Positions 1 through 64,000 of a stretch of 64,000 bases of DNA are shown piece by piece (the first letter of the stretch is position 1; each line of letters starts with the position of its first letter). Below the pieces are notes generated by a model. It did not search any database. It saw only the letters and a program-made list of their open reading frames with translations, and was not told where the DNA came from. The DNA is taken from positions 22,128,858 through 22,192,857 of the forward strand of contig OX387190.1 of NCBI GenBank assembly GCA_947561395.2, in the 5' to 3' direction. The position numbers and the translations under genes were made by a program. This DNA comes from Buxus sempervirens (lineage: Eukaryota; Streptophyta; Magnoliopsida; Buxales; Buxaceae).

Positions 1-703
1 TCATGGGTTTTTATGAAGTGGATTTTTCTAGGTGATTTTCCAAAGTTGTCCACTCATCACTTTTAAAAATCCCCAGCAACAACTTCAAAGGAGCATAACT
101 CCTAGGATTTTTATCGGAATGAAGTGAAATTTTGCATGAGACTCTCATTTATTGTAATCTTTCAAATGAATTTAGTTTGGTTCAATTTAAAATTGTATTT
201 GAATGATTTCAAGACAAATGGCATTACTTTTCACCAAATTTTCCAGATTTGATTCAACTTGGTTTTTGAATAACTTGTGCTTTGATTTCCATCTTTTGAG
301 ATATTCCAAAAATAATATTGACATAAGAGAGGATCTAGAATCCATTTAGATCTTCATGTGAAAATATCATACATATGTCCTTTTTCAAGGTTTTCTATGA
401 TTTTAGCAAGCTTTCTATTTTTGCATGAACATACACTTGGCAACCACTTTGTGTGGATGAATGGGGGTGCCTAACACCTTCCCCCGTTCATAATCTAATC
501 CCCTTACCCATCTCTGGATTTGATTTTCAAGTAGGGTTATTTTTACCCTAGAATTTGCTTTTTAACCCTTTTTGCTTATTTTTGAACTCTTTGGTGTCCA
601 TTCTCACCCCAAAATTATGAATGGTGGCGACTCTCCCATTTTTGCGTTGAGCCCGTGTGTTGACGGAGGGATGATCATTCCGGTGATTTTTCCATGTCTC
701 ACA
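1..703 (+). repeat. 3' part of a Tat-lineage LTR (39-bp class)
   Basis: This is the right-hand part of a long terminal repeat that begins outside the window. It ends in CATGTCTCACA, the same terminus as the other LTRs here, and its last 650 bp run parallel to the end of the solo LTR at 10179-12701. The conserved block with 'gtgtggatgaatgggggtgcc' and 'ttcataatctaatcccctta' at about 448-510 marks the U5 end. No primer-binding site follows; instead the sequence enters an unrelated palindrome array. It is therefore a solo LTR or a 3' LTR. The target duplication cannot be checked because the left end is missing. Confidence 0.8.
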
Positions 704-936
704 ATATCGGATACACTACATTTCCTTTGTATCTGGCATATTATGTCGGATACACCGCACTTCCTTTGTATCCGGCATGTTATGTCGGATACAAGACATA
801 ATAATTTCGAAAATTAAATGCCGCCGCGAATTTGTCGGGGAATCGGCGCGAATCTCGCGGGTGGATCTCTTTGTATTTGATGAATAGTGTCGGTTATACA
901 CTGAGGTATGTGTATCCGACATATTTGGTAGGATAC
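704..936. repeat. Palindrome array, 39-bp class, cut by the LTR on its left
   Basis: Two complete 25-nt palindromes start at 729 and 768, exactly 39 bp apart, with arms close to GTATCCGGC and GTCGGATAC. The residue at 704-714 is the right arm of a unit that would start at 690, again in 39-bp register, so the LTR at 1-703 inserted inside that palindrome. A further related palindrome lies at 912-936, out of register. The element that owned this array is not otherwise recognisable here. Confidence 0.8.
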
Positions 937-1480
937 AAATCAAAAAATTACGGATTTGCCCCTGGATATTCGCAGATTCATCCGATACTCTTAGATATTC
1001 ACAGATTTGGTCCCTGCAAAATTTTGCTTTAAACCCTGGATTATTTTGCATATTTGGATATTTACGGATTGCTCCTCGAGATATTTTCTTGTGCCACTCG
1101 CCACGTGTGCGGCTTTTTGCCACGTTTGCAGCTCATATCTCCTTCATCCGGACTCCGATTTGAGCAAACTCAGTTGTGTTAGAACCGTATCGGAGCCCTC
1201 TATCCAATGGCATGGGGGTAAGCACTTGGATCGGGGTTTAGTAGAAAGTCAACTTTCAGCTCCCCCTCAAGTTTGACCACTCGCAGAACCTTCATCTGGA
1301 CTCCGATTCCTGCAAACTCAGTTGCGTTGGAACCGTGTCGGGATTCTCTATCCAATGAGATAAAGAAAGGTGGTTAACTATCACCTGATCAAAAAGTCAA
1401 CTTTTTGTCCCCTTAAGGTTTGACTTTCTGCCAGGGTTTTCATTTTCAGCACTTCCGGGGGTGCAAAAATAAGGTGCTTA
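937..1480. other. Unclassified repeat with a diverged tandem pair
   Basis: No convincing gene is present. Two diverged copies of a segment of about 140 bp lie side by side at about 1140-1276 and 1290-1431. Both contain 'ggactccgatt', 'caaactcagttg' and 'tctatccaatg', followed by 'aaagtcaact'. The short open frames here lack codon bias or recognisable motifs. It is probably remnant non-coding DNA of an older element. Confidence 0.5.
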
Positions 1481-2233
1481 CACTAAGCTTAATAATGTAA
1501 TGCCTTTGTTTTATTGGAGTAATGGCATGGCCATAGAGTGTTGCCACGACCGGTGTAGAGCAGCCAGAAACCCTGAGTAGGCCAGCATTGGATGATGAAA
1601 CCCTGAGTAGGCCGGAACTGTGTACATGGAGGTGTGGAGGTCACTTTGGCATGTTGATTAACCAATCAAATAATTACATGACATTGACCAATGTGAGGTT
1701 TTGTTTATCTAGTTTAAGGCATATTATTGGATTGTTGTAGAAATTTGTTTTCTCGAGCCGTGGATATAATGATATTGTTCTTTTGAAATCAATTGGAAAT
1801 TTTGTTGACAAACGTATTTCAGATTTAAGTACGTATTGATTTTCATTATCTATATCTTTCTGTCAAATCAATTACTAGGGGTTTTAGTCGGTTTCAATCA
1901 AATTATTACCTGCTTTACTCGTGTGATTATTTGATTCATATTTTACAACTAGTAAATTGTATTTGTGCATGCATGTGCTGTTTGCTGAGATATTCGTATC
2001 TCATTCCTTTGCTTCTGTTTTGTTTTTCAGATACGTATGGAGAGCCGATACTTGCGGGTTGTTTATTGGGCCATGTGAGTTATTACTTTGGGGTTATTTT
2101 AGCGCACTCTGTCTCATAGTTTCTTATTGAATTCATGTTTTTCCTTTACTCTGATAGTGCGATCTTGCTATACATAATAACCTCCGGAGACGAGTTACGG
2201 GTTTTCTACGTGACTTGGATCTGGGGTGTTACA
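1481..2233. repeat. Possible LTR fragment of another family
   Basis: The segment ends in GGGGTGTTACA at 2223-2233. Read on the minus strand it would begin TGTAACACCCC, a terminus common in plant Ty3/gypsy (Del/Tekay-type) LTRs. It contains a 16-bp direct repeat, aaaccctgagtaggcc, near 1569 and 1600. No internal coding region is attached, so the orientation and family are uncertain. Confidence 0.35.
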
Positions 2234-2598
2234 TATTTACACCCTTATAAAAAACTATTTTTTAATTAGAATATATAAATTTATAATATAAATATTAATA
2301 AAATATGTACTTTAGTATATAATATATGTAAAATAACATTTTTAATACATAAAAAAGATATTTAAAATAAATAAGGCGGAGTTGGTGCAGGGCAGGCTGA
2401 ACCTTAACTTGCACCTAACTCGAGTTTCGCTGTACCAAACCCGTTCCATCAGTGACAATGCAGGTTACTGTTTAACCCGTACCATTGCCAATTTGCCAGT
2501 TTTTGCCGCGCTTGGATCCTCTGTGAAGCGCATCCTCTGTGAAGCAGCACATCGTCTGTGAAGCGCAATCCAACGGACCAAAATAAGCGAAGGGTAGT
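2234..2598. other. Host flank left of Element 1
   Basis: This is AT-rich sequence up to about 2370, then a more GC-rich stretch with 'ggagttggtgcagggcaggc'. No gene is supported. Its last five bases, GTAGT at 2594-2598, are repeated at 27525-27529 and form the target-site duplication of Element 1. Confidence 0.6.
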
Positions 2599-2686
2599 TG
2601 TAGACACCCCAAATTGCACTACAAAATGAGAAAATAATGAAAACATTAATTGGAATTTAAAACAGGCCAAAAATGCATGAAAATCA

Positions 2687-2819
2687 ATAATTTAAGCCTT
2701 GACCGTATTGTATATATGGGCTAAGTGCGCCCGAATTTTATATACGGACACGCAGCGCCCGTAATACATATACGAACACCTTTGGACCGTAAATCATTTA
2801 CGGACACATCAGACTCGTG
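2687..2819. repeat. Palindrome array, 28-bp class, in 5' LTR of Element 1
   Basis: Four 21-nt imperfect palindromes start at 2715, 2743, 2771 and 2799, exactly 28 bp apart, preceded by a half-site ending at 2707. The arms follow the pattern TACGG(G/A)C and G(C/A)CCGTA. The array lies about 180 bp upstream of the TATA box at 3001. Confidence 0.9.
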
Positions 2820-3032
2820 CGAGTTTTATTCTTCTCTCGATTTCTGAGCTTTATCTTTAGTCCAATATCCCTTTAAATGAGCGAATTATATATTCGTGCG
2901 AAATATCTTTGTGGATAAAGGATGGGCATGATCTTGTGTTTAACTCAAACTGAAACTCTATCTTGTCAAACCTTGGACCAACCATACCCCTGGCTTTGCC
3001 TATAAATAGAGGGCCTTTCCTCAAGCAAAGGG

Positions 3033-5848
3033 TGTGAGACACGAAAAAAAATCACCCGAAGATGATCATCCCTCCGTCAACACATGGACTCAACGCAAAA
3101 ATGGGAGAGTCACCACCATTCAGATTTTGGGTGAGAATGGACACCAAAAGAATTAAAGATAAGCAAAAATATCAAAAAAGTGCTAAAAGGCAAATTCTAG
3201 GGTAAAAATAGCCCTACTTGAAAATCAAATCCAGAGATGGGTAAGGGGATTAGATTATGAATGGGGGAAGGTGTAGGCACCCCCATTCATCCACATGAGG
3301 TGGTTGCCAAGTGTTTGTTCATGCTAAAAGAAAATAGGAAGCTTGCTAAAAAATCATGAAAAACCTTAAAAAAGGAACAAGTATATGATATATTCACATG
3401 AAGATCCAAATGGATTTTAGATCTTCTCTTATGTCAATATCATTTCTGAAATGTCATAAAAAGATGGAAATCCAAGCAAAAGAATGTACAAATCCAAGTT
3501 GAATCAAATCCGGAAAATTCGGTGAAAAGTAATGCCATTTGTCTTGAAATCATTCAAATCCAATTTTAAATCAAATCAAACCAAATCCATTTGAAAGATT
3601 ATGGTAAATAATAGCCTCATGCAAAATTTCAAGCAATTCCGGGTGAAAACCTAGGAGTTATGTTCCTTGTAAGGTTTCTGCTAGGGATGATTAAAAGTAG
3701 CAAGTAGACAACTTTGGAAAATCACCTAGAAAAATCCACCCCATACAAACCCACGAAATTTGGTGTGATTGAAGTTTGTATGGCCATCTTTCAAAAGAAA
3801 CTAGCCTCATACAAAAACTCATTCGGATGTTCCTTGGGTGGTCTCCTGAACAGGCCCCGAAGATCACAGATTTACCCATAAAAGTACTAATGAGCAGCTC
3901 TGAGTAAATCTGTTACAACCAATAATTCAAATGGAGTCAAAAAATTATGAAACCAACTAGATTTAAAAATAGACTCATAAAGGAGTGCCCAGAAACAAAA
4001 ATCACTCGAATCGGACTTAAAACGAACACATGGCGCTCCGTCGAAGTGACAAGTTCTGTATTTGAACCTGAACTGTCCAATCAACTTCGACAGAGAGGTG
4101 TCAAACATCCGCTAGATAGAAATTAATGAAATTTGGTGGACATAAACTGGACAGCCTCACATTTCCCATGGTTCTAGAATCGCTCCAAAATGCATCCGGA
4201 CGATGAAGGTATGAGCGTCTGAAGTAAGGGTATAGTTGCTGTCAAGCTAAGCCACTTTTGAAGAAAACCAAATCCGAAAAGTGATAAAGTGTGTGCCATT
4301 CGTGCAAGATGAACACAAAACCTTTAAAAATCATCCAAAAACATTCCAGAATTGATTGAGGCCATTTATTTGAGATTTATCACAATGAATGCAATAAACC
4401 CCAAAATGTGAGCCTATCCCACCAAAATGGTGCTATGTATGTGCAAGTGTGAAAAACCATATAAGATCAATAGAACAACATAGCATACATACATATTCAT
4501 CAAAATAAGGTTCTAAAACAACCTAGGGTTCCGTTCCATTATCGTTTCCCTCTGTTCTCTCTCCCCGTTAAACACGGTTCTTCAAGATAATCAAGGGTAC
4601 TTTGAATATGAAACGGTTTACAATCAATCAAAAAGGCTTTATGCTACATAGGTTCTAGTACTAGGGTCAATCCCCGGTCTCGTTTCTCCTAAATCTCGCC
4701 TCCACGTTTTACGGCTAGGGGGAGTCTCGAGATACTTTGAGCCGGAGAAGGGTTTTCACACACAAAGAAGGCCTTATTCTACAGAAAGGTAGAAGAAGAG
4801 ATCTAGATCTAGGAATGTAAAAACAGAAAATAAAAGAAAAGTTTGAGGCTTACCTGGGTTCTAGAAGCGATCCCGCAACGGTTTTCTTCTTCTCTTGGAG
4901 TTCTTCTTGGCGAGAATTCAAAACAAGAGTTGATTGCCATTTGCTTAAGGAGGAGCCTCCTATTTATAGGCAAAGGCTAGGGTTAGGGTTGGTGAGATTG
5001 GTAGACACAACATAATGTCTATAGCCCACCAACCTTAACCCTAGGGCTATTTCGGAGATTTCCACTCATTTAATGAGGGATATGATGGTAAAAGTGAAAA
5101 GCTCTCGGAAAACCCTAATTTTGAGTAAAACTTGTGTATCCGGTATATCAGGCCGGATACACAAGGGCCTTAAGGTATCCGGTATATAATACCGGATACA
5201 CTGAAGCTCTCTTGTATCCGGTATGTTCCACCGGATACACAGAAAGGTACTTGTATCCGGCCTGAGTTGCCGGATACAAGGAAAAAAGCCTTTTTTCCAA
5301 ATTTTAACACAGGCAATACTTATTTACATGTAATATCGTTTAAGTAAATGTCCTCGTATTTTTTAATCTCCATTTACTTAAGATATTACATGTAAATAAG
5401 CAAACACCCCCCCATTTGAATCCATTAAAAATAGTTCCAGACCCAAATTCCAAGTGAATAAAAAGTCAACTTTCCAGTTTTAGGCAAAATTCTGATTTTT
5501 TAGGTCTGGAAAAAAAGTTCAATATGTTAAAACCAAGGTATTCGTCAAGATTTAAAATCTCAAAAAATTCTTTTATGCGATAACATGACTAAAAACCTGA
5601 TTATCGGGAAAAATTATCTTGAAATTTGGCTTTAAAAAATATTTCATTTTCTGGGGTCAAAAGTCAACAAAATTCAACCGGAAAAAGCTTGACTTTGCAC
5701 AAAAGATTGAATTCGGGCCTTTTCCTTTTTCGTTTTGGATTCAAATGGGTTAAGTATCTCAAACCCAATGCAAAGAATTGAAAATTCCAATAAAATATTT
5801 CTCTCCTTCAAGATTTATCAAAAATCGTGCAATTTTGGGGTGTCTACA
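3033..5848 (-). repeat. Solo LTR (39-bp class) inside the 5' LTR of Element 1
   Basis: Read on the minus strand it runs from TGTAGACACC to a degenerate GTCTCACA and is flanked by AAGGG at 3028-3032 and 5849-5853. The uninterrupted sequence of the target survives in the 3' LTR at about 26310-26335, which proves the insertion. It has a TATA box (minus strand, 4961-4970), a splice donor at 4854/4853 and the palindrome array at 5136-5277. The short frame from the ATG at 4941 is broken by an extra T, unlike the related LTRs at 10179 and 57134. Confidence 0.95.
5136..5277. repeat. Palindrome array, 39-bp class, in the solo LTR
   Basis: Four 25-nt palindromes start at 5136, 5175, 5214 and 5253, exactly 39 bp apart. 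Arms are GTATCCGG and CCGGATAC, often extended by flanking TTG and CAA. The 14-bp spacers are not conserved. Confidence 0.93.
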
Positions 5849-6885
5849 AAGGGCCACGAAAATTTGAAGTCTAAGAAGCTCCAAGAGAAGAGAGGAATCC
5901 CTGCTGCTCTGCTTGCTCAATCCAGGTAAGTCCCTTTTCCCTTTTATTTTCTGTCTTCAATTCTAGAAGTAATAGGATCTTCTCTATTGCTGTAGAATAA
6001 GGCCATCTTTGATTCTGTATTCCCAAACTTATCTCCAAGTACCTCAAGAGTCTCTCTAGCCGTAAAACGTGAAGAGAGAGCTAGGGGAAAAGAGAACAGG
6101 TGGATCCGTAGGGTAGACACCCATGTGCTCTAATCTGTGAGATATGGCTGCTTTGGATATTCTGATCATGTGGTTTTTATGTTGAATCTAAATGAATCAC
6201 ATGAATCCATGATGTTTATAGCATGACATCCCCACTTTTTGATAAAATTTGGATTTTTCACATATTTGCACCTACAGCACTGTTTTCGTGATTTTTGGGA
6301 TTTTAGGCTAGGATCTTGGATCCATCATGATCAATATGGTAGATTTGGATCCAGAAGCCTGAAAATAAATTCTAGGGTTTCATGATGTGGTTTTTGAGTC
6401 CTTTTTCATTATTGAGAGAAGACTCTACGGTCTAAGTTCTCAACTTTTGATGTTCTTCATCAACGTGGGTATTTTTGGATTTGATTTCTTGATTTAAGGT
6501 GAAATTTGGGCTTTATCTATGTCCTGGAATGTTCAAGTTTAAATCTGAAATATTTTATAAAAATCATATTTTTCTAGATTTCTAGAATTTAACTTGAAGC
6601 CAGATTTTTTAAGTTTTCACTTTAAATTGATTTTATTTGATTTTATCTCAATTTTGTTTTAATCATGAAACCCGAGGAATGGTATGATCATATTTGAAAG
6701 TTCTGGATTAATCAGACTATTCGTATGAAAAAACCATACAATTTTGTCTTTATGTGATTTTTCATGATTTTTATAGAAAGCCTTTTTTCTGTGTAAAACA
6801 TGAACAATACCTGACAACCACCTTGTGTGGATGAATAGGGGTGCCTAACACCTTCCCCTGTTCATAACCTAATCCCCTTACCCAT

Positions 6886-7521
6886 TAAATAGACTATTGT
6901 TTTGCATTATTTTCCTGTCATAGGGGTGTCATGGTGCCCATTGGTTCGGGATAAAATTGGTCCCAAAATATGCATGTTTTTTAAAATTGGTGCAGCCCAT
7001 AGGAAGAGTTTCTAACTCTGATTAGAATCAATCCTACACAATGTTCATACAAGAGGCAACAAAAGGGTACCAAACCCCTGAATATAGTGTCAATTTGGAG
7101 GGTACATGTGCCCTCCTAAACAAGTGTTTTTGCAAAAAAGGCCAAGATCCACTTTGGGACAGTTTAGAAGCTTTGCAATGGGTGAACCGTATGTTTGGAT
7201 GAACAATCAAAGTGATCAAATCATGTAAAAACTGGGAAAACATAAAAGAGCTCCGTAGAACCGCAGTTGATACACGGGATGGGCTCGCCCGTATTGGTTA
7301 TACGGGCTGGGTTCGCCCGTGTTTTCCATACGGTCACGGCGTGCCCGTAATTTGAATACGGGCAGGACTGGACCGTACTGTGTATACGGTCTTAGCGGAA
7401 AATTCAATTTTAATCAGTTTTTCCAACTAAATCTTGTTCCTTTAACCTTTAAATAATGATAAAGGGAAATGAGTTTGAATAAAATGCTTCCAAAAAAAAT
7501 AAATAAAAAATATGAGAGAAA
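6886..7521 (+). other. Leader of Element 1 before the tandem array
   Basis: Non-coding leader shared with Element 2 (minus strand, about 46335 down to 45720), including the conserved piece around 'cctgaatatagtgtcaattt'. It holds the palindrome array at 7273-7405. The left edge at about 6886 is a deletion junction that removed the LTR end, the primer-binding site and roughly 0.85 kb of leader, judged against Element 2. Confidence 0.75.
7273..7405. repeat. Palindrome array, 28-bp class, in the leader of Element 1
   Basis: Four 21-nt palindromes start at 7273, 7301, 7329 and 7357, exactly 28 bp apart, followed by a half-site at 7385. A clean example is tacggtcacggcgtgcccg at 7329. The array is inside the predicted leader intron, just upstream of the tandem array. 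Confidence 0.9.
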
Positions 7522-8112
7522 ATCCTTGGGCCTCTGAAAGCCTTTGAATTTCAGACTTTTTTCTCAAAACTCCTTGGGCCTCTGAAAGCCTTTGAATTTC
7601 AGACTTTTTCTCAAAACTCCTTGGGCTTCTGAAAGCCTTTGAATTTCAGACTTTTTCTCAAAAAAATCTCCGGGCCTCTGAAGGCCTTTGAATTTCAGAC
7701 CTTTTTCAGAAATGTCCCTGGGCCTCTGAAAGCCTTTGAATTTCAGATCTTTTGGGCCTTTGAAAGCCTTTGAATTTCAGATCTTTTTCTTTTGGGCCTC
7801 TGAAAGCCTTTGAATTTCAGATTTTTTTTCCTTTGGGCCTCTGAAAGCCTTTGAATTTCAGATCTTTTTCCTTTGGGCCTTTGAAAGCCTTTGAATTTCA
7901 GATCTTTTGGGCCTCTGAAAGCCTTTGAATTTCAGATCTTTCTCTTTGGGCCTCTGAAAGCCTTTGAATTTTAGATCTTTTTCCTTTTGGGCCTCTGAAA
8001 GCCTTTGAATTTCAGACCTTTATAAAAAATCTTCGGGCCTCTGAAAGCCTTTGAATTTCAGACCTTTTACAAAAATATCCCTGGGCCTCTGAAAGCCTTT
8101 GAATTTCAGAGC
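7522..8112 (+). repeat. Leader tandem array type I, about 14 copies
   Basis: The unit is about 35-50 bp with the core gggcctctgaaagccttt followed by gaatttcag, separated by variable pyrimidine-rich linkers. The 21-nt core is an imperfect palindrome with CTGAAA and TTTCAG ends. The array stops just before a single copy of the core that is amplified in Element 3 (8125-8159). No open frame with coding character runs through it. Confidence 0.93.
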
Positions 8113-8349
8113 ATTTTCTCTTTTTGTGGGACCTGTTGGAAGCCCTAGAATATTCCAACAATTCTAAAAAAAAAAAAAAGAAGCAAATAAAGAAACAAAA
8201 TCCAAACTCGTGTTCACCCAGCTTGCATATAGGCATTCCTAGGCATGTGAATGAGATTAAATGGACAATGATATTTTTCCTTTATCTTGTTGCCAGGTAC
8301 TAATATACTTGCAATCATAGCTCCTGTAACCAGATCAAGAGGTCGTGCC

Positions 8350-10178
8350 ATGAATCCCATTGAGACTGAAGCTGATGCTCCTCACCCAGATATTGTCTTG
8401 CTTCAGGAACAGGTGGCAGGACTAGCCCGAATGCTAGAAAACATACTGTCGGTGCAGGCCCAACAAGTACAAGCCCAAAATCAAGCATCCACTTCCAACC
8501 CAGCACCTCCACCCCAGATCAATATTCCACCTCCGGTTCAACCTATTCCTGAACCCATCTATGAACCCACCCCTGAACCTATACTGATCAGGGATGATAC
8601 AGTGGAGTCAGACAAAGTAAAGGAAAAGGAAAGGATGAGGGAAGAAGTTGAAAGGAAATTCATGCACAGACTAGAGATGATCCAAGACGAACTGAGAGAA
8701 GTAAAAGGGGTGAACAACTTCGGGGGCACAAATTTTGAAGACTTGTGCCTATACCCCAACGTTAACCTGCCAGCTAAGTTCAAGTGCCCAGACCTAGACA
8801 AATATGATGGCACTGGTTGGCCCATGAGCCATCTGAAGCTGTACTGCGGTGCCCTATGCCAGTTCGGGCGAGATGAGGGCGTCTTGATTCAGCTCTTCCA
8901 AAGGAGTTTAACTGGAACTGCATTGAGATGGTTCGCCACTTTAGACCATGGGAAGATCAAAAGATGGAAGGACCTAGCAGATGCCTTCCTAGCTCAGTAC
9001 CGGTTCAATTCAGAGATCGTGCCAGATAAGTACGACGTAATGAGAATGGTAAGGCTAGGGATGAATCCGTGAGACAGTATGCCAAAAGATGGAGGGAGAC
9101 TGCCTCTCAAGTCAGGCCACCCATGCTAGAGCAGGAGATGATTTCCACTTTCATCAGTACACTGGGTCAACCATTCTATAGCCACCTGGTGGGTCAGACC
9201 ACCACTAATTTTGCGGCTTTGGTACAAGTGGCCGATCGAATTGAGGACGGAATCAGGTCGGGTAAAATAATTGACCACTCTGCTATGGTCAGTCAGCAGG
9301 ACCCCAATCTGAAGAAAGGAAGCGGGATAAAGAAGAATGGGAACAAGAAAGAAGGGGAGGTGAACATGGTGCAGCCACCATCGGGCCCTAACAAGCCCAT
9401 ACAAATCAACATACCTGCTCATTTTCCTATTCCATCTGCTCCGTCTACCTAGGCCCCCATGAGGGTTAATGTTCCAGCAGCACCCTCAGACCAAAGGAGG
9501 GCTTTTACTAAGGAGGAAAAGGATGCCTATTTCGCAGCAAGGAGAAATAGGGTTTTCACCCCTATTCCAATGACTCCTTCTCAGTTGCTGCCCACTTTAT
9601 TGAAAGTAGGGTATATCACTTTAAGAGAACCCAATCCGAATGCATCCAAGGGGAGAAACTATGACCCCTCCACCACTTGTGATTTCCACATGGGTGCACC
9701 TGGGCACTCTACTGACAAGTGTTGGTCGTTGAAACATGCCATTCAGGATATGCTTGACCAGAATACCCTGTCTTTTAATACAGGGGCTCCTAATCCTCCT
9801 AGAACAGATATTGGACAAAACCCTCTGCCTCAGCTTCATGGGGTAGGCCCATCTAATGTTATAGGTGTCATCTCTTCTGATGAAATAACCTTTGACCCAT
9901 CCCAGTTAATTGCTCCAATAGGGACAACGGTCAAAGTTTATTTCGACAAAAGAAATAGCAATGAAGAAATAAATGTAATTTCAAAGGGGAATGAGAGTGC
10001 TGCTGAGAGCATTAGCTCCTCTCTGGACCGGGTTTCATCTCTCATGGTCCAAATGAATATAGCCAAGCCGCCTTTGGTTATCGATTGCAGTCCATCCACC
10101 CATTTTTCACCCACTCTATCAAGACGACAACTGGTCATAAATTGTGACCACCTTAATGCATCAGTCACTTCTGCAACC
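8350..10178 (+). pseudogene. gag: gag of Element 1 (capsid and zinc knuckle)
   Basis: This encodes the structural Gag protein of the retrotransposon particle. The ATG at 8350 is the first after the predicted acceptor at 8297. The capsid region includes 'GTGWPMSHLKLYCGALCQFG' and 'YAKRWRETASQVRPP'. A zinc-knuckle-like CX2HX5HX4C motif (CDFHMGAPGHSTDKC) lies near 9680-9725. The copy is broken by a single-base loss near 9049 (compared with Element 2), by a TAG at 9450-9452, and by the solo LTR inserted at 10179. Its N-terminal half is over 90 percent identical by eye to Element 2 gag and clearly more distant from Element 3 gag. Confidence 0.9.
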
Positions 10179-10278
10179 TGTAGACACCCCAAATTGCACA
10201 GCAAAAAAATCAATAATCAGCAAAAATCATTATCTCCTTTGAAACCAGCACAAAAATGTGAAAAAGCAAGTTTTCCTA

Positions 10279-10420
10279 GTATCCGACAACTCAGGTCGGA
10301 TACAAGTGCATCTGTTCATATCCGATGGAACATGCCGGATACAAGTAGCCCTTAATGTATCCGGGAACATATGCCGAATACACATAGGCGCTAGTGTATC
10401 CGACCTGACATGCCGGATAC
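10279..10420. repeat. Palindrome array, 39-bp class, in the solo LTR
   Basis: Four 25-nt palindromes start at 10279, 10318, 10357 and 10396, exactly 39 bp apart. The first has arms GTATCCGA and TCGGATAC, fully complementary over 8 bp. The array is about 167 bp upstream of the TATA box. Confidence 0.94.
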
Positions 10421-10614
10421 ACTAGTTTTGCTCAAAATTAGGGTTTTCCGAAAGCTTTTACCTTTTACCATCATATCCCTCATTAAATGAGTGGAAATCT
10501 CAGAAATAACCTTAGGGTTAAGGTTGGTGGGCTATAGATTTTATGTTGTGTCTACCACCTCACCAACCCTAACCCTAGCCTTTACCTATAAATAGGAGGC
10601 TCCTCCTTAAGCCA

Positions 10615-10716
10615 ATGGCCATTAACTCTCTTGCCAACAATTCTTGCCAAGAACTTTTGCCAAGAAGAGCTCCAAGAGAAGAGGGAAACCGCTACGGAAG
10701 TGCTTCCAGAATCCAG
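10615..10716 (+). other. Short LTR reading frame ending at the splice donor
   Basis: A 34-codon frame beginning MAINSLANN runs from the ATG at 10615 and ends exactly in phase 0 at the donor. The equivalent frame in Element 3 (59080-59006) is 25 codons, begins MAKKLEIEE, and is also in phase 0 and in frame with gag after predicted splicing. The ATG is only about 28 bp from the TATA box, so it may lie at or before the transcription start; translation is uncertain. Confidence 0.4.
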
Positions 10717-12701
10717 GTAAGCCTCAAACCTCTCTTTAATTTTCTGTTTTTACATTCTAGATCTAGATCTCTTCTTCTACCTTTCTGTAGAATAAGGCCC
10801 TGATGTGTGTATGAAAACCATTCCCCGGCTCAAAGTATCTCAAGACTCCCCCTAGCCGTAAAATGTGAAGGCGGGATCTAGGAGAAACGAGACTGGGGAT
10901 TCATCCTAGTGCTAGAACCCTCTTTTGAATAAGTCTTTTGAATCTTTGAAGACCGTTCCATATTCAAAGTACCCCAAGATTATCTTGAAGAACCGTGTTT
11001 AACGGGGAGAGAGAACTAAGGGAAACGATAATGGAACGGAACCCTAGGTTGTTTTAGAACCCTCTTTTTTATTGATCTAAATGTATGCTATAAGCCTTGT
11101 GATTCTATGAAAACCCTTTCATATTCATAGTACCCTAAGATTATCTTGAAGAACCGTGTTTAACGGGGAGAGAGAACTAAGGGAAACGATAATGGAACGG
11201 AACCCTAGGTTGTTTTAGAACCTTATTTTGAATGATATGAATGCATACTATCTTTGCTACGTTGTTGGAATGGTTTTTACACCTACACATACATAGCACA
11301 TGATTTTGGTGGGATAGGCTCATATTTTGGATTTATTGCGTTTATTGTGATAAATCTGAAATAAATAGCCTCAATCAATTCTGGAATGTTTTCAAATGAT
11401 TTTCAAAGGATTTTGATTAATCTTGCACGGATTACACACACTTCATCACTTTTTGGAGTTGGTTTTCTTCAAAAATGGCTTAACTTGACAGCAACTGTAC
11501 CCCGACTTCGAACACTCATAACTTCATCGTCCGGATGAATTTTGGAGTGATTCCAGAACCATGGGAAAGGTGAGGCTGTCACTTCGACTGAGCGCTATGT
11601 GTTTATGCCTGTAAAATTTCATAAATTTCTATCGAGCAGATTTTTGACACCTCTCTGTCGAAGTTGATAGGTCATTTCAGATCTGAATACGGAACCTGTC
11701 ACTTCGACTGAGCGCCATGTGTTTGTTTTAAATCCGATTCGAGTGATTTTTATTTCTGGGCACTCCTTTATGAGTCTATTTTCAAATCCAGTTGGTTTCA
11801 TAATTGTTTGACTCCATTTGTGTTGTTGGTAACAGATTTACTCAGAACTGCTCATCAGCACTTTTCTGGGTAAATCTGTGATCTTCGGAGCCTGTTCGGG
11901 AGAGCACCCAAGGCACATCCGAATGAGTTTTTGTAAGAGGCTAGTTTCATTTGAAAGATGGCCATACAGATTTTAATCACACAAAATTTCATGAATTTAT
12001 ATGGAGCTGGTTTTTCTAGAGGGTTTTCCAAACTTGCCCACTTGTCACTTTTGTTTATCTCCAGCAGCAACTTCAAAGGAGGCATAACTCCTAGGATTTC
12101 AACCGGATTTACTTGAAATTTTGCACGAATCTCTTATTTACCATAATCTTTCAAATGGATTTGGTTTGATTCAATTTAAAATTGGATTTGAATGATTTCA
12201 AGATAAATGGAATTATCTTTTACCAAATTTTCCGGATTTCACTCAACTTGGTTTTTTGCAATCTTTGCTTTGATTTCTATTTATCGTTGATATTCCAGAA
12301 GTGATATTGACATAAAAGAGGATCTGGAATCCATTTGGATGTCTCATGTGAAGATATCACACATTTGTTTAATTCTTTTTCAATGGTTCAATGATTTTAG
12401 TAAGCTTTCTTACTTTTTGCATGAACAAACACTTGGCAACCACCTTGTGTGGATGAATGGGGGTGCCTAACACCTTTCCCCGTTCATAATCTAATCCTCT
12501 TACCCATCTCTGGATTTGATTTTCAAGTATAGTTATTTTTACTTTAGAATTTGGCCTTTTAGCCCTTTTTGCATATTTTTGAATCTTTTGGTGTCCATTC
12601 ACACCCAAAATTCTGAATGGTGGCGACTCTCCCATTTTTTCGTTGAGCCCTGTGTGTTGACGGAGAGGGAATCATCTCGGTGATTTTTCCCATGTCTCAC
12701 A

Positions 12702-13626
12702 CAACCCCTTAACCAAAACAGGGTCCACCATTGGTTGTTGATATCCCTCTCACTCATATTTCACCATCCAAGTCCAAACTTCCTCCCTTGGTAATAAATG
12801 TCCCTAAGCCTTCCTACTCTGAATCGGCTGTACCATGGAACTACAGTGAAGGCTACACCACTACATTCCCTGCAGTTGAGGCAGAAAGCAAGAAAGAAGT
12901 GAACCTCATGATGAGGTCAGGAAAATGTGTAGGGGTGGAAGAAAAGCAAAAGGAGACAGAAAAGGAAAAGGAAGAAGAGAAAAATAAAGGAAAGACTAAG
13001 GTAGGGGAAGATGCCCCTCAGGTAACTAGCAGTGAGGTTGCTGACCTCGTAAAAATCATAAAAAAGAGTGAGTTTAATGTTGTCGAGCAGTTGAACAAAG
13101 TCCCTGCCCAGATCTCAATACTAGGCTTATTGTTAAATTCTGAAAAACATAGGGACTCCTTATTAAGGATACTTCAGGGGGCCCATGTGCCTAAAAACAT
13201 TGAACCAGACCAGCTAGGCCGAATGGTTGGGCAGATTTTATCCTATAATGTCATAACTTTTTCTGAGACTGAGATCAGCCCAACAGGGTACCATCATGTT
13301 GACCCTTTGCACATAGCTGTGCTCAGTAAGGGTTGCATGATAGCCCGGGTCTTGATTGATAATGGGTCGGCTCTGAATGTCTGCCCGTTAATAACATTTG
13401 TTAAGCTCGGTCTGGAGCAAAATAAGATAAAACAAAATGGAAGAATCATAAGAGCATTTGACAGCTCTAAAACACACTCCCTAGGGGAGGTTGAACTGCC
13501 TGTCACAATTTGACCATATATTTTTAACATCACATTTGAAGTGATGGATATACCTGCAGCCTTCAACCTACTCCTAGGAAGGCCGTGGATTCACACAGCT
13601 GGGGCTATACCATCTACCCTTCACCA
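12702..13626 (+). pseudogene. Gag C-terminus and aspartic protease of Element 1
   Basis: After the solo LTR the polyprotein resumes with a Lys/Glu-rich linker (about 12930-13010) and then a retropepsin-like domain that would process Gag-Pol. The active-site region reads VLIDNGSALNVCP near 13350-13388; the D-N-G triplet replaces the usual D-S/T-G, and such variants are common in plant Tat proteases. The C-terminal ILG-type motif LLLGRPWIHTAGA is at about 13568-13608. A TGA at about 13512 separates the two halves, and a frameshift follows. Element 2/3 has lost this whole region. Confidence 0.85.
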
Positions 13627-14490
13627 AAGAGTCAAATACATTAGAGGGCAAAAGGTGATTACTGTCCTAGCCGAAAATTTGGTTCCTTCCATGTGGTCAA
13701 CATAAACATGGAAATGACTGCTGACAAGATGGCCTTTCACTCTTTCCAGTTTGAAACTGTGAATTTCATACCTGGGGGGTATCAGGAAAAGGAAGGGAAA
13801 TTGACCTGTGCTGAGAAAATGGTCAAGAATGTGCTGGAAAAGTACAACTTTCACCCTGGAAAAGGTCTGGGGGTTAACCTGCAAGGAAGGATAGAACCAG
13901 TAAAGGTTAAGAAGATGGTCCACAGAGCAGGATTGGGGTCCAAGCCAAGGAATTGGAGAAGACAGAATGAGATAGAAGACATGAAATTCCCGCACATCAG
14001 GGAAACTTTTCCTAAGCTTGCCCACATGATTCAGCTGTCTCCTCCTGAAGATCAGTCCAAACCCCCATACTATAACATTAACCCATTCCAGAAACCCAAG
14101 TCCTCAACTGTGCAACCATATGTTCCACCTCCACCTCCACAAGCATGGGGTGGGTCTGGGCCACAGGTAGAACAGGAGCATGATTTCTCTGAGGACGTCG
14201 GAGCCTTTTTTGCCATGACAGAAGGCAACCAAGAAGAAGTAGCAGAGGAGATACCTTTTATTGATTGGGCTGCAGTAGAAGTTCCATCTGGGACAAGCTC
14301 TACAGAAGAAGCAAGCGATGCAACTCACCCAGTACTGGTGATTTTGAGTGCGGACCCTGAGGTTGAGGAGCAGGCTTGTATCCCTGCCCCAGATTCTTTT
14401 ATTCTAAACAATTGGGAGAAAACTCCCCTTACTTTTGAAGCCGCGTTTGTTTGGCAAACAGACATGGCTTCCAAAAAAAAACTCCATTAG
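13627..14490 (+). pseudogene. G-patch linker between protease and reverse transcriptase, Element 1
   Basis: The segment contains FHSFQFETVNFIPGG, then a glycine-rich G-patch-like stretch (HPGKGLGVNLQGRIEP ... GLGSKP, about 13850-13945). G-patch domains bind nucleic acid or RNA helicases and occur next to protease in some retroelements. A proline-rich part and an acidic part follow (about 14040-14400). The frame breaks at an A-rich run near 14471. It is only about 60 percent similar to the Element 3 copy, much less than the reverse transcriptase is. Confidence 0.75.
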
Positions 14491-16720
14491 TGGAATGCCC
14501 TTTTCCTGAAGGTTTTAATGAGCCTTCGTCTTCAGGGAAAGATTTTGTAGAAGGCTCTCAAAAAACAGAAAAAGATTTTTCAATTTTTTATAGAAAAGAT
14601 AAAATTTTCAAAAAGGTCCAACCACTTATGAACCATATAATCAAACGGAATTGGATCGGGTTGAGTATGACTTCGACCTCGAGCTCGACTTTGACCTAAT
14701 GGGGGTTGAAGAAGAGACCGAGGATGAAGAAGACGACCCTCCAAAAGAAATCACATATCAATTGAAGCGTCATGAAAAGGGGGTCCAACCCAATATTGAA
14801 GAGACCATATTAATAAACCTAGGGACCGAAGATGACCCAAAAATAGTAAAGATTGGGGTGCCTATCTGAGGTACAACGTGATGAAATGATATGATTTTTG
14901 GCTGATTATGAAGATGTATTTGCATGGTCGTATCGGGATATGCCAAGGTTAGACACGGACATGGTTGTGCATAGGCTACCCATTCTACCAGGTGTTAAGC
15001 CAGTTAAACAGAAACTGAGAAGGTAGAAACCTGAATGGACATTGAAGGTCAAAGATGAAGTGGTTAAGCAATTCCAAGCTGGATTCTTGGCGGTCTCCAC
15101 GTACCCTGAATGGCTTGCAAATATAGTACCAGTACCAAAGAAGGATGGAAAGGTCCGACTGTGCGTAGACTACAGAGACTTGAATAAGGCAAGCCCGAAG
15201 GATGATTTTTCACTTCCACACATTGACATATTGGTGGACAACATTGCTGTACATAGTCTATTCTCATTCATGGACGGGTTCTTTGGGTATAATCAAATTA
15301 AGATGGCTAAGGAGGATCAAGAAAAAACAGCCTTCATTACACCTTGGGGTACCTTTCACTATACTGTCATGCCATTTGGGCTTAAAAACGCCGGGGCAAC
15401 CTACCAACGGGCCATGACAGCCTTATTCCACGATATGATCCATAAGGAGATGGAGGTCTATGTGGATGATATGATAGCCAAATCATGTGAAGAAGAAGAC
15501 CACCTGATCAACTTGAAGAAGGTGTTTGATCGGCTCAGGAAATACAGGCTAAGGCTTAACCTTGCGAAATGCGTTTTCGGGGCTACATTAGGAAAATTAT
15601 TGGGCTTTATAGTAAGCAGGAAGGGAATTGAGATTGACCCAGCTAAAGCTAAAGCAATCATTGAAATGCCATCACCAAGAACGGAGAAGGAAGTTCGTGG
15701 TTTTCTTGGAAGGATTCAGTACATAATCCGGTTCATAGCACAGCTCACCGCTATCTGTGAACCAATTTTCAAGCTTCTAAGAAAGAATTACCCGACAGTC
15801 TGGAATGATGATTGCCAAGAAGCCTTTGACACAATAAAGGAGTATTTATTGAACCCACCTGTGCTAGTACCACCAACTCCAGGAAGACCAATGATCTTAT
15901 ACTTGTCAGTTTTGGAGACGTCAATGGGGTGTATCTTGGGACAGCATGACGATACAGGCAGAAAGAAAAGGGCGATTTACTACCTAAGCAAAAAATTTAC
16001 GGAATATGAAGCAAAGTATTCTCCTTTGGAAAAGACCTATTGTGCTTTAGTGTGGGCAACTCAGAGATTGAGACATTATTTCCTTAGTCATTCCACCTTA
16101 TTGATATCCCGAATGGACCCTTTGAAGTATCTATTTGAAAAACCGGCTTTAACTGGCAGAACAGCAAAGTGGCAGTTGTTACTATCTGAATTTGACCTCA
16201 CCTATATCACACAGAAAGCCATTAAGGGTCAAGCCATTGCTGATCACTTAGCTGCACACCTTTTACCAGAATACCAACCTTTGAAGACTAATTTCCCTGA
16301 TGAGGCAATCCTGTTTACTGAAGAAGAAGAAGGGGAAAGCTCTTCGCAAATGTTTTTTGATGGGGCCACCAATATGAATGGAAATGGAATAGGGGCCGTT
16401 TTGATCAAACTAGATGGGGCACACATCCCAATCGCAGTGAAGTTAAGGTTCCAATGCACAAATAATATAGCAGAGTATGAAGCATGCATAATTGGGTTGC
16501 AAGCTGCCTTAGACCACGAAGTAGAGGAACTTGACGTATATGGAGATTCGAGTCTTATCATCTTCCAAACAACTGGTGAATGGAAAACCAAGGATCACAA
16601 ACTGTTCCCCTATCACCAGTATTTAGAAGAAATAAGCACCAAATTCACTCGAATTTCCTTCAATTACATGCCAAGAGCCAAAAATCAGTTTGCGGATGCT
16701 CTAGCAACATTGGCTTCAAT
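14491..16720 (+). pseudogene. pol: Reverse transcriptase, RNase H and archaeal-type RNase H, Element 1
   Basis: This part copies element RNA to DNA and removes the RNA strand. Visible motifs are VPKKDGKVRLCVDYRDLNKA (15128-15187), the catalytic YVDD (about 15459-15470), the RNase H region with 'AIYYLSKKFTEYEAKYSPLE', and a second RNase H starting FFDGATNMNGNGIGAVL at about 16354. The second domain contains NNIAEYEA and DSSLII and is the archaeal-type RNase H typical of Tat elements. The part from 15027 to 16799 is one open frame. Upstream it is broken by stops near 14868 and 15025. Confidence 0.93.
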
Positions 16721-18074
16721 GGTCAGTATGCTAGAAGTGTTGATATTAGACCACTGGAAATTGAAGTCAGAAATGAACCAGCTTATTGCCTTGTTCTAGA
16801 AGAAACCCTAGAAGAAGAAGTACCATGGTTTCAAGATATTAAGAACTTCCTAAATGATCGGAGTTTGCCAGAAAATGTCACTTCTACAGAGAAAAGAACA
16901 ATACAGAGGTTGGCAGGACAGTTCTTACTAAGTGGTGGGCAGTTGTACAAAAGATCACACAACGATATCCTACTTAGATGTGTTGCCAATACCAAGTCAG
17001 AAAGGTTAGTTGAAACTGTACATGGAGGAGTTTGTGGACCCCATATGAACGGGCACATGCCTGCCAAGAAAATTCTGCGATTGGGATATTACTGGTCGAC
17101 TATGGAGCACGATTGCTATATACATGTTAAAATGTGTCATTTATGCCAAGTGTATGCTGAATAACAAGAATGCACCCCCAAGTGAATTGCACAACATGAC
17201 ATCTCCATGGCCCTTCTTCATGTGGGGTATAGACGTCATTGGAATGATCTCTCCAAAGGCATCAAATGGACACAGGTTTATACTTGTAGCAATTGATTAC
17301 TTCACCAAGTGGGTAGAGGCAGCTTCTTATGCAAACATTACAAGTAGCCATGTTTTGAAATTCTTGAAGCACAACATCATTTGTCGCTACGGTTTGCCAA
17401 GTGCCATAATATCAGACAATGCTTCAAACCTTAATAACAAGGACATGAGGAAGATGTGTGAACAATTTCAGATTAACCATCACAAGTCAGCTCCTTACAG
17501 AACAAAGATGAATGGGGCAGTAGAAGCAGCGAATAAGAATATAAAGAAGATCATTCAGAAGATGGTAGTGAGTTTCAAAGATTGGCATGAAATGTTGCCA
17601 CTTGCTATACATGCTTATAGAACCTCAATTCGGACTTCTACAGGGGCAACCCCGTATTCTTTAGTATATGGGATGGAAGCGGTTTTACCAGTGGAAGTAG
17701 AAATACCTTCATTAAGAGTGCTAATGGAAGCTAAATTAGAAGAAGCTGAATGGATATAGTCAAGACATGATCAACTCAATCTAATAGAGGAAAAGCGTTT
17801 GAAGGCGCTTTGTCATGGCCAATTGTATCAGAAAAGAATGGCCAGGGCTTACAATAAGAAGGTGAAGCCCAGGACTTTCCAAGAAGGAAATTTAATATTG
17901 AAGAAAATTTTACCTTTTTTGGAAGACCCTCGTGGAAAATTCAAACCAAATTGGGAAGGGCCTTATGTTGTCAAAAAGGTCCTGTCAAGGGGTGCTCTCA
18001 TCTTAACAGAAATGGATGGGAAAGATTTTCCTGAGCCAATTAACTCTGATGCAGTAAAGAGATATTTTCCTTGA
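16721..18074 (+). pseudogene. Integrase of Element 1
   Basis: This enzyme would insert the cDNA into the chromosome. An HHCC zinc domain is visible (HGGVCGPHMNGHMPAKK ... CHLCQ, about 17023-17148). The DDE core contains WGIDVIG, SDNASN and the NGAVEAANKNIKK glutamate (17224-17550). The C-terminal part contains FKPNWEGPYVVKKVLS and ends ...DAVKRYFP before the TGA at 18072-18074. It is broken by a frameshift after the RNase H, another near 17150, and a TAG at 17757-17759. Confidence 0.92.
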
Positions 18075-19012
18075 ATGAATATTACTAGGAAATGATCTGA
18101 GGCCATTTTTCCTTATATCCCAAAATTTTCATTCCTAGTCAAGCTAATTTGAGCCTGTTCGTCTTCTTTGTTTAACCTAAACTGGACTTACAGTCTTATA
18201 CTGGGGCAAGGACAATAGGGGCAAAGCAAATAGGGGCAAAGCCAATAGGGGCAAAAAGAGGAAAAAAGAAAAAAGAAAGAGAGAAAAAAATAGGGGCAAA
18301 TGAAAACCAAAATACAAAAGAAGGGGAATTAGATTGAATTCATCATGACTGTAAGTTTGGTTGACCCATTTTCACACTTAGAAAATTTTGAGCCTTTAAT
18401 ACCTTTTCTTTCATAAACCGAGCTTAGCCTTTGTTTCGTCCTATTATTAAGCCCTTGGTGATTTTAGTATATTCATTCAACTTTTAGAGTAAGATTGGTG
18501 ATGACGGAATGCAGAAGCCGGCCTTAGTGAAAACCGTAATTGGCACTAGAGGCAATAGGGGCAAAAGAAAAAATAGAAAAAAAATCAAAGGTTGAGTTGA
18601 TCATGTGATCCAAGTCTGAAGTCAGCATGAGTACTGGAAACTGAGCAGATTAGCAGGGTCAGTCATGAAGAAAAAGCCATTAGGGGATGATTCTAAAGGC
18701 CACAGGGTAGACAGATTTGGTCTCTCCCCATTGCTTGGACTACCCTTTTCATTATTCAACCTAATTTTAATTCCTTTGATTATATGTGATTAAGTGTTGT
18801 GGATCAGCTTTCAAAAAAAAAACTATACTTTGGCCAGTGATGAGAAATCAAATACTTTTTTTTTTATATAAAACTTCTGTTTTTACAAGCATCTAAGAAT
18901 TCTGAGGCCAATAATATAAAACCTATTTTTGAATTAAATCTACTGTCTTTCCACTAATGGAGTTTGCTTTTGTATAAAAGTATGAAAAAAAAATAAAAAA
19001 AGATAAAAGAAT
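18075..19012. other. Non-coding junction between integrase and antisense gene X, Element 1
   Basis: Two transcription units converge here. The stretch at 18205-18310 repeats 'aataggggcaaa' several times, with a further copy near 18552. The block 18830-18970, with 'caagcatctaagaattctga', is conserved with the 3' flank of gene X in Element 3 (about 38350-38500), so it is likely gene X 3' untranslated sequence. No gene is supported. Confidence 0.6.
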
Positions 19013-20770
19013 CTAATCCCTACACCTCAACTGCTCCTCAAGCTCCCTAATCCTAGCTGCTTGAGTTGCAATGATTCCAGAAGCTTTCTCTGCATTAGGA
19101 TCGCTAAAAAAGGAGATGATCTCATCAGAAAAAGAATACTTGATCTTCAACGCCCTAAGGTTAGCCAAGGAATCCTGATATTTCTTCCGCATCGCTCGGA
19201 CTTCAAAGCGACCAGCCTGCCTTTGTTCTTCAAGTTTCTTCTCCATGGCAATACGACAAGACCTCTGCTCTTCAAGTTGCCTCTCCAGATCAATACCCTT
19301 TATCTTGAGCTCTTGTGCTTCTCGTACCCAAATTTGTTGAAGCTGCTTGTGGGTTGCCCTTTCAGACTCCAGAATGTCCTCATAAGTAGGGGGAAGAAAT
19401 GCAGGAGGATCCTCTGGTACTGGGGCATGACTCTGCACCTGCTCTTTGATCCAGAAATGATAATCCTTCACATGGGACTCAGAAAAGACTGGACCCCGCA
19501 GAAAGCGAACATAGGACCACTCATTCATTAATTGAGCATTTAGCCCCATGGTGGCTGATGTAAGTGGCCCTACAAGGCTCTCATAGCCAGTTGGGATCAT
19601 AATTCCCTAGGTCGCTCCAAACTGTCGAAGAACCCTCAAAGGAAGATAGAGAACAGCAGATTTCAAGCATGCCAGGACCAGAAAGTTCCTATCTCTGAAG
19701 CTGATCACTGTCTCTGGATTAGGTTGATAAGTGCCAGGCCATCTCATTTGATCATCCTAGAGAGTATCCAAAAAGGTGAACCATCCCTGTTTGCTGCCTT
19801 GGATATTAGGACACCCCCTATTGCTCATCAAAACAGGAACTTTCAATCTTGGAAAGAAGCGGCGAGTTATCTCTTCAACTTGAATTAGGTGGTCAAGCAA
19901 CCAAAGCTGCAGAAAAGGGGAGAATTTCAATTTATTTCAAAAGAAAAAAAAAAGAAAAGAAAAAAAAAGAAGAAGAAGAAAAAAAAAAGAAAGAAGGAAA
20001 AGAAAAAGAGAAGAAGAAGAAGAAAAAACGAAAAAAAATAAAGAGAAGAAAAAAAAATATTTCTTTTTTACCTGTAGGATAGGGGCGCAGGCAAGGAAGC
20101 GTTTCTTCTTTCTGAAATAGCAGTCAGTTAAAGCCTGGTATATCTCTGCTAAGATCATAGGAGCCAATCTCTCACGTTCCCTAACCTGGCAGATAACTGA
20201 GATGAGAGCCAAGTCAACCTGGTCGTCACCCCGTGGAAAGAGCAACTGGTTGACCACTATCAGAGTCAAAGCATTAAACCTAGAATCCTTGTCCCCACTC
20301 CTTAGAATTTATTCAGTCAAAAAGGTCTTGGACAAGGTCAGTAGGGTATCAGAATTTCCTAAGTCCTTCTTCCCTATACCCAAGAATGTGGAGGCCTCCT
20401 TTTTGTAGCTAGGCTTTAGGGGAGGGTTCACAACTTTTTCAGAAAACCTTAGGCCAAGGATGGTTTCAATTTCTTCTATGGTAGGAGTCATCTCTTTGTC
20501 ATCAAAGCAGAAAAGATTCAGTTCAGGAACCCAATGTCCAATCAAAGCTTCAATGATTTCCCACTTAAAGGGAATTTTAGGGATGTGTAGGATATGCCCT
20601 AAGTGGATGGAATCCCAACGATTTTCCTCATCAAGGGTCATGGAGTTAACCCACCTATCATAGAAGGAATCCACAATATTGTACCTGGTGAGATTAGGAC
20701 GTTTTGATCTAACAACTTGTCTTGCAGGAGAAGATCCATCGACAGAAGAGAAAGGGGCGAGGGAAGCCAT
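19013..20770 (-). pseudogene. Antisense gene X, Element 1: DUF7745-like protein with coiled coil
   Basis: A two-exon gene on the strand opposite to gag-pol. Exon 1 is 20770-20072, the intron is 20071-19907 (its polypurine appearance on the plus strand is the pyrimidine tract), and exon 2 is 19906-19013. The intron is in phase 0. The N-terminal 330 residues or so (WDSIHLGHILHIPKIPFKWE, TPTIEEIETILGLRF, FNALTLIVVNQLLFP) resemble the plant DUF7745 / plant-mobile-domain group, recognised from memory. The last 130 residues form a coiled coil (RQLEEQRSCRIAMEKKLEEQ). Exon 2 is 894 bp, the same length as in Element 3. Three in-frame stops break it: TAA at 20309-20311, TAG at 19757-19759 and TAG at 19607-19609. 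A TATA box and a palindrome array lie upstream. The function is unknown. Confidence 0.8.
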
Positions 20771-20861
20771 GGAAGCATCAAAGAAGACAAGGAAAGCAGA
20801 AAATGGAAGGCTCAGGGAGTTTTCAAACTATTAAAAGTGTCATAATGACGTCCCCTTTGAG

Positions 20862-20869
20862 TTTATATA
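20862..20869 (-). promoter_or_regulatory. TATA box of gene X, Element 1
   Basis: The minus strand reads TATATAAA, about 95 bp upstream of the gene X ATG and 36 bp downstream of the palindrome array at 20906-21038. Confidence 0.6.
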
Positions 20870-20905
20870 GAAAATTCGAAAAGGCAGTAAAATCTGTAAT
20901 TATAA

Positions 20906-21038
20906 TACGAGCATGGCGTGCCCGTATAAATGATACGGACACACTGTGACCGTGAAAAATTTACGGGCAGAGTGCGCCCGTATTAATATTACGGGCACGG
21001 CTTGCTCGTAACCTAATTACGGTCCCTTCGGGAAAATG
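20906..21038. repeat. Palindrome array, 28-bp class, upstream of gene X of Element 1
   Basis: Four 21-nt palindromes start at 20906, 20934, 20962 and 20990, exactly 28 bp apart, with a half-site at 21018. Arms match the LTR and leader arrays of the same element (TACGGGC and GCCCGTA). The interval 20771-21237 otherwise holds only the promoter and the 3' flank of gene Y. Confidence 0.93.
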
Positions 21039-21237
21039 CCAAAAAGTGGGAAATTTTAATTTCATTGGTTTCCTAAGTATCACCTGTCCCTGCTTTAACA
21101 CATATCAGTCAAGAAAAGCTAGAAATAAAAGAAAAAAAGCGCAAATGAATAAAATAAATCTGATTTCTTTTATATATATGAAGGGATACATCAGTTTGTC
21201 AAAATACATATACATGAAAAATCCTAATCTACTGTGC

Positions 21238-24061
21238 CTACACAGGACCACCCCTACGGCCACGGCCACGTCCTCTGCCTCGACCACGGCCTGAAGATCG
21301 CCGGGGCTCAAAAACATGTCGTACGATGTTACGGGCTGTACTACGAGTCATCCTGCTCAAAACAGACTGAATATCATGCCACATATATAAAGGCACAAGG
21401 CTAGCAGTGGGATGATCATGAGGAACGTACCCCGAAGTATCTACATATCCCGTAGACTCGGTATCAGAATCTGTATAAACAGACTCAGAATCGGTAGCAG
21501 CAGGATCGGCAAGAATGGACGGCCCAGTAGCAATATCAGCATCATGAACAGGCTCCACAGGATCAATAGCAGCCTCCTCTATGACCCCAGCCTCCACAGT
21601 AGGCTCCACCACAGCGACATCCCTGGCCGGCTCCATATCCATATCTACAGAAGCATCAGGAGCAGTCTCAGGTGCTGGAGCAGACTCTGGCACATCCACA
21701 ACAGCAGGTGCAACCTCAGCCTCGACCTCGGGCTCTACTGTAGGAGCCTCTACCGATCTGGAAGAAGTCACGAACTCCACCCGTGCCACAGAAAATACCT
21801 CACCACGAAGATGCATAGGCACAGGTGAAGCAGGTGAAGAAGGGCCGGCTGTGTCATCCTGAAAATAAGAAAGGAAATTTTAATTAGAACAGGATAAACA
21901 GAGATAAAAGCAGAAATGAAAAGAGGTGAAAGAATTAACCTGGGTATGAGATGGACCCGCCTGGTCCTATGCATCAGAAGGGCCCGCCTGGCCCTGTGCC
22001 CTGGCAAGCTGTCCCCGGAGATCAGAAATAGTAATGTAGAGGGAGTCCCGCTCGGCGATAGCAGCATCTCGCTAGCGCTCTATATCAGCATACCGAGATC
22101 GGATCTCTGCCAACTGAGCCTTCTGAAATAGAAAAGAAGGTGTCAGAAAATGCCAAGTTCAAATAAAGTATAAGAATGGAAGATGAAAAGGGAGAAGGCA
22201 TACCGTCGTATCATATGCTTTAATCATTACCCCTCCAATCTCCATGACTCCACCACGGACAGGCATAGGTGGCATAAGGCACCCAATTAAAGCTCGCCTG
22301 AACCAGGCATCATAGTCACCCTCCTCCAATAAAGTCTCTGCCTCAGTCCAATCTAGGAACTGGGCAGGATCAACAGGCATAGGAGGAAAGGAGGGGGTAG
22401 TATCTGGAGGGATGGCAGGAATCCGGGGCTCTCCAACATGCTGATAGAAGATGCGTTCGCCGCAATACCAGATGCTGCCCATCTGACCAATGAAGAACTG
22501 ATATCTTTGACGTCTTTGGTCAGGGGCAAAAGCATCATCTCTAGCCGCATGCAGGGCTAGCACCTCGTGAATATCCTCCATCCTGGGGACGAACAGCTAA
22601 AAAACAGAAAGGGATATTATACATGTGATCCAGAAAAGAAGAAAAAAAAGAGAAAGAGAAGAGGAATTAAAGAAGATTACCTCAGATCAATATATCCTGT
22701 CCAGGTGGGCCCGGGCAGACCTAGGACGACTCTTTTCAGAGTCGTGCTCCACATGACACCATCTACGAGCCATGGGATATGTCTCCTCTGGCATCGTAGA
22801 GGTAGGGCGGAAATAAGGGATATAAACCCTAGCAAAGAACTGCAAAAAGAAGAAAAAGGGTCAAAAAGAATAGAAAAGGAGAAAGAAAGAGAGGAGAAAT
22901 AATTGTTTCACATGCAGGAAGGGCTAGAAGAATCTGTACCCAACCCCAGCTCCTCGAGAAGTGGAGAGGCCGCTCAATGATCAGCGCAAGCCGGCCAGAA
23001 TAGTACCAAAAATGAGCGGGCCCCATGCATACCTCCTCGCTCGCTGCAATTCTCCCAATAAACTCAAAAAGTGAGGACTAACTGAAGTCGTGTCCTCTGG
23101 GAAGAAGCAAGAGCCCATCATGTAAATAAAAAGGAATCGGAAGGCAAACGGAAAAACTGGATCACCGGTGGCAAGCTGGCCAAACTGCCTCCCCCTGAAA
23201 GTCTCTCTCAACCAAGTCAGAGAAAATCTCGTTCTCCCTCTATCCCATGCCTCCGGAGGCAGCATGATATAGCCAAGGTAAGCGGCGATCTCATCAGCAT
23301 CTGGCATCACCATCTTAGGAATAATATCACCGATCATCCTAATCCCGGTGATAAGAGTGAAGTCGGACGGCCGGATCCCAATCTCAATATCTGGAAAATG
23401 GAAGCTCAATGTCTCGGGGAAGAATCTCTCGAGCAACGCTGCAATAAGGGCCCGATCCAGGCGCACATCTGGAATGGTGATGAATAGGCCAAAGCCATAC
23501 AAGCCTAGCTCCCGACGGTAGGCTGAACTGCAATCTCCAATGAATCTGATAAAGCTAGCCCAGCTCCCACGATAATGAGACATGGGATACTCCAAAGGGA
23601 TATCTGCTCTAATACACGCTAGTAATGAGTCCTCAAGCCATGCAAAAGATCAGTATCCCTAATCTGAGCAGCAACTGCCTCAGGGACCTCAACTCTAGTC
23701 CGGGCCTCATCTCTGCCACGGCCTCCTCTGCGGCCCTCATCATGGCCTCCATCTCTGCCTCCACTGCGGCGCCCTCTACGGCTCCTATCTCGGCCTGAAG
23801 CCTCAACTGCCGGCTAAGGAAACAATTGGAAGGAAGAAAGAATCAGGGTGATGCATTTTGTGAAAGAATATTGAATTTAGAAAGGTTAGGGTATACCTCT
23901 GGGGTCGCCTCACGTGAATCCCCAGAAGGGAGATCTGGGACATCCGAATCGGAATCCCTCTCGGCCCTCGAAGACGAGGCCACATCAGCATGATCCCGCC
24001 TAACCCTCGAGGAGGAAGGCTCATCTGCAGGATCCCTGGAAGCTGATCGAAGGCGGGCCAT
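21238..24061 (-). pseudogene. Antisense gene Y, Element 1: six-exon gene with RG-rich tail
   Basis: Predicted coding exons on the minus strand are 24061-23897, 23813 to about 22915 (donor degraded), 22839-22681, 22596-22204, 22122-21940 and 21858-21238. All the clear introns are in phase 0. Exon 1 is Ser/Arg/Asp-rich. Exon 2 has an Arg/Gly-rich start and a conserved domain with FHFPDIEIGIRPSDFTLITGI and FFPEDTTSVSPHFLSLL. Exon 3 has YFRPTSTMPEE, exon 4 has YQFFIGQMGSIWYCGERIFY, and exon 5 is a short coiled coil. Exon 6 is acidic Ala/Pro-rich and ends in GRGRGRGRGRGRRGGPV, an RGG-like RNA-binding tail. Exon 3 is 159 bp in both elements. Frameshifts lie near 23625 and 22980; stops include TGA at 22687-22689. 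The product is unknown; a plant-mobile-domain relation is possible. Confidence 0.72.
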
Positions 24062-25430
24062 CTACGGTTCAAATCAGGGAGATGTTTATTTATTCATTTA
24101 AAATTTTTATTTGCTTGATTTCCATTTTAACCAAGTTTAATTGATTTGCAGGAAAAAGAAAGATGGAAGATAGAATAAAATGCTTCAGAAACTCCCGATC
24201 AAATCAAGAATCAACTGAAGGAGTTTATTTTTTTTTAGAAATATTTTATTTGTCTTTGCTTTAAAAATTATATAGAGAAACTATATAAGAATTACATGCT
24301 TCTTGTAGGTTCTCTTTATATGAAAAAAAAAATGTGTGTTTTAAGTTTTTTCTTTGTATTTCCTAAAGATGTCTGACAATGGATTTTACTTGGTTTCAGG
24401 ATAATCAAGGCATGTTCAAACTAACAGGAAGTTGTGAACAGGAGTTCAAGTCTATTGTGATCTGGGTTTTTTTAGGTGAAAATTCAGAAATGTATTATGA
24501 TCACGTCGGAACATTTGGATGGGATGTTCTAACATCCCATGGATCAAGAATCAGTTCATATCAAACCCATGAGTGGTTAACTCAAGCTAAGGTTTTCAAA
24601 GCAAAATTCAGGCATTAGTTTACAATCAGAACACTGAAATGAAAGCATGAACATATGTAAACAACATGCTAAGTAAGGATGAGCCAATGACAGTGGCAAA
24701 TTGCTTCATGATGATCGATGTCAAAAGGGAATACAAATTTCAATTGAAAGCATACTGCAAATAAAGCAGAAATTCAATCTCAATCAGAAAAATTGCAAGT
24801 ATCAGTTCAGTGGTATAATTTGCAAGAAAAGTCAGCAGGTCACAGTAATCAATAAACTGGCATTTGGAGCTTTCAACCAATCAAGAATGCAATCAAGCAA
24901 GAACAGAAAAAAATGCAGAGAATCCAAGTGATCAAGCATGAATTAAGAAACTATCAGAAGGCATGCCTGGTTACAAATACAGAAAAATTCCCAAATGATA
25001 AAAATGGAATTGGGGATTATTCTCAAACCATAAACAGTCAAACTCGTGCATGAACCAGACTTGATGCTATTACTGTTTGTGCCCACTAGAAGAGAGGTTC
25101 GGTCACTTACCTGTTTCGACCGAAATATGAAATTTTGTTAAACCTCAAGGAGTGCTCACGACCGTTTGGGATGATTCGAAGCACACCCAAAAGCTTGATC
25201 ACAGTCACGGCAGTGGAAGAAGATGCAAAGAATCCCCGGAGGAATCGGTCGTCGCAGGATTCAATGGAGAATATGAGAATCTCCGGAATGAACAGTGGTC
25301 GCCGGCGAAGTCGTGTGAGTCGTCGGAGATTAGAAGAAGAAGAAGGGGAAACCGTAAGAGAAGATACGGGCGTGAGCAAAATAGGGCAAAATACGAGCAG
25401 AAATGAAGAAGGAAGTCGCGGCCGAGATTA
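24062..25430 (-). other. 5' untranslated exon and intron of gene Y, Element 1
   Basis: The predicted untranslated exon runs from about 25425 to 25111 and is pyrimidine- and CG-rich. Its donor is ACAG|GTAAGT at 25111/25110. The intron ends GTAG directly before the ATG at 24061. Element 3 has the same design (untranslated exon, intron 32597-33369 ending TATAG|ATG). No other gene is seen in this stretch. Confidence 0.6.
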
Positions 25431-25562
25431 AGAAGAAAGGTAAAATCCGTAAAAATAGCACGGGCTATAGGCACCCGTAAAGGTAATACGGTCCACTTCG
25501 CCTGTGTTTAAATTATGGGCAACATCTATCCGTAATGCAAATACGGGCGAAGCAGAAAATTG
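25431..25562. repeat. Palindrome array, 28-bp class, upstream of gene Y of Element 1
   Basis: A half-site ends at 25451, and 21-nt palindromes start at 25459, 25487 and 25514, with a last half-degenerate unit at 25542. Spacing is 28, 27 and 28 bp. It lies next to the predicted start of the gene Y untranslated exon. The remainder up to 25871 is non-coding. Confidence 0.85.
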
Positions 25563-25871
25563 CGTACTTAATTTTTTCCACACTTTTCAGGAGATTAATG
25601 TTTATATTAGTTGTAAGTTGCAAGGATTGCCATCTTACCCACTTTTGTTTAAAAATTTTTGTCTCAAATCTCACTTCATAGCCACGAGTGCTCAGTGAGA
25701 GGAGAGAGGAGGATTTGGCCCTTAAGCTGAGGGACTTTTAGCAAATCTTCCACAATAAATCCTTTTTCATCCATTTAATCCTTGCAAAATGCAATTAGTT
25801 AGACAAAGATCTCAAAAAGTGCAATTGGTGGGTCTTTTTGCTCTCTGCTTGTAATTGGTTCCAATTACCAG

Positions 25872-25886
25872 CAAAGAGGGGGCAGT
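25872..25886 (+). other. Polypurine tract of Element 1
   Basis: The run caaagagggggcagt directly abuts the 3' LTR. It would prime plus-strand DNA synthesis. The same motif on the minus strand (gcaaagaggggcagt) precedes the 3' LTR of Element 3. Confidence 0.85.
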
Positions 25887-27524
25887 TGTAGACACCGCAA
25901 ATTGCACTACAAAATGAGAAAATAATGAAAACATTAATTGGAATTTAAAACAGGCCAAAAATGCATGAAAATCAATAATTTAAGCCTTGACCGTATTGTA
26001 TCTACGGGCTAAGTGCACCCGAATTTTATATACGGGCACGCAGCGCCCGTAATACATATATGGACACCTTTGGACCGTAAATCATTTACGGGCGCATCAG
26101 ACTCGTGAGAGTTTTATTCTTCTCTTGATTTCTGAGTTTTATTTTTAGTCCAATATCCCTTTAAATGAGCGAATTATATATTCGTGCGAAATATCTTTGT
26201 GGATAAAGGATGGGCATGATCTTGTGTTTAACTCAAACTGAAACTCTATCTTGTCAAACCTTGGACCAACCATACCCCTGGCTTTGCCTATAAATAGAGG
26301 GCCTTTCCTCAAGCAAAGGGCCACGAAAATTTGAAGTCTAAGAAGCTCCAAGAGAAGAGAGGAATCCCTGCTGCTCTGCTTGCTCAATCCAGGTAAGTCC
26401 CTTTTCCCTTTTATTTTCTGTCTTCAATTCTAGAAGTAATAGGATCTTCTCTATTGCTGTAGAATAAGGCCATCTTTCATTCTGTATTCCCAAACTTATC
26501 TCCAAGTACCTCAAGAGTCTCTCTAGCCATAAAACGTGAAGAGAGAGCTAGGGGAAAAGAGAACAGGTGGATCCGTAGGGTAGACCCCCATGTGCTCTAA
26601 TCTGTGAGATATGGCTGCTTTAGATATCCTGATCATGTGGTTTTTATGTTGAATCTGAATGAATCACATGAATCCATGATGTTTATAGCATAAGATCCCC
26701 ACTTTTTGATAAAATTTGGATTTTTCACATATTTGCACCTACAGCACTGTTTTCGTGATTTTTGGGATTTTAGGCTAGGATCTTGGATCCATTATGATCA
26801 ATATAGTAGATCTGGATCCAGAAGCCTGAAAATAAATTCTAGGGTTTCATGATGTGGTTTTTGAGTCCTTTTCATTATTGAGAGAAGACCCTACGGTCTA
26901 AGTTCTCCCCTTTTGATGTTCTTATCAACGTGGGTATTTTTGGATTTGATTTCTTGATTTAAGGTGAAATTTGGGCTTTATCTATGTCCTGAAATGTTTA
27001 AGTTTAAATCTGAAATATTTTATAAAAATCATATTTTTCTAGATTTCTAGAATTTAACTTGAAGCCAGATTTTTGAAGGTTTCACTTTAAATTGATTTTA
27101 TTTGATTTTATCTCAATTTTGTTTTAATCATGAAACCCTAGGAATGGTATGATCATATTTGAAAGTTCTGGATCAATCAAACTATTCGTATGAAAAAACC
27201 ATACAATTTTGTCTTTATGTGATTTTTCATGATTTTTATAGCAAGCCTTTTTTCTTTGTAAAACATGAACAATACCTGGCAACCACCTTGTGTGGATGAA
27301 TAGGGGTGCCTAACACCTTCCCCTGTTCATAACCTAATCCCCTTACCCATCTCTGGTTGTTTTTTTTAGGAGGGTTATTTTTACCCTAAAAATTGCCTTT
27401 CGAGTTTATTTAATATTTTGGTGTCCATTCACACCTAAATTGAATGGTGGCGACTCTTTGTTTTATTCAATGCCGTGTGATGATAGAAGAAGTCATTGGA
27501 TTTGATTTTTTCCCATGTCTCACA
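25887..27524 (+). repeat. 3' LTR of Element 1 (28-bp class, intact)
   Basis: It is 1638 bp from TGTAGACACC to GTCTCACA, followed by the target duplication GTAGT at 27525-27529. It contains the palindrome array 25975-26107, a TATA box (tataaata) at 26289-26296 and a splice donor CCAG|GTAAGT near 26391. The U5 block with 'gtgtggatgaataggggtgcc' is at about 27289-27350. Compared with 39-bp-class LTRs it lacks the ATG near the TATA box: the aligned codon reads AGG or AAG. Confidence 0.95.
25975..26107. repeat. Palindrome array, 28-bp class, in 3' LTR of Element 1
   Basis: Four 21-nt palindromes start at 26003, 26031, 26059 and 26087, exactly 28 bp apart, after a half-site ending at 25995. They correspond one to one with the array in the 5' LTR (2687-2819), with a few substitutions that mostly exchange g and a. 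Confidence 0.92.
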
Positions 27525-27879
27525 GTAGTAGCGTAATTTTGAACGAAACGCTTAAAAAACTATTAAAATTCTCCTCGGCAATCTCCTCTTCTCGATGAAA
27601 ACGTTCGAAACATATTATTTAATTTAAGATCCTCTCCACGTTCGCAACTTACCCGACATTTCTGGACCTTCTTCGTCTTCGTCATCCTCATCGCATACGA
27701 AAAGGACAGGATCATACTCCATTTGCTTCACAGAGGTTTCCCTTTCTTACAAACGCGCGCGCCCACTTGACGAAAGAAAGGGACCACCACCATCACAAGA
27801 ACTTCGTAAGCGAGGGACCACCACGACAGCCACCAGCCTCATTGAAAGACGACTGTAAGCCCTTATTTAATTTTATAAT
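27525..27879. other. Host flank right of Element 1
   Basis: This begins with the duplicated GTAGT. It is a moderately GC-rich stretch with 'cttcttcgtcttcgtcatcc' and no convincing open frame. It could be the 5' region of the Ulp1-like unit that follows, but nothing in the sequence proves that. Confidence 0.4.
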
Positions 27880-28840
27880 ATAATGACCAAATGTATACAT
27901 AAGGAGCCATAGGTACCAGCTGAAATAAGCCAAAGGTACTGCTCCAAATAATGATGGGTACCTGCCGAGTTAAGCTTTAGGTACGCCCGAAGAGCTTCCC
28001 CAAAAACATTTTCGTAGTCAACAAATAAACCTATGGTGCCCTCCAAATAAGCATTAGCTACATCCCTATTTAATTCACAGGCACCCCCAAATAAAGCGTA
28101 AGTACCCCAGTCAAATAACTCATACATACATCCCACAAATCAGATTAAGGTACCCCACTCTAAGACCAAGGTACCGCATATAAGCCTAAGGTACCTCCCA
28201 TATAAACCTAAGGTACCCCATGGTAAGCCATATGCAATTACCAAAATTAGCCTAAGGTACCCTCTAAACCTACAGTACCCACAATATAAGCCCAAGGTAT
28301 CCCCAATATAAGGCTAAGGTACTTCCTGAAATCGTGATTCAGCGATTTGTCCTGAGACCTAATCGCTACGAAACAGAGACAATGTTTCACTGCTTACAGT
28401 TAATCGCAAATCCTCGATTAGTCGTCTGATTAATCGCGGCACCTAATCGTCAGGTCACGATTAATCCTGTACTTAATCGTGATGAAAATCTTGTGAAGTA
28501 AGGCTTAGATTCCGCTCCCCTCCCCAATTAATTCATAATTGGTGGGTTACCCAAGGCTTATGGGGTTAGTACCTAAGGCTCACTTGTTTGTACCAAGGCA
28601 TTTTTGGGGTGTACCTAGAACATTTTGGGGGGGGGGGGGGGATATTTGGGGATATCCAAGGCTTATTTGTGGGATACGAAAGCCTTATTTTGTTGGGGGT
28701 ACCTAAGGCTTAATTGGGTTTTGGTAAGCCAATTTCTAGGTGTAAGTAAACCAATTTAGGGGGCCTATTTGTGGGTACCCAATTCTTATTTGTGGGGTAC
28801 AAAATGCATATTTGTGGGGTACGTAAGGCGTATTTCAATT
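27880..28840. repeat. Left foldback repeat of ggtacc units
   Basis: One arm (27880-28340) repeats 'aagcctaaggtacccc'-like units. The other arm (28540-28840) repeats the complement, 'ggggtacctaaggcttattt'. A central part (28340-28530) is rich in 'ttaatcg/cgattaa' motifs. The whole could fold into a long imperfect hairpin. A second foldback with the same units lies at 62745-63365 on the other side of the Ulp1-like gene. A run of 13 G lies near 28628. Confidence 0.75.
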
Positions 28841-29187
28841 TACATTTTGATTTTATAGATGACACATGTAAATAGTCACATTGCAAAGTTTTTTTTTTAT
28901 CAATTTGTATATTTATTTGTAGATAAATGGCACCAAGCGGGGAAGGAGTTCGCAATAGATGTACTCCTCAACGACTGCTAAAAATTATCAAAAGGTTGAA
29001 CGAGTCCTAGGGGCTAGCTGTTAGAGAAATTGGGCTGGGAAGCCTTCTTGATATGACGATTAAACACTGTTATAAGGGCAACATTGTGTCCTTATTGGCT
29101 TCATTTGATCCCGATAAATGTTGCCTTGAAGTAAGTGGAAAGACGTTTGATATATCACCTCCTGATGTTGAGCGGATATTGGGGGTG

Positions 29188-31659
29188 TGTGAGACATGGA
29201 AAAATCACCAAGATGATTCCCTCCGTCATCACATGGGCTCAACGAAAATGGGAGAGTCACCACCATTCAATTTTAGGGTCTGAATGGACACCAAAAATCA
29301 TCAAAATAAGCAAAAGGGCAAAAACTAGAGTAAAAATAACTCTACTTGAAAATAAAATCCAGAGATGGGTAAGGGGATTAGATTATGAATGGGGGAAGGT
29401 GTTAGGCACCCCCATTCACCCACACAAGGTGGTTGCCAAGTGTTGTTCATGCTAAAAAAATAAGAAAGCTTGCTAAAATAATAAAAAAACCTTGAAAACG
29501 GATTAAAGAAATGTATGATACTTTCACATGAGAAATCCAATGAATTCCAGATCCTCTTTTATGTCAGTATCATTCCTGGGATATCACCATTAGATGGAAA
29601 TCAAAGCAAAAATTGAATAAAACCAAGTTGAGTCAAATCCGAAAAATTCAGTAAAAGATAGTGCCATTTGTCTTGAAATCATTCAAATCCAATTTAAATT
29701 GAATCAAACCAAATCCATTTGAAAGATTATGATAAATAGAAGACTCATGCAAATTTTCAATCAAATCCGGTTAAAATCCTAGGAGTTATGCTCCTTTGAA
29801 ATCTGCTGTTGGAAAGTGTTTAAAGTAACAAGTGGGCAACTTTGGAAATTCATTTAGAAAACTTGGCTCCATATGAATCCGTGAAATTTGGCATGAATTA
29901 AGTATGTAGAGCCATCTTTCAAATGAAACTAGCATCATACAAAAATCCATCTGGATGTGCCTTGGGTGACCTCCCGAACAGGCTCCGAAGATCACAGATT
30001 AACCCAGAAAGGTGCTGTTGAGCAGTTCTGAGTAATTATGTTACCTACAACACAAATGGAATCAAACAATTATGAAACCAACTGGATTTAAAATTAGACT
30101 TCCGAATAAAATCACAAAAACAAAAATCACTCGAATTGGACTTAAAACGAACACATGGCGCTTAGTCAAAGTGACAGGTTCAACAAACTGGCCTGAACTG
30201 ACCTATCACCTTTGACTGAGTGGTGTCAAAAATCCACTCAATAAAAATTGATGAAATTTTACAGACATAAACTAGACAGCCTCACCTTTCCCATGGCTTG
30301 GGAATCACTCCAAAATTCATCTGGATGATGAAGTTACGAGTGTCCGAAGTTAGGGTACAGATGCTGTCTCGTTTTACCACTTTTAAGTAAAATCAATTCA
30401 AATCAGTGATTGGATGTGTGTGATCCGTGCAATGTAAATCAAAACCACTTGAAAAAATGTTGAAGAACCTCTAGGAAGAAATAGGGCACAAGCTTGGCTC
30501 ACCATTCTCTCCGATTGGAAAGAATATGCGAAAAACCCCCCCAAAAGTGAGCAAAAATGCCCAAAACCGAGAGGTTAGACCTAAAGGTCTTCAATACTCA
30601 AAAAGAACTTGCTTGAAATCACTTTGAAAATCATTGAGATATATCCCAGAATTGCTTGGGGCTATTTATTTCAGATCTATCACAATGAATGCAATAGATC
30701 CAAAATACAAGCCGATTCTGACAAAAAACAAGTGCAATATGTGTATATGTGTAAAAATCATTTCTTCAAATATAACCACACATAGCATTCATATCAATCA
30801 AAAGGGGTTCTAAAAAGACCTAGGGTTCCGTTCCATTCTCATTTCCTTTAGTTCTCTCTCCCCGTTTAACGGTTTTTCGAGATATTCTTGGGGTACTTTG
30901 AGTATGAAACGGTTTTCATAGAATCAAAAGGCTTTTCAACAAGGTTCTAACACTAAGGATCAATCCTCAGTCTCGTTTTCCCTAGATCCCACCTTCACGT
31001 TTTACGGCTAGGGCGAGTCTTGAGGTACTTTGAGTAGAGGAAGGGTTTGCATACACAAAGAGTAGGCCTTATTCTACAGAAAGGTAGAAGAAAGAGCTAA
31101 TCCTAGAATGTAAGAACAGAAAAATAAAGAGGGGTTTAAGGCTTACCTAGGTTTCTGGAAGCAGTGCGGCAGTGGTTCCCTTCTTCATTCGGAGCTCTTT
31201 AATGTCCAACTTCTTGGCCATTTGCTTAAGGAGGAGCCTCCTATTTATAGGTAAAGACTAGGGTTAGGGTTTGCATGATGCTAGACACAAAATGATGTCT
31301 AAAGTCCACCAACCTAAACCCTAAGGCTATTTCCGAGATTTCCACTCCTTAAGTGAAGGATATGATGGTAAAAAGTGAAAACTCTCGGAAAACCCTAATT
31401 TTGAGCAAAAACCTTGTATCCGACAACTCAAATCAGCTACAAGGACACCTATATGTATCTGACGACATATGTTGGATACATTAATACCTGCTTGTATCCG
31501 ACGACTTGTGTCGGATATAAAAAGGTCCTCTTGTATCCGATGACTCATGTCGGATACAATAAAAATGCTTAAATCCGAATTTTTGTGCTGGTTTCAAAGG
31601 AAAGAATGATTTTTGCCAATTGTTCATTATTTTTCCAGCGCAATTTTGGGGTGTCTACA
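29188..31659 (-). repeat. 3' LTR of Element 3 (39-bp class)
   Basis: It is 2472 bp on the minus strand from TGTAGACACC (ending at 31659) to GTCTCACA (at 29188). It is close to the 5' LTR at 57134-59520, with differences mainly C/T or G/A. A TATA box lies in 'ctatttatagg' near 31239-31250. The donor is at 31147/31146. The short LTR frame (31221-31147) ends in TAG where the 5' LTR has CAG. Confidence 0.95.
31416..31557. repeat. Palindrome array, 39-bp class, in 3' LTR of Element 3
   Basis: Four 25-nt palindromes start at 31416, 31455, 31494 and 31533, exactly 39 bp apart. They match the four units of the 5' LTR array (59275-59416); several arms have decayed by C-to-T or G-to-A changes. Confidence 0.93.
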
Positions 31660-31674
31660 ACTGCCCCTCTTTGC
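31660..31674 (-). other. Polypurine tract of Element 3
   Basis: The minus strand reads gcaaagaggggcagt directly before the LTR start at 31659. Confidence 0.85.
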
Positions 31675-32213
31675 GGGAATTGCAGAGCAATGAGCTGCAA
31701 AGATTAGACAAGCCCAAATTGTGCTCTCTTGACCATGATTTGCTTGGTTCAAATTAATTTTGCAAAATAATTTTGGGTGAAGATTTGCCAAAAAGCCCTA
31801 ACTCTGAGGGGGCATTTCTTCAAGATATCTTAAATTCCACTGAGCTCTCGTGGCTATGAAGTGGATTTTAAACCCAAAATAAGACTTTTGAAAACTAATT
31901 TTGTCATCAAACCAAGTTAAAAATTGAATGAATGTTTTCCTTTTGACCAATACATTCCCCCAAGTTGTTCTAAATTCCACTGAGCTCTCGTGGCTATGAA
32001 GTGGATTTTAAGCCCAAAAATAGGTTTTTTTTGTGAAGATAGAAGATTTTGTAGCACACATTTTTTCTTTTTTCTTTTTTTCCTTTTCTTTTTTTCCTTT
32101 TTCTTTTCCTCCTTTTTTCCTCTTTTTTCTTTTCTTTTTCTCCTTTTTTCTTTTTTTTTCTTTTTTTTTTCTCCTTTTTTCTCTTTTTCTCTATTTTTCT
32201 TTTGTATCCGATG
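31675..32213. other. Non-coding interval before gene Y, Element 3
   Basis: A segment of about 50 bp containing 'ccactgagctctcgtggcta' occurs twice, at about 31829 and 31972. A long pyrimidine tract (32060-32210) leads into the palindromes upstream of gene Y. Open frames across the tract are low-complexity and are not genes. Confidence 0.6.
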
Positions 32214-32267
32214 TAATTGGTCGGATAAGAAGATTCTCATTTGTATCCGACCTGATTCGTCGGATAC
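32214..32267. repeat. Palindrome pair, 39-bp class, upstream of gene Y of Element 3
   Basis: Two 25-nt palindromes start at 32214 and 32243, 29 bp apart, which is 10 bp shorter than the usual 39. Arms are GTATCCGA and TCGGATA(C/A). A TATA box follows 8 bp after the second. Confidence 0.88.
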
Positions 32268-32274
32268 GTTAGTT

Positions 32275-32282
32275 TATATAAA
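32275..32282 (+). promoter_or_regulatory. TATA box of gene Y, Element 3
   Basis: TATATAAA lies 8 bp downstream of the palindromes. A GC-rich untranslated exon (about 32305-32596) with donor CCAG|GTCAGT follows, then an intron to 33369 that ends directly before the gene Y ATG. The interval 32597-33369 shows no gene. Confidence 0.7.
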
Positions 32283-33369
32283 CCGCGCGCGACCGTGACC
32301 TTTCCCATTCTTTTCTTCTTCTTCGATTGCAAACCCCGGACACTTCTTCTCCACATCGGTTATCTTCTTCAAAAATTGATTCCGGCAGCTTCTTGACTTC
32401 CAGTGACTTGCTTTAGCTCTGGCGACTTGCATTGACTCCGGCGACTTGCATTGACTGCTGCGACCAAGCCCTGGTTCGGCACTTTGGGTTTTCGCTTAAA
32501 CCCTTGCTTCCAATCGATTCTGTTTGACGACTTCGCCCAAGCTCTGGCGACTCCCTACTCCGTCCATCTCTCCACTTCTCTTGTCAATCAAACCAGGTCA
32601 GTGCACATTTTTCTTTGATTGCATATCTGAGGTTTCATCTTGATTTAGATAAAACTTGTTGATATTTGGTAATGCATTCCAATTAATTGCATTGGATCGA
32701 TTGTTGGTGATAATTTTCGACCAACTGCAATGCTCCTGGACATTGAATTTCTTGGTGCTTAAATACCATGCTAGGATTTTTCCTCTATTCTTTTTCTGCA
32801 ATCTACTTTGACTTCACCATTTATCTTAGGATCTTTCCATGAGTTCCATGATTAATCCCACAGCTTGTATGACCACCCCATTCTACTGTACTGTGGTAGG
32901 TGAATCAATTTTGATAATTTTTTAAGCATGCCTATAGTTCATGAGTCCTCAAATCGACAGTGACTAAGAACACTTGATTTTCTGCCAGTGGTGATTTTCA
33001 ACCGAATGGCTTATTGAATGGCATGATTTTCAGATTTTGCCAATGTTTCTAAATGGGTTCATCTTCAACTTTATTACCGTACCATGATTTTTCTCAATTT
33101 GTCTTTACTTCCCCATATGTCTTACCGATTCTTGACTTGAATTCTGATTGCCTGTTGATGGTTCCTGTTTTTTGATCCTTGATTTTGCTTTTATTCTGCC
33201 TCCATGAATATATCCCAAAATCACAACAAATTAATAAGGATTAAATCTTGCAGGTATTCTTAAGATTAGAAAGTATTAGAAGTGAGAACACCTAGGGGTT
33301 GAAATCTAAATTTCTGATAAATCTTTGAACATTAAACAGAAACTTAAAATACTGCCATGTTGTCTATAG

Positions 33370-36147
33370 ATGGCTAGGAGTTGTTCCTGTGTTCGAGAGG
33401 AGGCTGACCTTGCTGATCAGCCCTCCACTTTGTGGGCTCGGATAGAGGTGAGCTCTAGTGCTACCCTGTCGGAGCCGCTGGATGATTCCAGAGAGAGTTC
33501 CGAAGAGGGCTCTACTGAGGTAGGCCTTCAAATTCTTTTTTCTTTTCTTTTCTTGCTTCCCTTGAAACCGACCCCGCTTATTCATTTCTGCTTTTAGCCT
33601 GTTGTTGCTCCTGCTCGAGGTTGCGGTAGAGGCCGAGAGAGAGGCGGAGGCAGAGTTAGATAGAGGGTCCGAGCCAGAGAGAGGGGCCGGAGCTTCAGGC
33701 CAGGAGGGTGTTACTGCAGCTTGCCGCATAGGGATCTCCGTGGAGTTGAGAGCGTCTGTTCATGATACAGAGCTCCTTAGTGGCTTGGACAGCCACCCTT
33801 CTATGTGCATCCGCGCCGATGTTCCTCTTCCATATCCTCCTTCCTATCTACGAGGTAGTTGGGGGAGATTCAGTGAGTTGGCGCAGACGCTTTCTCCGGC
33901 ACTCAGGCGTGAGTTCGATAGGTGCCGCTTGGATTATTTTCTCAGTATTCCCACATTTCGAGCTGACCGCCCCCTTATTTTTGCCATGATGGAGTGATAT
34001 TTTCCGGAAACGCAGTCCTTTCATCCGCCGGACGTGGAGCTTGGGATCCGTCCCTCTGATTTTGTCATGATCACCGGCATTCCTCTGGTGGGGTGGACTA
34101 TCGTGTTGGATCGACCTTCAGCGGCCTTCTCTTGGGATACCAGGACTTGCCTGACACTGCTTGGGAAGGGCGGAGCGGTCGTATTTCCATCAGCTGGCTG
34201 CAAGAGAGCCTCACCCGACACTTTGAGGGGAGACATGCGACCATCATCGGGGAGGACGCAGCTTTTGCGCCTATATTCCAGCATGTATTCTTGCTGATGC
34301 TCGGGAGTTGCTGCTTCCAGGAGGACACGACTAGTGTTAGTCCTCTCTTTTTGGATGCTCTGAGAGATCTCCACCAGACCCGACAGTTAGCATGGGGTCG
34401 ACTTATATATGGGACTATCTTGGCTGGATTATGCCGAGTAGTTCGAGGCTTGGCCTCTCTGAGGAGTGACGGAGTTAGTTGCCGGTTCTTCTGGCAGATC
34501 CTGCAGGTACTGAATTCATCTGCCTTGTCTTATTCCCTAGGCTTTATCTTCTTTATCCTTGACTGATTTCTCTTTTGCCAGGTATTCATGTACACTTACA
34601 TGACTTACTTCCGCCCGTCCCCGGTGCCTGATGTTGCGGAGTTCCCTGTTGCCCTACGGTGGTCCGCCCAGGTCGGAGATGCAGACAGGAGTCAGCCTCG
34701 TATTGCTTGGGTTCACTTGGATCGTGCCCGTCGATCCGATGTAAAATTCTTTGCCCCTTTCTCTTTTATCTCTTTTCCTATACCTTGTTTGTATCTGACC
34801 ATATTTTTATTCTTTGCAGCTCCTCCTGGCACGCTTCAATGATGTAGATATTGGGGTTGCCTGTGAGATAATAGTACAGGATGCTTTTGACCGAGACCTC
34901 CAATGCCAGCCCTACCAGTGCTTCCTTGGGAGGCTTGGTAGGGTGATGTATCTAGGAGAGCGCCTGTACTATCAGCACACAGGTGTACCTCGCATTCCAG
35001 TTCCTCCTCCTCCTGTAGGTCCCAACACTCTCCTGTCCGGTTTTGATATTGATCAGTATCAAGATGCTGAGGGGCTTACGGTAGCCGAGGATTACAATGA
35101 GTGGATCAGAAGGGTGTCCATTGGGTGCCTGATGGATCGACCTACTCGTGCTGGAGTGACAGAGATTAGTGGGATCTACATCCGAGTACATGATGACACT
35201 GTAAGTTTTATGATCTTCATCTTTCATCTAATTTCCTTCAATTTTGTATTTGTGACTCTAATCCCTTTCTTGTTGACAGGTAGAGGAGTTGAATGCTCTT
35301 CGGGACCGGTTCCAGAGTCAACGGGCCGTTGTGGATGATTTGATTGCTGAGCATGATGCTGTTGTGGCCCAGCAAGATACCCGGATCAGGGAGCTGGAGG
35401 CTTTGGTGGCCGAGCTTAGGGCTAGATTGGTATCTGGTTCTTTACACTTTCATTTCTATGTTTCCCTGCTGTTTTGATATGGATTGTTTGACTTTTGCAG
35501 GATCCGGTCCTAGATCATGGTGTTGCCTTCGGGCCAGATCTTCCTGTTCCTGATCCATCTCCGGTTCGGGCTGCTAATCCCGAGGACACCCCAGCTGCTA
35601 ACCCGGTTGTAGCTGCTGCTGTAGTTGATCCCGTGGGCCCCTCATCTCCAGTGATGGCTCTTGAGCTGGAGGACATTCCGGCTATTGACCCGATTGTTCC
35701 GAATTCCCCAGTTCCTGTTGCAGACATCCCTGGTAAGTTTTCTTTAGTTTGACCTCCTTGGTTCATTTCGATACTTCAATTTCTGACTTTATTTCCATTG
35801 ACCCAACTATTTCTGTTCCTGGTCCTTCTTCTGCTATTGCCGACCCTTCTGGAGCTGCGGGAGTCGAGACTGTTGCGGTCGAGGACCCGGTTGAGCCTGA
35901 GGCGGCTAGCCTGCCAGTCAAGCCTATTCCTGCCGAGCCAGAGGCTTCTTCTGATTCTGTTCCTGTCCCTTCCCTCGACACATCAGACTACTACCTGGAG
36001 TATCAACTTCAGTCCTTCGTGGGCCAGAGACCACGCTACATGGCCAAGCGCCTTCTGGCATATTATAGGCGCCGACCATCTCGAGGTAGAGGCCGCAGAG
36101 GAGCACGGGGTAGAGGACGTAGGGGTGATCCTGCACAGGAGCAGTAG
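33370..36147 (+). pseudogene. Antisense gene Y, Element 3: six-exon gene with RG-rich tail
   Basis: Predicted exons are 33370-33519, 33598-34506, 34582-34740, 34820-35200, 35280-35429 and 35501 to 36147, the last with a possible small intron or frameshift near 35731. Exons 1, 3, 4 and 5 have lengths divisible by three. Matches to the Element 1 copy include MAR at the start, PPDVELGIRPSDFVMITGI, QEDTTSVSPLFLDALRDL, YFRPSPVPDV, YLGERLYYQHTGVPRIPVPP, a coiled coil in exon 5 (RDRFQSQRAVVDDLIAEHDA) and a tail ending RGRGRRGARGRGRRGDPAQEQ-like, rich in RG. Exon 2 has frameshifts and stops. The function is unknown; RG-rich ends suggest RNA binding. Confidence 0.72.
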
Positions 36148-36345
36148 ATTAGGATTTCTATTTTTTTACATTATCATTGAACAAACGAGACTTGCATAGA
36201 TATGAAAAAAACTTTTTTATTCATTCTCTCTTGTGCTGCTCTCTTTTCTTTTCATTTTTATGCAATTTAGACCTGTATATAGGTGAAACAGGTAAAAAAT
36301 TCGGATTTTTCTCCCTTTTCTTTTTTTTTTTTGCCTTTTTTCTTT

Positions 36346-36487
36346 GTATCCGGCATATCAGATCGGATACATTGATATTTTTTTGTATCCGACAAGTTAT
36401 ATCGAATACACACAAATTTACTGGTATCCGATATTTTGCATCGGATATGAAGGGAGTCTTTTGTATCCGATCTGATATATCAAATAC
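36346..36487. repeat. Palindrome array, 39-bp class, upstream of gene X of Element 3
   Basis: Four 25-nt palindromes start at 36346, 36385, 36424 and 36463, exactly 39 bp apart. The spacers and centres differ from those of the LTR arrays, but arm sequence, unit length, period and copy number are the same. It sits between the end of gene Y (36147) and the TATA box of gene X. Confidence 0.94.
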
Positions 36488-36499
36488 ATTAAAATATGC

Positions 36500-36507
36500 T
36501 ATAAATA
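36500..36507 (+). promoter_or_regulatory. TATA box of gene X, Element 3
   Basis: TATAAATA lies 13 bp after the palindrome array and 117 bp before the gene X ATG at 36617. Confidence 0.7.
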
Positions 36508-36616
36508 TGATTGGCCGCAGGATTTGAGTCGTTTTTACGACTTTTTGAGTTTAGAAAACCCTTTTTTCGCTTTTTTCTTCCTCCCATTGATTCTTAGCAT
36601 GCTCCCATCATCTCCA

Positions 36617-38304
36617 ATGGCTTTCAGATCATCTTCTGCCCCACCATTGTTTGTCCACGCAGCCTCCCCTGCAAAACAACCTTTTAGAGCAAAACCCCAT
36701 AATCTCACTAAGTACAACCCTGTAGATTCCTTCTACACTAGGTGGGTCAACTCTATGACCCTTGATGAAGAGATTAGGTGGGATTCTATTCATCTAGGCC
36801 ACACCTTGCTCATCCCTTCCATCCCGTTCAAGTGGGAAATTATTGATGCCATGATTGGGCATTGGGTTCCTGATTTGAACCTTTTTCGTTTTGGAGACAA
36901 TGAGAGGACTCCAACCATTGAGGAGGTTGAAACCATCCTGGGCCTGAGGTTTACAGAGAAAATAGTGAACCCATCCCCTAGGCCTAGCTATAAGAAAGAG
37001 GCTTCTACTTTTCTGGGCATAGGGAAGAAGGATTTAGGGGATTCTGACATCCTTTTGACTTTATCCAAGTCTTTTTTGACTAAGAAGCTCTTGAGGGGGG
37101 AAAATAAGGAAGCTAGGTTCAATGCCCTGACCCTGATAGTGGTCAACCAATTGCTTTTTCCGCGGGATGACGATGAGGTCGACTTGGCCCTCATCCCAGT
37201 TATATGCCAGGTTAGGGAGCGGGAGAGATTGGCCCCTATGATTTTGGCAGGGATGTACCAGGCTTTTACTGATTGTTATTACAGGAAGAAAAAGCGCTTC
37301 CTGTCATGTGCCCCTATCCTGCAGGTAAAATTCCTCTCTCTTTTCTTTTTTTTTTTTTTTTTGCCTTTTTTTTCTTTACAATATATTGAAATATCTCTAC
37401 TCTTCTGCAGCTTTGGTTACTTGACCACTTGAGTCAAATTGAGGAGATCAATCGACACTTCTTTCCAAGCTTGAAGGTTCCAATCTTGATGAGCAACCGG
37501 GGGTGCCCTAATATCCCAGGAGGCAGACAGGGTTGGTTTGCTTTTTTGGCTACTCTTCAGGACGATCAAGTGAGGTGGCCTGGCACTTATCAACCCAATG
37601 CAGAGACAGTGATCAGTTTCAGAGACAAGAACTTTTTGGTTCTGGCTGGCTTGAGTCATGCTGTGTTTTATTTCCCCTTGTGGGTTCTTCGGCAGTTCAG
37701 AGCGACCCAGGGGATTATAATCCCAAGTGGATACGAGGATCATCTTGGGCCACTTTCACCAACCACCAGGAAGTTGAATGCTTGGTTGATGAGGGAGTGG
37801 TCCTATGTTCGTTTCATGTAGAGCCCAGTCTTCTCAGAGTCCCATGTGAAGGACTACCTCTTCTGGATCAAGGAGCAGATTCAGAGTCAGGCCCCAGTAC
37901 CCGAGGATCCTCTTGCAGTTTTGGCTCCCACTTATGAGGACCTCCTGGAGACTGAGAGAACCTCTCACAAGCGACTTCAGCAGATATGGGTATGAGAGGC
38001 CCGAGAGCTTAGGATACGAGGCTTTGATTTGGAGAGGCAACTTGAAGAGCAGGTATTCCGCCGTCTTGCTATGGAAAAGCAACTTGAGGAGCAGCGGCAG
38101 GCTCGCCGCTTTGAAGTCCGAGTGCTATGGCAGAAGCACTAGGATGCTTTAGCCAACCTTAGAGGCATGAGGATCAGGCAGGCCCTTTCAGATGAGGTCA
38201 TTTCCTTCTTGAGTGATCCTGTTGCAGAGGGGGCTCCTGGGGTTATCGTAGCTCAGGCAGCTCGGATTCGGAAGCTTGAGGAGCGGCTAGGGGACAGAGA
38301 CTAG
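36617..38304 (+). pseudogene. Antisense gene X, Element 3: DUF7745-like protein with coiled coil
   Basis: Exon 1 is 36617-37324 and exon 2 is 37411-38304, split by an 86-bp phase-0 intron with a long T tract before TTCTGCAG. The ATG at 36617 is chosen because it aligns with the Element 1 start. Conserved parts are WDSIHLGHTLLIPSIPFKWE, TPTIEEVETILGLRF and FNALTLIVVNQLLFP in exon 1, then SNRGCPNIPGGRQGWFAFL and a C-terminal coiled coil (RQLEEQVFRRLAMEKQLEEQ). The first domain looks like the plant DUF7745 family, from memory. Stops at 37819-37821, 37993-37995 and 38140-38142 break exon 2; the second and third are single C-to-T steps from the Element 1 codons. Confidence 0.82.
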
Positions 38305-39266
38305 CCTTCTTTCCTGCACATTTTTTTTCTTTTTTTTTCATACCTTTGTACGAAAGCAAACTCCAATAGTGGAAAGACAAAGGATTTAATTCAAAAATAA
38401 AATTTTTTATATTATTGGCCTCAGAATGCTCAGATGCTTGTAAAAACAAAGGTTTTATGAAAAGTATTTGATTTCTCATCACTGGCCAAAGTATAGTTTT
38501 TCTCTTTATTATTTTTTTTATTTTTTGAAATTTGGTCCATATACTTAATCACCCATAATTAAAGGAATTAAAACCAGGTTAAATAATGAAAAGGGTAATC
38601 CAAACAATAAGGAGGGATCAAATCTGTCTATATTAGGAACTTTAGAGTCATACCCAAATGACTTTTCCTCCATGTCCAACCCCATTATTCCCAATCTGCT
38701 CGGTCTCAGTACTCGTGCTGATTTCTTTTCAAGCTTGGGTCACATGATCAACTCAACCATTGATTTTTTTGTCCTTTTTTTTTTTTTTGCCAATGTTGCC
38801 CCTAGCGCCAGTTACGGTTTTCACTAAGGCCGACTTTTGCATTCCATCATCACCAATCTTACTCTGAAATTTGAATGAACACTCTAAGATCACCGAGGGC
38901 TTAGAAATAGGATGAAACAAAGGCTAGACTTGGTTTATGAAAGAAAAGGTATTTAAAGGCTCAAAAATTTTCAAATGTGGAAATAGGTCGACCGGACTTA
39001 TAGTCATGATGAATTTTGCCCATTTCCCCAAAATGTATCCTTTTCATTTCTTTTCACACTTGGCTTTCATTTGCCATTTTTCTTTGCTTTTTCTCTCTTT
39101 TTTTTTTCCTTTATTTTTGCCCCAATTGGTCTTGCCCCAGTATAAGACTGTAAATCCGGTTTAGGTTGATCAAAGAAATGAACCGGCTCAACTTGGCTAG
39201 ACTAGGGATTAAAATTTGAGGGAAATAAAGAAAAATGGCCTCCGATCATTTCCTAGTAATATTCAA
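38305..39266. other. Non-coding junction between gene X and integrase, Element 3
   Basis: Two units converge here, as at 18075-19012. The block 38350-38500 matches the 3' flank of Element 1 gene X in inverted orientation. The right part (39100-39180) matches the sequence after Element 1 integrase, including 'cttgccccagtataagactg'. No gene is supported. Confidence 0.65.
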
Positions 39267-40680
39267 TCAAGGAAAATACCTTTTTACCGCATCAGAGTTA
39301 ATTAATTCAGGAAAATCTGTCCCATCCATTTCTGTTAAGATGAGTGCACCCCCTGACAAGACCTTTTTGACGACATAAGGCCCTTCCCAATTTGGCTTGA
39401 ACTTGCCACAAGGATCTTCCAAAAATGGTAAGATTTTCTTTAGCACCAAGTTTCCTTCTTGGAAAGTTCTGAGCTTCACCTTCTTATTGTAAGGCCGGGC
39501 CATTCTCTTCTGGTACAACTGGCCATGACAAAGCGCCTTCAAACGCTTTTCTTCTATCAAATTGAGTTGATCATGTCTTGACTGTATCCATTTAGCTTCT
39601 TCTAATTCAACTTCCATGAGCACTCTAAGTGATGGGATTTCTACTTCCACTGGCAAAACTGCTTCCATCCCATGGACTAGGGAATACGGGGTTGCCCCAG
39701 TTGAAGTCCGGATTGAGGTTCTGTTGGCATGTAGAGCAAGTGGAAGCATTTCATGCCAATCTGTAACTCATAACCATTTTCTGAATGATTTTCTTTATAT
39801 TCTTGTTTGCTGCTTCTACTGCCCCATTCATCTTTGGCCTGTATGGAGCCAACTTGTGGTGGGTGATCTGAAACTGCTCACATAACTTCTTCATATCCTT
39901 GTTCTTAATATTTGAAGCGTTGTCTGACACTATGGCACTTGGCAGTCCATAGCGACAAATGATGTTGTGCTTCAAAAATTTAAGAACATGGCTACTTGTG
40001 ATATTCGCATATGAAGCCTTTTCTACCCACTTGGTGAAATAGTCGATTGCCACCAAGATAAATCTGTGCCCGTTCGTTGTCTTAGGGGAAATCATGCCAA
40101 TGACATCTATGCCCCACATGGAGAAAGGCCATGGTGATGTCATGTTGTGCAACTCACTTGGGGGTGCATGCTTGTCATCTGCATATATTTGGCATTGATG
40201 ACACCTCTTGACATGTACACAGCAATCGTGCTCCATTGTCGACCAATAGTATCTCAATCGCAGGATCTTCTTTGCAAGCATGTGTCCGTTCATATCGGGT
40301 CCATAGACTCCTCCATGTACAGTCTCAATCAACCTTTATGACTCAGCCTTAGCAACACACCTGAGCAGAATGTCATTATATGATCTCTTGTACAAATGTC
40401 CACCACTTAGTAGGAATTGACCAGCTAATCTCTGTATTGTCCTTTTCTCAGTAGAAGTGGCATTTTTGGCAAACTACGATCGTTCAAGAAATTTTTTACG
40501 TCTTGAAACCATGGTGTTTCCTCTTTTGGTGCTCCCTCTAGAACAAGACAATAAGCCGGTTCATCTCTGACCTCAATTTCCAGTGGCTTGATGTCTACCC
40601 CTTTCTGGCATGCTGACCATCGAAGCCAATGTTGTTAGAGCATCCGCAAACTGATTCTTGGCCCTTGGCATATAGTTGAA
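39267..40680 (-). pseudogene. Integrase of Element 3
   Basis: On the minus strand the HHCC domain (HGGVYGPDMNGHMLAKK ... CHQCQ), the DDE core with WGIDVIGMISPKTTNGHRF, SDNASN and NGAVEAANKNIKK, and the C-terminal FKPNWEGPYVVKKVLS are all visible, ending at the TGA at 39269-39267. A frameshift lies near 39750 and the part above 40340 is degraded by stops. It is about 90 percent identical to Element 1 integrase by eye. Confidence 0.9.
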
Positions 40681-42680
40681 GGAAATTCAAGTGAATTTAG
40701 TGCTCATTTCTTCCAAATACTGGTGATAGGAGATCAGTTTGTGATCCTTGGTTTTCCATTCACCAGTTGTTTGGAAGATGATAAGACTCGAATCTCCGTA
40801 TACGTCAAGTTCCTCCACTTCATGATCTATGGCGGCTTGCAATCCAATTATGCATGCTTCATACTCCGCGATATTATTGGTGCACTGGAATCTTAACTTC
40901 ACTGCGATCGGGATGTGTGAACCATCTGGTTTGACCAAGACTACCCCAATTCCATTTCCATTCATGTTGGCGGCCCCATTGAAGAACATCTACCAAGAAC
41001 TTTCACATTCCTCTTCTTTAGTAAACAGAATTGCCTCATCAGGAAAGTTGGTCTTCAAAGGTTGGTATTCTGGTAAAGGATGTGCAGCCAGGTGATCAGC
41101 AATGGCTTGACCCTTAATCACCTTCTGAGTGATGTACGTGAGGTCAAACTTGGATAGTAGCAGTTGCCACTTTGCTGTTCTGCCAGTTAGTGCCGGGTTC
41201 TCAAATAAATACTTTAGAGGGTCCATCCGGGATATCAATAATGTGGAGTGACTAAGGAAGTAATGCCTTTGCCTCTGAGTTGCCCACACTAGAGCACAAC
41301 AAGTCTTTTCCAACGATGAGTACTTGGCTTCATATTCTGTGAATTTTTTACTCAGATAGTAAATTGCCCTTTCTTTTTTACCAGTCTCATCATGCTGCCC
41401 CAAGACACATCCCATCGATGTTTCCAACACTGACAAGTACAGGATCAATGGTCTTCCTGGAGTTGGTGGCACTAGCACAGGTGGATTCAGTAAATACTTC
41501 TTTATTGTATCAAAGGCCTGCTGGCAATCCTCATTCCAGATCGTCAGGTTATCCTTTCTCAAAAGCTTGAAAATTGGTTCACAGATAGCAGTGAGTTGTG
41601 CTATGAACCGGCTTATGTACTGAATTCTTCCAAGAAAACCCCTAACCTCCTTCTCTGTTCTGGGTGATGGCATCTCAATAATTGCCTTTGCTTTAGCCGG
41701 GTCGATTTCAATTCCTCTTCGGCTCACAATAAATCCCAACAACTTTCCTGATGTAGCCCCAAAGATGCATTTAGCCGGGTTAAGCCGTAGACTATACTTC
41801 CTGAGTCGGTCAAACACTTTCTTCACATTGATCAAGTGGTCCTCTTCTTTGCATGATTTGACAATCATATCGTCCACATAGACCTCCATCTCCTTGTGGA
41901 TCATGTCATGGAATAGTGCTGTCATGGTCCGCTGGTAAGTTGCCCCAGCATTCTTGAGCCTGAATGGCATGACTGTATAGTGGAAGGTACCCCAAGGTGT
42001 GATGAACGCTATTTTCTCTTGATCTTCCTTAGCCATCTTGATTTGATTGTATCCTGAGAAACCATCCATGAACGAAAATAGGCTATGCACCGCAGTATTA
42101 TCGACCAAGATGTCGATGTGTGGAAGTGGAAAATCATCCTTTGGGCTTGCCTTGTTCAGATCTCTGTAGTCCACACACATTCTGACTTTCCCGTCCTTCT
42201 TTGGTACTGGCACTATGTTTGCGAGCCACTCGGGGTATGTGGAGACTGCCAAAAATCCTGCCTGAAATTGTTTGACCACTTCGTCCTTGACCTTCAAGGT
42301 CCATTCAGGTTTCAATCTTCTCAGCTTCTGCTTAATTGGCTTAACCCCTGGCAAAATTGGTAACTTGTGCACCACCATGTCAGTGTCCAACCCCAGCATG
42401 TCCCGATACGACCAAGCAAATACATCTTTGTAGTTTGCCAAGAACCGTGTCATTTCATCACGCTGCACATTAGACAGGCATGCCCCGATTTTCACTATTT
42501 TTGGGTCATCTTTGGTCCCAAGATTTATTGAGATGGTCTCCTCAATATTAGGTTGGACCCCCTTTTCAGGACATTCCAATTGATGTTCAATTTCTTTTGG
42601 AACGACTTCTTCCGACCTCGGTCTCTTCTTCGATCCCCATGAGGTCAAAGTCGAGCTCAAGGTCGAAGTCATATTCAACC
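40681..42680 (-). pseudogene. pol: Reverse transcriptase and both RNase H domains, Element 3
   Basis: A long open frame from 42678 to 40990 carries KDGKVRMCVDYRDLNKASPK, the catalytic YVDD in EVYVDDMIVKS and the first RNase H. A TAG near 40990 then separates it from the archaeal-type RNase H (MFFNGAANMNGNGIGVVLV, to about 40687), after which the frame is lost. This is the best preserved pol piece of the window. It is about 93 percent identical at the protein level to Element 1, by eye. Confidence 0.93.
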
Positions 42681-43690
42681 TGGTCTAATTCAGTTTGCTT
42701 ATATGGTTCATAAGTGGTTTGGACCTTTTTGAAAAGATTAAATTTCCTAGAAAAAATAGAAAAATCTTTTTGGGTTTTTTGTGAGCCTTCTAAACATGAT
42801 TCCCCTGAAGACAAAGGCTCATTAGGACCTTCAGGGAAATGGCATTCCACTAATGGAGTTTTTTTTTGGAAGCCGCGTCAGTTTGCCAAACAAACGCTGC
42901 TTCAAAGGTAAGGGGAGTTTCCTCCCAATTATTTAAAAAAAGTTTTTCAGGAGCGGGGGAAATAGGGAAAGCCTGCTCCTCAAACCCAGAATCCGATGCC
43001 ATCATCACCGGATGAGTTGCACTGCCCTTTTCTGCTGTGGGGCCCAATCCAGATATGACATCATCTGGAATCTTCACTGCTGCCCAATCAATGAATGGCA
43101 GCTCCTCATTATCACCAGTCCTTTCGCCCTCAGTCATGGCGAAGAAAGCCCCAACCTCTTCGGAAAAGTCCGCCTGCTGCTCTGACTGTGGCCCAGGCCC
43201 GCCAACTATTTCAAGTATAGGATATGGGTTATAGGGTTGTAGGGTTGGAATAGAAGGCCTTTGGAATGGGTTGATGTTGCGGTATGGAGGCTTGGACTGA
43301 TCCATGGGAGGAGATAGTTGGATTATATATGAGGGTTTAGGAAAACTTTCCCTTAAGTGGGGGACTTTTCCTTTGCTTCTCTTCTCCCCTTCGTCCTGCT
43401 TCATCCTTCTCCAGCCTCTGGGTTTAAATCCCAACCCTACTTTAGGGATCAGCTTCTTGGCCCTGATTGGCTCCACCATCCCTTGCAAATTTATTCCCAG
43501 GCCTTTCCCCAGGTGAAAGTGGTATTTTTCCATCACTTTCTTCACCATTTTCTCAGCAGTAGTCCCTTTTCTTTCTTTTTTCTCACACCCCCCAGGTATG
43601 AAATTGACCGTCTCAAACTGAAACGAGTGGAACCCAATCTTGTCAACAGTCAAATCCACATTTATAAAGGGTACATCAGGCGACACAATG
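42681..43690 (-). pseudogene. G-patch linker of Element 3
   Basis: It begins at the deletion junction near 43690 with VPFINVDLTVDKIGFHSFQF. The G-patch-like part is HLGKGLGINLQGMVEP ... VGLGFKP. A Pro-rich and an acidic part follow, ending with the segment before reverse transcriptase. Only about 60 percent of residues match Element 1 here, against over 90 percent in the gag piece immediately upstream of the junction. That change of similarity is the evidence that this part belongs to Element 3. Confidence 0.8.
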
Positions 43691-44548
43691 GGAAATCATT
43701 TCCTGCTCCAATATGGGTGGCCTAACCTGGGAGGCCGTCTCCCTCCATCTCTTGGCATACTGCCTCACCGATTCGTCTCTAGCCTTACTCATCCTCATTA
43801 CATCGTACCTGTCTGGCACGATTTCTGAATTAAACCGGTACTGAGCTAGGAAGGCATCTACTAGGTCCTTCCATCTTCTAATCTTTCCATGGTCTAAAGT
43901 GGCAAACCATCTCAACGCAGTTCCAGTTAAGCTCCTTTGGAAGAGCTGAATCAAGACGCCCTCATCCCTACCGAACTGGCATAGGGCACCGCAGTACAAC
44001 TTCAGATGGCTCATGGGGCAACCAGTGCCATCATATTTGTCTAGGTCTGGGCACTTGAACTTAGCTGGCAGGTTAACATTAGGGTACAGGCATAAGTCCT
44101 CAAAGTTGGTGCCCTCGAAGTTGTTCACTCCTTTTACTTCCCTCAGTTCGTCTTGGATCATTTCCAGTCTCTGCATAAACTTTCTTTGAACTTCTTCCCT
44201 CATCCTTTCCTTTTCCTTCGCTTTGCCCGATTCCATTGTCTCATCCCTGATCAGTATAGGTTCAGGTGTGGGTTGTGGGTTCATAAACGGGTTCAGGAAT
44301 AGGTTGAACTGGAGGTGGAATATTGATTTGGGGTGGAGGTGCTGGGTTGGAAGTGGATGCTTGATTTTGGGCTTGCACTTGTTGGGCCTGCACCGACAGG
44401 ATGTTTTCTAGCATTCGGGCCAGTCCTGCCACTTGCTCCTATAGCAAGACAATATCTGGGTGAGGAGCATCAGCTTCAGTCTCAATGGGATTCATGGCGC
44501 GAGCTTTTGATCTGGTTACAGGAGCTATGATTGCAAGTGTATTGGTAC
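43691..44548 (-). pseudogene. gag: gag of Element 2, truncated
   Basis: The predicted acceptor CACCAG|GTAC is at 44549/44548 and the ATG is at 44495. The frame runs MNPIETEADAPHPDIVLL and then meets a TAG at 44441-44439 where Element 1 has CAG. The capsid part continues in frame from about 44284 (YDGTGCPMSHLKLYCGALC, YAKRWRETASQVRPP) and stops at the junction near 43690. It lacks the second half of the capsid region and the zinc knuckle. Confidence 0.88.
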
Positions 44549-44730
44549 CTGGTGAAAAATAAAGAGAACATATCAGTGCCAATTTAATCTCATTCACATG
44601 CCTATGAATGCCTTTGTGTAAGCTGGGTGAACATGAGTTTGGATTTGTTTCTTTATTTGCTTCTTTTTTTTTTTTAGAATTTTTGGAATATTCTAGGGCT
44701 TCCAACAGGTCCCACGAAAATAGAAAAGGA

Positions 44731-45705
44731 TCTGAAATTCAAAGGCTTTCAGAGACCCAGGGGTATTTTTGGAAAAGGTCTGAAATTCAAAGGCTTTCAG
44801 AGGCCCAGGGATATTTCTGGAAAAGGTCTGAAATTCAAAGGCTTTCAGAGGCCCAGGGATATTTTTGGAAAAGGTCTGAAATTCAAAGGCTTTCAGAGGC
44901 CCAGAGATTTTTTATAATGGTCTGAAATTCAAAAGCTTTCAGAGGCCCAAAAGATCTGAAATTCAAAGGCTTTCAGAGGCCCAAGGAAAAAAAATCTGAA
45001 ATTCAAAGGCTTTCAAAGGCCCAAAGGAAAAAGATCTGAAATTCAAAGGCTTTCAGAGGCCCGAGGAAAAAGATATGAAATTCAAAGGCTTTCAGAGGCC
45101 CAAAAGATCTAAAATTCAAAGGCTTTCAAAGGCCCAAAGGAAAAAGATCTGAAATTTAAAGGCTTTTAGAGGCCCAGGGATATTTTTGAAAAAGGTCTGA
45201 AATTCAAAGGCTTTCAGAGGCCCAAAAGATCTGAAATTCAAAGGCTTACAGAGGCCCAAAGGAAAAAGATCTGAAATTCAAAGACTTTCAGAGGCCCAAA
45301 GGAAAAAGATCTGAAATTCAAAGGCTTTCAGAGGCCCAAAGAAAAAAGATCTGAAATTCAAAGGCTTTCAGAGGCCCAAAAGAAAAGGATCTGAAATTCA
45401 AAGGCTTTCAGAGGCCCAGGGATATTTTTGAAAAATGTCTGAAATTCAAAGACTTTCAGAGGCCCGGGGATTTTTGAAAAAGGTCTGAAATTCAAAGGCT
45501 TTCAGAGGCCCAGAGATTTTTGATAAAGGTCTGAAATTCAAAGGCTTTCAGAGGCCCAGGGAGTTTTGAGAAAAAGTCTGAAATTCAAAGGCTTTCAGAG
45601 ACCCAAGGATTTTTGAGAAAAAGTCTGAAATTCAAAGGCTTTCAGAGGCCCAAGGATTTTTGAGAAAAAGTCTGAAATTCAAAGGCTTTCAGAAGCCCAA
45701 AGGAT
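44731..45705 (-). repeat. Leader tandem array type I, about 23 copies, Element 2
   Basis: The unit on the plus strand is tctgaaattcaaaggctttc followed by agaggccc, with linkers of 5-20 bp that vary among a few types. It is the inverse of the Element 1 array (7522-8112), which has about 14 copies. A single copy of the type II core follows at about 44680-44710. Confidence 0.93.
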
Positions 45706-45720
45706 TTTCTCTCACATTTA

Positions 45721-47172
45721 TTTATTTTGTTTTTTTTTTGAAGCATTTTATTCAAAGTCATTTCCCTTTATCATTATTTAAAGGTTAAAGGAACAAGATT
45801 TAGTGGGAAAGACTGATTAAAATTAAATTGTCCACGAAAACCGCATATACAGTACGGTCCGGTCTTGCCCGTATTTAAATTACGAGCAAGCTGCGACCGT
45901 ATAGTTAACACGGGCGAGCCCAGCCCGTATAACCAATACAGGCGAGCCCAGCCTGTGTAACAAATTCGGTTTACGGAGCTCTTTTCTGTTTTTTCAGCTT
46001 TTTTACATGATTTGATCACTTTAATTGCTCATCCAAACATACGGTTCACCCATTGCAAGGCTTCTAAACTGTCCCAAAGTGGACCTTGGCCTATTTGCAA
46101 AAACACATGTTTAGGAGGGCACATGTACCCTCCAAATTGACACCATATTCAGGGGTATGGTACCCTTTGGTTGCCTCTTGTATGAACATTGGGTAGGATT
46201 GATTCTAAACAGAGGTAGAAACTCTTCCTATGGGCTACACCAATTTTAGGAAACATGCATATTTGGGGCCAATTTTATCCCAAATTGATGGACACCATGA
46301 CACCCCTATGGCATGAAAATAATGCAAAAATTAAGGTTACCTTGTTTACCTTCAATATGGCATCCGCATTATGCCCTGGTTTGTAAACCATAAAAACGGC
46401 CTTCCCACAATTACAAACCCATATCCCCACGTAATTGTGTACTTTAGCTAAAAAACGTGTAACTCCACCTTCAAGCATAGGGGTTTTGGGTTTTGGCTTA
46501 ATGGCAACTTAGCACTCAAGCCTAGTGATGACCAGAATCGAATCACAGATCCACGTTATCATCACATCATTGACCCAAAGTTCTAAGGTGAATGTTTTCA
46601 CTTTCGCTTTCCGAAGTATCGACCTCGTTGCGCCAAGCTACACACATTTGGGTTCAACTTCCTATAGGTTATAGGTAGGCTGTGTAAAAAAATATTATGT
46701 GCATAGTGCATTATAAAAATTGGGTGCAGTCACAACGTCCCAAACCCTTGCCACTCTTTTCGTAGCCATGCATATACAAACCAAGGCATAGTAGGAAAGC
46801 ATATATAAAGTAAACAAATACACAAAGTAGTCCCTATAGCACCTAAAACATGCTCATAAAAATCATGCAATCATGCAAACATCTGACCATGTTATACACC
46901 AAAAAATCATCATGGAGATCATGTTGAAAATTAAAACATGCTATTATAAAAATATAGCAAGAAATAAACATGGTTCAGCAAAACGAACCTGCCCTACGTA
47001 TGTTTCTAGAAACAATCCTATAAATAAAAATTAAGCATGTTTCTACCCCCATGAATTCTTAAGCAATAATTCAGATTTAAAACATACCCACCATGCTTAA
47101 GAACACAAATTAGCAAGCAAATCCAAATATATCAAAAACATGAACAAACACCAAAAGGCTGAAATCCTCAAG
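45721..47172 (-). other. Leader of Element 2
   Basis: Non-coding sequence between the primer-binding site and the tandem array. It holds the palindrome array at 45853-45957. Blocks around 46190-46330 and 46500-46700 (with 'gaatcgaatcacagatcc') are also found in the Element 3 leader near 55440-55900. No gene is supported. Confidence 0.75.
45853..45957. repeat. Palindrome array, 28-bp class, in the leader of Element 2
   Basis: Four 21-nt palindromes start at 45853, 45881, 45909 and 45937, exactly 28 bp apart. They correspond in position to the leader array of Element 1 (7273-7405). Confidence 0.92.
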
Positions 47173-47190
47173 TCCCCAGCGGAGTCGCCA
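47173..47190 (-). other. Primer-binding site of Element 2
   Basis: Two bases after the LTR end the minus strand reads TGGCGACTCCGCTGGGGA, an 18-nt site beginning TGG as expected for pairing with a tRNA 3' end. The tRNA is not identified here; an arginine tRNA is reported for Ogre-type elements, which I recall but cannot confirm. Confidence 0.8.
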
Positions 47191-47192
47191 GT

Positions 47193-49012
47193 TGTGAGAC
47201 ATGGGAAAAAAATCAAATTCAATGACTTCCTCAATCATCACATGGGATTGGTTAAAAACAAAGAGTCGCCACCATTCTATTTAGGTGTGAATGGACACCA
47301 AAATATCAAATAAGCACAAAAAGGCAATTTTAGGGTAAAAATAACCCTTTTAAAAAAACAACCAGAGATGGGTAAGGGGATTAGGTTATAAACAGGGGAA
47401 GGTGTTAAGCACCCCTATTCATCCACACAAGGTGGTTGCTTGGCATTGTTCATGTTAAAATAAAGGAAAAAGGGCTTGCTATAAAATTCATAAAAAATCA
47501 CATAAAGGCAAAAGTGTATGGTTTTTTCATACGAATAGCCTGATTGATCCAGAACTTTCAAATATGATCATACCATTCCTAGGGTTTCATTATCAAAATA
47601 AAATTGAGATAAATCAAATAAAACCAATTTAAAGTGAAAACTTCAAAAATCTGACTTCAAGTTAAATTCTAGAAATCTAGAAAAATAAGATTTTTATAAA
47701 ATATTTCAAAATTGAACTTGAATAATCTAGGACATAGGTAGAGCCCAAATTTCACATTAAATCAAGAAATCAAAACCAAAAATACCCACGTTGATGAAGA
47801 ACATCAAAAGGGGAGAACTTAGACTGTAGGGTCTTCTCTCAAAAGTGAAAAACGATTCAAAAACCATATCATGAAACCCTAGAAGTTACTTTCAGGCTTC
47901 TGGATCCAGATCTATCATATTGATCATGATGGATCCAGGATCTTAGCCTAAAATCATAAAAATCACGAAAACAGTGATGTAGGTGCAAAGTGGTAAAAAT
48001 CCAAATTTTATAAAAAAAAGTGGGGATCTCATGCTATAAACATCATAATCATCATAGGATTAACCCAGATTCAAAATAAAATCATTAAAGCATGATCAGG
48101 ATATCCAAAGCAGCCACATCTCACAAATTAGAGCACATGGGGGTCTACCCTACGGATCCACCTGTTCTCTTTTCCCCTAGCTCTCTCTTCACATTTTATG
48201 GCTAGAGATGATTTTTGAGGTACTTGGAGATAGGTTTGGGTATACAAACACAATCAAAGGCCTTATTCTAGAAAAAAAGAGAAAAACAGATATAGGGTTC
48301 TATTCTAGGGATCCACCTGTTCTCTTTTCCCCTAGCTCTCTCTTCACGTTTTACGGCTAGAGAGACTCTTGAGGTACTTAGAGACAAGTTTAGTAATACA
48401 GATAAAAAGATGGCCTTATTCTACAGCAATAAAGAAGATCCTATTACTTCTAGAATTGAAGACAGAAAATAAAAGGGAAAATGGACTTACCTGGATTGAG
48501 CAGGCAGAGCAGCAGGGATTCCTCTCTTCTCTTGGAGCTCCTTAGACTTCAAATTTTCGTGGCCTTTTGCTTGAGGAGAGGCCTTCTATTTATAGGCAAA
48601 CACAGGGGCATGGTTGGTCCAAGGTTTGGCAAGATAGAGTTTCAGATTGAGTTAAACACAAGGATAATGCCCATCCATGGCCAAATAGGATAAATAAGAG
48701 ATTTCGAAGGGATAAATGAGAGAATTCGAATCTCTTAGAGAGATATTTGGGTGAAGATAAGGCTCCAAAATCGAGAAAGGTAAAATTTGCACAAAGACCC
48801 CCGTGCCCGTATATATATTACGGGCGCGCCCTGCCCGTATTATTAATACGGGCACGCTGTGCCTGTATATCCACTGCGGGCATGACCAGACCGTAAACAA
48901 AATACGGGCATGACCAGTTTGGCCAAATTTTATATTTTTTTGACCTGTTTCAAATCCCAATTAATATTTTCAATTATTTTCTCATTTTGTAGTGCAATTT
49001 GGGGTGTCTACA
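47193..49012 (-). repeat. 5' LTR of Element 2 (28-bp class)
   Basis: It is 1820 bp on the minus strand from TGTAGACACC (49012) to GTCTCACA (47193). The array is at 48791-48923, the TATA box at 48587-48594 and the donor CCAG|GTAAGT at 48491/48490. A segment of about 170 bp beginning 'ggatccacctgttctctttt' is duplicated (48150-48290 and 48308-48400), which accounts for its greater length than the 1638-bp LTR of Element 1. The predicted leader intron runs from 48490 to 44549. Confidence 0.93.
48791..48923. repeat. Palindrome array, 28-bp class, in 5' LTR of Element 2
   Basis: Three full 21-nt palindromes start at 48819, 48847 and 48875, with half-sites in register at 48791 and 48903; every step is 28 bp. 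Arms are TACGGGC and GCCCGTA. Confidence 0.92.
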
Positions 49013-50346
49013 GCTCCCCTTTTAGCAGGGTCGGTAACAGTTGGGAAAGAGACACGGGAAGAGGAGTAAAAACTCTGCTCCTCCTTGCTGCCATCCAGGC
49101 ATCATTTTCTTCCTTAGTAAAAGCCTTCCTCTGATTTTTAGGTACGGAGGGGGAGAAATTGACATTAAGTGGGGTCTGGTATGACTGCTGGGCCGGCTGG
49201 GCCTGTTGGGGTGCAGAAATATTGACATGTAGTGGTTTCTTGGAGGGAGGAGCCTGTACCAGGTTTACTTCTCCTTCTTTTCTGGCCCCGTTCTTTTTAA
49301 ACCCAGTCCCATTCTTCTGTGCCAGGGAAGCAGAGGAATCAGATTGTCCGGCCAAAGTAGAGTAGTCAATAAGTTTTCCCGACCTGACCCCTTCCTCGTT
49401 CCTGTCGGCCACCTGCACCAGGGTTGCGAAATTGGTGGTAATCTGACCCACCAGATGATTGTAGAAGGGTTGGCCCAGTGTGCTTACAAAGGTTAAGATC
49501 ATCTCAGGCTCCAACATCGGTGGCCTGACCTGGGAGGCAGCCTCTTTCCACCTTTTGGCATACTGCCTTACAGACTCCTCCTTTCCCTTACTCATCCTTA
49601 TCATGTCGTACCGGTCTGGCACGATCTCCGAGTTAAATTTGTATTGATCCAGGAAAGCATCGGCCAAGTCCTTCCATCTTCTGATCCTTCCATGGTTCAC
49701 TGTGGCAAACCACCTCAGAGCTGATCTTGTCAAACTCCTCTGAAACAGTTAGATCAGTATGCCATCATCCCGGCCAAACTGGCACAAAGCCCCGCAGTAT
49801 AATTTCAGATGGCTCATTGGGCAGCCCGTGCCATCATATTTGTTGAAGTCTGGGCACTTGAACTTAGCCGGTAGGCATGCATCCGGGTATATACATAGGT
49901 CGTCGAAGGTGGTACCTCCGTAGTTGTTTCCCCCCTTCACCTCCTTGAGTTCTTCCTGGATCCTTTCTAACTTGTGCAGGAGTTTCTTTTCCATCTCCTC
50001 CCTGGCTTTTTCTTTTTCCATTTCCTTCTCATACTCCACAGTGTTTTCCCTGATCAGAATAGGTTCAGGGACTGGCTCAGAAATGGGTTCAGGTATGGGT
50101 TGAGCTGGAGGTGGAATGTAGGCTTGAGGTAGCTGTGTTTGATGAGAATTAGAGGCTTGGTTTTGGGCCTGGGCCTATTGGGCTGAGCCGCCAGTAAGTC
50201 TCCCAGTATCTTCGCAAACTGGCCACTTGCTTTTGCAGCTGAGCGAAGTCCTGAGCGGGTACGATGGCTTGAGCTTGATTCTCTTCAGTATTCATGGTGC
50301 GGGCTTTCGATCTGGTTACAGGAGAAATGATTGTAAGTAAGTGTAC
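49013..50346 (-). pseudogene. gag: gag of Element 3, truncated by Element 2
   Basis: The acceptor CCCCAG|GTAC is at 50347/50346. The frame is open from there through the ATG at 50295 (MNTEENQAQAIVPAQDFAQL). A frameshift lies near 50225 and a stop near 49748. The capsid region contains YDGTGCPMSHLKLYCGALC and YAKRWKEAASQVRPP and continues to SQLLPTLLK at 49013, where Element 2 begins. It is clearly more diverged from Elements 1 and 2 than those are from each other. If the predicted splice is used, the frame joins in phase with a 25-codon frame in the LTR. Confidence 0.88.
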
Positions 50347-50481
50347 CTGGGGAAGAAAAAACAAAGAAACAAGTCAGCTCCCATTTAATCCCAGTCACAC
50401 CTATAAATGTTGATAAGTGAGTTAGGTGAACACAAGTTCGGATTTATTTGCTTTTTTCTATATTTTTCCGTTTTTTTGTTT

Positions 50482-53400
50482 TTGGAATATTCCAGAGCTT
50501 CCAAAGGTCCCACAAAATTTTGATTTGATTGGTTCCCGTGACCAAACAAAGGTTTCTTGGAATATTCTGGGGCTTCCAAATATCTCATAAATTTTTGATT
50601 TTGATTGGTTCTCGTGATCAAACAAAGGTTTTTTTTTGGAATATTCTAGGGCTTCCAAATGTCCCATAAATTTTTGATTTTGATTGGTTCTCGTGACCAA
50701 ACAAAGGTTTCTTGGAATATTCTGGAGCCTCTAAGTGTCTCATAAAATTTTGATTTTGATTAGTTCTCGTGACCAAACAAAGGTTTCTTGGAATATTCTG
50801 GGGCTTCCAAGTGTCCCAAAAATTTTTGAGTTGATTGGTACGAAAAGACCAACGAAAGATTTCTTGGAATATTCTGGGGCTTCCAAATGTCCAACAAATT
50901 TTTGAGTTGATTGGTACGAAAAAGACCAACCAAAGGTTTCTTGGAATATTCTGGGGCTTCCAAATGTCCCACAAATTTTTGAGTTGATTGGTACGAAGAA
51001 GACCAACCGAAGGGTTTTTTTTGGAATATTCTAGGCTTCCAAATGTCCCAAAAATTTTTGAGTTGATTGGTACGAAAAGACCAACCAAAGGTTTCTTGGA
51101 ATATTCTGGGCATCCAAGTGTCCCACAAATTTTTGATTTGATTGGTTCTTGTGACCAAACAAAGGTTTTTTCGGAATATTCTAGGGCTTCCAAAGGTCCC
51201 ACAAAATTTTGATTTGATTAGTTTTCGTGACCAAACAAAGGTTTCTTGGAATATTCTGGGGCTTCCAAGTGTCCCACAAATTTTTGATTTGATTGGTTCT
51301 CGTGACCAAACAAAGGTTTCTTGGAATATTCTGGGGCTTCTAAGTGTCCCACAAATTTTTGATTTGATTGGTTCTCGTGACCAAACAAAGGTTTTTTTGG
51401 AATATTCTAGGTCTTCCAAATGTTCCACAAATTTTTGATTTGATTGGTTCTCGTGACCAAACAAAGGTTTCTTGAAATATTCTGGGGCTTCCAAGTGTCC
51501 CACAAATTTTTTATTTGATGGGTTCTCGTGACCAAACAAAGGTTTCTTGGAATATTCTGGGGCTTCCAAATGTTCCATAAATATTTGATTTTGATTGGTT
51601 CTCGTGACCAAACAAAGGTTTCTTGGAATATTCTGGGGCTTCCAAGTGTCCAATAAACTTTTGATTTTGATTGGTTCTCGTGACCAAACCAAGGTTTTTT
51701 TTGGGAATATTTTAGGGCTTCCAAATGTCCCATAAATTTTTGATTTTGGTTGCTTCTCGTGACCAAACAAAGGTTTCTTGGAATATTCTGGGGCTTCCAA
51801 GTGTTCCATAAATTTTTGATTTTGATTGGTTCTCATGACCAAACAAAGCTTTCTTGGAATATTCTGGGGCTTCCAAGTGTTCAAAGAATTTTTGAGTTGA
51901 TTGGTACGAAAAGACCAACCAAAGGTTTCTCGGAATATTCTGGGGCTTCCAAGTTTCCCACAAATTTTTGAGTTGATTGGTATCAAAAAGACCAACCGAA
52001 GGGTTTTTTCTTTTTTGGAATATTCTAGGGCTTCCTAATGTCCAACAAACATTTGAGTTGATTTGTACGAAAAAGACCAACCAAAGGTTTCTTGGAATAT
52101 TCTGGGGCTTCCAAGTGTCTCACAAATTTTTGAGTTGATTGGTACGAAAAAGACCAACCGAAGGGTTTTTTTTTTTTTTTGGAATATTCTAGGGCTTTCA
52201 AATGTCCAACAAATTTTTGAGTTGATTGGTACAAAAAGACCAACCAAAGGTTTCTTGGAATATTCTGCGGCTTCCAAGTGTCCCACAAATTTTTGATTTG
52301 ATTGATTCTCGTGACCAAACAAAGGTTTCTTGGAATATTCTGGGGCCTCCAAGTGTCCCACAAAATTTTGATTTGATAGGTTCTCATGACCAAACAAAGG
52401 TTTTTTTGGAAAATTCTAGGGCTTCCAAATGTTCCACAAATTTTTGATTTCATTGGTTCTCGTGACCAAACAAAGGTTTCTTGGAATATTCTGGGGCTTC
52501 AAAATGTCCCATAAATTTTTGATTTGGATTGGTTGTCGTGACCAAACAAAGGTTTCTTGGAATATTCTGGGGCTTCCAAGTGTCCCATAAATTTATGATT
52601 TTGATTGGTTCTCATGACCAAACCAAGGTTTTTTTTTGGAATATTTTAGGGCTTCCAAATGTCCCAAAAAGTTTTGATTTTGATTGGTTCCCGTGACCAA
52701 ACAAAGGTTTCTTGGAATATTTTGGGGCTTCCAAGTGTACCATAAAATTTTGATTTTAATTGGTTCTTGTGACCAAACAAAGGTTTCTTGGAATATTCTG
52801 GGGCTTCCAAGTGTTCCATAAATTTTTGATTTTGATTGGTTCTCCTGACCAAACAAAGCTTTCTTGGAATATTCTGGGGCTTCCAAGTGTCCAAAAAATT
52901 TTTGAGTTGATTGATACGAAAAGACCAACCAAAGGTTTCTTGGAATATTCTGGGGCTTTCAAGTGTCCCACAAATTTTTTAGTTGATTGGTTCTAGAAAG
53001 ACCAACCGAAGGGTTTTTTTTCTTTTTGGCTTCCAAATGTCGCACAAATTTTTGAGTTGATTGGTATGAAAAGACCAACCAAAGGTTTCTTGGAATATTC
53101 TGGGGCTTCCAAGTGTCCCACAAATTTTTTATTTGATTGGTTCTGGTTACCAAGCAAAGGTTTTTTTGGAATATTGTAGGGTTTCCAAATGTCCCCAAAA
53201 TTTTTTATTTGATTGTGTTCTCGTGACCGAACAAAGGTTTCTTGGAATATTCTGGGGCTTCCAAATGTCCCATAAATTTTTGACTTTGATTGGTTCTCAT
53301 GACCAAACAAAGGTTTTTTTTTTTTTTTGAATATTCTAGGGCTTCCAAATGTCCCATAAATTTTTGATTTTGAATCGTTCTCGTGACCAAACAAAGGTTT

Positions 53401-54793
53401 CTTGGAATATTCTAGGGCTTCCAAGTGTCCCATAAATTTTTGATTTTGATGTGTTCTCGTGACCAAACAAAGGTTTCTTGGAATATTCTGGCGCTTCCAA
53501 GTGTCCCACAAATTTTTGAGTTGATTGGTACGAAAAGACCAACCAAAGTTTTCTTGGAATATTCTGGGGCTTCCAAGTGTCCCAAAATTTTTTGAATTGA
53601 TTGGTACGAAAAAGGCCAACCGAAGGGTTTTTTTTTTTGAATATTCTAGGGCTTCCAAATGTCCCCCAAATTTTTGAGTTGAATAGTACGAAAAGACCAA
53701 CCAAAGGTTTCTTGGAATATTCTGGGGCTTCCAAGTGTCCTACAAATTTTTGATTTGATTGGTTCTCGTGACCAAACAAAGGTTTCTTGGAATATTTTGG
53801 GGCTTCCAAGTGTTCCACAAATTTTTGATTTGATTGGTTCTCGTGACCAAACAAAGGTTTCTTGGAATATTCTGGGGCTTCCAAGTGTCCCACAAATTTT
53901 TTAGTTAATTGGTACGAAAAGACCACCCAAAGGTTTCTTGGAATATTCTGGGGCTTCCAATTGTCCCACAAATTTTTGAGTTGATTGGTACGAAAAGACC
54001 AACCGAAGGGTTTTTTTTTTGGAATATTCTAGGGCTTCCAAATGTCCCACAAATTTTTGAGTTGATTGGTAGGAAAAGACCAACCAAAGGTTTCTTGGAA
54101 TATTCTGGGGCTTCCAATTTTCCAGAAATTTTTTATTTGATTGGTACGAAAAAGACCAACCGAAGGGTTTTTTTTCTTTTAGAATATTCTAGGGCTTCCA
54201 AATGTCCTACAAATTTTTGATTTGATTGGTTCTTGTGACCAAACAAAGGTTTCTTGGAATATTTTGGGGCTTCCAAATGTCCCGTAAATTTTTTATTTTT
54301 ATTGGTTCTCGTGACCAAACAAAGCTTTTTTTTTTGGAATATTCTAGGGCTTCCAAATGTCCCATAAATTTTTCATTTTGATTGGTTCTCGTGAGCAAGC
54401 AAAGGTTTCTGGAATATTCTGGGGCTTCCAAGTGTCTCATAAATTTTTTATTTTGATTGGTTCTCGTGACCAAACAAAGGTTTCTTGGAATATTCTGGAT
54501 CTTCCAAGTGTCCCATAAATTTTTGATTTTAATTGGTTCTCGTGACCAAACAAAGGTTTCTTGGAATATTCTGGGGCTTCCAAGTGTCCCATAAATTTTT
54601 GATTTTTATTGGTACTAAAAAGACCAACCAAAGGTTTCTTTGAATATGCTGGGGCTTCCAAGGGTCCAACAAATTTTTGAGTTGATTGGTACGAAAAAGA
54701 CCAACCAAAGGTTTTTTTGGAATATTCTAGGGCTTCCAAGGGTCCCACAAATTTCAGTTGATTGGTACGAAGAAGACCAACCAAAGGTTTTTT
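50482..54793 (-). repeat. Leader tandem array type II, about 56 copies, Element 3
   Basis: The unit is about 75-79 bp. On the plus strand it reads cttggaatattctggggcttccaag as a 25-nt core with CTTGGAA and TTCCAAG ends, then gtgtcccacaaatttttga, then ttggttctcgtgaccaaa or ttggtacgaaaaagaccaac, then caaaggttt. Two spacer versions alternate in blocks, which suggests duplication of multi-unit segments. Long frames across it are by-products of the repeat. Confidence 0.95.
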
Positions 54794-57113
54794 TTTATTT
54801 GCTTAATTTTCTTGGTTTCAAGTTCAAAAGTTTGATTGAAACATGTTTGAGGTGAGTTGGTATCAAGAAATATGACACCTTTGTTCCCTTTTTATGTATC
54901 TTCTTTAAGCTTGTGGAAAAGGTAGATTTGAGTTTCAAAATTAGGTTAAATCCTAAAAAAATTTTGTTTTTTTTTTTTTTGTTTTTGAAACATTTTTTTA
55001 TTATCTTTAGGGTTCCTAAGGATTATCTACAGTGTTTTAGGCATTTTATTCTAAAAATTTGGGATGAAAAACCAATTTACACATTTCCTGGCTGTATCCG
55101 ACATGACATGTCGGCTAAGGCAATGTCTTATTGTATCCGATATAAATGATCGGATACATGCATATATCCTTTTTGCCGATGAGTTATGTCGGATAAGAAT
55201 AAAATGCTGTTTAACTGACATGAGTTGTCGGTTAATGTCGAAATGGCCTTTTTGACTCATTTTTTCACTAGATCATGTTATTTTCATTCCCACTTGATGT
55301 TCACCTTAACTTGGCCTCTAAATCCAACCCCAAATTGGGCTTTTACATCATACTTGAAAAATTCACAAACTCATGAGGGTACATGCCCCTTTGACAGTTA
55401 GACACCAATTCATGGATCTTGTACGCTTGGTTGCCTCCTACATGGACTTTGGGTAGGATGACTTTTAAATTGAGTTGGAAACTCATCCTATAGGTTACAC
55501 CAACCTTAGGCTATAGACAACTTTGGGAAAAATTTTATCCCAAACATATGGACACTATGGCTTTTAGTTTACATGAAGATAAATAAAAAACATGGCTTTA
55601 CCTTGTCACCTTGTGTTATCTTCAATATGGTATTCATATTATACCTTGGTCTGTGAAACATGCAAACGGCCTTCCCACATTTACACCCAATTCCCCAAAC
55701 GCAATTGTGTACTTTAGCTGAAAACATGTTTCTCCACCTTCAAGCGTATGGTTTTTGGGTTTTGGCTTAATTAGCAACTTAGAACTCAAGTCTAGTGATG
55801 CCCGGGATCGAATCACAGATCCCATTGTCATCACATCATTGACTCAAATTCTAAGGTAAATGTTTTCACTTTCGCTTTCCAAAGTAACAACCTCGGTGCG
55901 TAAAGCTACACACATTCAGGTTCAACTTCCTATAAGTAATGGGTAGGCTGTGCAAAGTGTTTAAAGTGCACAAGTGCATTTATAATTGAGGTGCATTCAT
56001 AACGTCCCAGCCCCTTGCCACTCTTTTCGTAGCCATGCATACAATTTCAAGCCAAGGCAAATATGACAATCATATTGAAATTGAAAACACAAGCACAAGA
56101 TAGTAAACACCCAAACATGCTCATGATCATCATATACACAAAAGTGACACCCAAAACATGTTATCACATTGTACAAACAATTAAAACATGGAAAGCATGC
56201 TTGAAACCCTAAAAGCATTACCTAAATTTCCAGATTTCATGTTTTTTTTCTCATGCTCAAGGTGCATTCTTCCGACCTAAATTGAAGCCTAAAAAATACA
56301 ACAACTAGGCATTTTGTACAAGGAGCATTTGACCGGAGAAAACATGCTTGAAAATTCCTCAAAATTTTTGTTGAATTCTGGGTTTTATGGTTCTCATTTT
56401 CATGCTCAAAGTGCATTATTTATACCCCAAATCAAAGCCTAAAAAAACCCAGCAACTACTTGTCATGGTACAATAAGGGTTTTGATTAGGTAAAACATGC
56501 TAGACAATTCCCAAAACTATACTAAATTTCCAGATTTTGTATTCTTCATTTTTATGCTCAAGTTACATTGTTGTAGGCCCAAATCAAAGCCTAAAAATAC
56601 AGCACCTAATAATATGGTACAAGAAATGTTTTGTTAAGGGAAACATGCTTGAAAAATCCCAAAATTACCCACTGAATTTCCAGATTTTGTATTCTTCATT
56701 TTTGTGCTCAACATGCCTTATTCATACCCAAATCAAAGCCTAGAAATTCAATAACTAAAAATATGGCACAAGAAAGGTTTGAATTGGGGAAAACATGCTC
56801 GGAAACTCCCAAAAATGCCCATTGAGTTTACTGAATTCATGCACTTCACTTTCATGCTCAAAACATGGCACTAAAACCCCCCAAAGCAAGGCATAAAAAT
56901 ACAACAAGTAGGCATGTACACCGAGATAAGACCATAAACATGATTCTAGACATAATCAAAAAATATACACATGCCTTTATCCATGTCAATTTCAAAGCAT
57001 CCCAATCAGATTTGAAATACAACAATATACACAAATAAAATAGGCAAAGTAGCAAACCTTCAAAAATAAAGAAAAAGCATGAACAAATACATAAAATGGC
57101 TTAAATCCACAAC
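54794..57113 (-). other. Leader of Element 3 between array and primer-binding site
   Basis: Non-coding. It holds the palindromes at 55094-55235. Blocks shared with the Element 2 leader lie near 55440-55900. From 56220 to 56860 a segment containing 'aaatttccagattttgtatt' or 'catgctcaa' recurs four or five times at about 130-bp intervals, a weak tandem repeat. No gene is supported. Confidence 0.7.
55094..55235. repeat. Palindrome array, 39-bp class, in the leader of Element 3
   Basis: Four 25-nt palindromes start at 55094, 55133, 55172 and 55211, exactly 39 bp apart. In the last two the outer arms have changed to TTTGCCGA/TCGGATAA and TTAACTGA/TCGGTTAA, yet length and complementarity are largely kept. 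Confidence 0.9.
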
Positions 57114-57131
57114 TCCCCAGCAGAGTCTCCA
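57114..57131 (-). other. Primer-binding site of Element 3
   Basis: Two bases after the LTR end the minus strand reads TGGAGACTCTGCTGGGGA. It differs from the Element 2 site at two positions, both explainable by C-to-T or G-to-A change. Confidence 0.78.
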
Positions 57132-57133
57132 GT

Positions 57134-59520
57134 TGTGAGACATGGAAAAATCACCTTAGATGATCCCCTCCGTCAACACACGGGCTCACTGAAAATGGGA
57201 GAGTCGCCATCATCCAGTTTTTACGGTGTGAATGAGCACCAAAAGATTCAAAATAAGCAAAATGGCAACGTCTAGAGTAAAAATAACTCTACTTGAAAAT
57301 AAAATCCAAAGATGAGTAAGGGGATTAGATTATGAATGGGGGAAGGTGTTAGGCACCCCCATTCACCCACACAAGGTAGTTGCCAAGTGTTGTTCATGCT
57401 AAAAAAATAAGAAAGCTTGCTAAAATAATCAAAAAACCTTGAAAACGGATTAAAGAAATGTATGATACTTTCACATGACAAATCCAATGAATTCTAGATC
57501 CTCTTTTATGTCAGTATCACTCCTGGGATATCACCATTAGATGGAAATCAAAGCAAAAATTGAATAAAACCAAATCCATTTGAAAGATTATGATAAATAG
57601 AAGACTCATGCAAATTTTCAATCAAATCCGGTTAAAATCCTAGGAGTTATGCTCCTTTAAAATCTGCTGTTGGAAAGTGTTTAAAGTAACAAGTGGGCAA
57701 CTTTGGAAATTCATTTAGAAAACTTGGCTCCATATGAATCCGTGAAATTTGTCATGACTTAAGTATGTAGAGCCATATTTCAAATGAAACTAGCCTCATA
57801 CAAAAATCCATCCGGATGTGCTTTGGGTGACCTCCCGAACAGGCCCCGAAGATCATAGATTAACCCAGAAAGGTGCTGTTGCGCAGTTCTAAGTAATTGT
57901 ATTACCCACGACACAAATGGAATCAAAAAATTATGAAACCAACTGGATTTGAAATTAGACTTCCAAATAAAAGCATAGAAACTAAAATCACTCGAATTGG
58001 ACTTAAAACGAACACATGGTGCTCAGTCAAAGTGACAAGTTCAACAAACTGGCCTGAACTGACCTACCACTTTCGACTGAGTGGTGTCAAAAATCCACTT
58101 CATAAAAATTGATGAAATTTTACAAAAATAAACTAGACAGCCTCACCTTTCCCATGGCTTTTGAATCACTCCAAAATTCATCCAGATGATGAAGTTACGA
58201 GTATCCGAAGTTAGGGTACAGATGCTGTCTCGTTTTACCACTTTTAAGTAAAATCAATTCAAATCAGTGATTGGATGTGTGTGATCCGTGCAATGTAAAT
58301 CAAAACCACTTGAAAAAATGTTAAAAAACCTTTAGGAAGAAATAGGGCACAAGCTTGGCTCACCATTCTCTCCGATTGGAAAGAATATGCCAAAAACCCC
58401 CAAAAGTGAGCAAAAATCCCCAAAACCGAGAGGTTAGACCTAGAGGTCTTCAATACTCAAAAAGAACTTAATTGAAATCATTTTGAAAATCATTGAGATA
58501 CATCCCAGAACTGCTTGGGGCTATTTATTTCAGAACTATCACAATGAATGCAATAGATCCGAAATACAAGCCGATTCCGACAAAAAACAAGTGCAATATG
58601 TGTATATGTGTAAAAATCATTTCTTCAAATATAACCACACATAGCATTCATATCAATCAAAAGGGGTTCTAAAAAGACCTAGGGTTCCGTTCCATTCTCA
58701 TTTCCTTTAGTTCTCTCTCCCCGTTTAACGGTTTTTCGAGATATTCTTGGGGTACTTTGAGTATGAAACGGTTTTCATAGAATCAAAAGGCTTTTCAACA
58801 AGGTTCTAACACTAAGGATCAATCCTTAGTCTCGTTTCCCCCAGTTCCCGCCTTCACGTTTTACAGCTAGGGGGAGTCTTGAGGTACTTTGAGTAGAGGA
58901 AATGTTTGCATACACAAAGAGTAGGCCTTATTCTATAGAAAGGTAGAAGAAAGAGCTAATCCTAGAATGTAAGAACAGAAAAATAAATAGGGGTTTAAGG
59001 CTTACCTGGGTTTCTGGAAGCAGTGCGGCAGCAGTTCCCTTCTTCACTCGGAGCTCTTCAATCTCCAACTTCTTGGCCATTTGCTTAAGGAGGAGCCTCC
59101 TATTTATAGGCAAAGGCTAGGGTTAGGGTTTGCATGATGCTAGACACAAAATGATGTCTAAAGTCCATCAACCTAAACCCTAAGGCTATTTCCGAGATTT
59201 CCACTCTTTAAGTGAAGGATATGATGGTAAAAAGTGAAAACTCTCGGAAAACCCTAATTTTGAGCAAAAACCTTGTATCCGACAACTCAGATCGGCTACA
59301 AGGACACCTATATGTATCCGACGACATATGTCGGATACATTAATACCTGCTTGTATCCGACGACTTGTGTTGGATATAAAAAGGTCCTCTTGTATCCGAT
59401 GACTCATGTCGGATACAATAAAAAAATGCTTAAATCTGAATTTTTGTGCTGGTTTTAAAGAAAAGAATGATTTTTGCCAATTGTTCATTATTTTTCCAGC
59501 GCAATTTTGGGGTGTCTACA
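57134..59520 (-). repeat. 5' LTR of Element 3 (39-bp class)
   Basis: It is 2387 bp on the minus strand, flanked on the right by GGGTG (59521-59525). The TATA box is in 'ctatttatagg' at about 59100-59110, the ATG of the short frame is at 59080 and the donor at 59006/59005. It lacks about 85 bp near 57570 that the 3' LTR has, with 'aaaaccaa' at both ends of the missing segment, suggesting a microhomology deletion. Otherwise it is very close to the 3' LTR. Confidence 0.95.
59275..59416. repeat. Palindrome array, 39-bp class, in 5' LTR of Element 3
   Basis: Four 25-nt palindromes start at 59275, 59314, 59353 and 59392, exactly 39 bp apart. The second has arms GTATCCGAC and GTCGGATAC, complementary over 9 bp. 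Confidence 0.94.
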
Positions 59521-62406
59521 GGGTGGCCTCTGCCGGGGAGACTATATAAATCGATGAGGTGGAAAAAGACCTCACAGAATTAAAGAAAATGTATTTTGTG
59601 AGGATTTTTGTATTGCTTGCATTGGGCTCATTTTTATGCCCTCAAGCTAAGCCGGAGGCCAGCACAAAGTTCTTAAATCTCGTAATAGATATGGAGGAAC
59701 TCCGTACCCTCAACTGGTCGAAGTTGGTTCTTAATTGGCTCATTGCCGCAATTCGCCGATACAAGGAGAAGCGCCAAATATATGTCGGTGGTTGTTTGGT
59801 TTTCCTAAAGGTAAATTATTGTTATACACACATTTCATATATTTGGTATGCTTAAATTGTAATGGAAGAAATGTTTACTCAATTGTAGATGTTCTATTAT
59901 GAATGTTTACGCATGGATGGGACTGCGATAGACTTGGATGCAAAAGCTCCTCTCATCACCGTGTGGAATGATGAGGATGTGTTGGAAAGGGAGAAAGAAG
60001 GGAAGGAAAAGGACATGAAAACTCCGGAACTTATTGAATATGAAAATGTTCCGGAGTCCGATAAATCAAAGGGGAGGAAGAAGGTATATTATATTATATT
60101 GTATTTATATTTTCGAATAGGGAGTACTCAGTATTCATTATACATACATGGACATAAATTTTATTTGATTGTGTGTTTTAGCAGGATAAATTGAGGGCAG
60201 AGATAAAGAAGCTAACGGAGGTAGTTGCTGCCCTTCAGCGTGAGGTAGCCGAATCCCCGAGATTGAAGGCTTTGGAGAAGGAGGTAATAGAATTCGGTTT
60301 TTGTCATTATTCATCATAAGTTCCAGATCTTATAGAAATGCAAATGTTTGTGGCTTGATTTGTTTAGGTGGAGAAATTGAAGTTGATGATAAGCAATCTT
60401 GAAGTAGGGCAAGCTGAATTAAGAGAGATAGTTCTCAAGCTTGTTGGATATGCTCATGACTACCGATGCTACTCTGCCCCTGAATGTCCACAGGAACCTT
60501 TTGAGGTTCCAGTGAACGTTGCTTCTGCACCGGAGGGCCCTTGCCCAGTGTCGTCAATGGAAGATATTGAACCTAGGGCGGAATGTATCCCGAATCTAAC
60601 ACCGGGAGAATATGAAGGGTCAATCCTTCCATTTCAACCCGTTGAAGCTCCGAGATTGAAACGAATGAAGGTTCCCAGCAAGGCAAAAAGGAGTCCTTTT
60701 ACAACCATCATCAGGGAGAAAAAGAAGAGGGCCAGAAAGAGTAAGCAATCGCTCGATGTCGAGAGGCCAATGCAACCGGTAAGTAGTATATAATTGGATG
60801 TCTAATTGCATGTCAACCATTCATGTAAAACTTTACTATAGTAGATCAAAGAGCAAAATTGTCGATGTAATGATCGTGTGACCTACATGAAATATATTTC
60901 AGGTGCCATCCGGCGATGATCAACGTGCGGAGGCTAGGTTGTTACTGGATCTGAACATTGCAGATGCGGCCATACAGCCATTGGTATATTTGTTCTTAGT
61001 TTTTCTAAAGGAATTGTTTTTTGTTATTCGGTTAAAATTAGGTTGACAACCATATATTCATTTTTTGGAATTTTTAATAAACTTGTAGGGAAGCGAACCA
61101 GTGGAGGCATCTTCTAGTAGGACTACGGTGGGTGTTGGATGCGCGGTCTGCGACTATGCATTCCGTGAGGACCTTGATCCAGAGTACGTACTTTCGCATA
61201 TTTATGTTTGATGCGTTGTTTCTTTGTAAATTGTTGCGTATGGTTTGACTGTTTCTTTTGTGGGATATATATGTAGCGAGGTTTTGGTGAGATTCTTCGA
61301 TATCTTCATTGCCCGCAGTGAGATCGAGTGTTTGAAGCCTGAGAAATGGGTTACCAACTGGGTAGGAGTCTAACAACCTAAGTATCTTGTTAGATCACAT
61401 AAATATTTGGATTCTTAGATTTTATTTTTTTCTATATAGATCTTGGATTGCTACATGCGGATGCTGAATTTCCAGGAACAGCAGTTGGAGGCCCATGTTA
61501 CTTCTTCATGTCAGATATTGGGGTAATTACTACGACATTCTTCAAAATCATTTGACAATGTCTATAATACTCCTGTTGAACTTATATTATAACTTTTCAG
61601 ACTTTTTGTGCGGTAGAAGAAAACCGAGACCTTACTAGACTTAATGATCAATTTGATCCATCATACCTATTGAATATGGTGAACTACAAAATGGTAAGCT
61701 TAACTCACCATTGTTGCTGGGATCTTTTAATAGGGTAGGGCTAATAAATATGTTTGTATGCAGTTGTTTTTCCCCATATTGGAGCAAGAACATTGGTACA
61801 TGTGTGTTGTTGACATGAATAAGAAGAAAGTATTTTTTTGAACTCGATGAAGGTGTGGAGAACTCGCGAAGTTCTTACAGGAGTGGTAAGTGATCAGCGT
61901 AATAATTTCTTGTGTCACTAATGTTGTTATTAAGTATCAATTTTTATATTTTAGCTAAAAGTAGTAGATATTATATGCACATGGCAATGGGAAAAGGAAA
62001 TTTTAGTAAGCGCATTCCCAAGGACGAAAGCAGAGACTCTAAAGCTTCCTCGACAAGGGAACCCGTACGTTTTCCACCTATACTTTTTTTTTCTATCCTT
62101 ACTACGATATGATATTAATAGCATTAACTTGTAATCACATCTTTTGTAGGCATGACTGTGGAATCTTCGCCATGAAGTTCGCCGCTTACTGGAGAGGAGA
62201 ACTTTCTCCTCGATTCATGCAGGTACGCTACAACTCCTAACCTATTCGGTGTTTTCAAAAGCTCCAAATGATCACATTATTAATATAGTTTTGTTATTTT
62301 TGAATAGAAGGATATTCCGGACTTCAGAAGAAGCATTGTGAGTGAGATGATTCTCCACGAAGAAAACACGGTGAAGGATGATATTGTGAAGAAGAGTTCT
62401 ACCTAG

Positions 62407-62744
62407 GGGGAGAGTTCGATGTATTAATATTTTTATATTATACATGCGTCAAACTAAAATTTTAATTTTTGGGTAATCTGTATGTATTTATTTGAGAACA
62501 AGGATGTTCCTGTAATGAATGTTGTAGCTGAATCAAGCATTCACTTGGATTTTACTTTTATGGCATGTTTAGTTTTTTATGATATTTCACAATCAGATTT
62601 TTGTAAAGTATTGTATACATAGGACATTGTATCCATTGAATAAAAGCTTGGTTATTTTGATTGCTTAAGTTCTGCCACAGATTCGTCAAACTCATTGTTC
62701 ATAAATTACGTCAAATTTTAAAACAAGTTACTATACATTAGGTA
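62407..62744. other. 3' flank of the Ulp1-like gene
   Basis: AT-rich sequence after the TAG at 62404-62406, with 'aataaaag' near 62639 that could serve as a polyadenylation signal. No other feature is seen before the right foldback. Confidence 0.45.
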
Positions 62745-63365
62745 CTCCCCCCAAAACAAAACAAAGGTACGGTTCGTGTGAAGGCTAAGGTAACCCCCTA
62801 TTCAGCACAATGTACCACACCTACCCCATATAAGCTTAGGTGTCACCTAGTAAGAATTGAGTACACCCCGAAATAAGCCCAAGACGAAATAAGCCTAATT
62901 TACATCAGCAAATAAGCCAAAGTACCCCCCCCCCAAATAAAAACATTGAGGTACCGAAAAGTATGATGCGAAATAATGGAAAGGTACCCCTAAGTAATAC
63001 CTAGGTACCCCCAAAATTAATATTAAGGTAACCCATAAGTAAGCCGAAAGTACCCCAAGTAGGAATTGATAATGAACGAAACCCGCGGACCTTAATCATT
63101 AACGCGCGCACGTTGTAGCTCTAAAGTGCACAGTACGCGCGAGCGTTACCAGGAAACATTCGCGCATTAAAGTGCTCCCACTATTTTGTACGTGGGGGTA
63201 CCTTCGGGTTTCTTGTGGGGTACCTTAAATTTACCTTTGGGGTACCTATGTGTTACTTAGAGGTACTCTCCCCTTAATTTGGAGAATTTTTTGTGGATAA
63301 ATTAAGGCTTGTGTGGGGGGTACCCTGGGCTGATTTGGGGGATACGTAGGCACGTTTGGAAGGGT
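62745..63365. repeat. Right foldback repeat of ggtacc units
   Basis: One arm (62745-63060) repeats 'aataagcc...aaggtacccc' units. The opposite arm (63185-63365) carries 'ggggtacctt' and 'gggggtacc' units. The centre (63070-63180) is rich in 'gcgcg'. The unit type and order match the left foldback (27880-28840), so the two probably bracket one transposon. Confidence 0.7.
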
Positions 63366-63721
63366 ATCTCAAGATTAATACGTAATATATGCTGACTTGT
63401 TTTGCATTCCCCTTCTTCCCATAGCCTTCGTTGCAGATTTTAATCATTTCGCATAATACCTTAATCTTATATGTGGAAGTTCATTACCATAGGCTAATAT
63501 AACCAGCACCTTGGACTGGTTGTTTTGCATGTACACGCATTACGACATGCTAGACCCATTGAACTCCATTGGGGAGAAAGAGGAATATGACAAATGAAAG
63601 CGAAGACCAAACAATATTTGCTTTGCATACACTTATCGGAAAGTTTTACATGCACATAAGTAAAAAAGATGGTCAAATTATATGCATTCCATACTCAAAT
63701 GACATGAAAAGAGGTTCAAGA
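63366..63721. other. Unassigned interval
   Basis: No gene, repeat or RNA is recognised here. It may be the 3' flank of the minus-strand coding fragment that follows. Confidence 0.3.
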
Positions 63722-64000
63722 CTATGGGGCAGGCCCTGCTGGATCAGGAACTTTGTGTTCAGGCTCAAGAGATTCAAGCAACAAATGTTCATCTCGAATG
63801 TACTCCGCATCACTTGGAGGAATATGCTCTCCAACGACACCTTGAGAAGCTGCATCGACAACTGTCCTCTATTCTCCCTTGTCCCTATTCAGCCTTTGAA
63901 GCTCTTGATTTTCCAATTCAAAGTGCTTCATGGCCCGGCTGTAGTCTTGTTGCATCTCCAAATATATCTCGTTCAGCCTGGTCTGCTTATCACGCACTAC
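63722..64000 (-). pseudogene. C-terminal coding fragment of an unknown protein
   Basis: On the minus strand a frame enters from the window edge and ends at the TAG at 63724-63722. It has a helical, charged stretch (LNEIYLEMQQDYSRAMKHFE) and then an acidic end with PPSDAEYIRDEHLLLESLE. One in-frame TAG lies near 63871. The composition looks like real protein, and the style resembles C-termini of plant transposon-related proteins. The family is not recognised. Confidence 0.45.

What the first reader, a model, noticed from the sequence alone, without database searches (positions are those of the whole stretch)
704..59416. Fifteen palindrome arrays in two exact formats: 25 nt every 39 bp and 21 nt every 28 bp
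The sequence shows arrays at 704, 2687, 5136, 7273, 10279, 20906, 25431, 25975, 31416, 32214, 36346, 45853, 48791, 55094 and 59275. In one class the units are 25 nt with GTATCCG/CGGATAC arms and start 39 bp apart. In the other they are 21 nt with TACGGGC/GCCCGTA arms and start 28 bp apart. Most arrays have four units. Arms, unit length, period and copy number are kept while spacers and palindrome centres vary. Such constancy is not expected of ordinary satellite decay and suggests a site read by a protein array or a structured RNA.
Basis: seen in the sequence. Interest (0 to 1): 0.93.

Follow-up and report, generated by a model that had tools for sequence, protein, structure and literature searches.

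The report
Family-specific palindrome arrays at retrotransposon promoters
Two families of plant jumping genes each carry their own set of short mirror-image DNA sites in rows beside several of their promoters and in the stretch before their first gene, which looks like a private docking code for a protein that each family may make for itself to switch itself on or escape silencing.

Summary
The arrays are real and far above chance. All 15 lie in or beside Tat-clade LTR retrotransposons of a 676.5-Mb plant genome: class A 30,737 exact genome hits against 25 for the reversed pattern, class B 11,294 against 6. Each element carries one class at every position seen: LTR U3, 5' untranslated region, and upstream of two antisense genes (aORF1, DUF7745; aORF2, plant mobile domain, PMD), mostly near a TATA box. 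Both classes share one skeleton, CCG-N11-CGG dyads, separated by N22 (A, period 39) or N11 (B, period 28); only the flanks differ. Elements picked by PMD type alone carry the matching class: B in 13 of 14 (1 had none), A in 10 of 10. Arms are more conserved than centres, linkers and, narrowly in B, flanks; centres do not covary, against RNA hairpins. Best reading: DNA sites for a dimeric, family-specific trans-acting protein, probably self-encoded (PMD aORF2 first candidate), comparable to VANC anti-silencing in VANDAL transposons. Binding is untested, and the A and B lineages are deeply diverged overall, so the partner protein is inferred. A host factor remains possible.

The parts
704..936 (.). 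Class A array remnant: units 729-753 and 768-792 plus a lone unit 912-936; cut at 704 by the 3' end of an LTR (1-703)
2599..3032 (+). E1 (class B element) 5' LTR, first part, starting TGTAGACACC; interrupted by a solo LTR
2701..2805 (+). Class B array in U3 of E1 5' LTR (4 dyads, period 28); TATA 3001-3008
3033..5848 (-). Solo class A LTR inserted in E1 5' LTR, 5-bp target duplication AAGGG
5136..5277 (-). Class A array (4 units, period 39) in U3 of the solo LTR; TATA 4961-4968, 167 bp away
5849..6885 (+). E1 5' LTR, second part; its 3' end is missing
7259..7391 (+). Class B array in E1 5' untranslated region, inferred to lie inside an intron between the LTR donor and gag
8272..10178 (+). E1 gag region, frames broken (Pfam Retrotrans_gag, just below its cut-off)
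10179..12701 (+). Solo class A LTR inserted in E1 gag, target duplication CAACC
10279..10420 (+). Class A array (4 units, period 39) in U3 of that LTR; TATA 10587-10594
15027..17756 (+). E1 reverse transcriptase, RNase H and additional RNase H (RVT_3) in 15027-16796; integrase core in 17049-17756
19016..20827 (-). E1 antisense aORF1, DUF7745 (PMD-related)
20862..20869 (-). TATA box upstream of aORF1 (TATATAAA on the - strand)
20906..21024 (-). Class B array in the aORF1 promoter, 36 bp from the TATA box
21238..24061 (-). E1 antisense aORF2, plant mobile domain protein in several exons (start codon presumed); PMD exon 22984-23649
25445..25548 (-). Class B array upstream of aORF2
25887..27524 (+). 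E1 3' LTR
25989..26093 (+). Class B array in U3 of E1 3' LTR; TATA 26289-26296
29188..31659 (-). E3 (class A element) 3' LTR
31416..31557 (-). Class A array in U3 of E3 3' LTR; TATA 31242-31249
32204..32267 (+). Class A array (2 units) in the aORF2 promoter, 7 bp upstream of TATA 32275-32282
33370..36147 (+). E3 antisense aORF2, PMD protein in several exons (start codon presumed; frame broken in this copy)
36346..36487 (+). Class A array (4 units) in the aORF1 promoter; TATA 36500-36507, 12 bp away
36476..37934 (+). E3 antisense aORF1, DUF7745/PMD-related (the open frame, not the gene, begins inside the last array unit)
39270..43695 (-). pol region assigned to E3 (reverse transcriptase, RNase H, integrase)
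45839..45943 (-). Class B array in E2 5' untranslated region
47193..49012 (-). E2 (class B) LTR, nested in E3 gag
48805..48909 (-). Class B array in U3 of the E2 LTR; TATA 48587-48594
55094..55235 (-). Class A array (4 units, some degenerate) in E3 5' untranslated region
57134..59520 (-). E3 5' LTR
59275..59416 (-). Class A array in U3 of E3 5' LTR; TATA 59101-59108

Best explanation
The arrays are DNA-level regulatory sites of Tat-clade retrotransposons, read by a dimeric protein that differs between families. Each unit is an inverted pair of half-sites built on CCG-N11-CGG; a row of 2-5 units lies at the genomic-RNA promoter in U3, upstream of two antisense genes, and in the 5' untranslated region. 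Bound dimers would open or activate the transcription units of that family together, and could shield the CpG and CCG cytosines of the core from methylation. The likeliest reader is encoded by the element: the antisense PMD protein aORF2, perhaps with its PMD-related neighbour aORF1. This would be a positive feedback loop with anti-silencing, like VANC in VANDAL transposons. Shown here: the sites, their grammar, positions, conservation, concerted class and match with PMD type.
For: Concerted class inside an element: E1 carries B at 5 of 5 sites, E3 A at 5 of 5, E2 B at both surviving sites. Distance to TATA: 7 bp (E3 aORF2), 12 bp (E3 aORF1), 36 bp (E1 aORF1), 166-167 bp in the four class A LTRs and 195, 195, 210 bp in the three class B LTRs of the window. 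Blind test: 14 elements chosen by class B PMD (from 150 scored of 3,383 candidates): 13 carry B arrays, 1 none, 0 A arrays. 10 chosen by class A PMD (from 150 scored of 2,883): 10 carry A arrays. 4 chosen by class A array carry class A PMD. Arms against rest, copies chosen by PMD (plus E1 in B): B arms 0.85-0.91 against between-arm 0.73-0.78; A arms 0.90-0.93, centres 0.70-0.88, linkers 0.63-0.75. Shared skeleton CCG-N11-CGG in the window and in independent stretches (95 and 58 pairs at N11; median over distances 4 and 2). Trans action: L092 keeps arrays with a gag match but no pol, aORF1 or PMD match; L093, an unrelated-LTR element with gag-like ORF and no RT match, carries B arrays in both of its identical repeats. 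PMD looks constrained within each class: 90-92% amino-acid identity with 61-74% at four-fold sites.
Against: No binding data. A and B lineages are deeply diverged overall (four-fold identity A-B: gag 0.34, RT 0.56, aORF1 0.48, PMD 0.29), and the RT, aORF1 and PMD trees all separate the classes, so co-segregation does not single out PMD: LTR, gag and aORF1 also differ by class. aORF1 shows no clear constraint within classes (amino acids 0.91 and 0.88, four-fold sites 0.87 and 0.88). No DNA-binding domain was recognised in aORF1 or aORF2 beyond PMD/DUF7745 and basic RG-rich stretches read by eye; the E3 aORF2 pieces reach PMD only below the Pfam cut-off (E=0.0056). The structure model was too poor to use (pLDDT 40). 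L093, with no nucleotide match to E1 or E3, uses the same B sites, as a host factor would also allow. 1 of 10 class A elements (L084) also has a B array; it belongs to a separate LTR in the opposite orientation. In 4 of 6 slide tests the best register lay 1-2 bp off zero or tied with it. In A-type U3 the centres are nearly as conserved as the arms (0.876 against 0.930), and in B the flanks (0.84-0.89) nearly match the arms. No TATA was recognised for E1 aORF2.
Confidence: 0.55

Rival explanations
1. The arrays are binding sites for two host transcription factors (one per class) that the elements exploit; the element encodes no reader.
For: Positions near TATA boxes are those of ordinary promoter elements. 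An element without nucleotide similarity to E1 or E3 uses the same B sites. No recognised DNA-binding domain in the antisense ORFs.
Against: All array positions of an element switch class together, while within a class every copy sampled that has arrays of its own uses the same class. One CCG-N11-CGG geometry with changed flanks in two related families fits divergence of one protein family better than two unrelated host factors (inference).
Confidence: 0.28
2. The arrays act as RNA: hairpin rows in the genomic RNA used for packaging, export or small-RNA decoying.
For: All four positions lie within the expected genomic RNA, and each unit can in principle form a short hairpin (inference; not folded).
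Against: In 68 class A units, centre pairs 10/16, 11/15 and 12/14 pair no more than shuffled columns (0.34, 0.47, 0.13 against 0.42, 0.50, 0.37), and arms keep their letters rather than their pairing. The weak excess at pairs 1/25, 8/18 and 9/17 (12, 14 and 75 of 500 shuffles reach it) could be subfamily structure. Several sites hug TATA boxes. Class B units were not tested for covariation.
Confidence: 0.07
3. The arrays are ordinary tandem repeats kept similar by recent amplification, with no function.
For: Tat elements often hold tandem repeats between pol and the 3' LTR (PMC11963269, passages).
Against: Units keep their own inner sequence from copy to copy while arms stay the same; arms exceed centres and linkers; the same format appears at four separate places with different spacers.
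Confidence: 0.04

Closest known systems
VANC / VANDAL anti-silencing system of Arabidopsis (VANC21 motif YAGTATTAY; VANC6 AGTTGTCC/AGTTGTAC)
   Same: Transposon family-specific short motifs repeated in noncoding regions; related families with different motif sets; a variable element-encoded protein (PMC5735166 and PMC10398659, passages).
   Different: VANDAL is a DNA transposon; the motifs lack CpG and the word stem 'palindrom' does not occur in PMC5735166; no fixed 39/28-bp phase appears in the passages seen. Binding and demethylation are shown there, not here.
Tat-clade LTR retrotransposons with antisense extra ORFs (Ogre, Retand, Grande)
   Same: Extra RNase H between RH and integrase, long pol-3'LTR region with antisense ORFs, PMD in 57% of Ogre elements (PMC6317226, passages); antisense gene with its own promoter reported for Grande (PMC7264820, passages); DNA-binding or regulatory role proposed for Retand TRP28 ORFs (PMC11963269, passages).
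   Different: No palindrome arrays or target sites of the extra ORFs appear in the passages seen.
Host PMD proteins MAIN/MAIL1 and the DOWN motif (CATGCAGTTT)
   Same: PMD proteins needed for expression of genes that share a promoter motif; PMD-A1/A2 clades are exclusively Gypsy-encoded, and the function of the domain is called undetermined (PMC9899485, PMC7156037, PMC5418596, passages).
   Different: By eye the DOWN motif does not resemble either half-site; it is not described as an array, and direct recognition by PMD proteins is left open there.
Gal4-type UAS, CGG-N11-CCG (recalled, from no call)
   Same: Dimer-type palindrome with 11-bp spacing and CpG-containing core.
   Different: Fungal zinc-cluster proteins; no such domain was found here. 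Analogy of geometry only.

Membership tests
Tat clade of Ty3/gypsy | Additional RNase H between RH and integrase (Ogre/Retand) | tested here: met
   E1: RVT_1, RT_RNaseH and RVT_3 in 15027-16796, integrase core in the open frame 17049-17756 downstream (definition). The E3 piece tested ends before RVT_3 was matched
Ogre lineage | PMD extra ORF | tested here: met
   PF10536 E=3.9e-16, residues 52-217 of the E1 exon; 57% of Ogre carry it, so it is common, not strictly defining
Ogre lineage | Placement on an RT-RH-INT tree, PBS type, gag-pol intron | not tested
   No reference set used; Retand not excluded by tree. PF04195 (Transposase_28) was not among the Pfam matches of the 10 antisense ORF pieces
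VANC-type anti-silencing system | Element-encoded protein paired with family-specific repeated motifs | tested here: inconclusive
   Pairing of array class and PMD class observed; binding not testable
VANC-type anti-silencing system | Protein binding causes loss of DNA methylation on its own family | not testable with these tools
   needs plants or methylomes
VANC-type anti-silencing system | VANC protein homology | not tested
   no VANC sequence was compared; aORF1/aORF2 match DUF7745/PMD
RNA hairpin array | Covariation of paired positions | tested here: not met
   68 class A units; class B not tested

The most novel reading that the evidence does not exclude
Retrotransposon-encoded plant mobile domain proteins are sequence-specific DNA-binding dimers with one conserved geometry (CCG-N11-CGG) and family-specific flank recognition. 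Each family carries a matching operator array at its promoters, giving separate self-activation or anti-silencing circuits in one genome, which non-autonomous elements parasitise.
Probability: 0.35. Interest if true: 0.92.

Novelty: new variant of a known kind. Interest (0 to 1): 0.8.

Why it matters
[quoted passage not shown] These arrays provide ready target DNA, in two classes that control for each other, for a direct binding test. If true, LTR retrotransposons as well as DNA transposons run family-specific operator systems, and changes in operator flanks plus protein could explain how sister families in one genome remain independent.

Tried and rejected
Structured-RNA reading: rejected for class A on covariation. 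Satellite decay: rejected (one search is biased, see below). 'PMD evolves fast only between types': an early impression from protein identity (RT 93%, PMD 53% between classes) was weakened by four-fold sites, which show deep divergence of gag, aORF1 and RT too. Protein database search with the PMD exon: 1040 candidates, none at E 0.001. Solved structures: one match at E=0.43 only, a single-stranded DNA-binding protein; not used. Single-sequence fold: pLDDT 40, not searched further. A third array class was sought with CCG-N11-CGG-N11-CCG, but the genome search did not complete. The genome-wide linker-length search also did not complete, and neither was an LTR-start pattern search. Print searches for palindrome arrays in plant LTR elements or with PMD: 2 papers; 1; 0; 10 of 14 listed; 0; titles and abstract starts show none, and those papers were not opened except PMC11963269 (passages).

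Bias told: the 4 class A elements on C1 were chosen by exact arm matches, so their arms are not used as evidence of conservation; they stand in the class A 'arms' value (0.946, 8 copies; 0.952 in the four-copy subset, which includes one of them), which is therefore biased. In one search, copies with indels, cut or missing arrays were dropped (used: U3 6, aORF2 8 and aORF1 7 of 10). In one search, 12, 10 and 13 of 14 source elements (E1, L035, L037, L038 and the 10) passed a 70% coverage filter; L036, which has no array, was left out. In one search two downstream stretches (L053, L055) show loose clusters of one-mismatch half-sites of mixed class; they are not unit-spaced, and no class A unit with up to 2 mismatches was found there.

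Full report
WHAT IS THERE. The window (G000:C12:22128858-22192857, a 676.5-Mb genome in 247 contigs) is a nest of LTR retrotransposons. In E1, RT, RNase H and an extra RVT_3 RNase H share one open frame, and the integrase core follows in a further open frame downstream; this places them in the Tat clade, Ogre/Retand type, by the definition in PMC6317226 (passages). Three internal regions are present. E1 (+ strand, class B) runs from the LTR at 2599 to 27524 and is interrupted by two solo class A LTRs with target duplications AAGGG and CAACC. E3 (- strand, class A) lies between LTRs 59520-57134 and 31659-29188 (95.5% identical). E2 (- strand, class B) is nested in E3 gag and lacks its 3' half; its join to E3-type pol near 43,690 is a hybrid, and the assignment of that pol and the following antisense genes to E3 is inferred from the class A 3' LTR.

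THE ARRAYS. Genome counts against the reversed control are 30,737 to 25 (A) and 11,294 to 6 (B). Every array of an element is of one class. E1: U3 (5' and 3' LTR), 5'UTR, aORF1 promoter, upstream of aORF2, all B. E3: the same five, all A. E2: U3 and 5'UTR, both B. The two solo LTRs are A; the array at 704 is A and cut.

POSITION. Bases between array and TATA: E3 aORF2 7, E3 aORF1 12, E1 aORF1 36; U3 arrays 166-167 (four class A LTRs) and 195, 195 and 210 (three class B LTRs). For E1 aORF2 no clear TATA was seen. The 5'UTR arrays probably lie in an intron: a GGTAAGT donor stands after the presumed first exon in the LTR, and a TTGCCAG acceptor stands before gag. This is read from sequence, not shown by RNA.

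ONE GRAMMAR. Counting CCG to CGG distances in the window gives 42 pairs at N11 against a shuffle mean of 1.8 (30 approximate dinucleotide shuffles). The return distance CGG to CCG peaks at N22 (18) and N11 (16). Hence A = CCG-N11-CGG-N22 (39 bp) and B = CCG-N11-CGG-N11 (28 bp), differing by 11 bp, about one helical turn. Stretches selected by PMD show the same: B 95 pairs at N11 and 61 returns at N11; A 58 pairs at N11 and 36 returns at N22. The first 5'UTR unit of two class A copies has changed outer arms (TAACCGG/CCGGTTA) but keeps CCG-N11-CGG (L070, L071; read from the sequences printed).

CONSERVATION. Copies chosen by their PMD gene, not by arrays (plus E1 in B): class B arms 0.898, 0.854, 0.909 against between-arm 0.753, 0.732, 0.781 and flanks 0.856, 0.842, 0.892 (U3, aORF2, aORF1; 12, 10, 13 copies). 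Class A arms 0.930, 0.902, 0.927; centres 0.876, 0.701, 0.782; linkers 0.746, 0.630, 0.709; flanks 0.726, 0.660, 0.738 (6, 8, 7 copies). The best slide register is zero for B aORF1 and A aORF1, a tie of 0 and +2 for B U3, -1 for B aORF2, +1 for A U3 and +2 for A aORF2. Of 952 arm letters in the class A arrays, 57 are changed, 45 of the 57 being C>T or G>A, which would fit decay of methylated cytosines after insertion (inference). That the centre pairs do not covary speaks for recognition of DNA letters.

CLASS AGAINST PMD. The element encodes two antisense genes: aORF1 (DUF7745, E=5e-8 in E1 and 5e-17 in E3) and aORF2 (PMD, E=4e-16 in E1; 0.0056, below the cut-off, in E3, whose pieces are 40-48% identical to E1's). 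Ten class B PMD copies chosen (150 scored of 3,383 candidates) plus four from the same list fetched: 13 of 14 carry B arrays and none carries an A array; L036 carries none. By position among the ten: aORF1 9 of 10, aORF2 8 of 10, U3 8 of 10, with one further B array in L066 not assigned. Class A units with up to 2 mismatches: 0 in 23 stretches of 13 of these elements (L036 left out); class B units: 99. Ten class A PMD copies (150 scored of 2,883): U3 9 of 10, aORF2 9 of 10, aORF1 9 of 10, all A; 83 class A units and 3 class B units, all 3 in L084, where the B array belongs to a separate LTR in the opposite orientation. L079 shows no aORF1 array in the stretch fetched. In the other direction, four elements chosen by class A arrays have class A PMD. 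Copies are related, so these counts are not independent events.

WHICH PROTEIN. Between classes PMD is the most divergent of the four proteins compared: 53% identity, against aORF1 75% and RT 93% and gag 73%; a second aORF2 exon is 45%. Within classes PMD is 90-92%. But four-fold sites show the two lineages are old throughout (A-B identity 0.29 PMD, 0.34 gag, 0.48 aORF1, 0.56 RT), and the RT tree of 9 copies also separates the classes (support 0.97). PMD is therefore the leading candidate by divergence, by signs of constraint within classes and by family precedent, not by proof. aORF1 is also PMD-related, so a pair of PMD proteins acting together is possible, though aORF1 shows no clear constraint within classes.

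TRANS ACTION. L092 (C1:3385600-3395599) holds a gag match but no match to protease-region, RT, integrase, aORF1 or PMD queries at 1e-4 in the 10 kb read; the two LTR pieces read are 99.8% identical over 437 bp, so it is young, and it keeps the U3, aORF2-promoter and 5'UTR arrays. L093 (C1:8109900-8116900) has no nucleotide match to E1 or E3 at 1e-10; its end repeats are identical over 1,074 bp, 12,061 bp apart; an ORF is 46% identical to the E1 gag region (E=1e-30) and RT, aORF1 and PMD queries match only at E 0.27 or worse. It carries three B dyads at 28 bp, 14 bp from its TATA (255-262), and two more further upstream. Both look like users of a protein supplied by others; about 5 kb of the L093 element was not read.

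LITERATURE. VANC passages describe the closest working system. PMD passages say PMD-A clades are exclusively Gypsy-encoded and that the function of the domain is undetermined. The Tat/Retand papers (passages only) describe antisense ORFs and variable tandem arrays but show no palindromic promoter arrays in the passages seen. The searches listed no such report; subscription journals are largely missing from the library.

VERDICT.

Noticed in passing
L093 (C1:8109900-8116900), 277-491: An LTR element of about 12 kb, young by its identical 1,074-bp end repeats, without nucleotide similarity to E1/E3, carries class B dyads directly upstream of its TATA.
   Followed up: partly
window 32284-32305; L040, L042, L044, L046 and several of L072-L090, aORF2 promoters: A CG-rich block (GTCGCGCGCGACCGCGAC in many class A copies) follows the TATA-like box of aORF2; a related block is present in class B copies.
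   Followed up: no
window 7519-8118, 44723-45708 and 50470-54800: Minisatellites lie between the 5'UTR array and gag; the one in E3 spans more than 4 kb.
   Followed up: no
window about 43,660-43,700: Hybrid junction where E2 gag joins E3-type pol, suggesting recombination or deletion between nested elements.
   Followed up: no
window 703/704: An LTR ends exactly inside a class A array; whether arrays are preferred insertion sites was not tested.
   Followed up: no
window 28930-29187: A gene-like coding stretch, read by eye, is cut by the E3 3' LTR end.
   Followed up: no
G000:C1:24189363-24234143: Three PMD copies with identical search scores are spaced exactly 22,071 bp apart, which looks like a tandem duplication of an element.
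   Followed up: no
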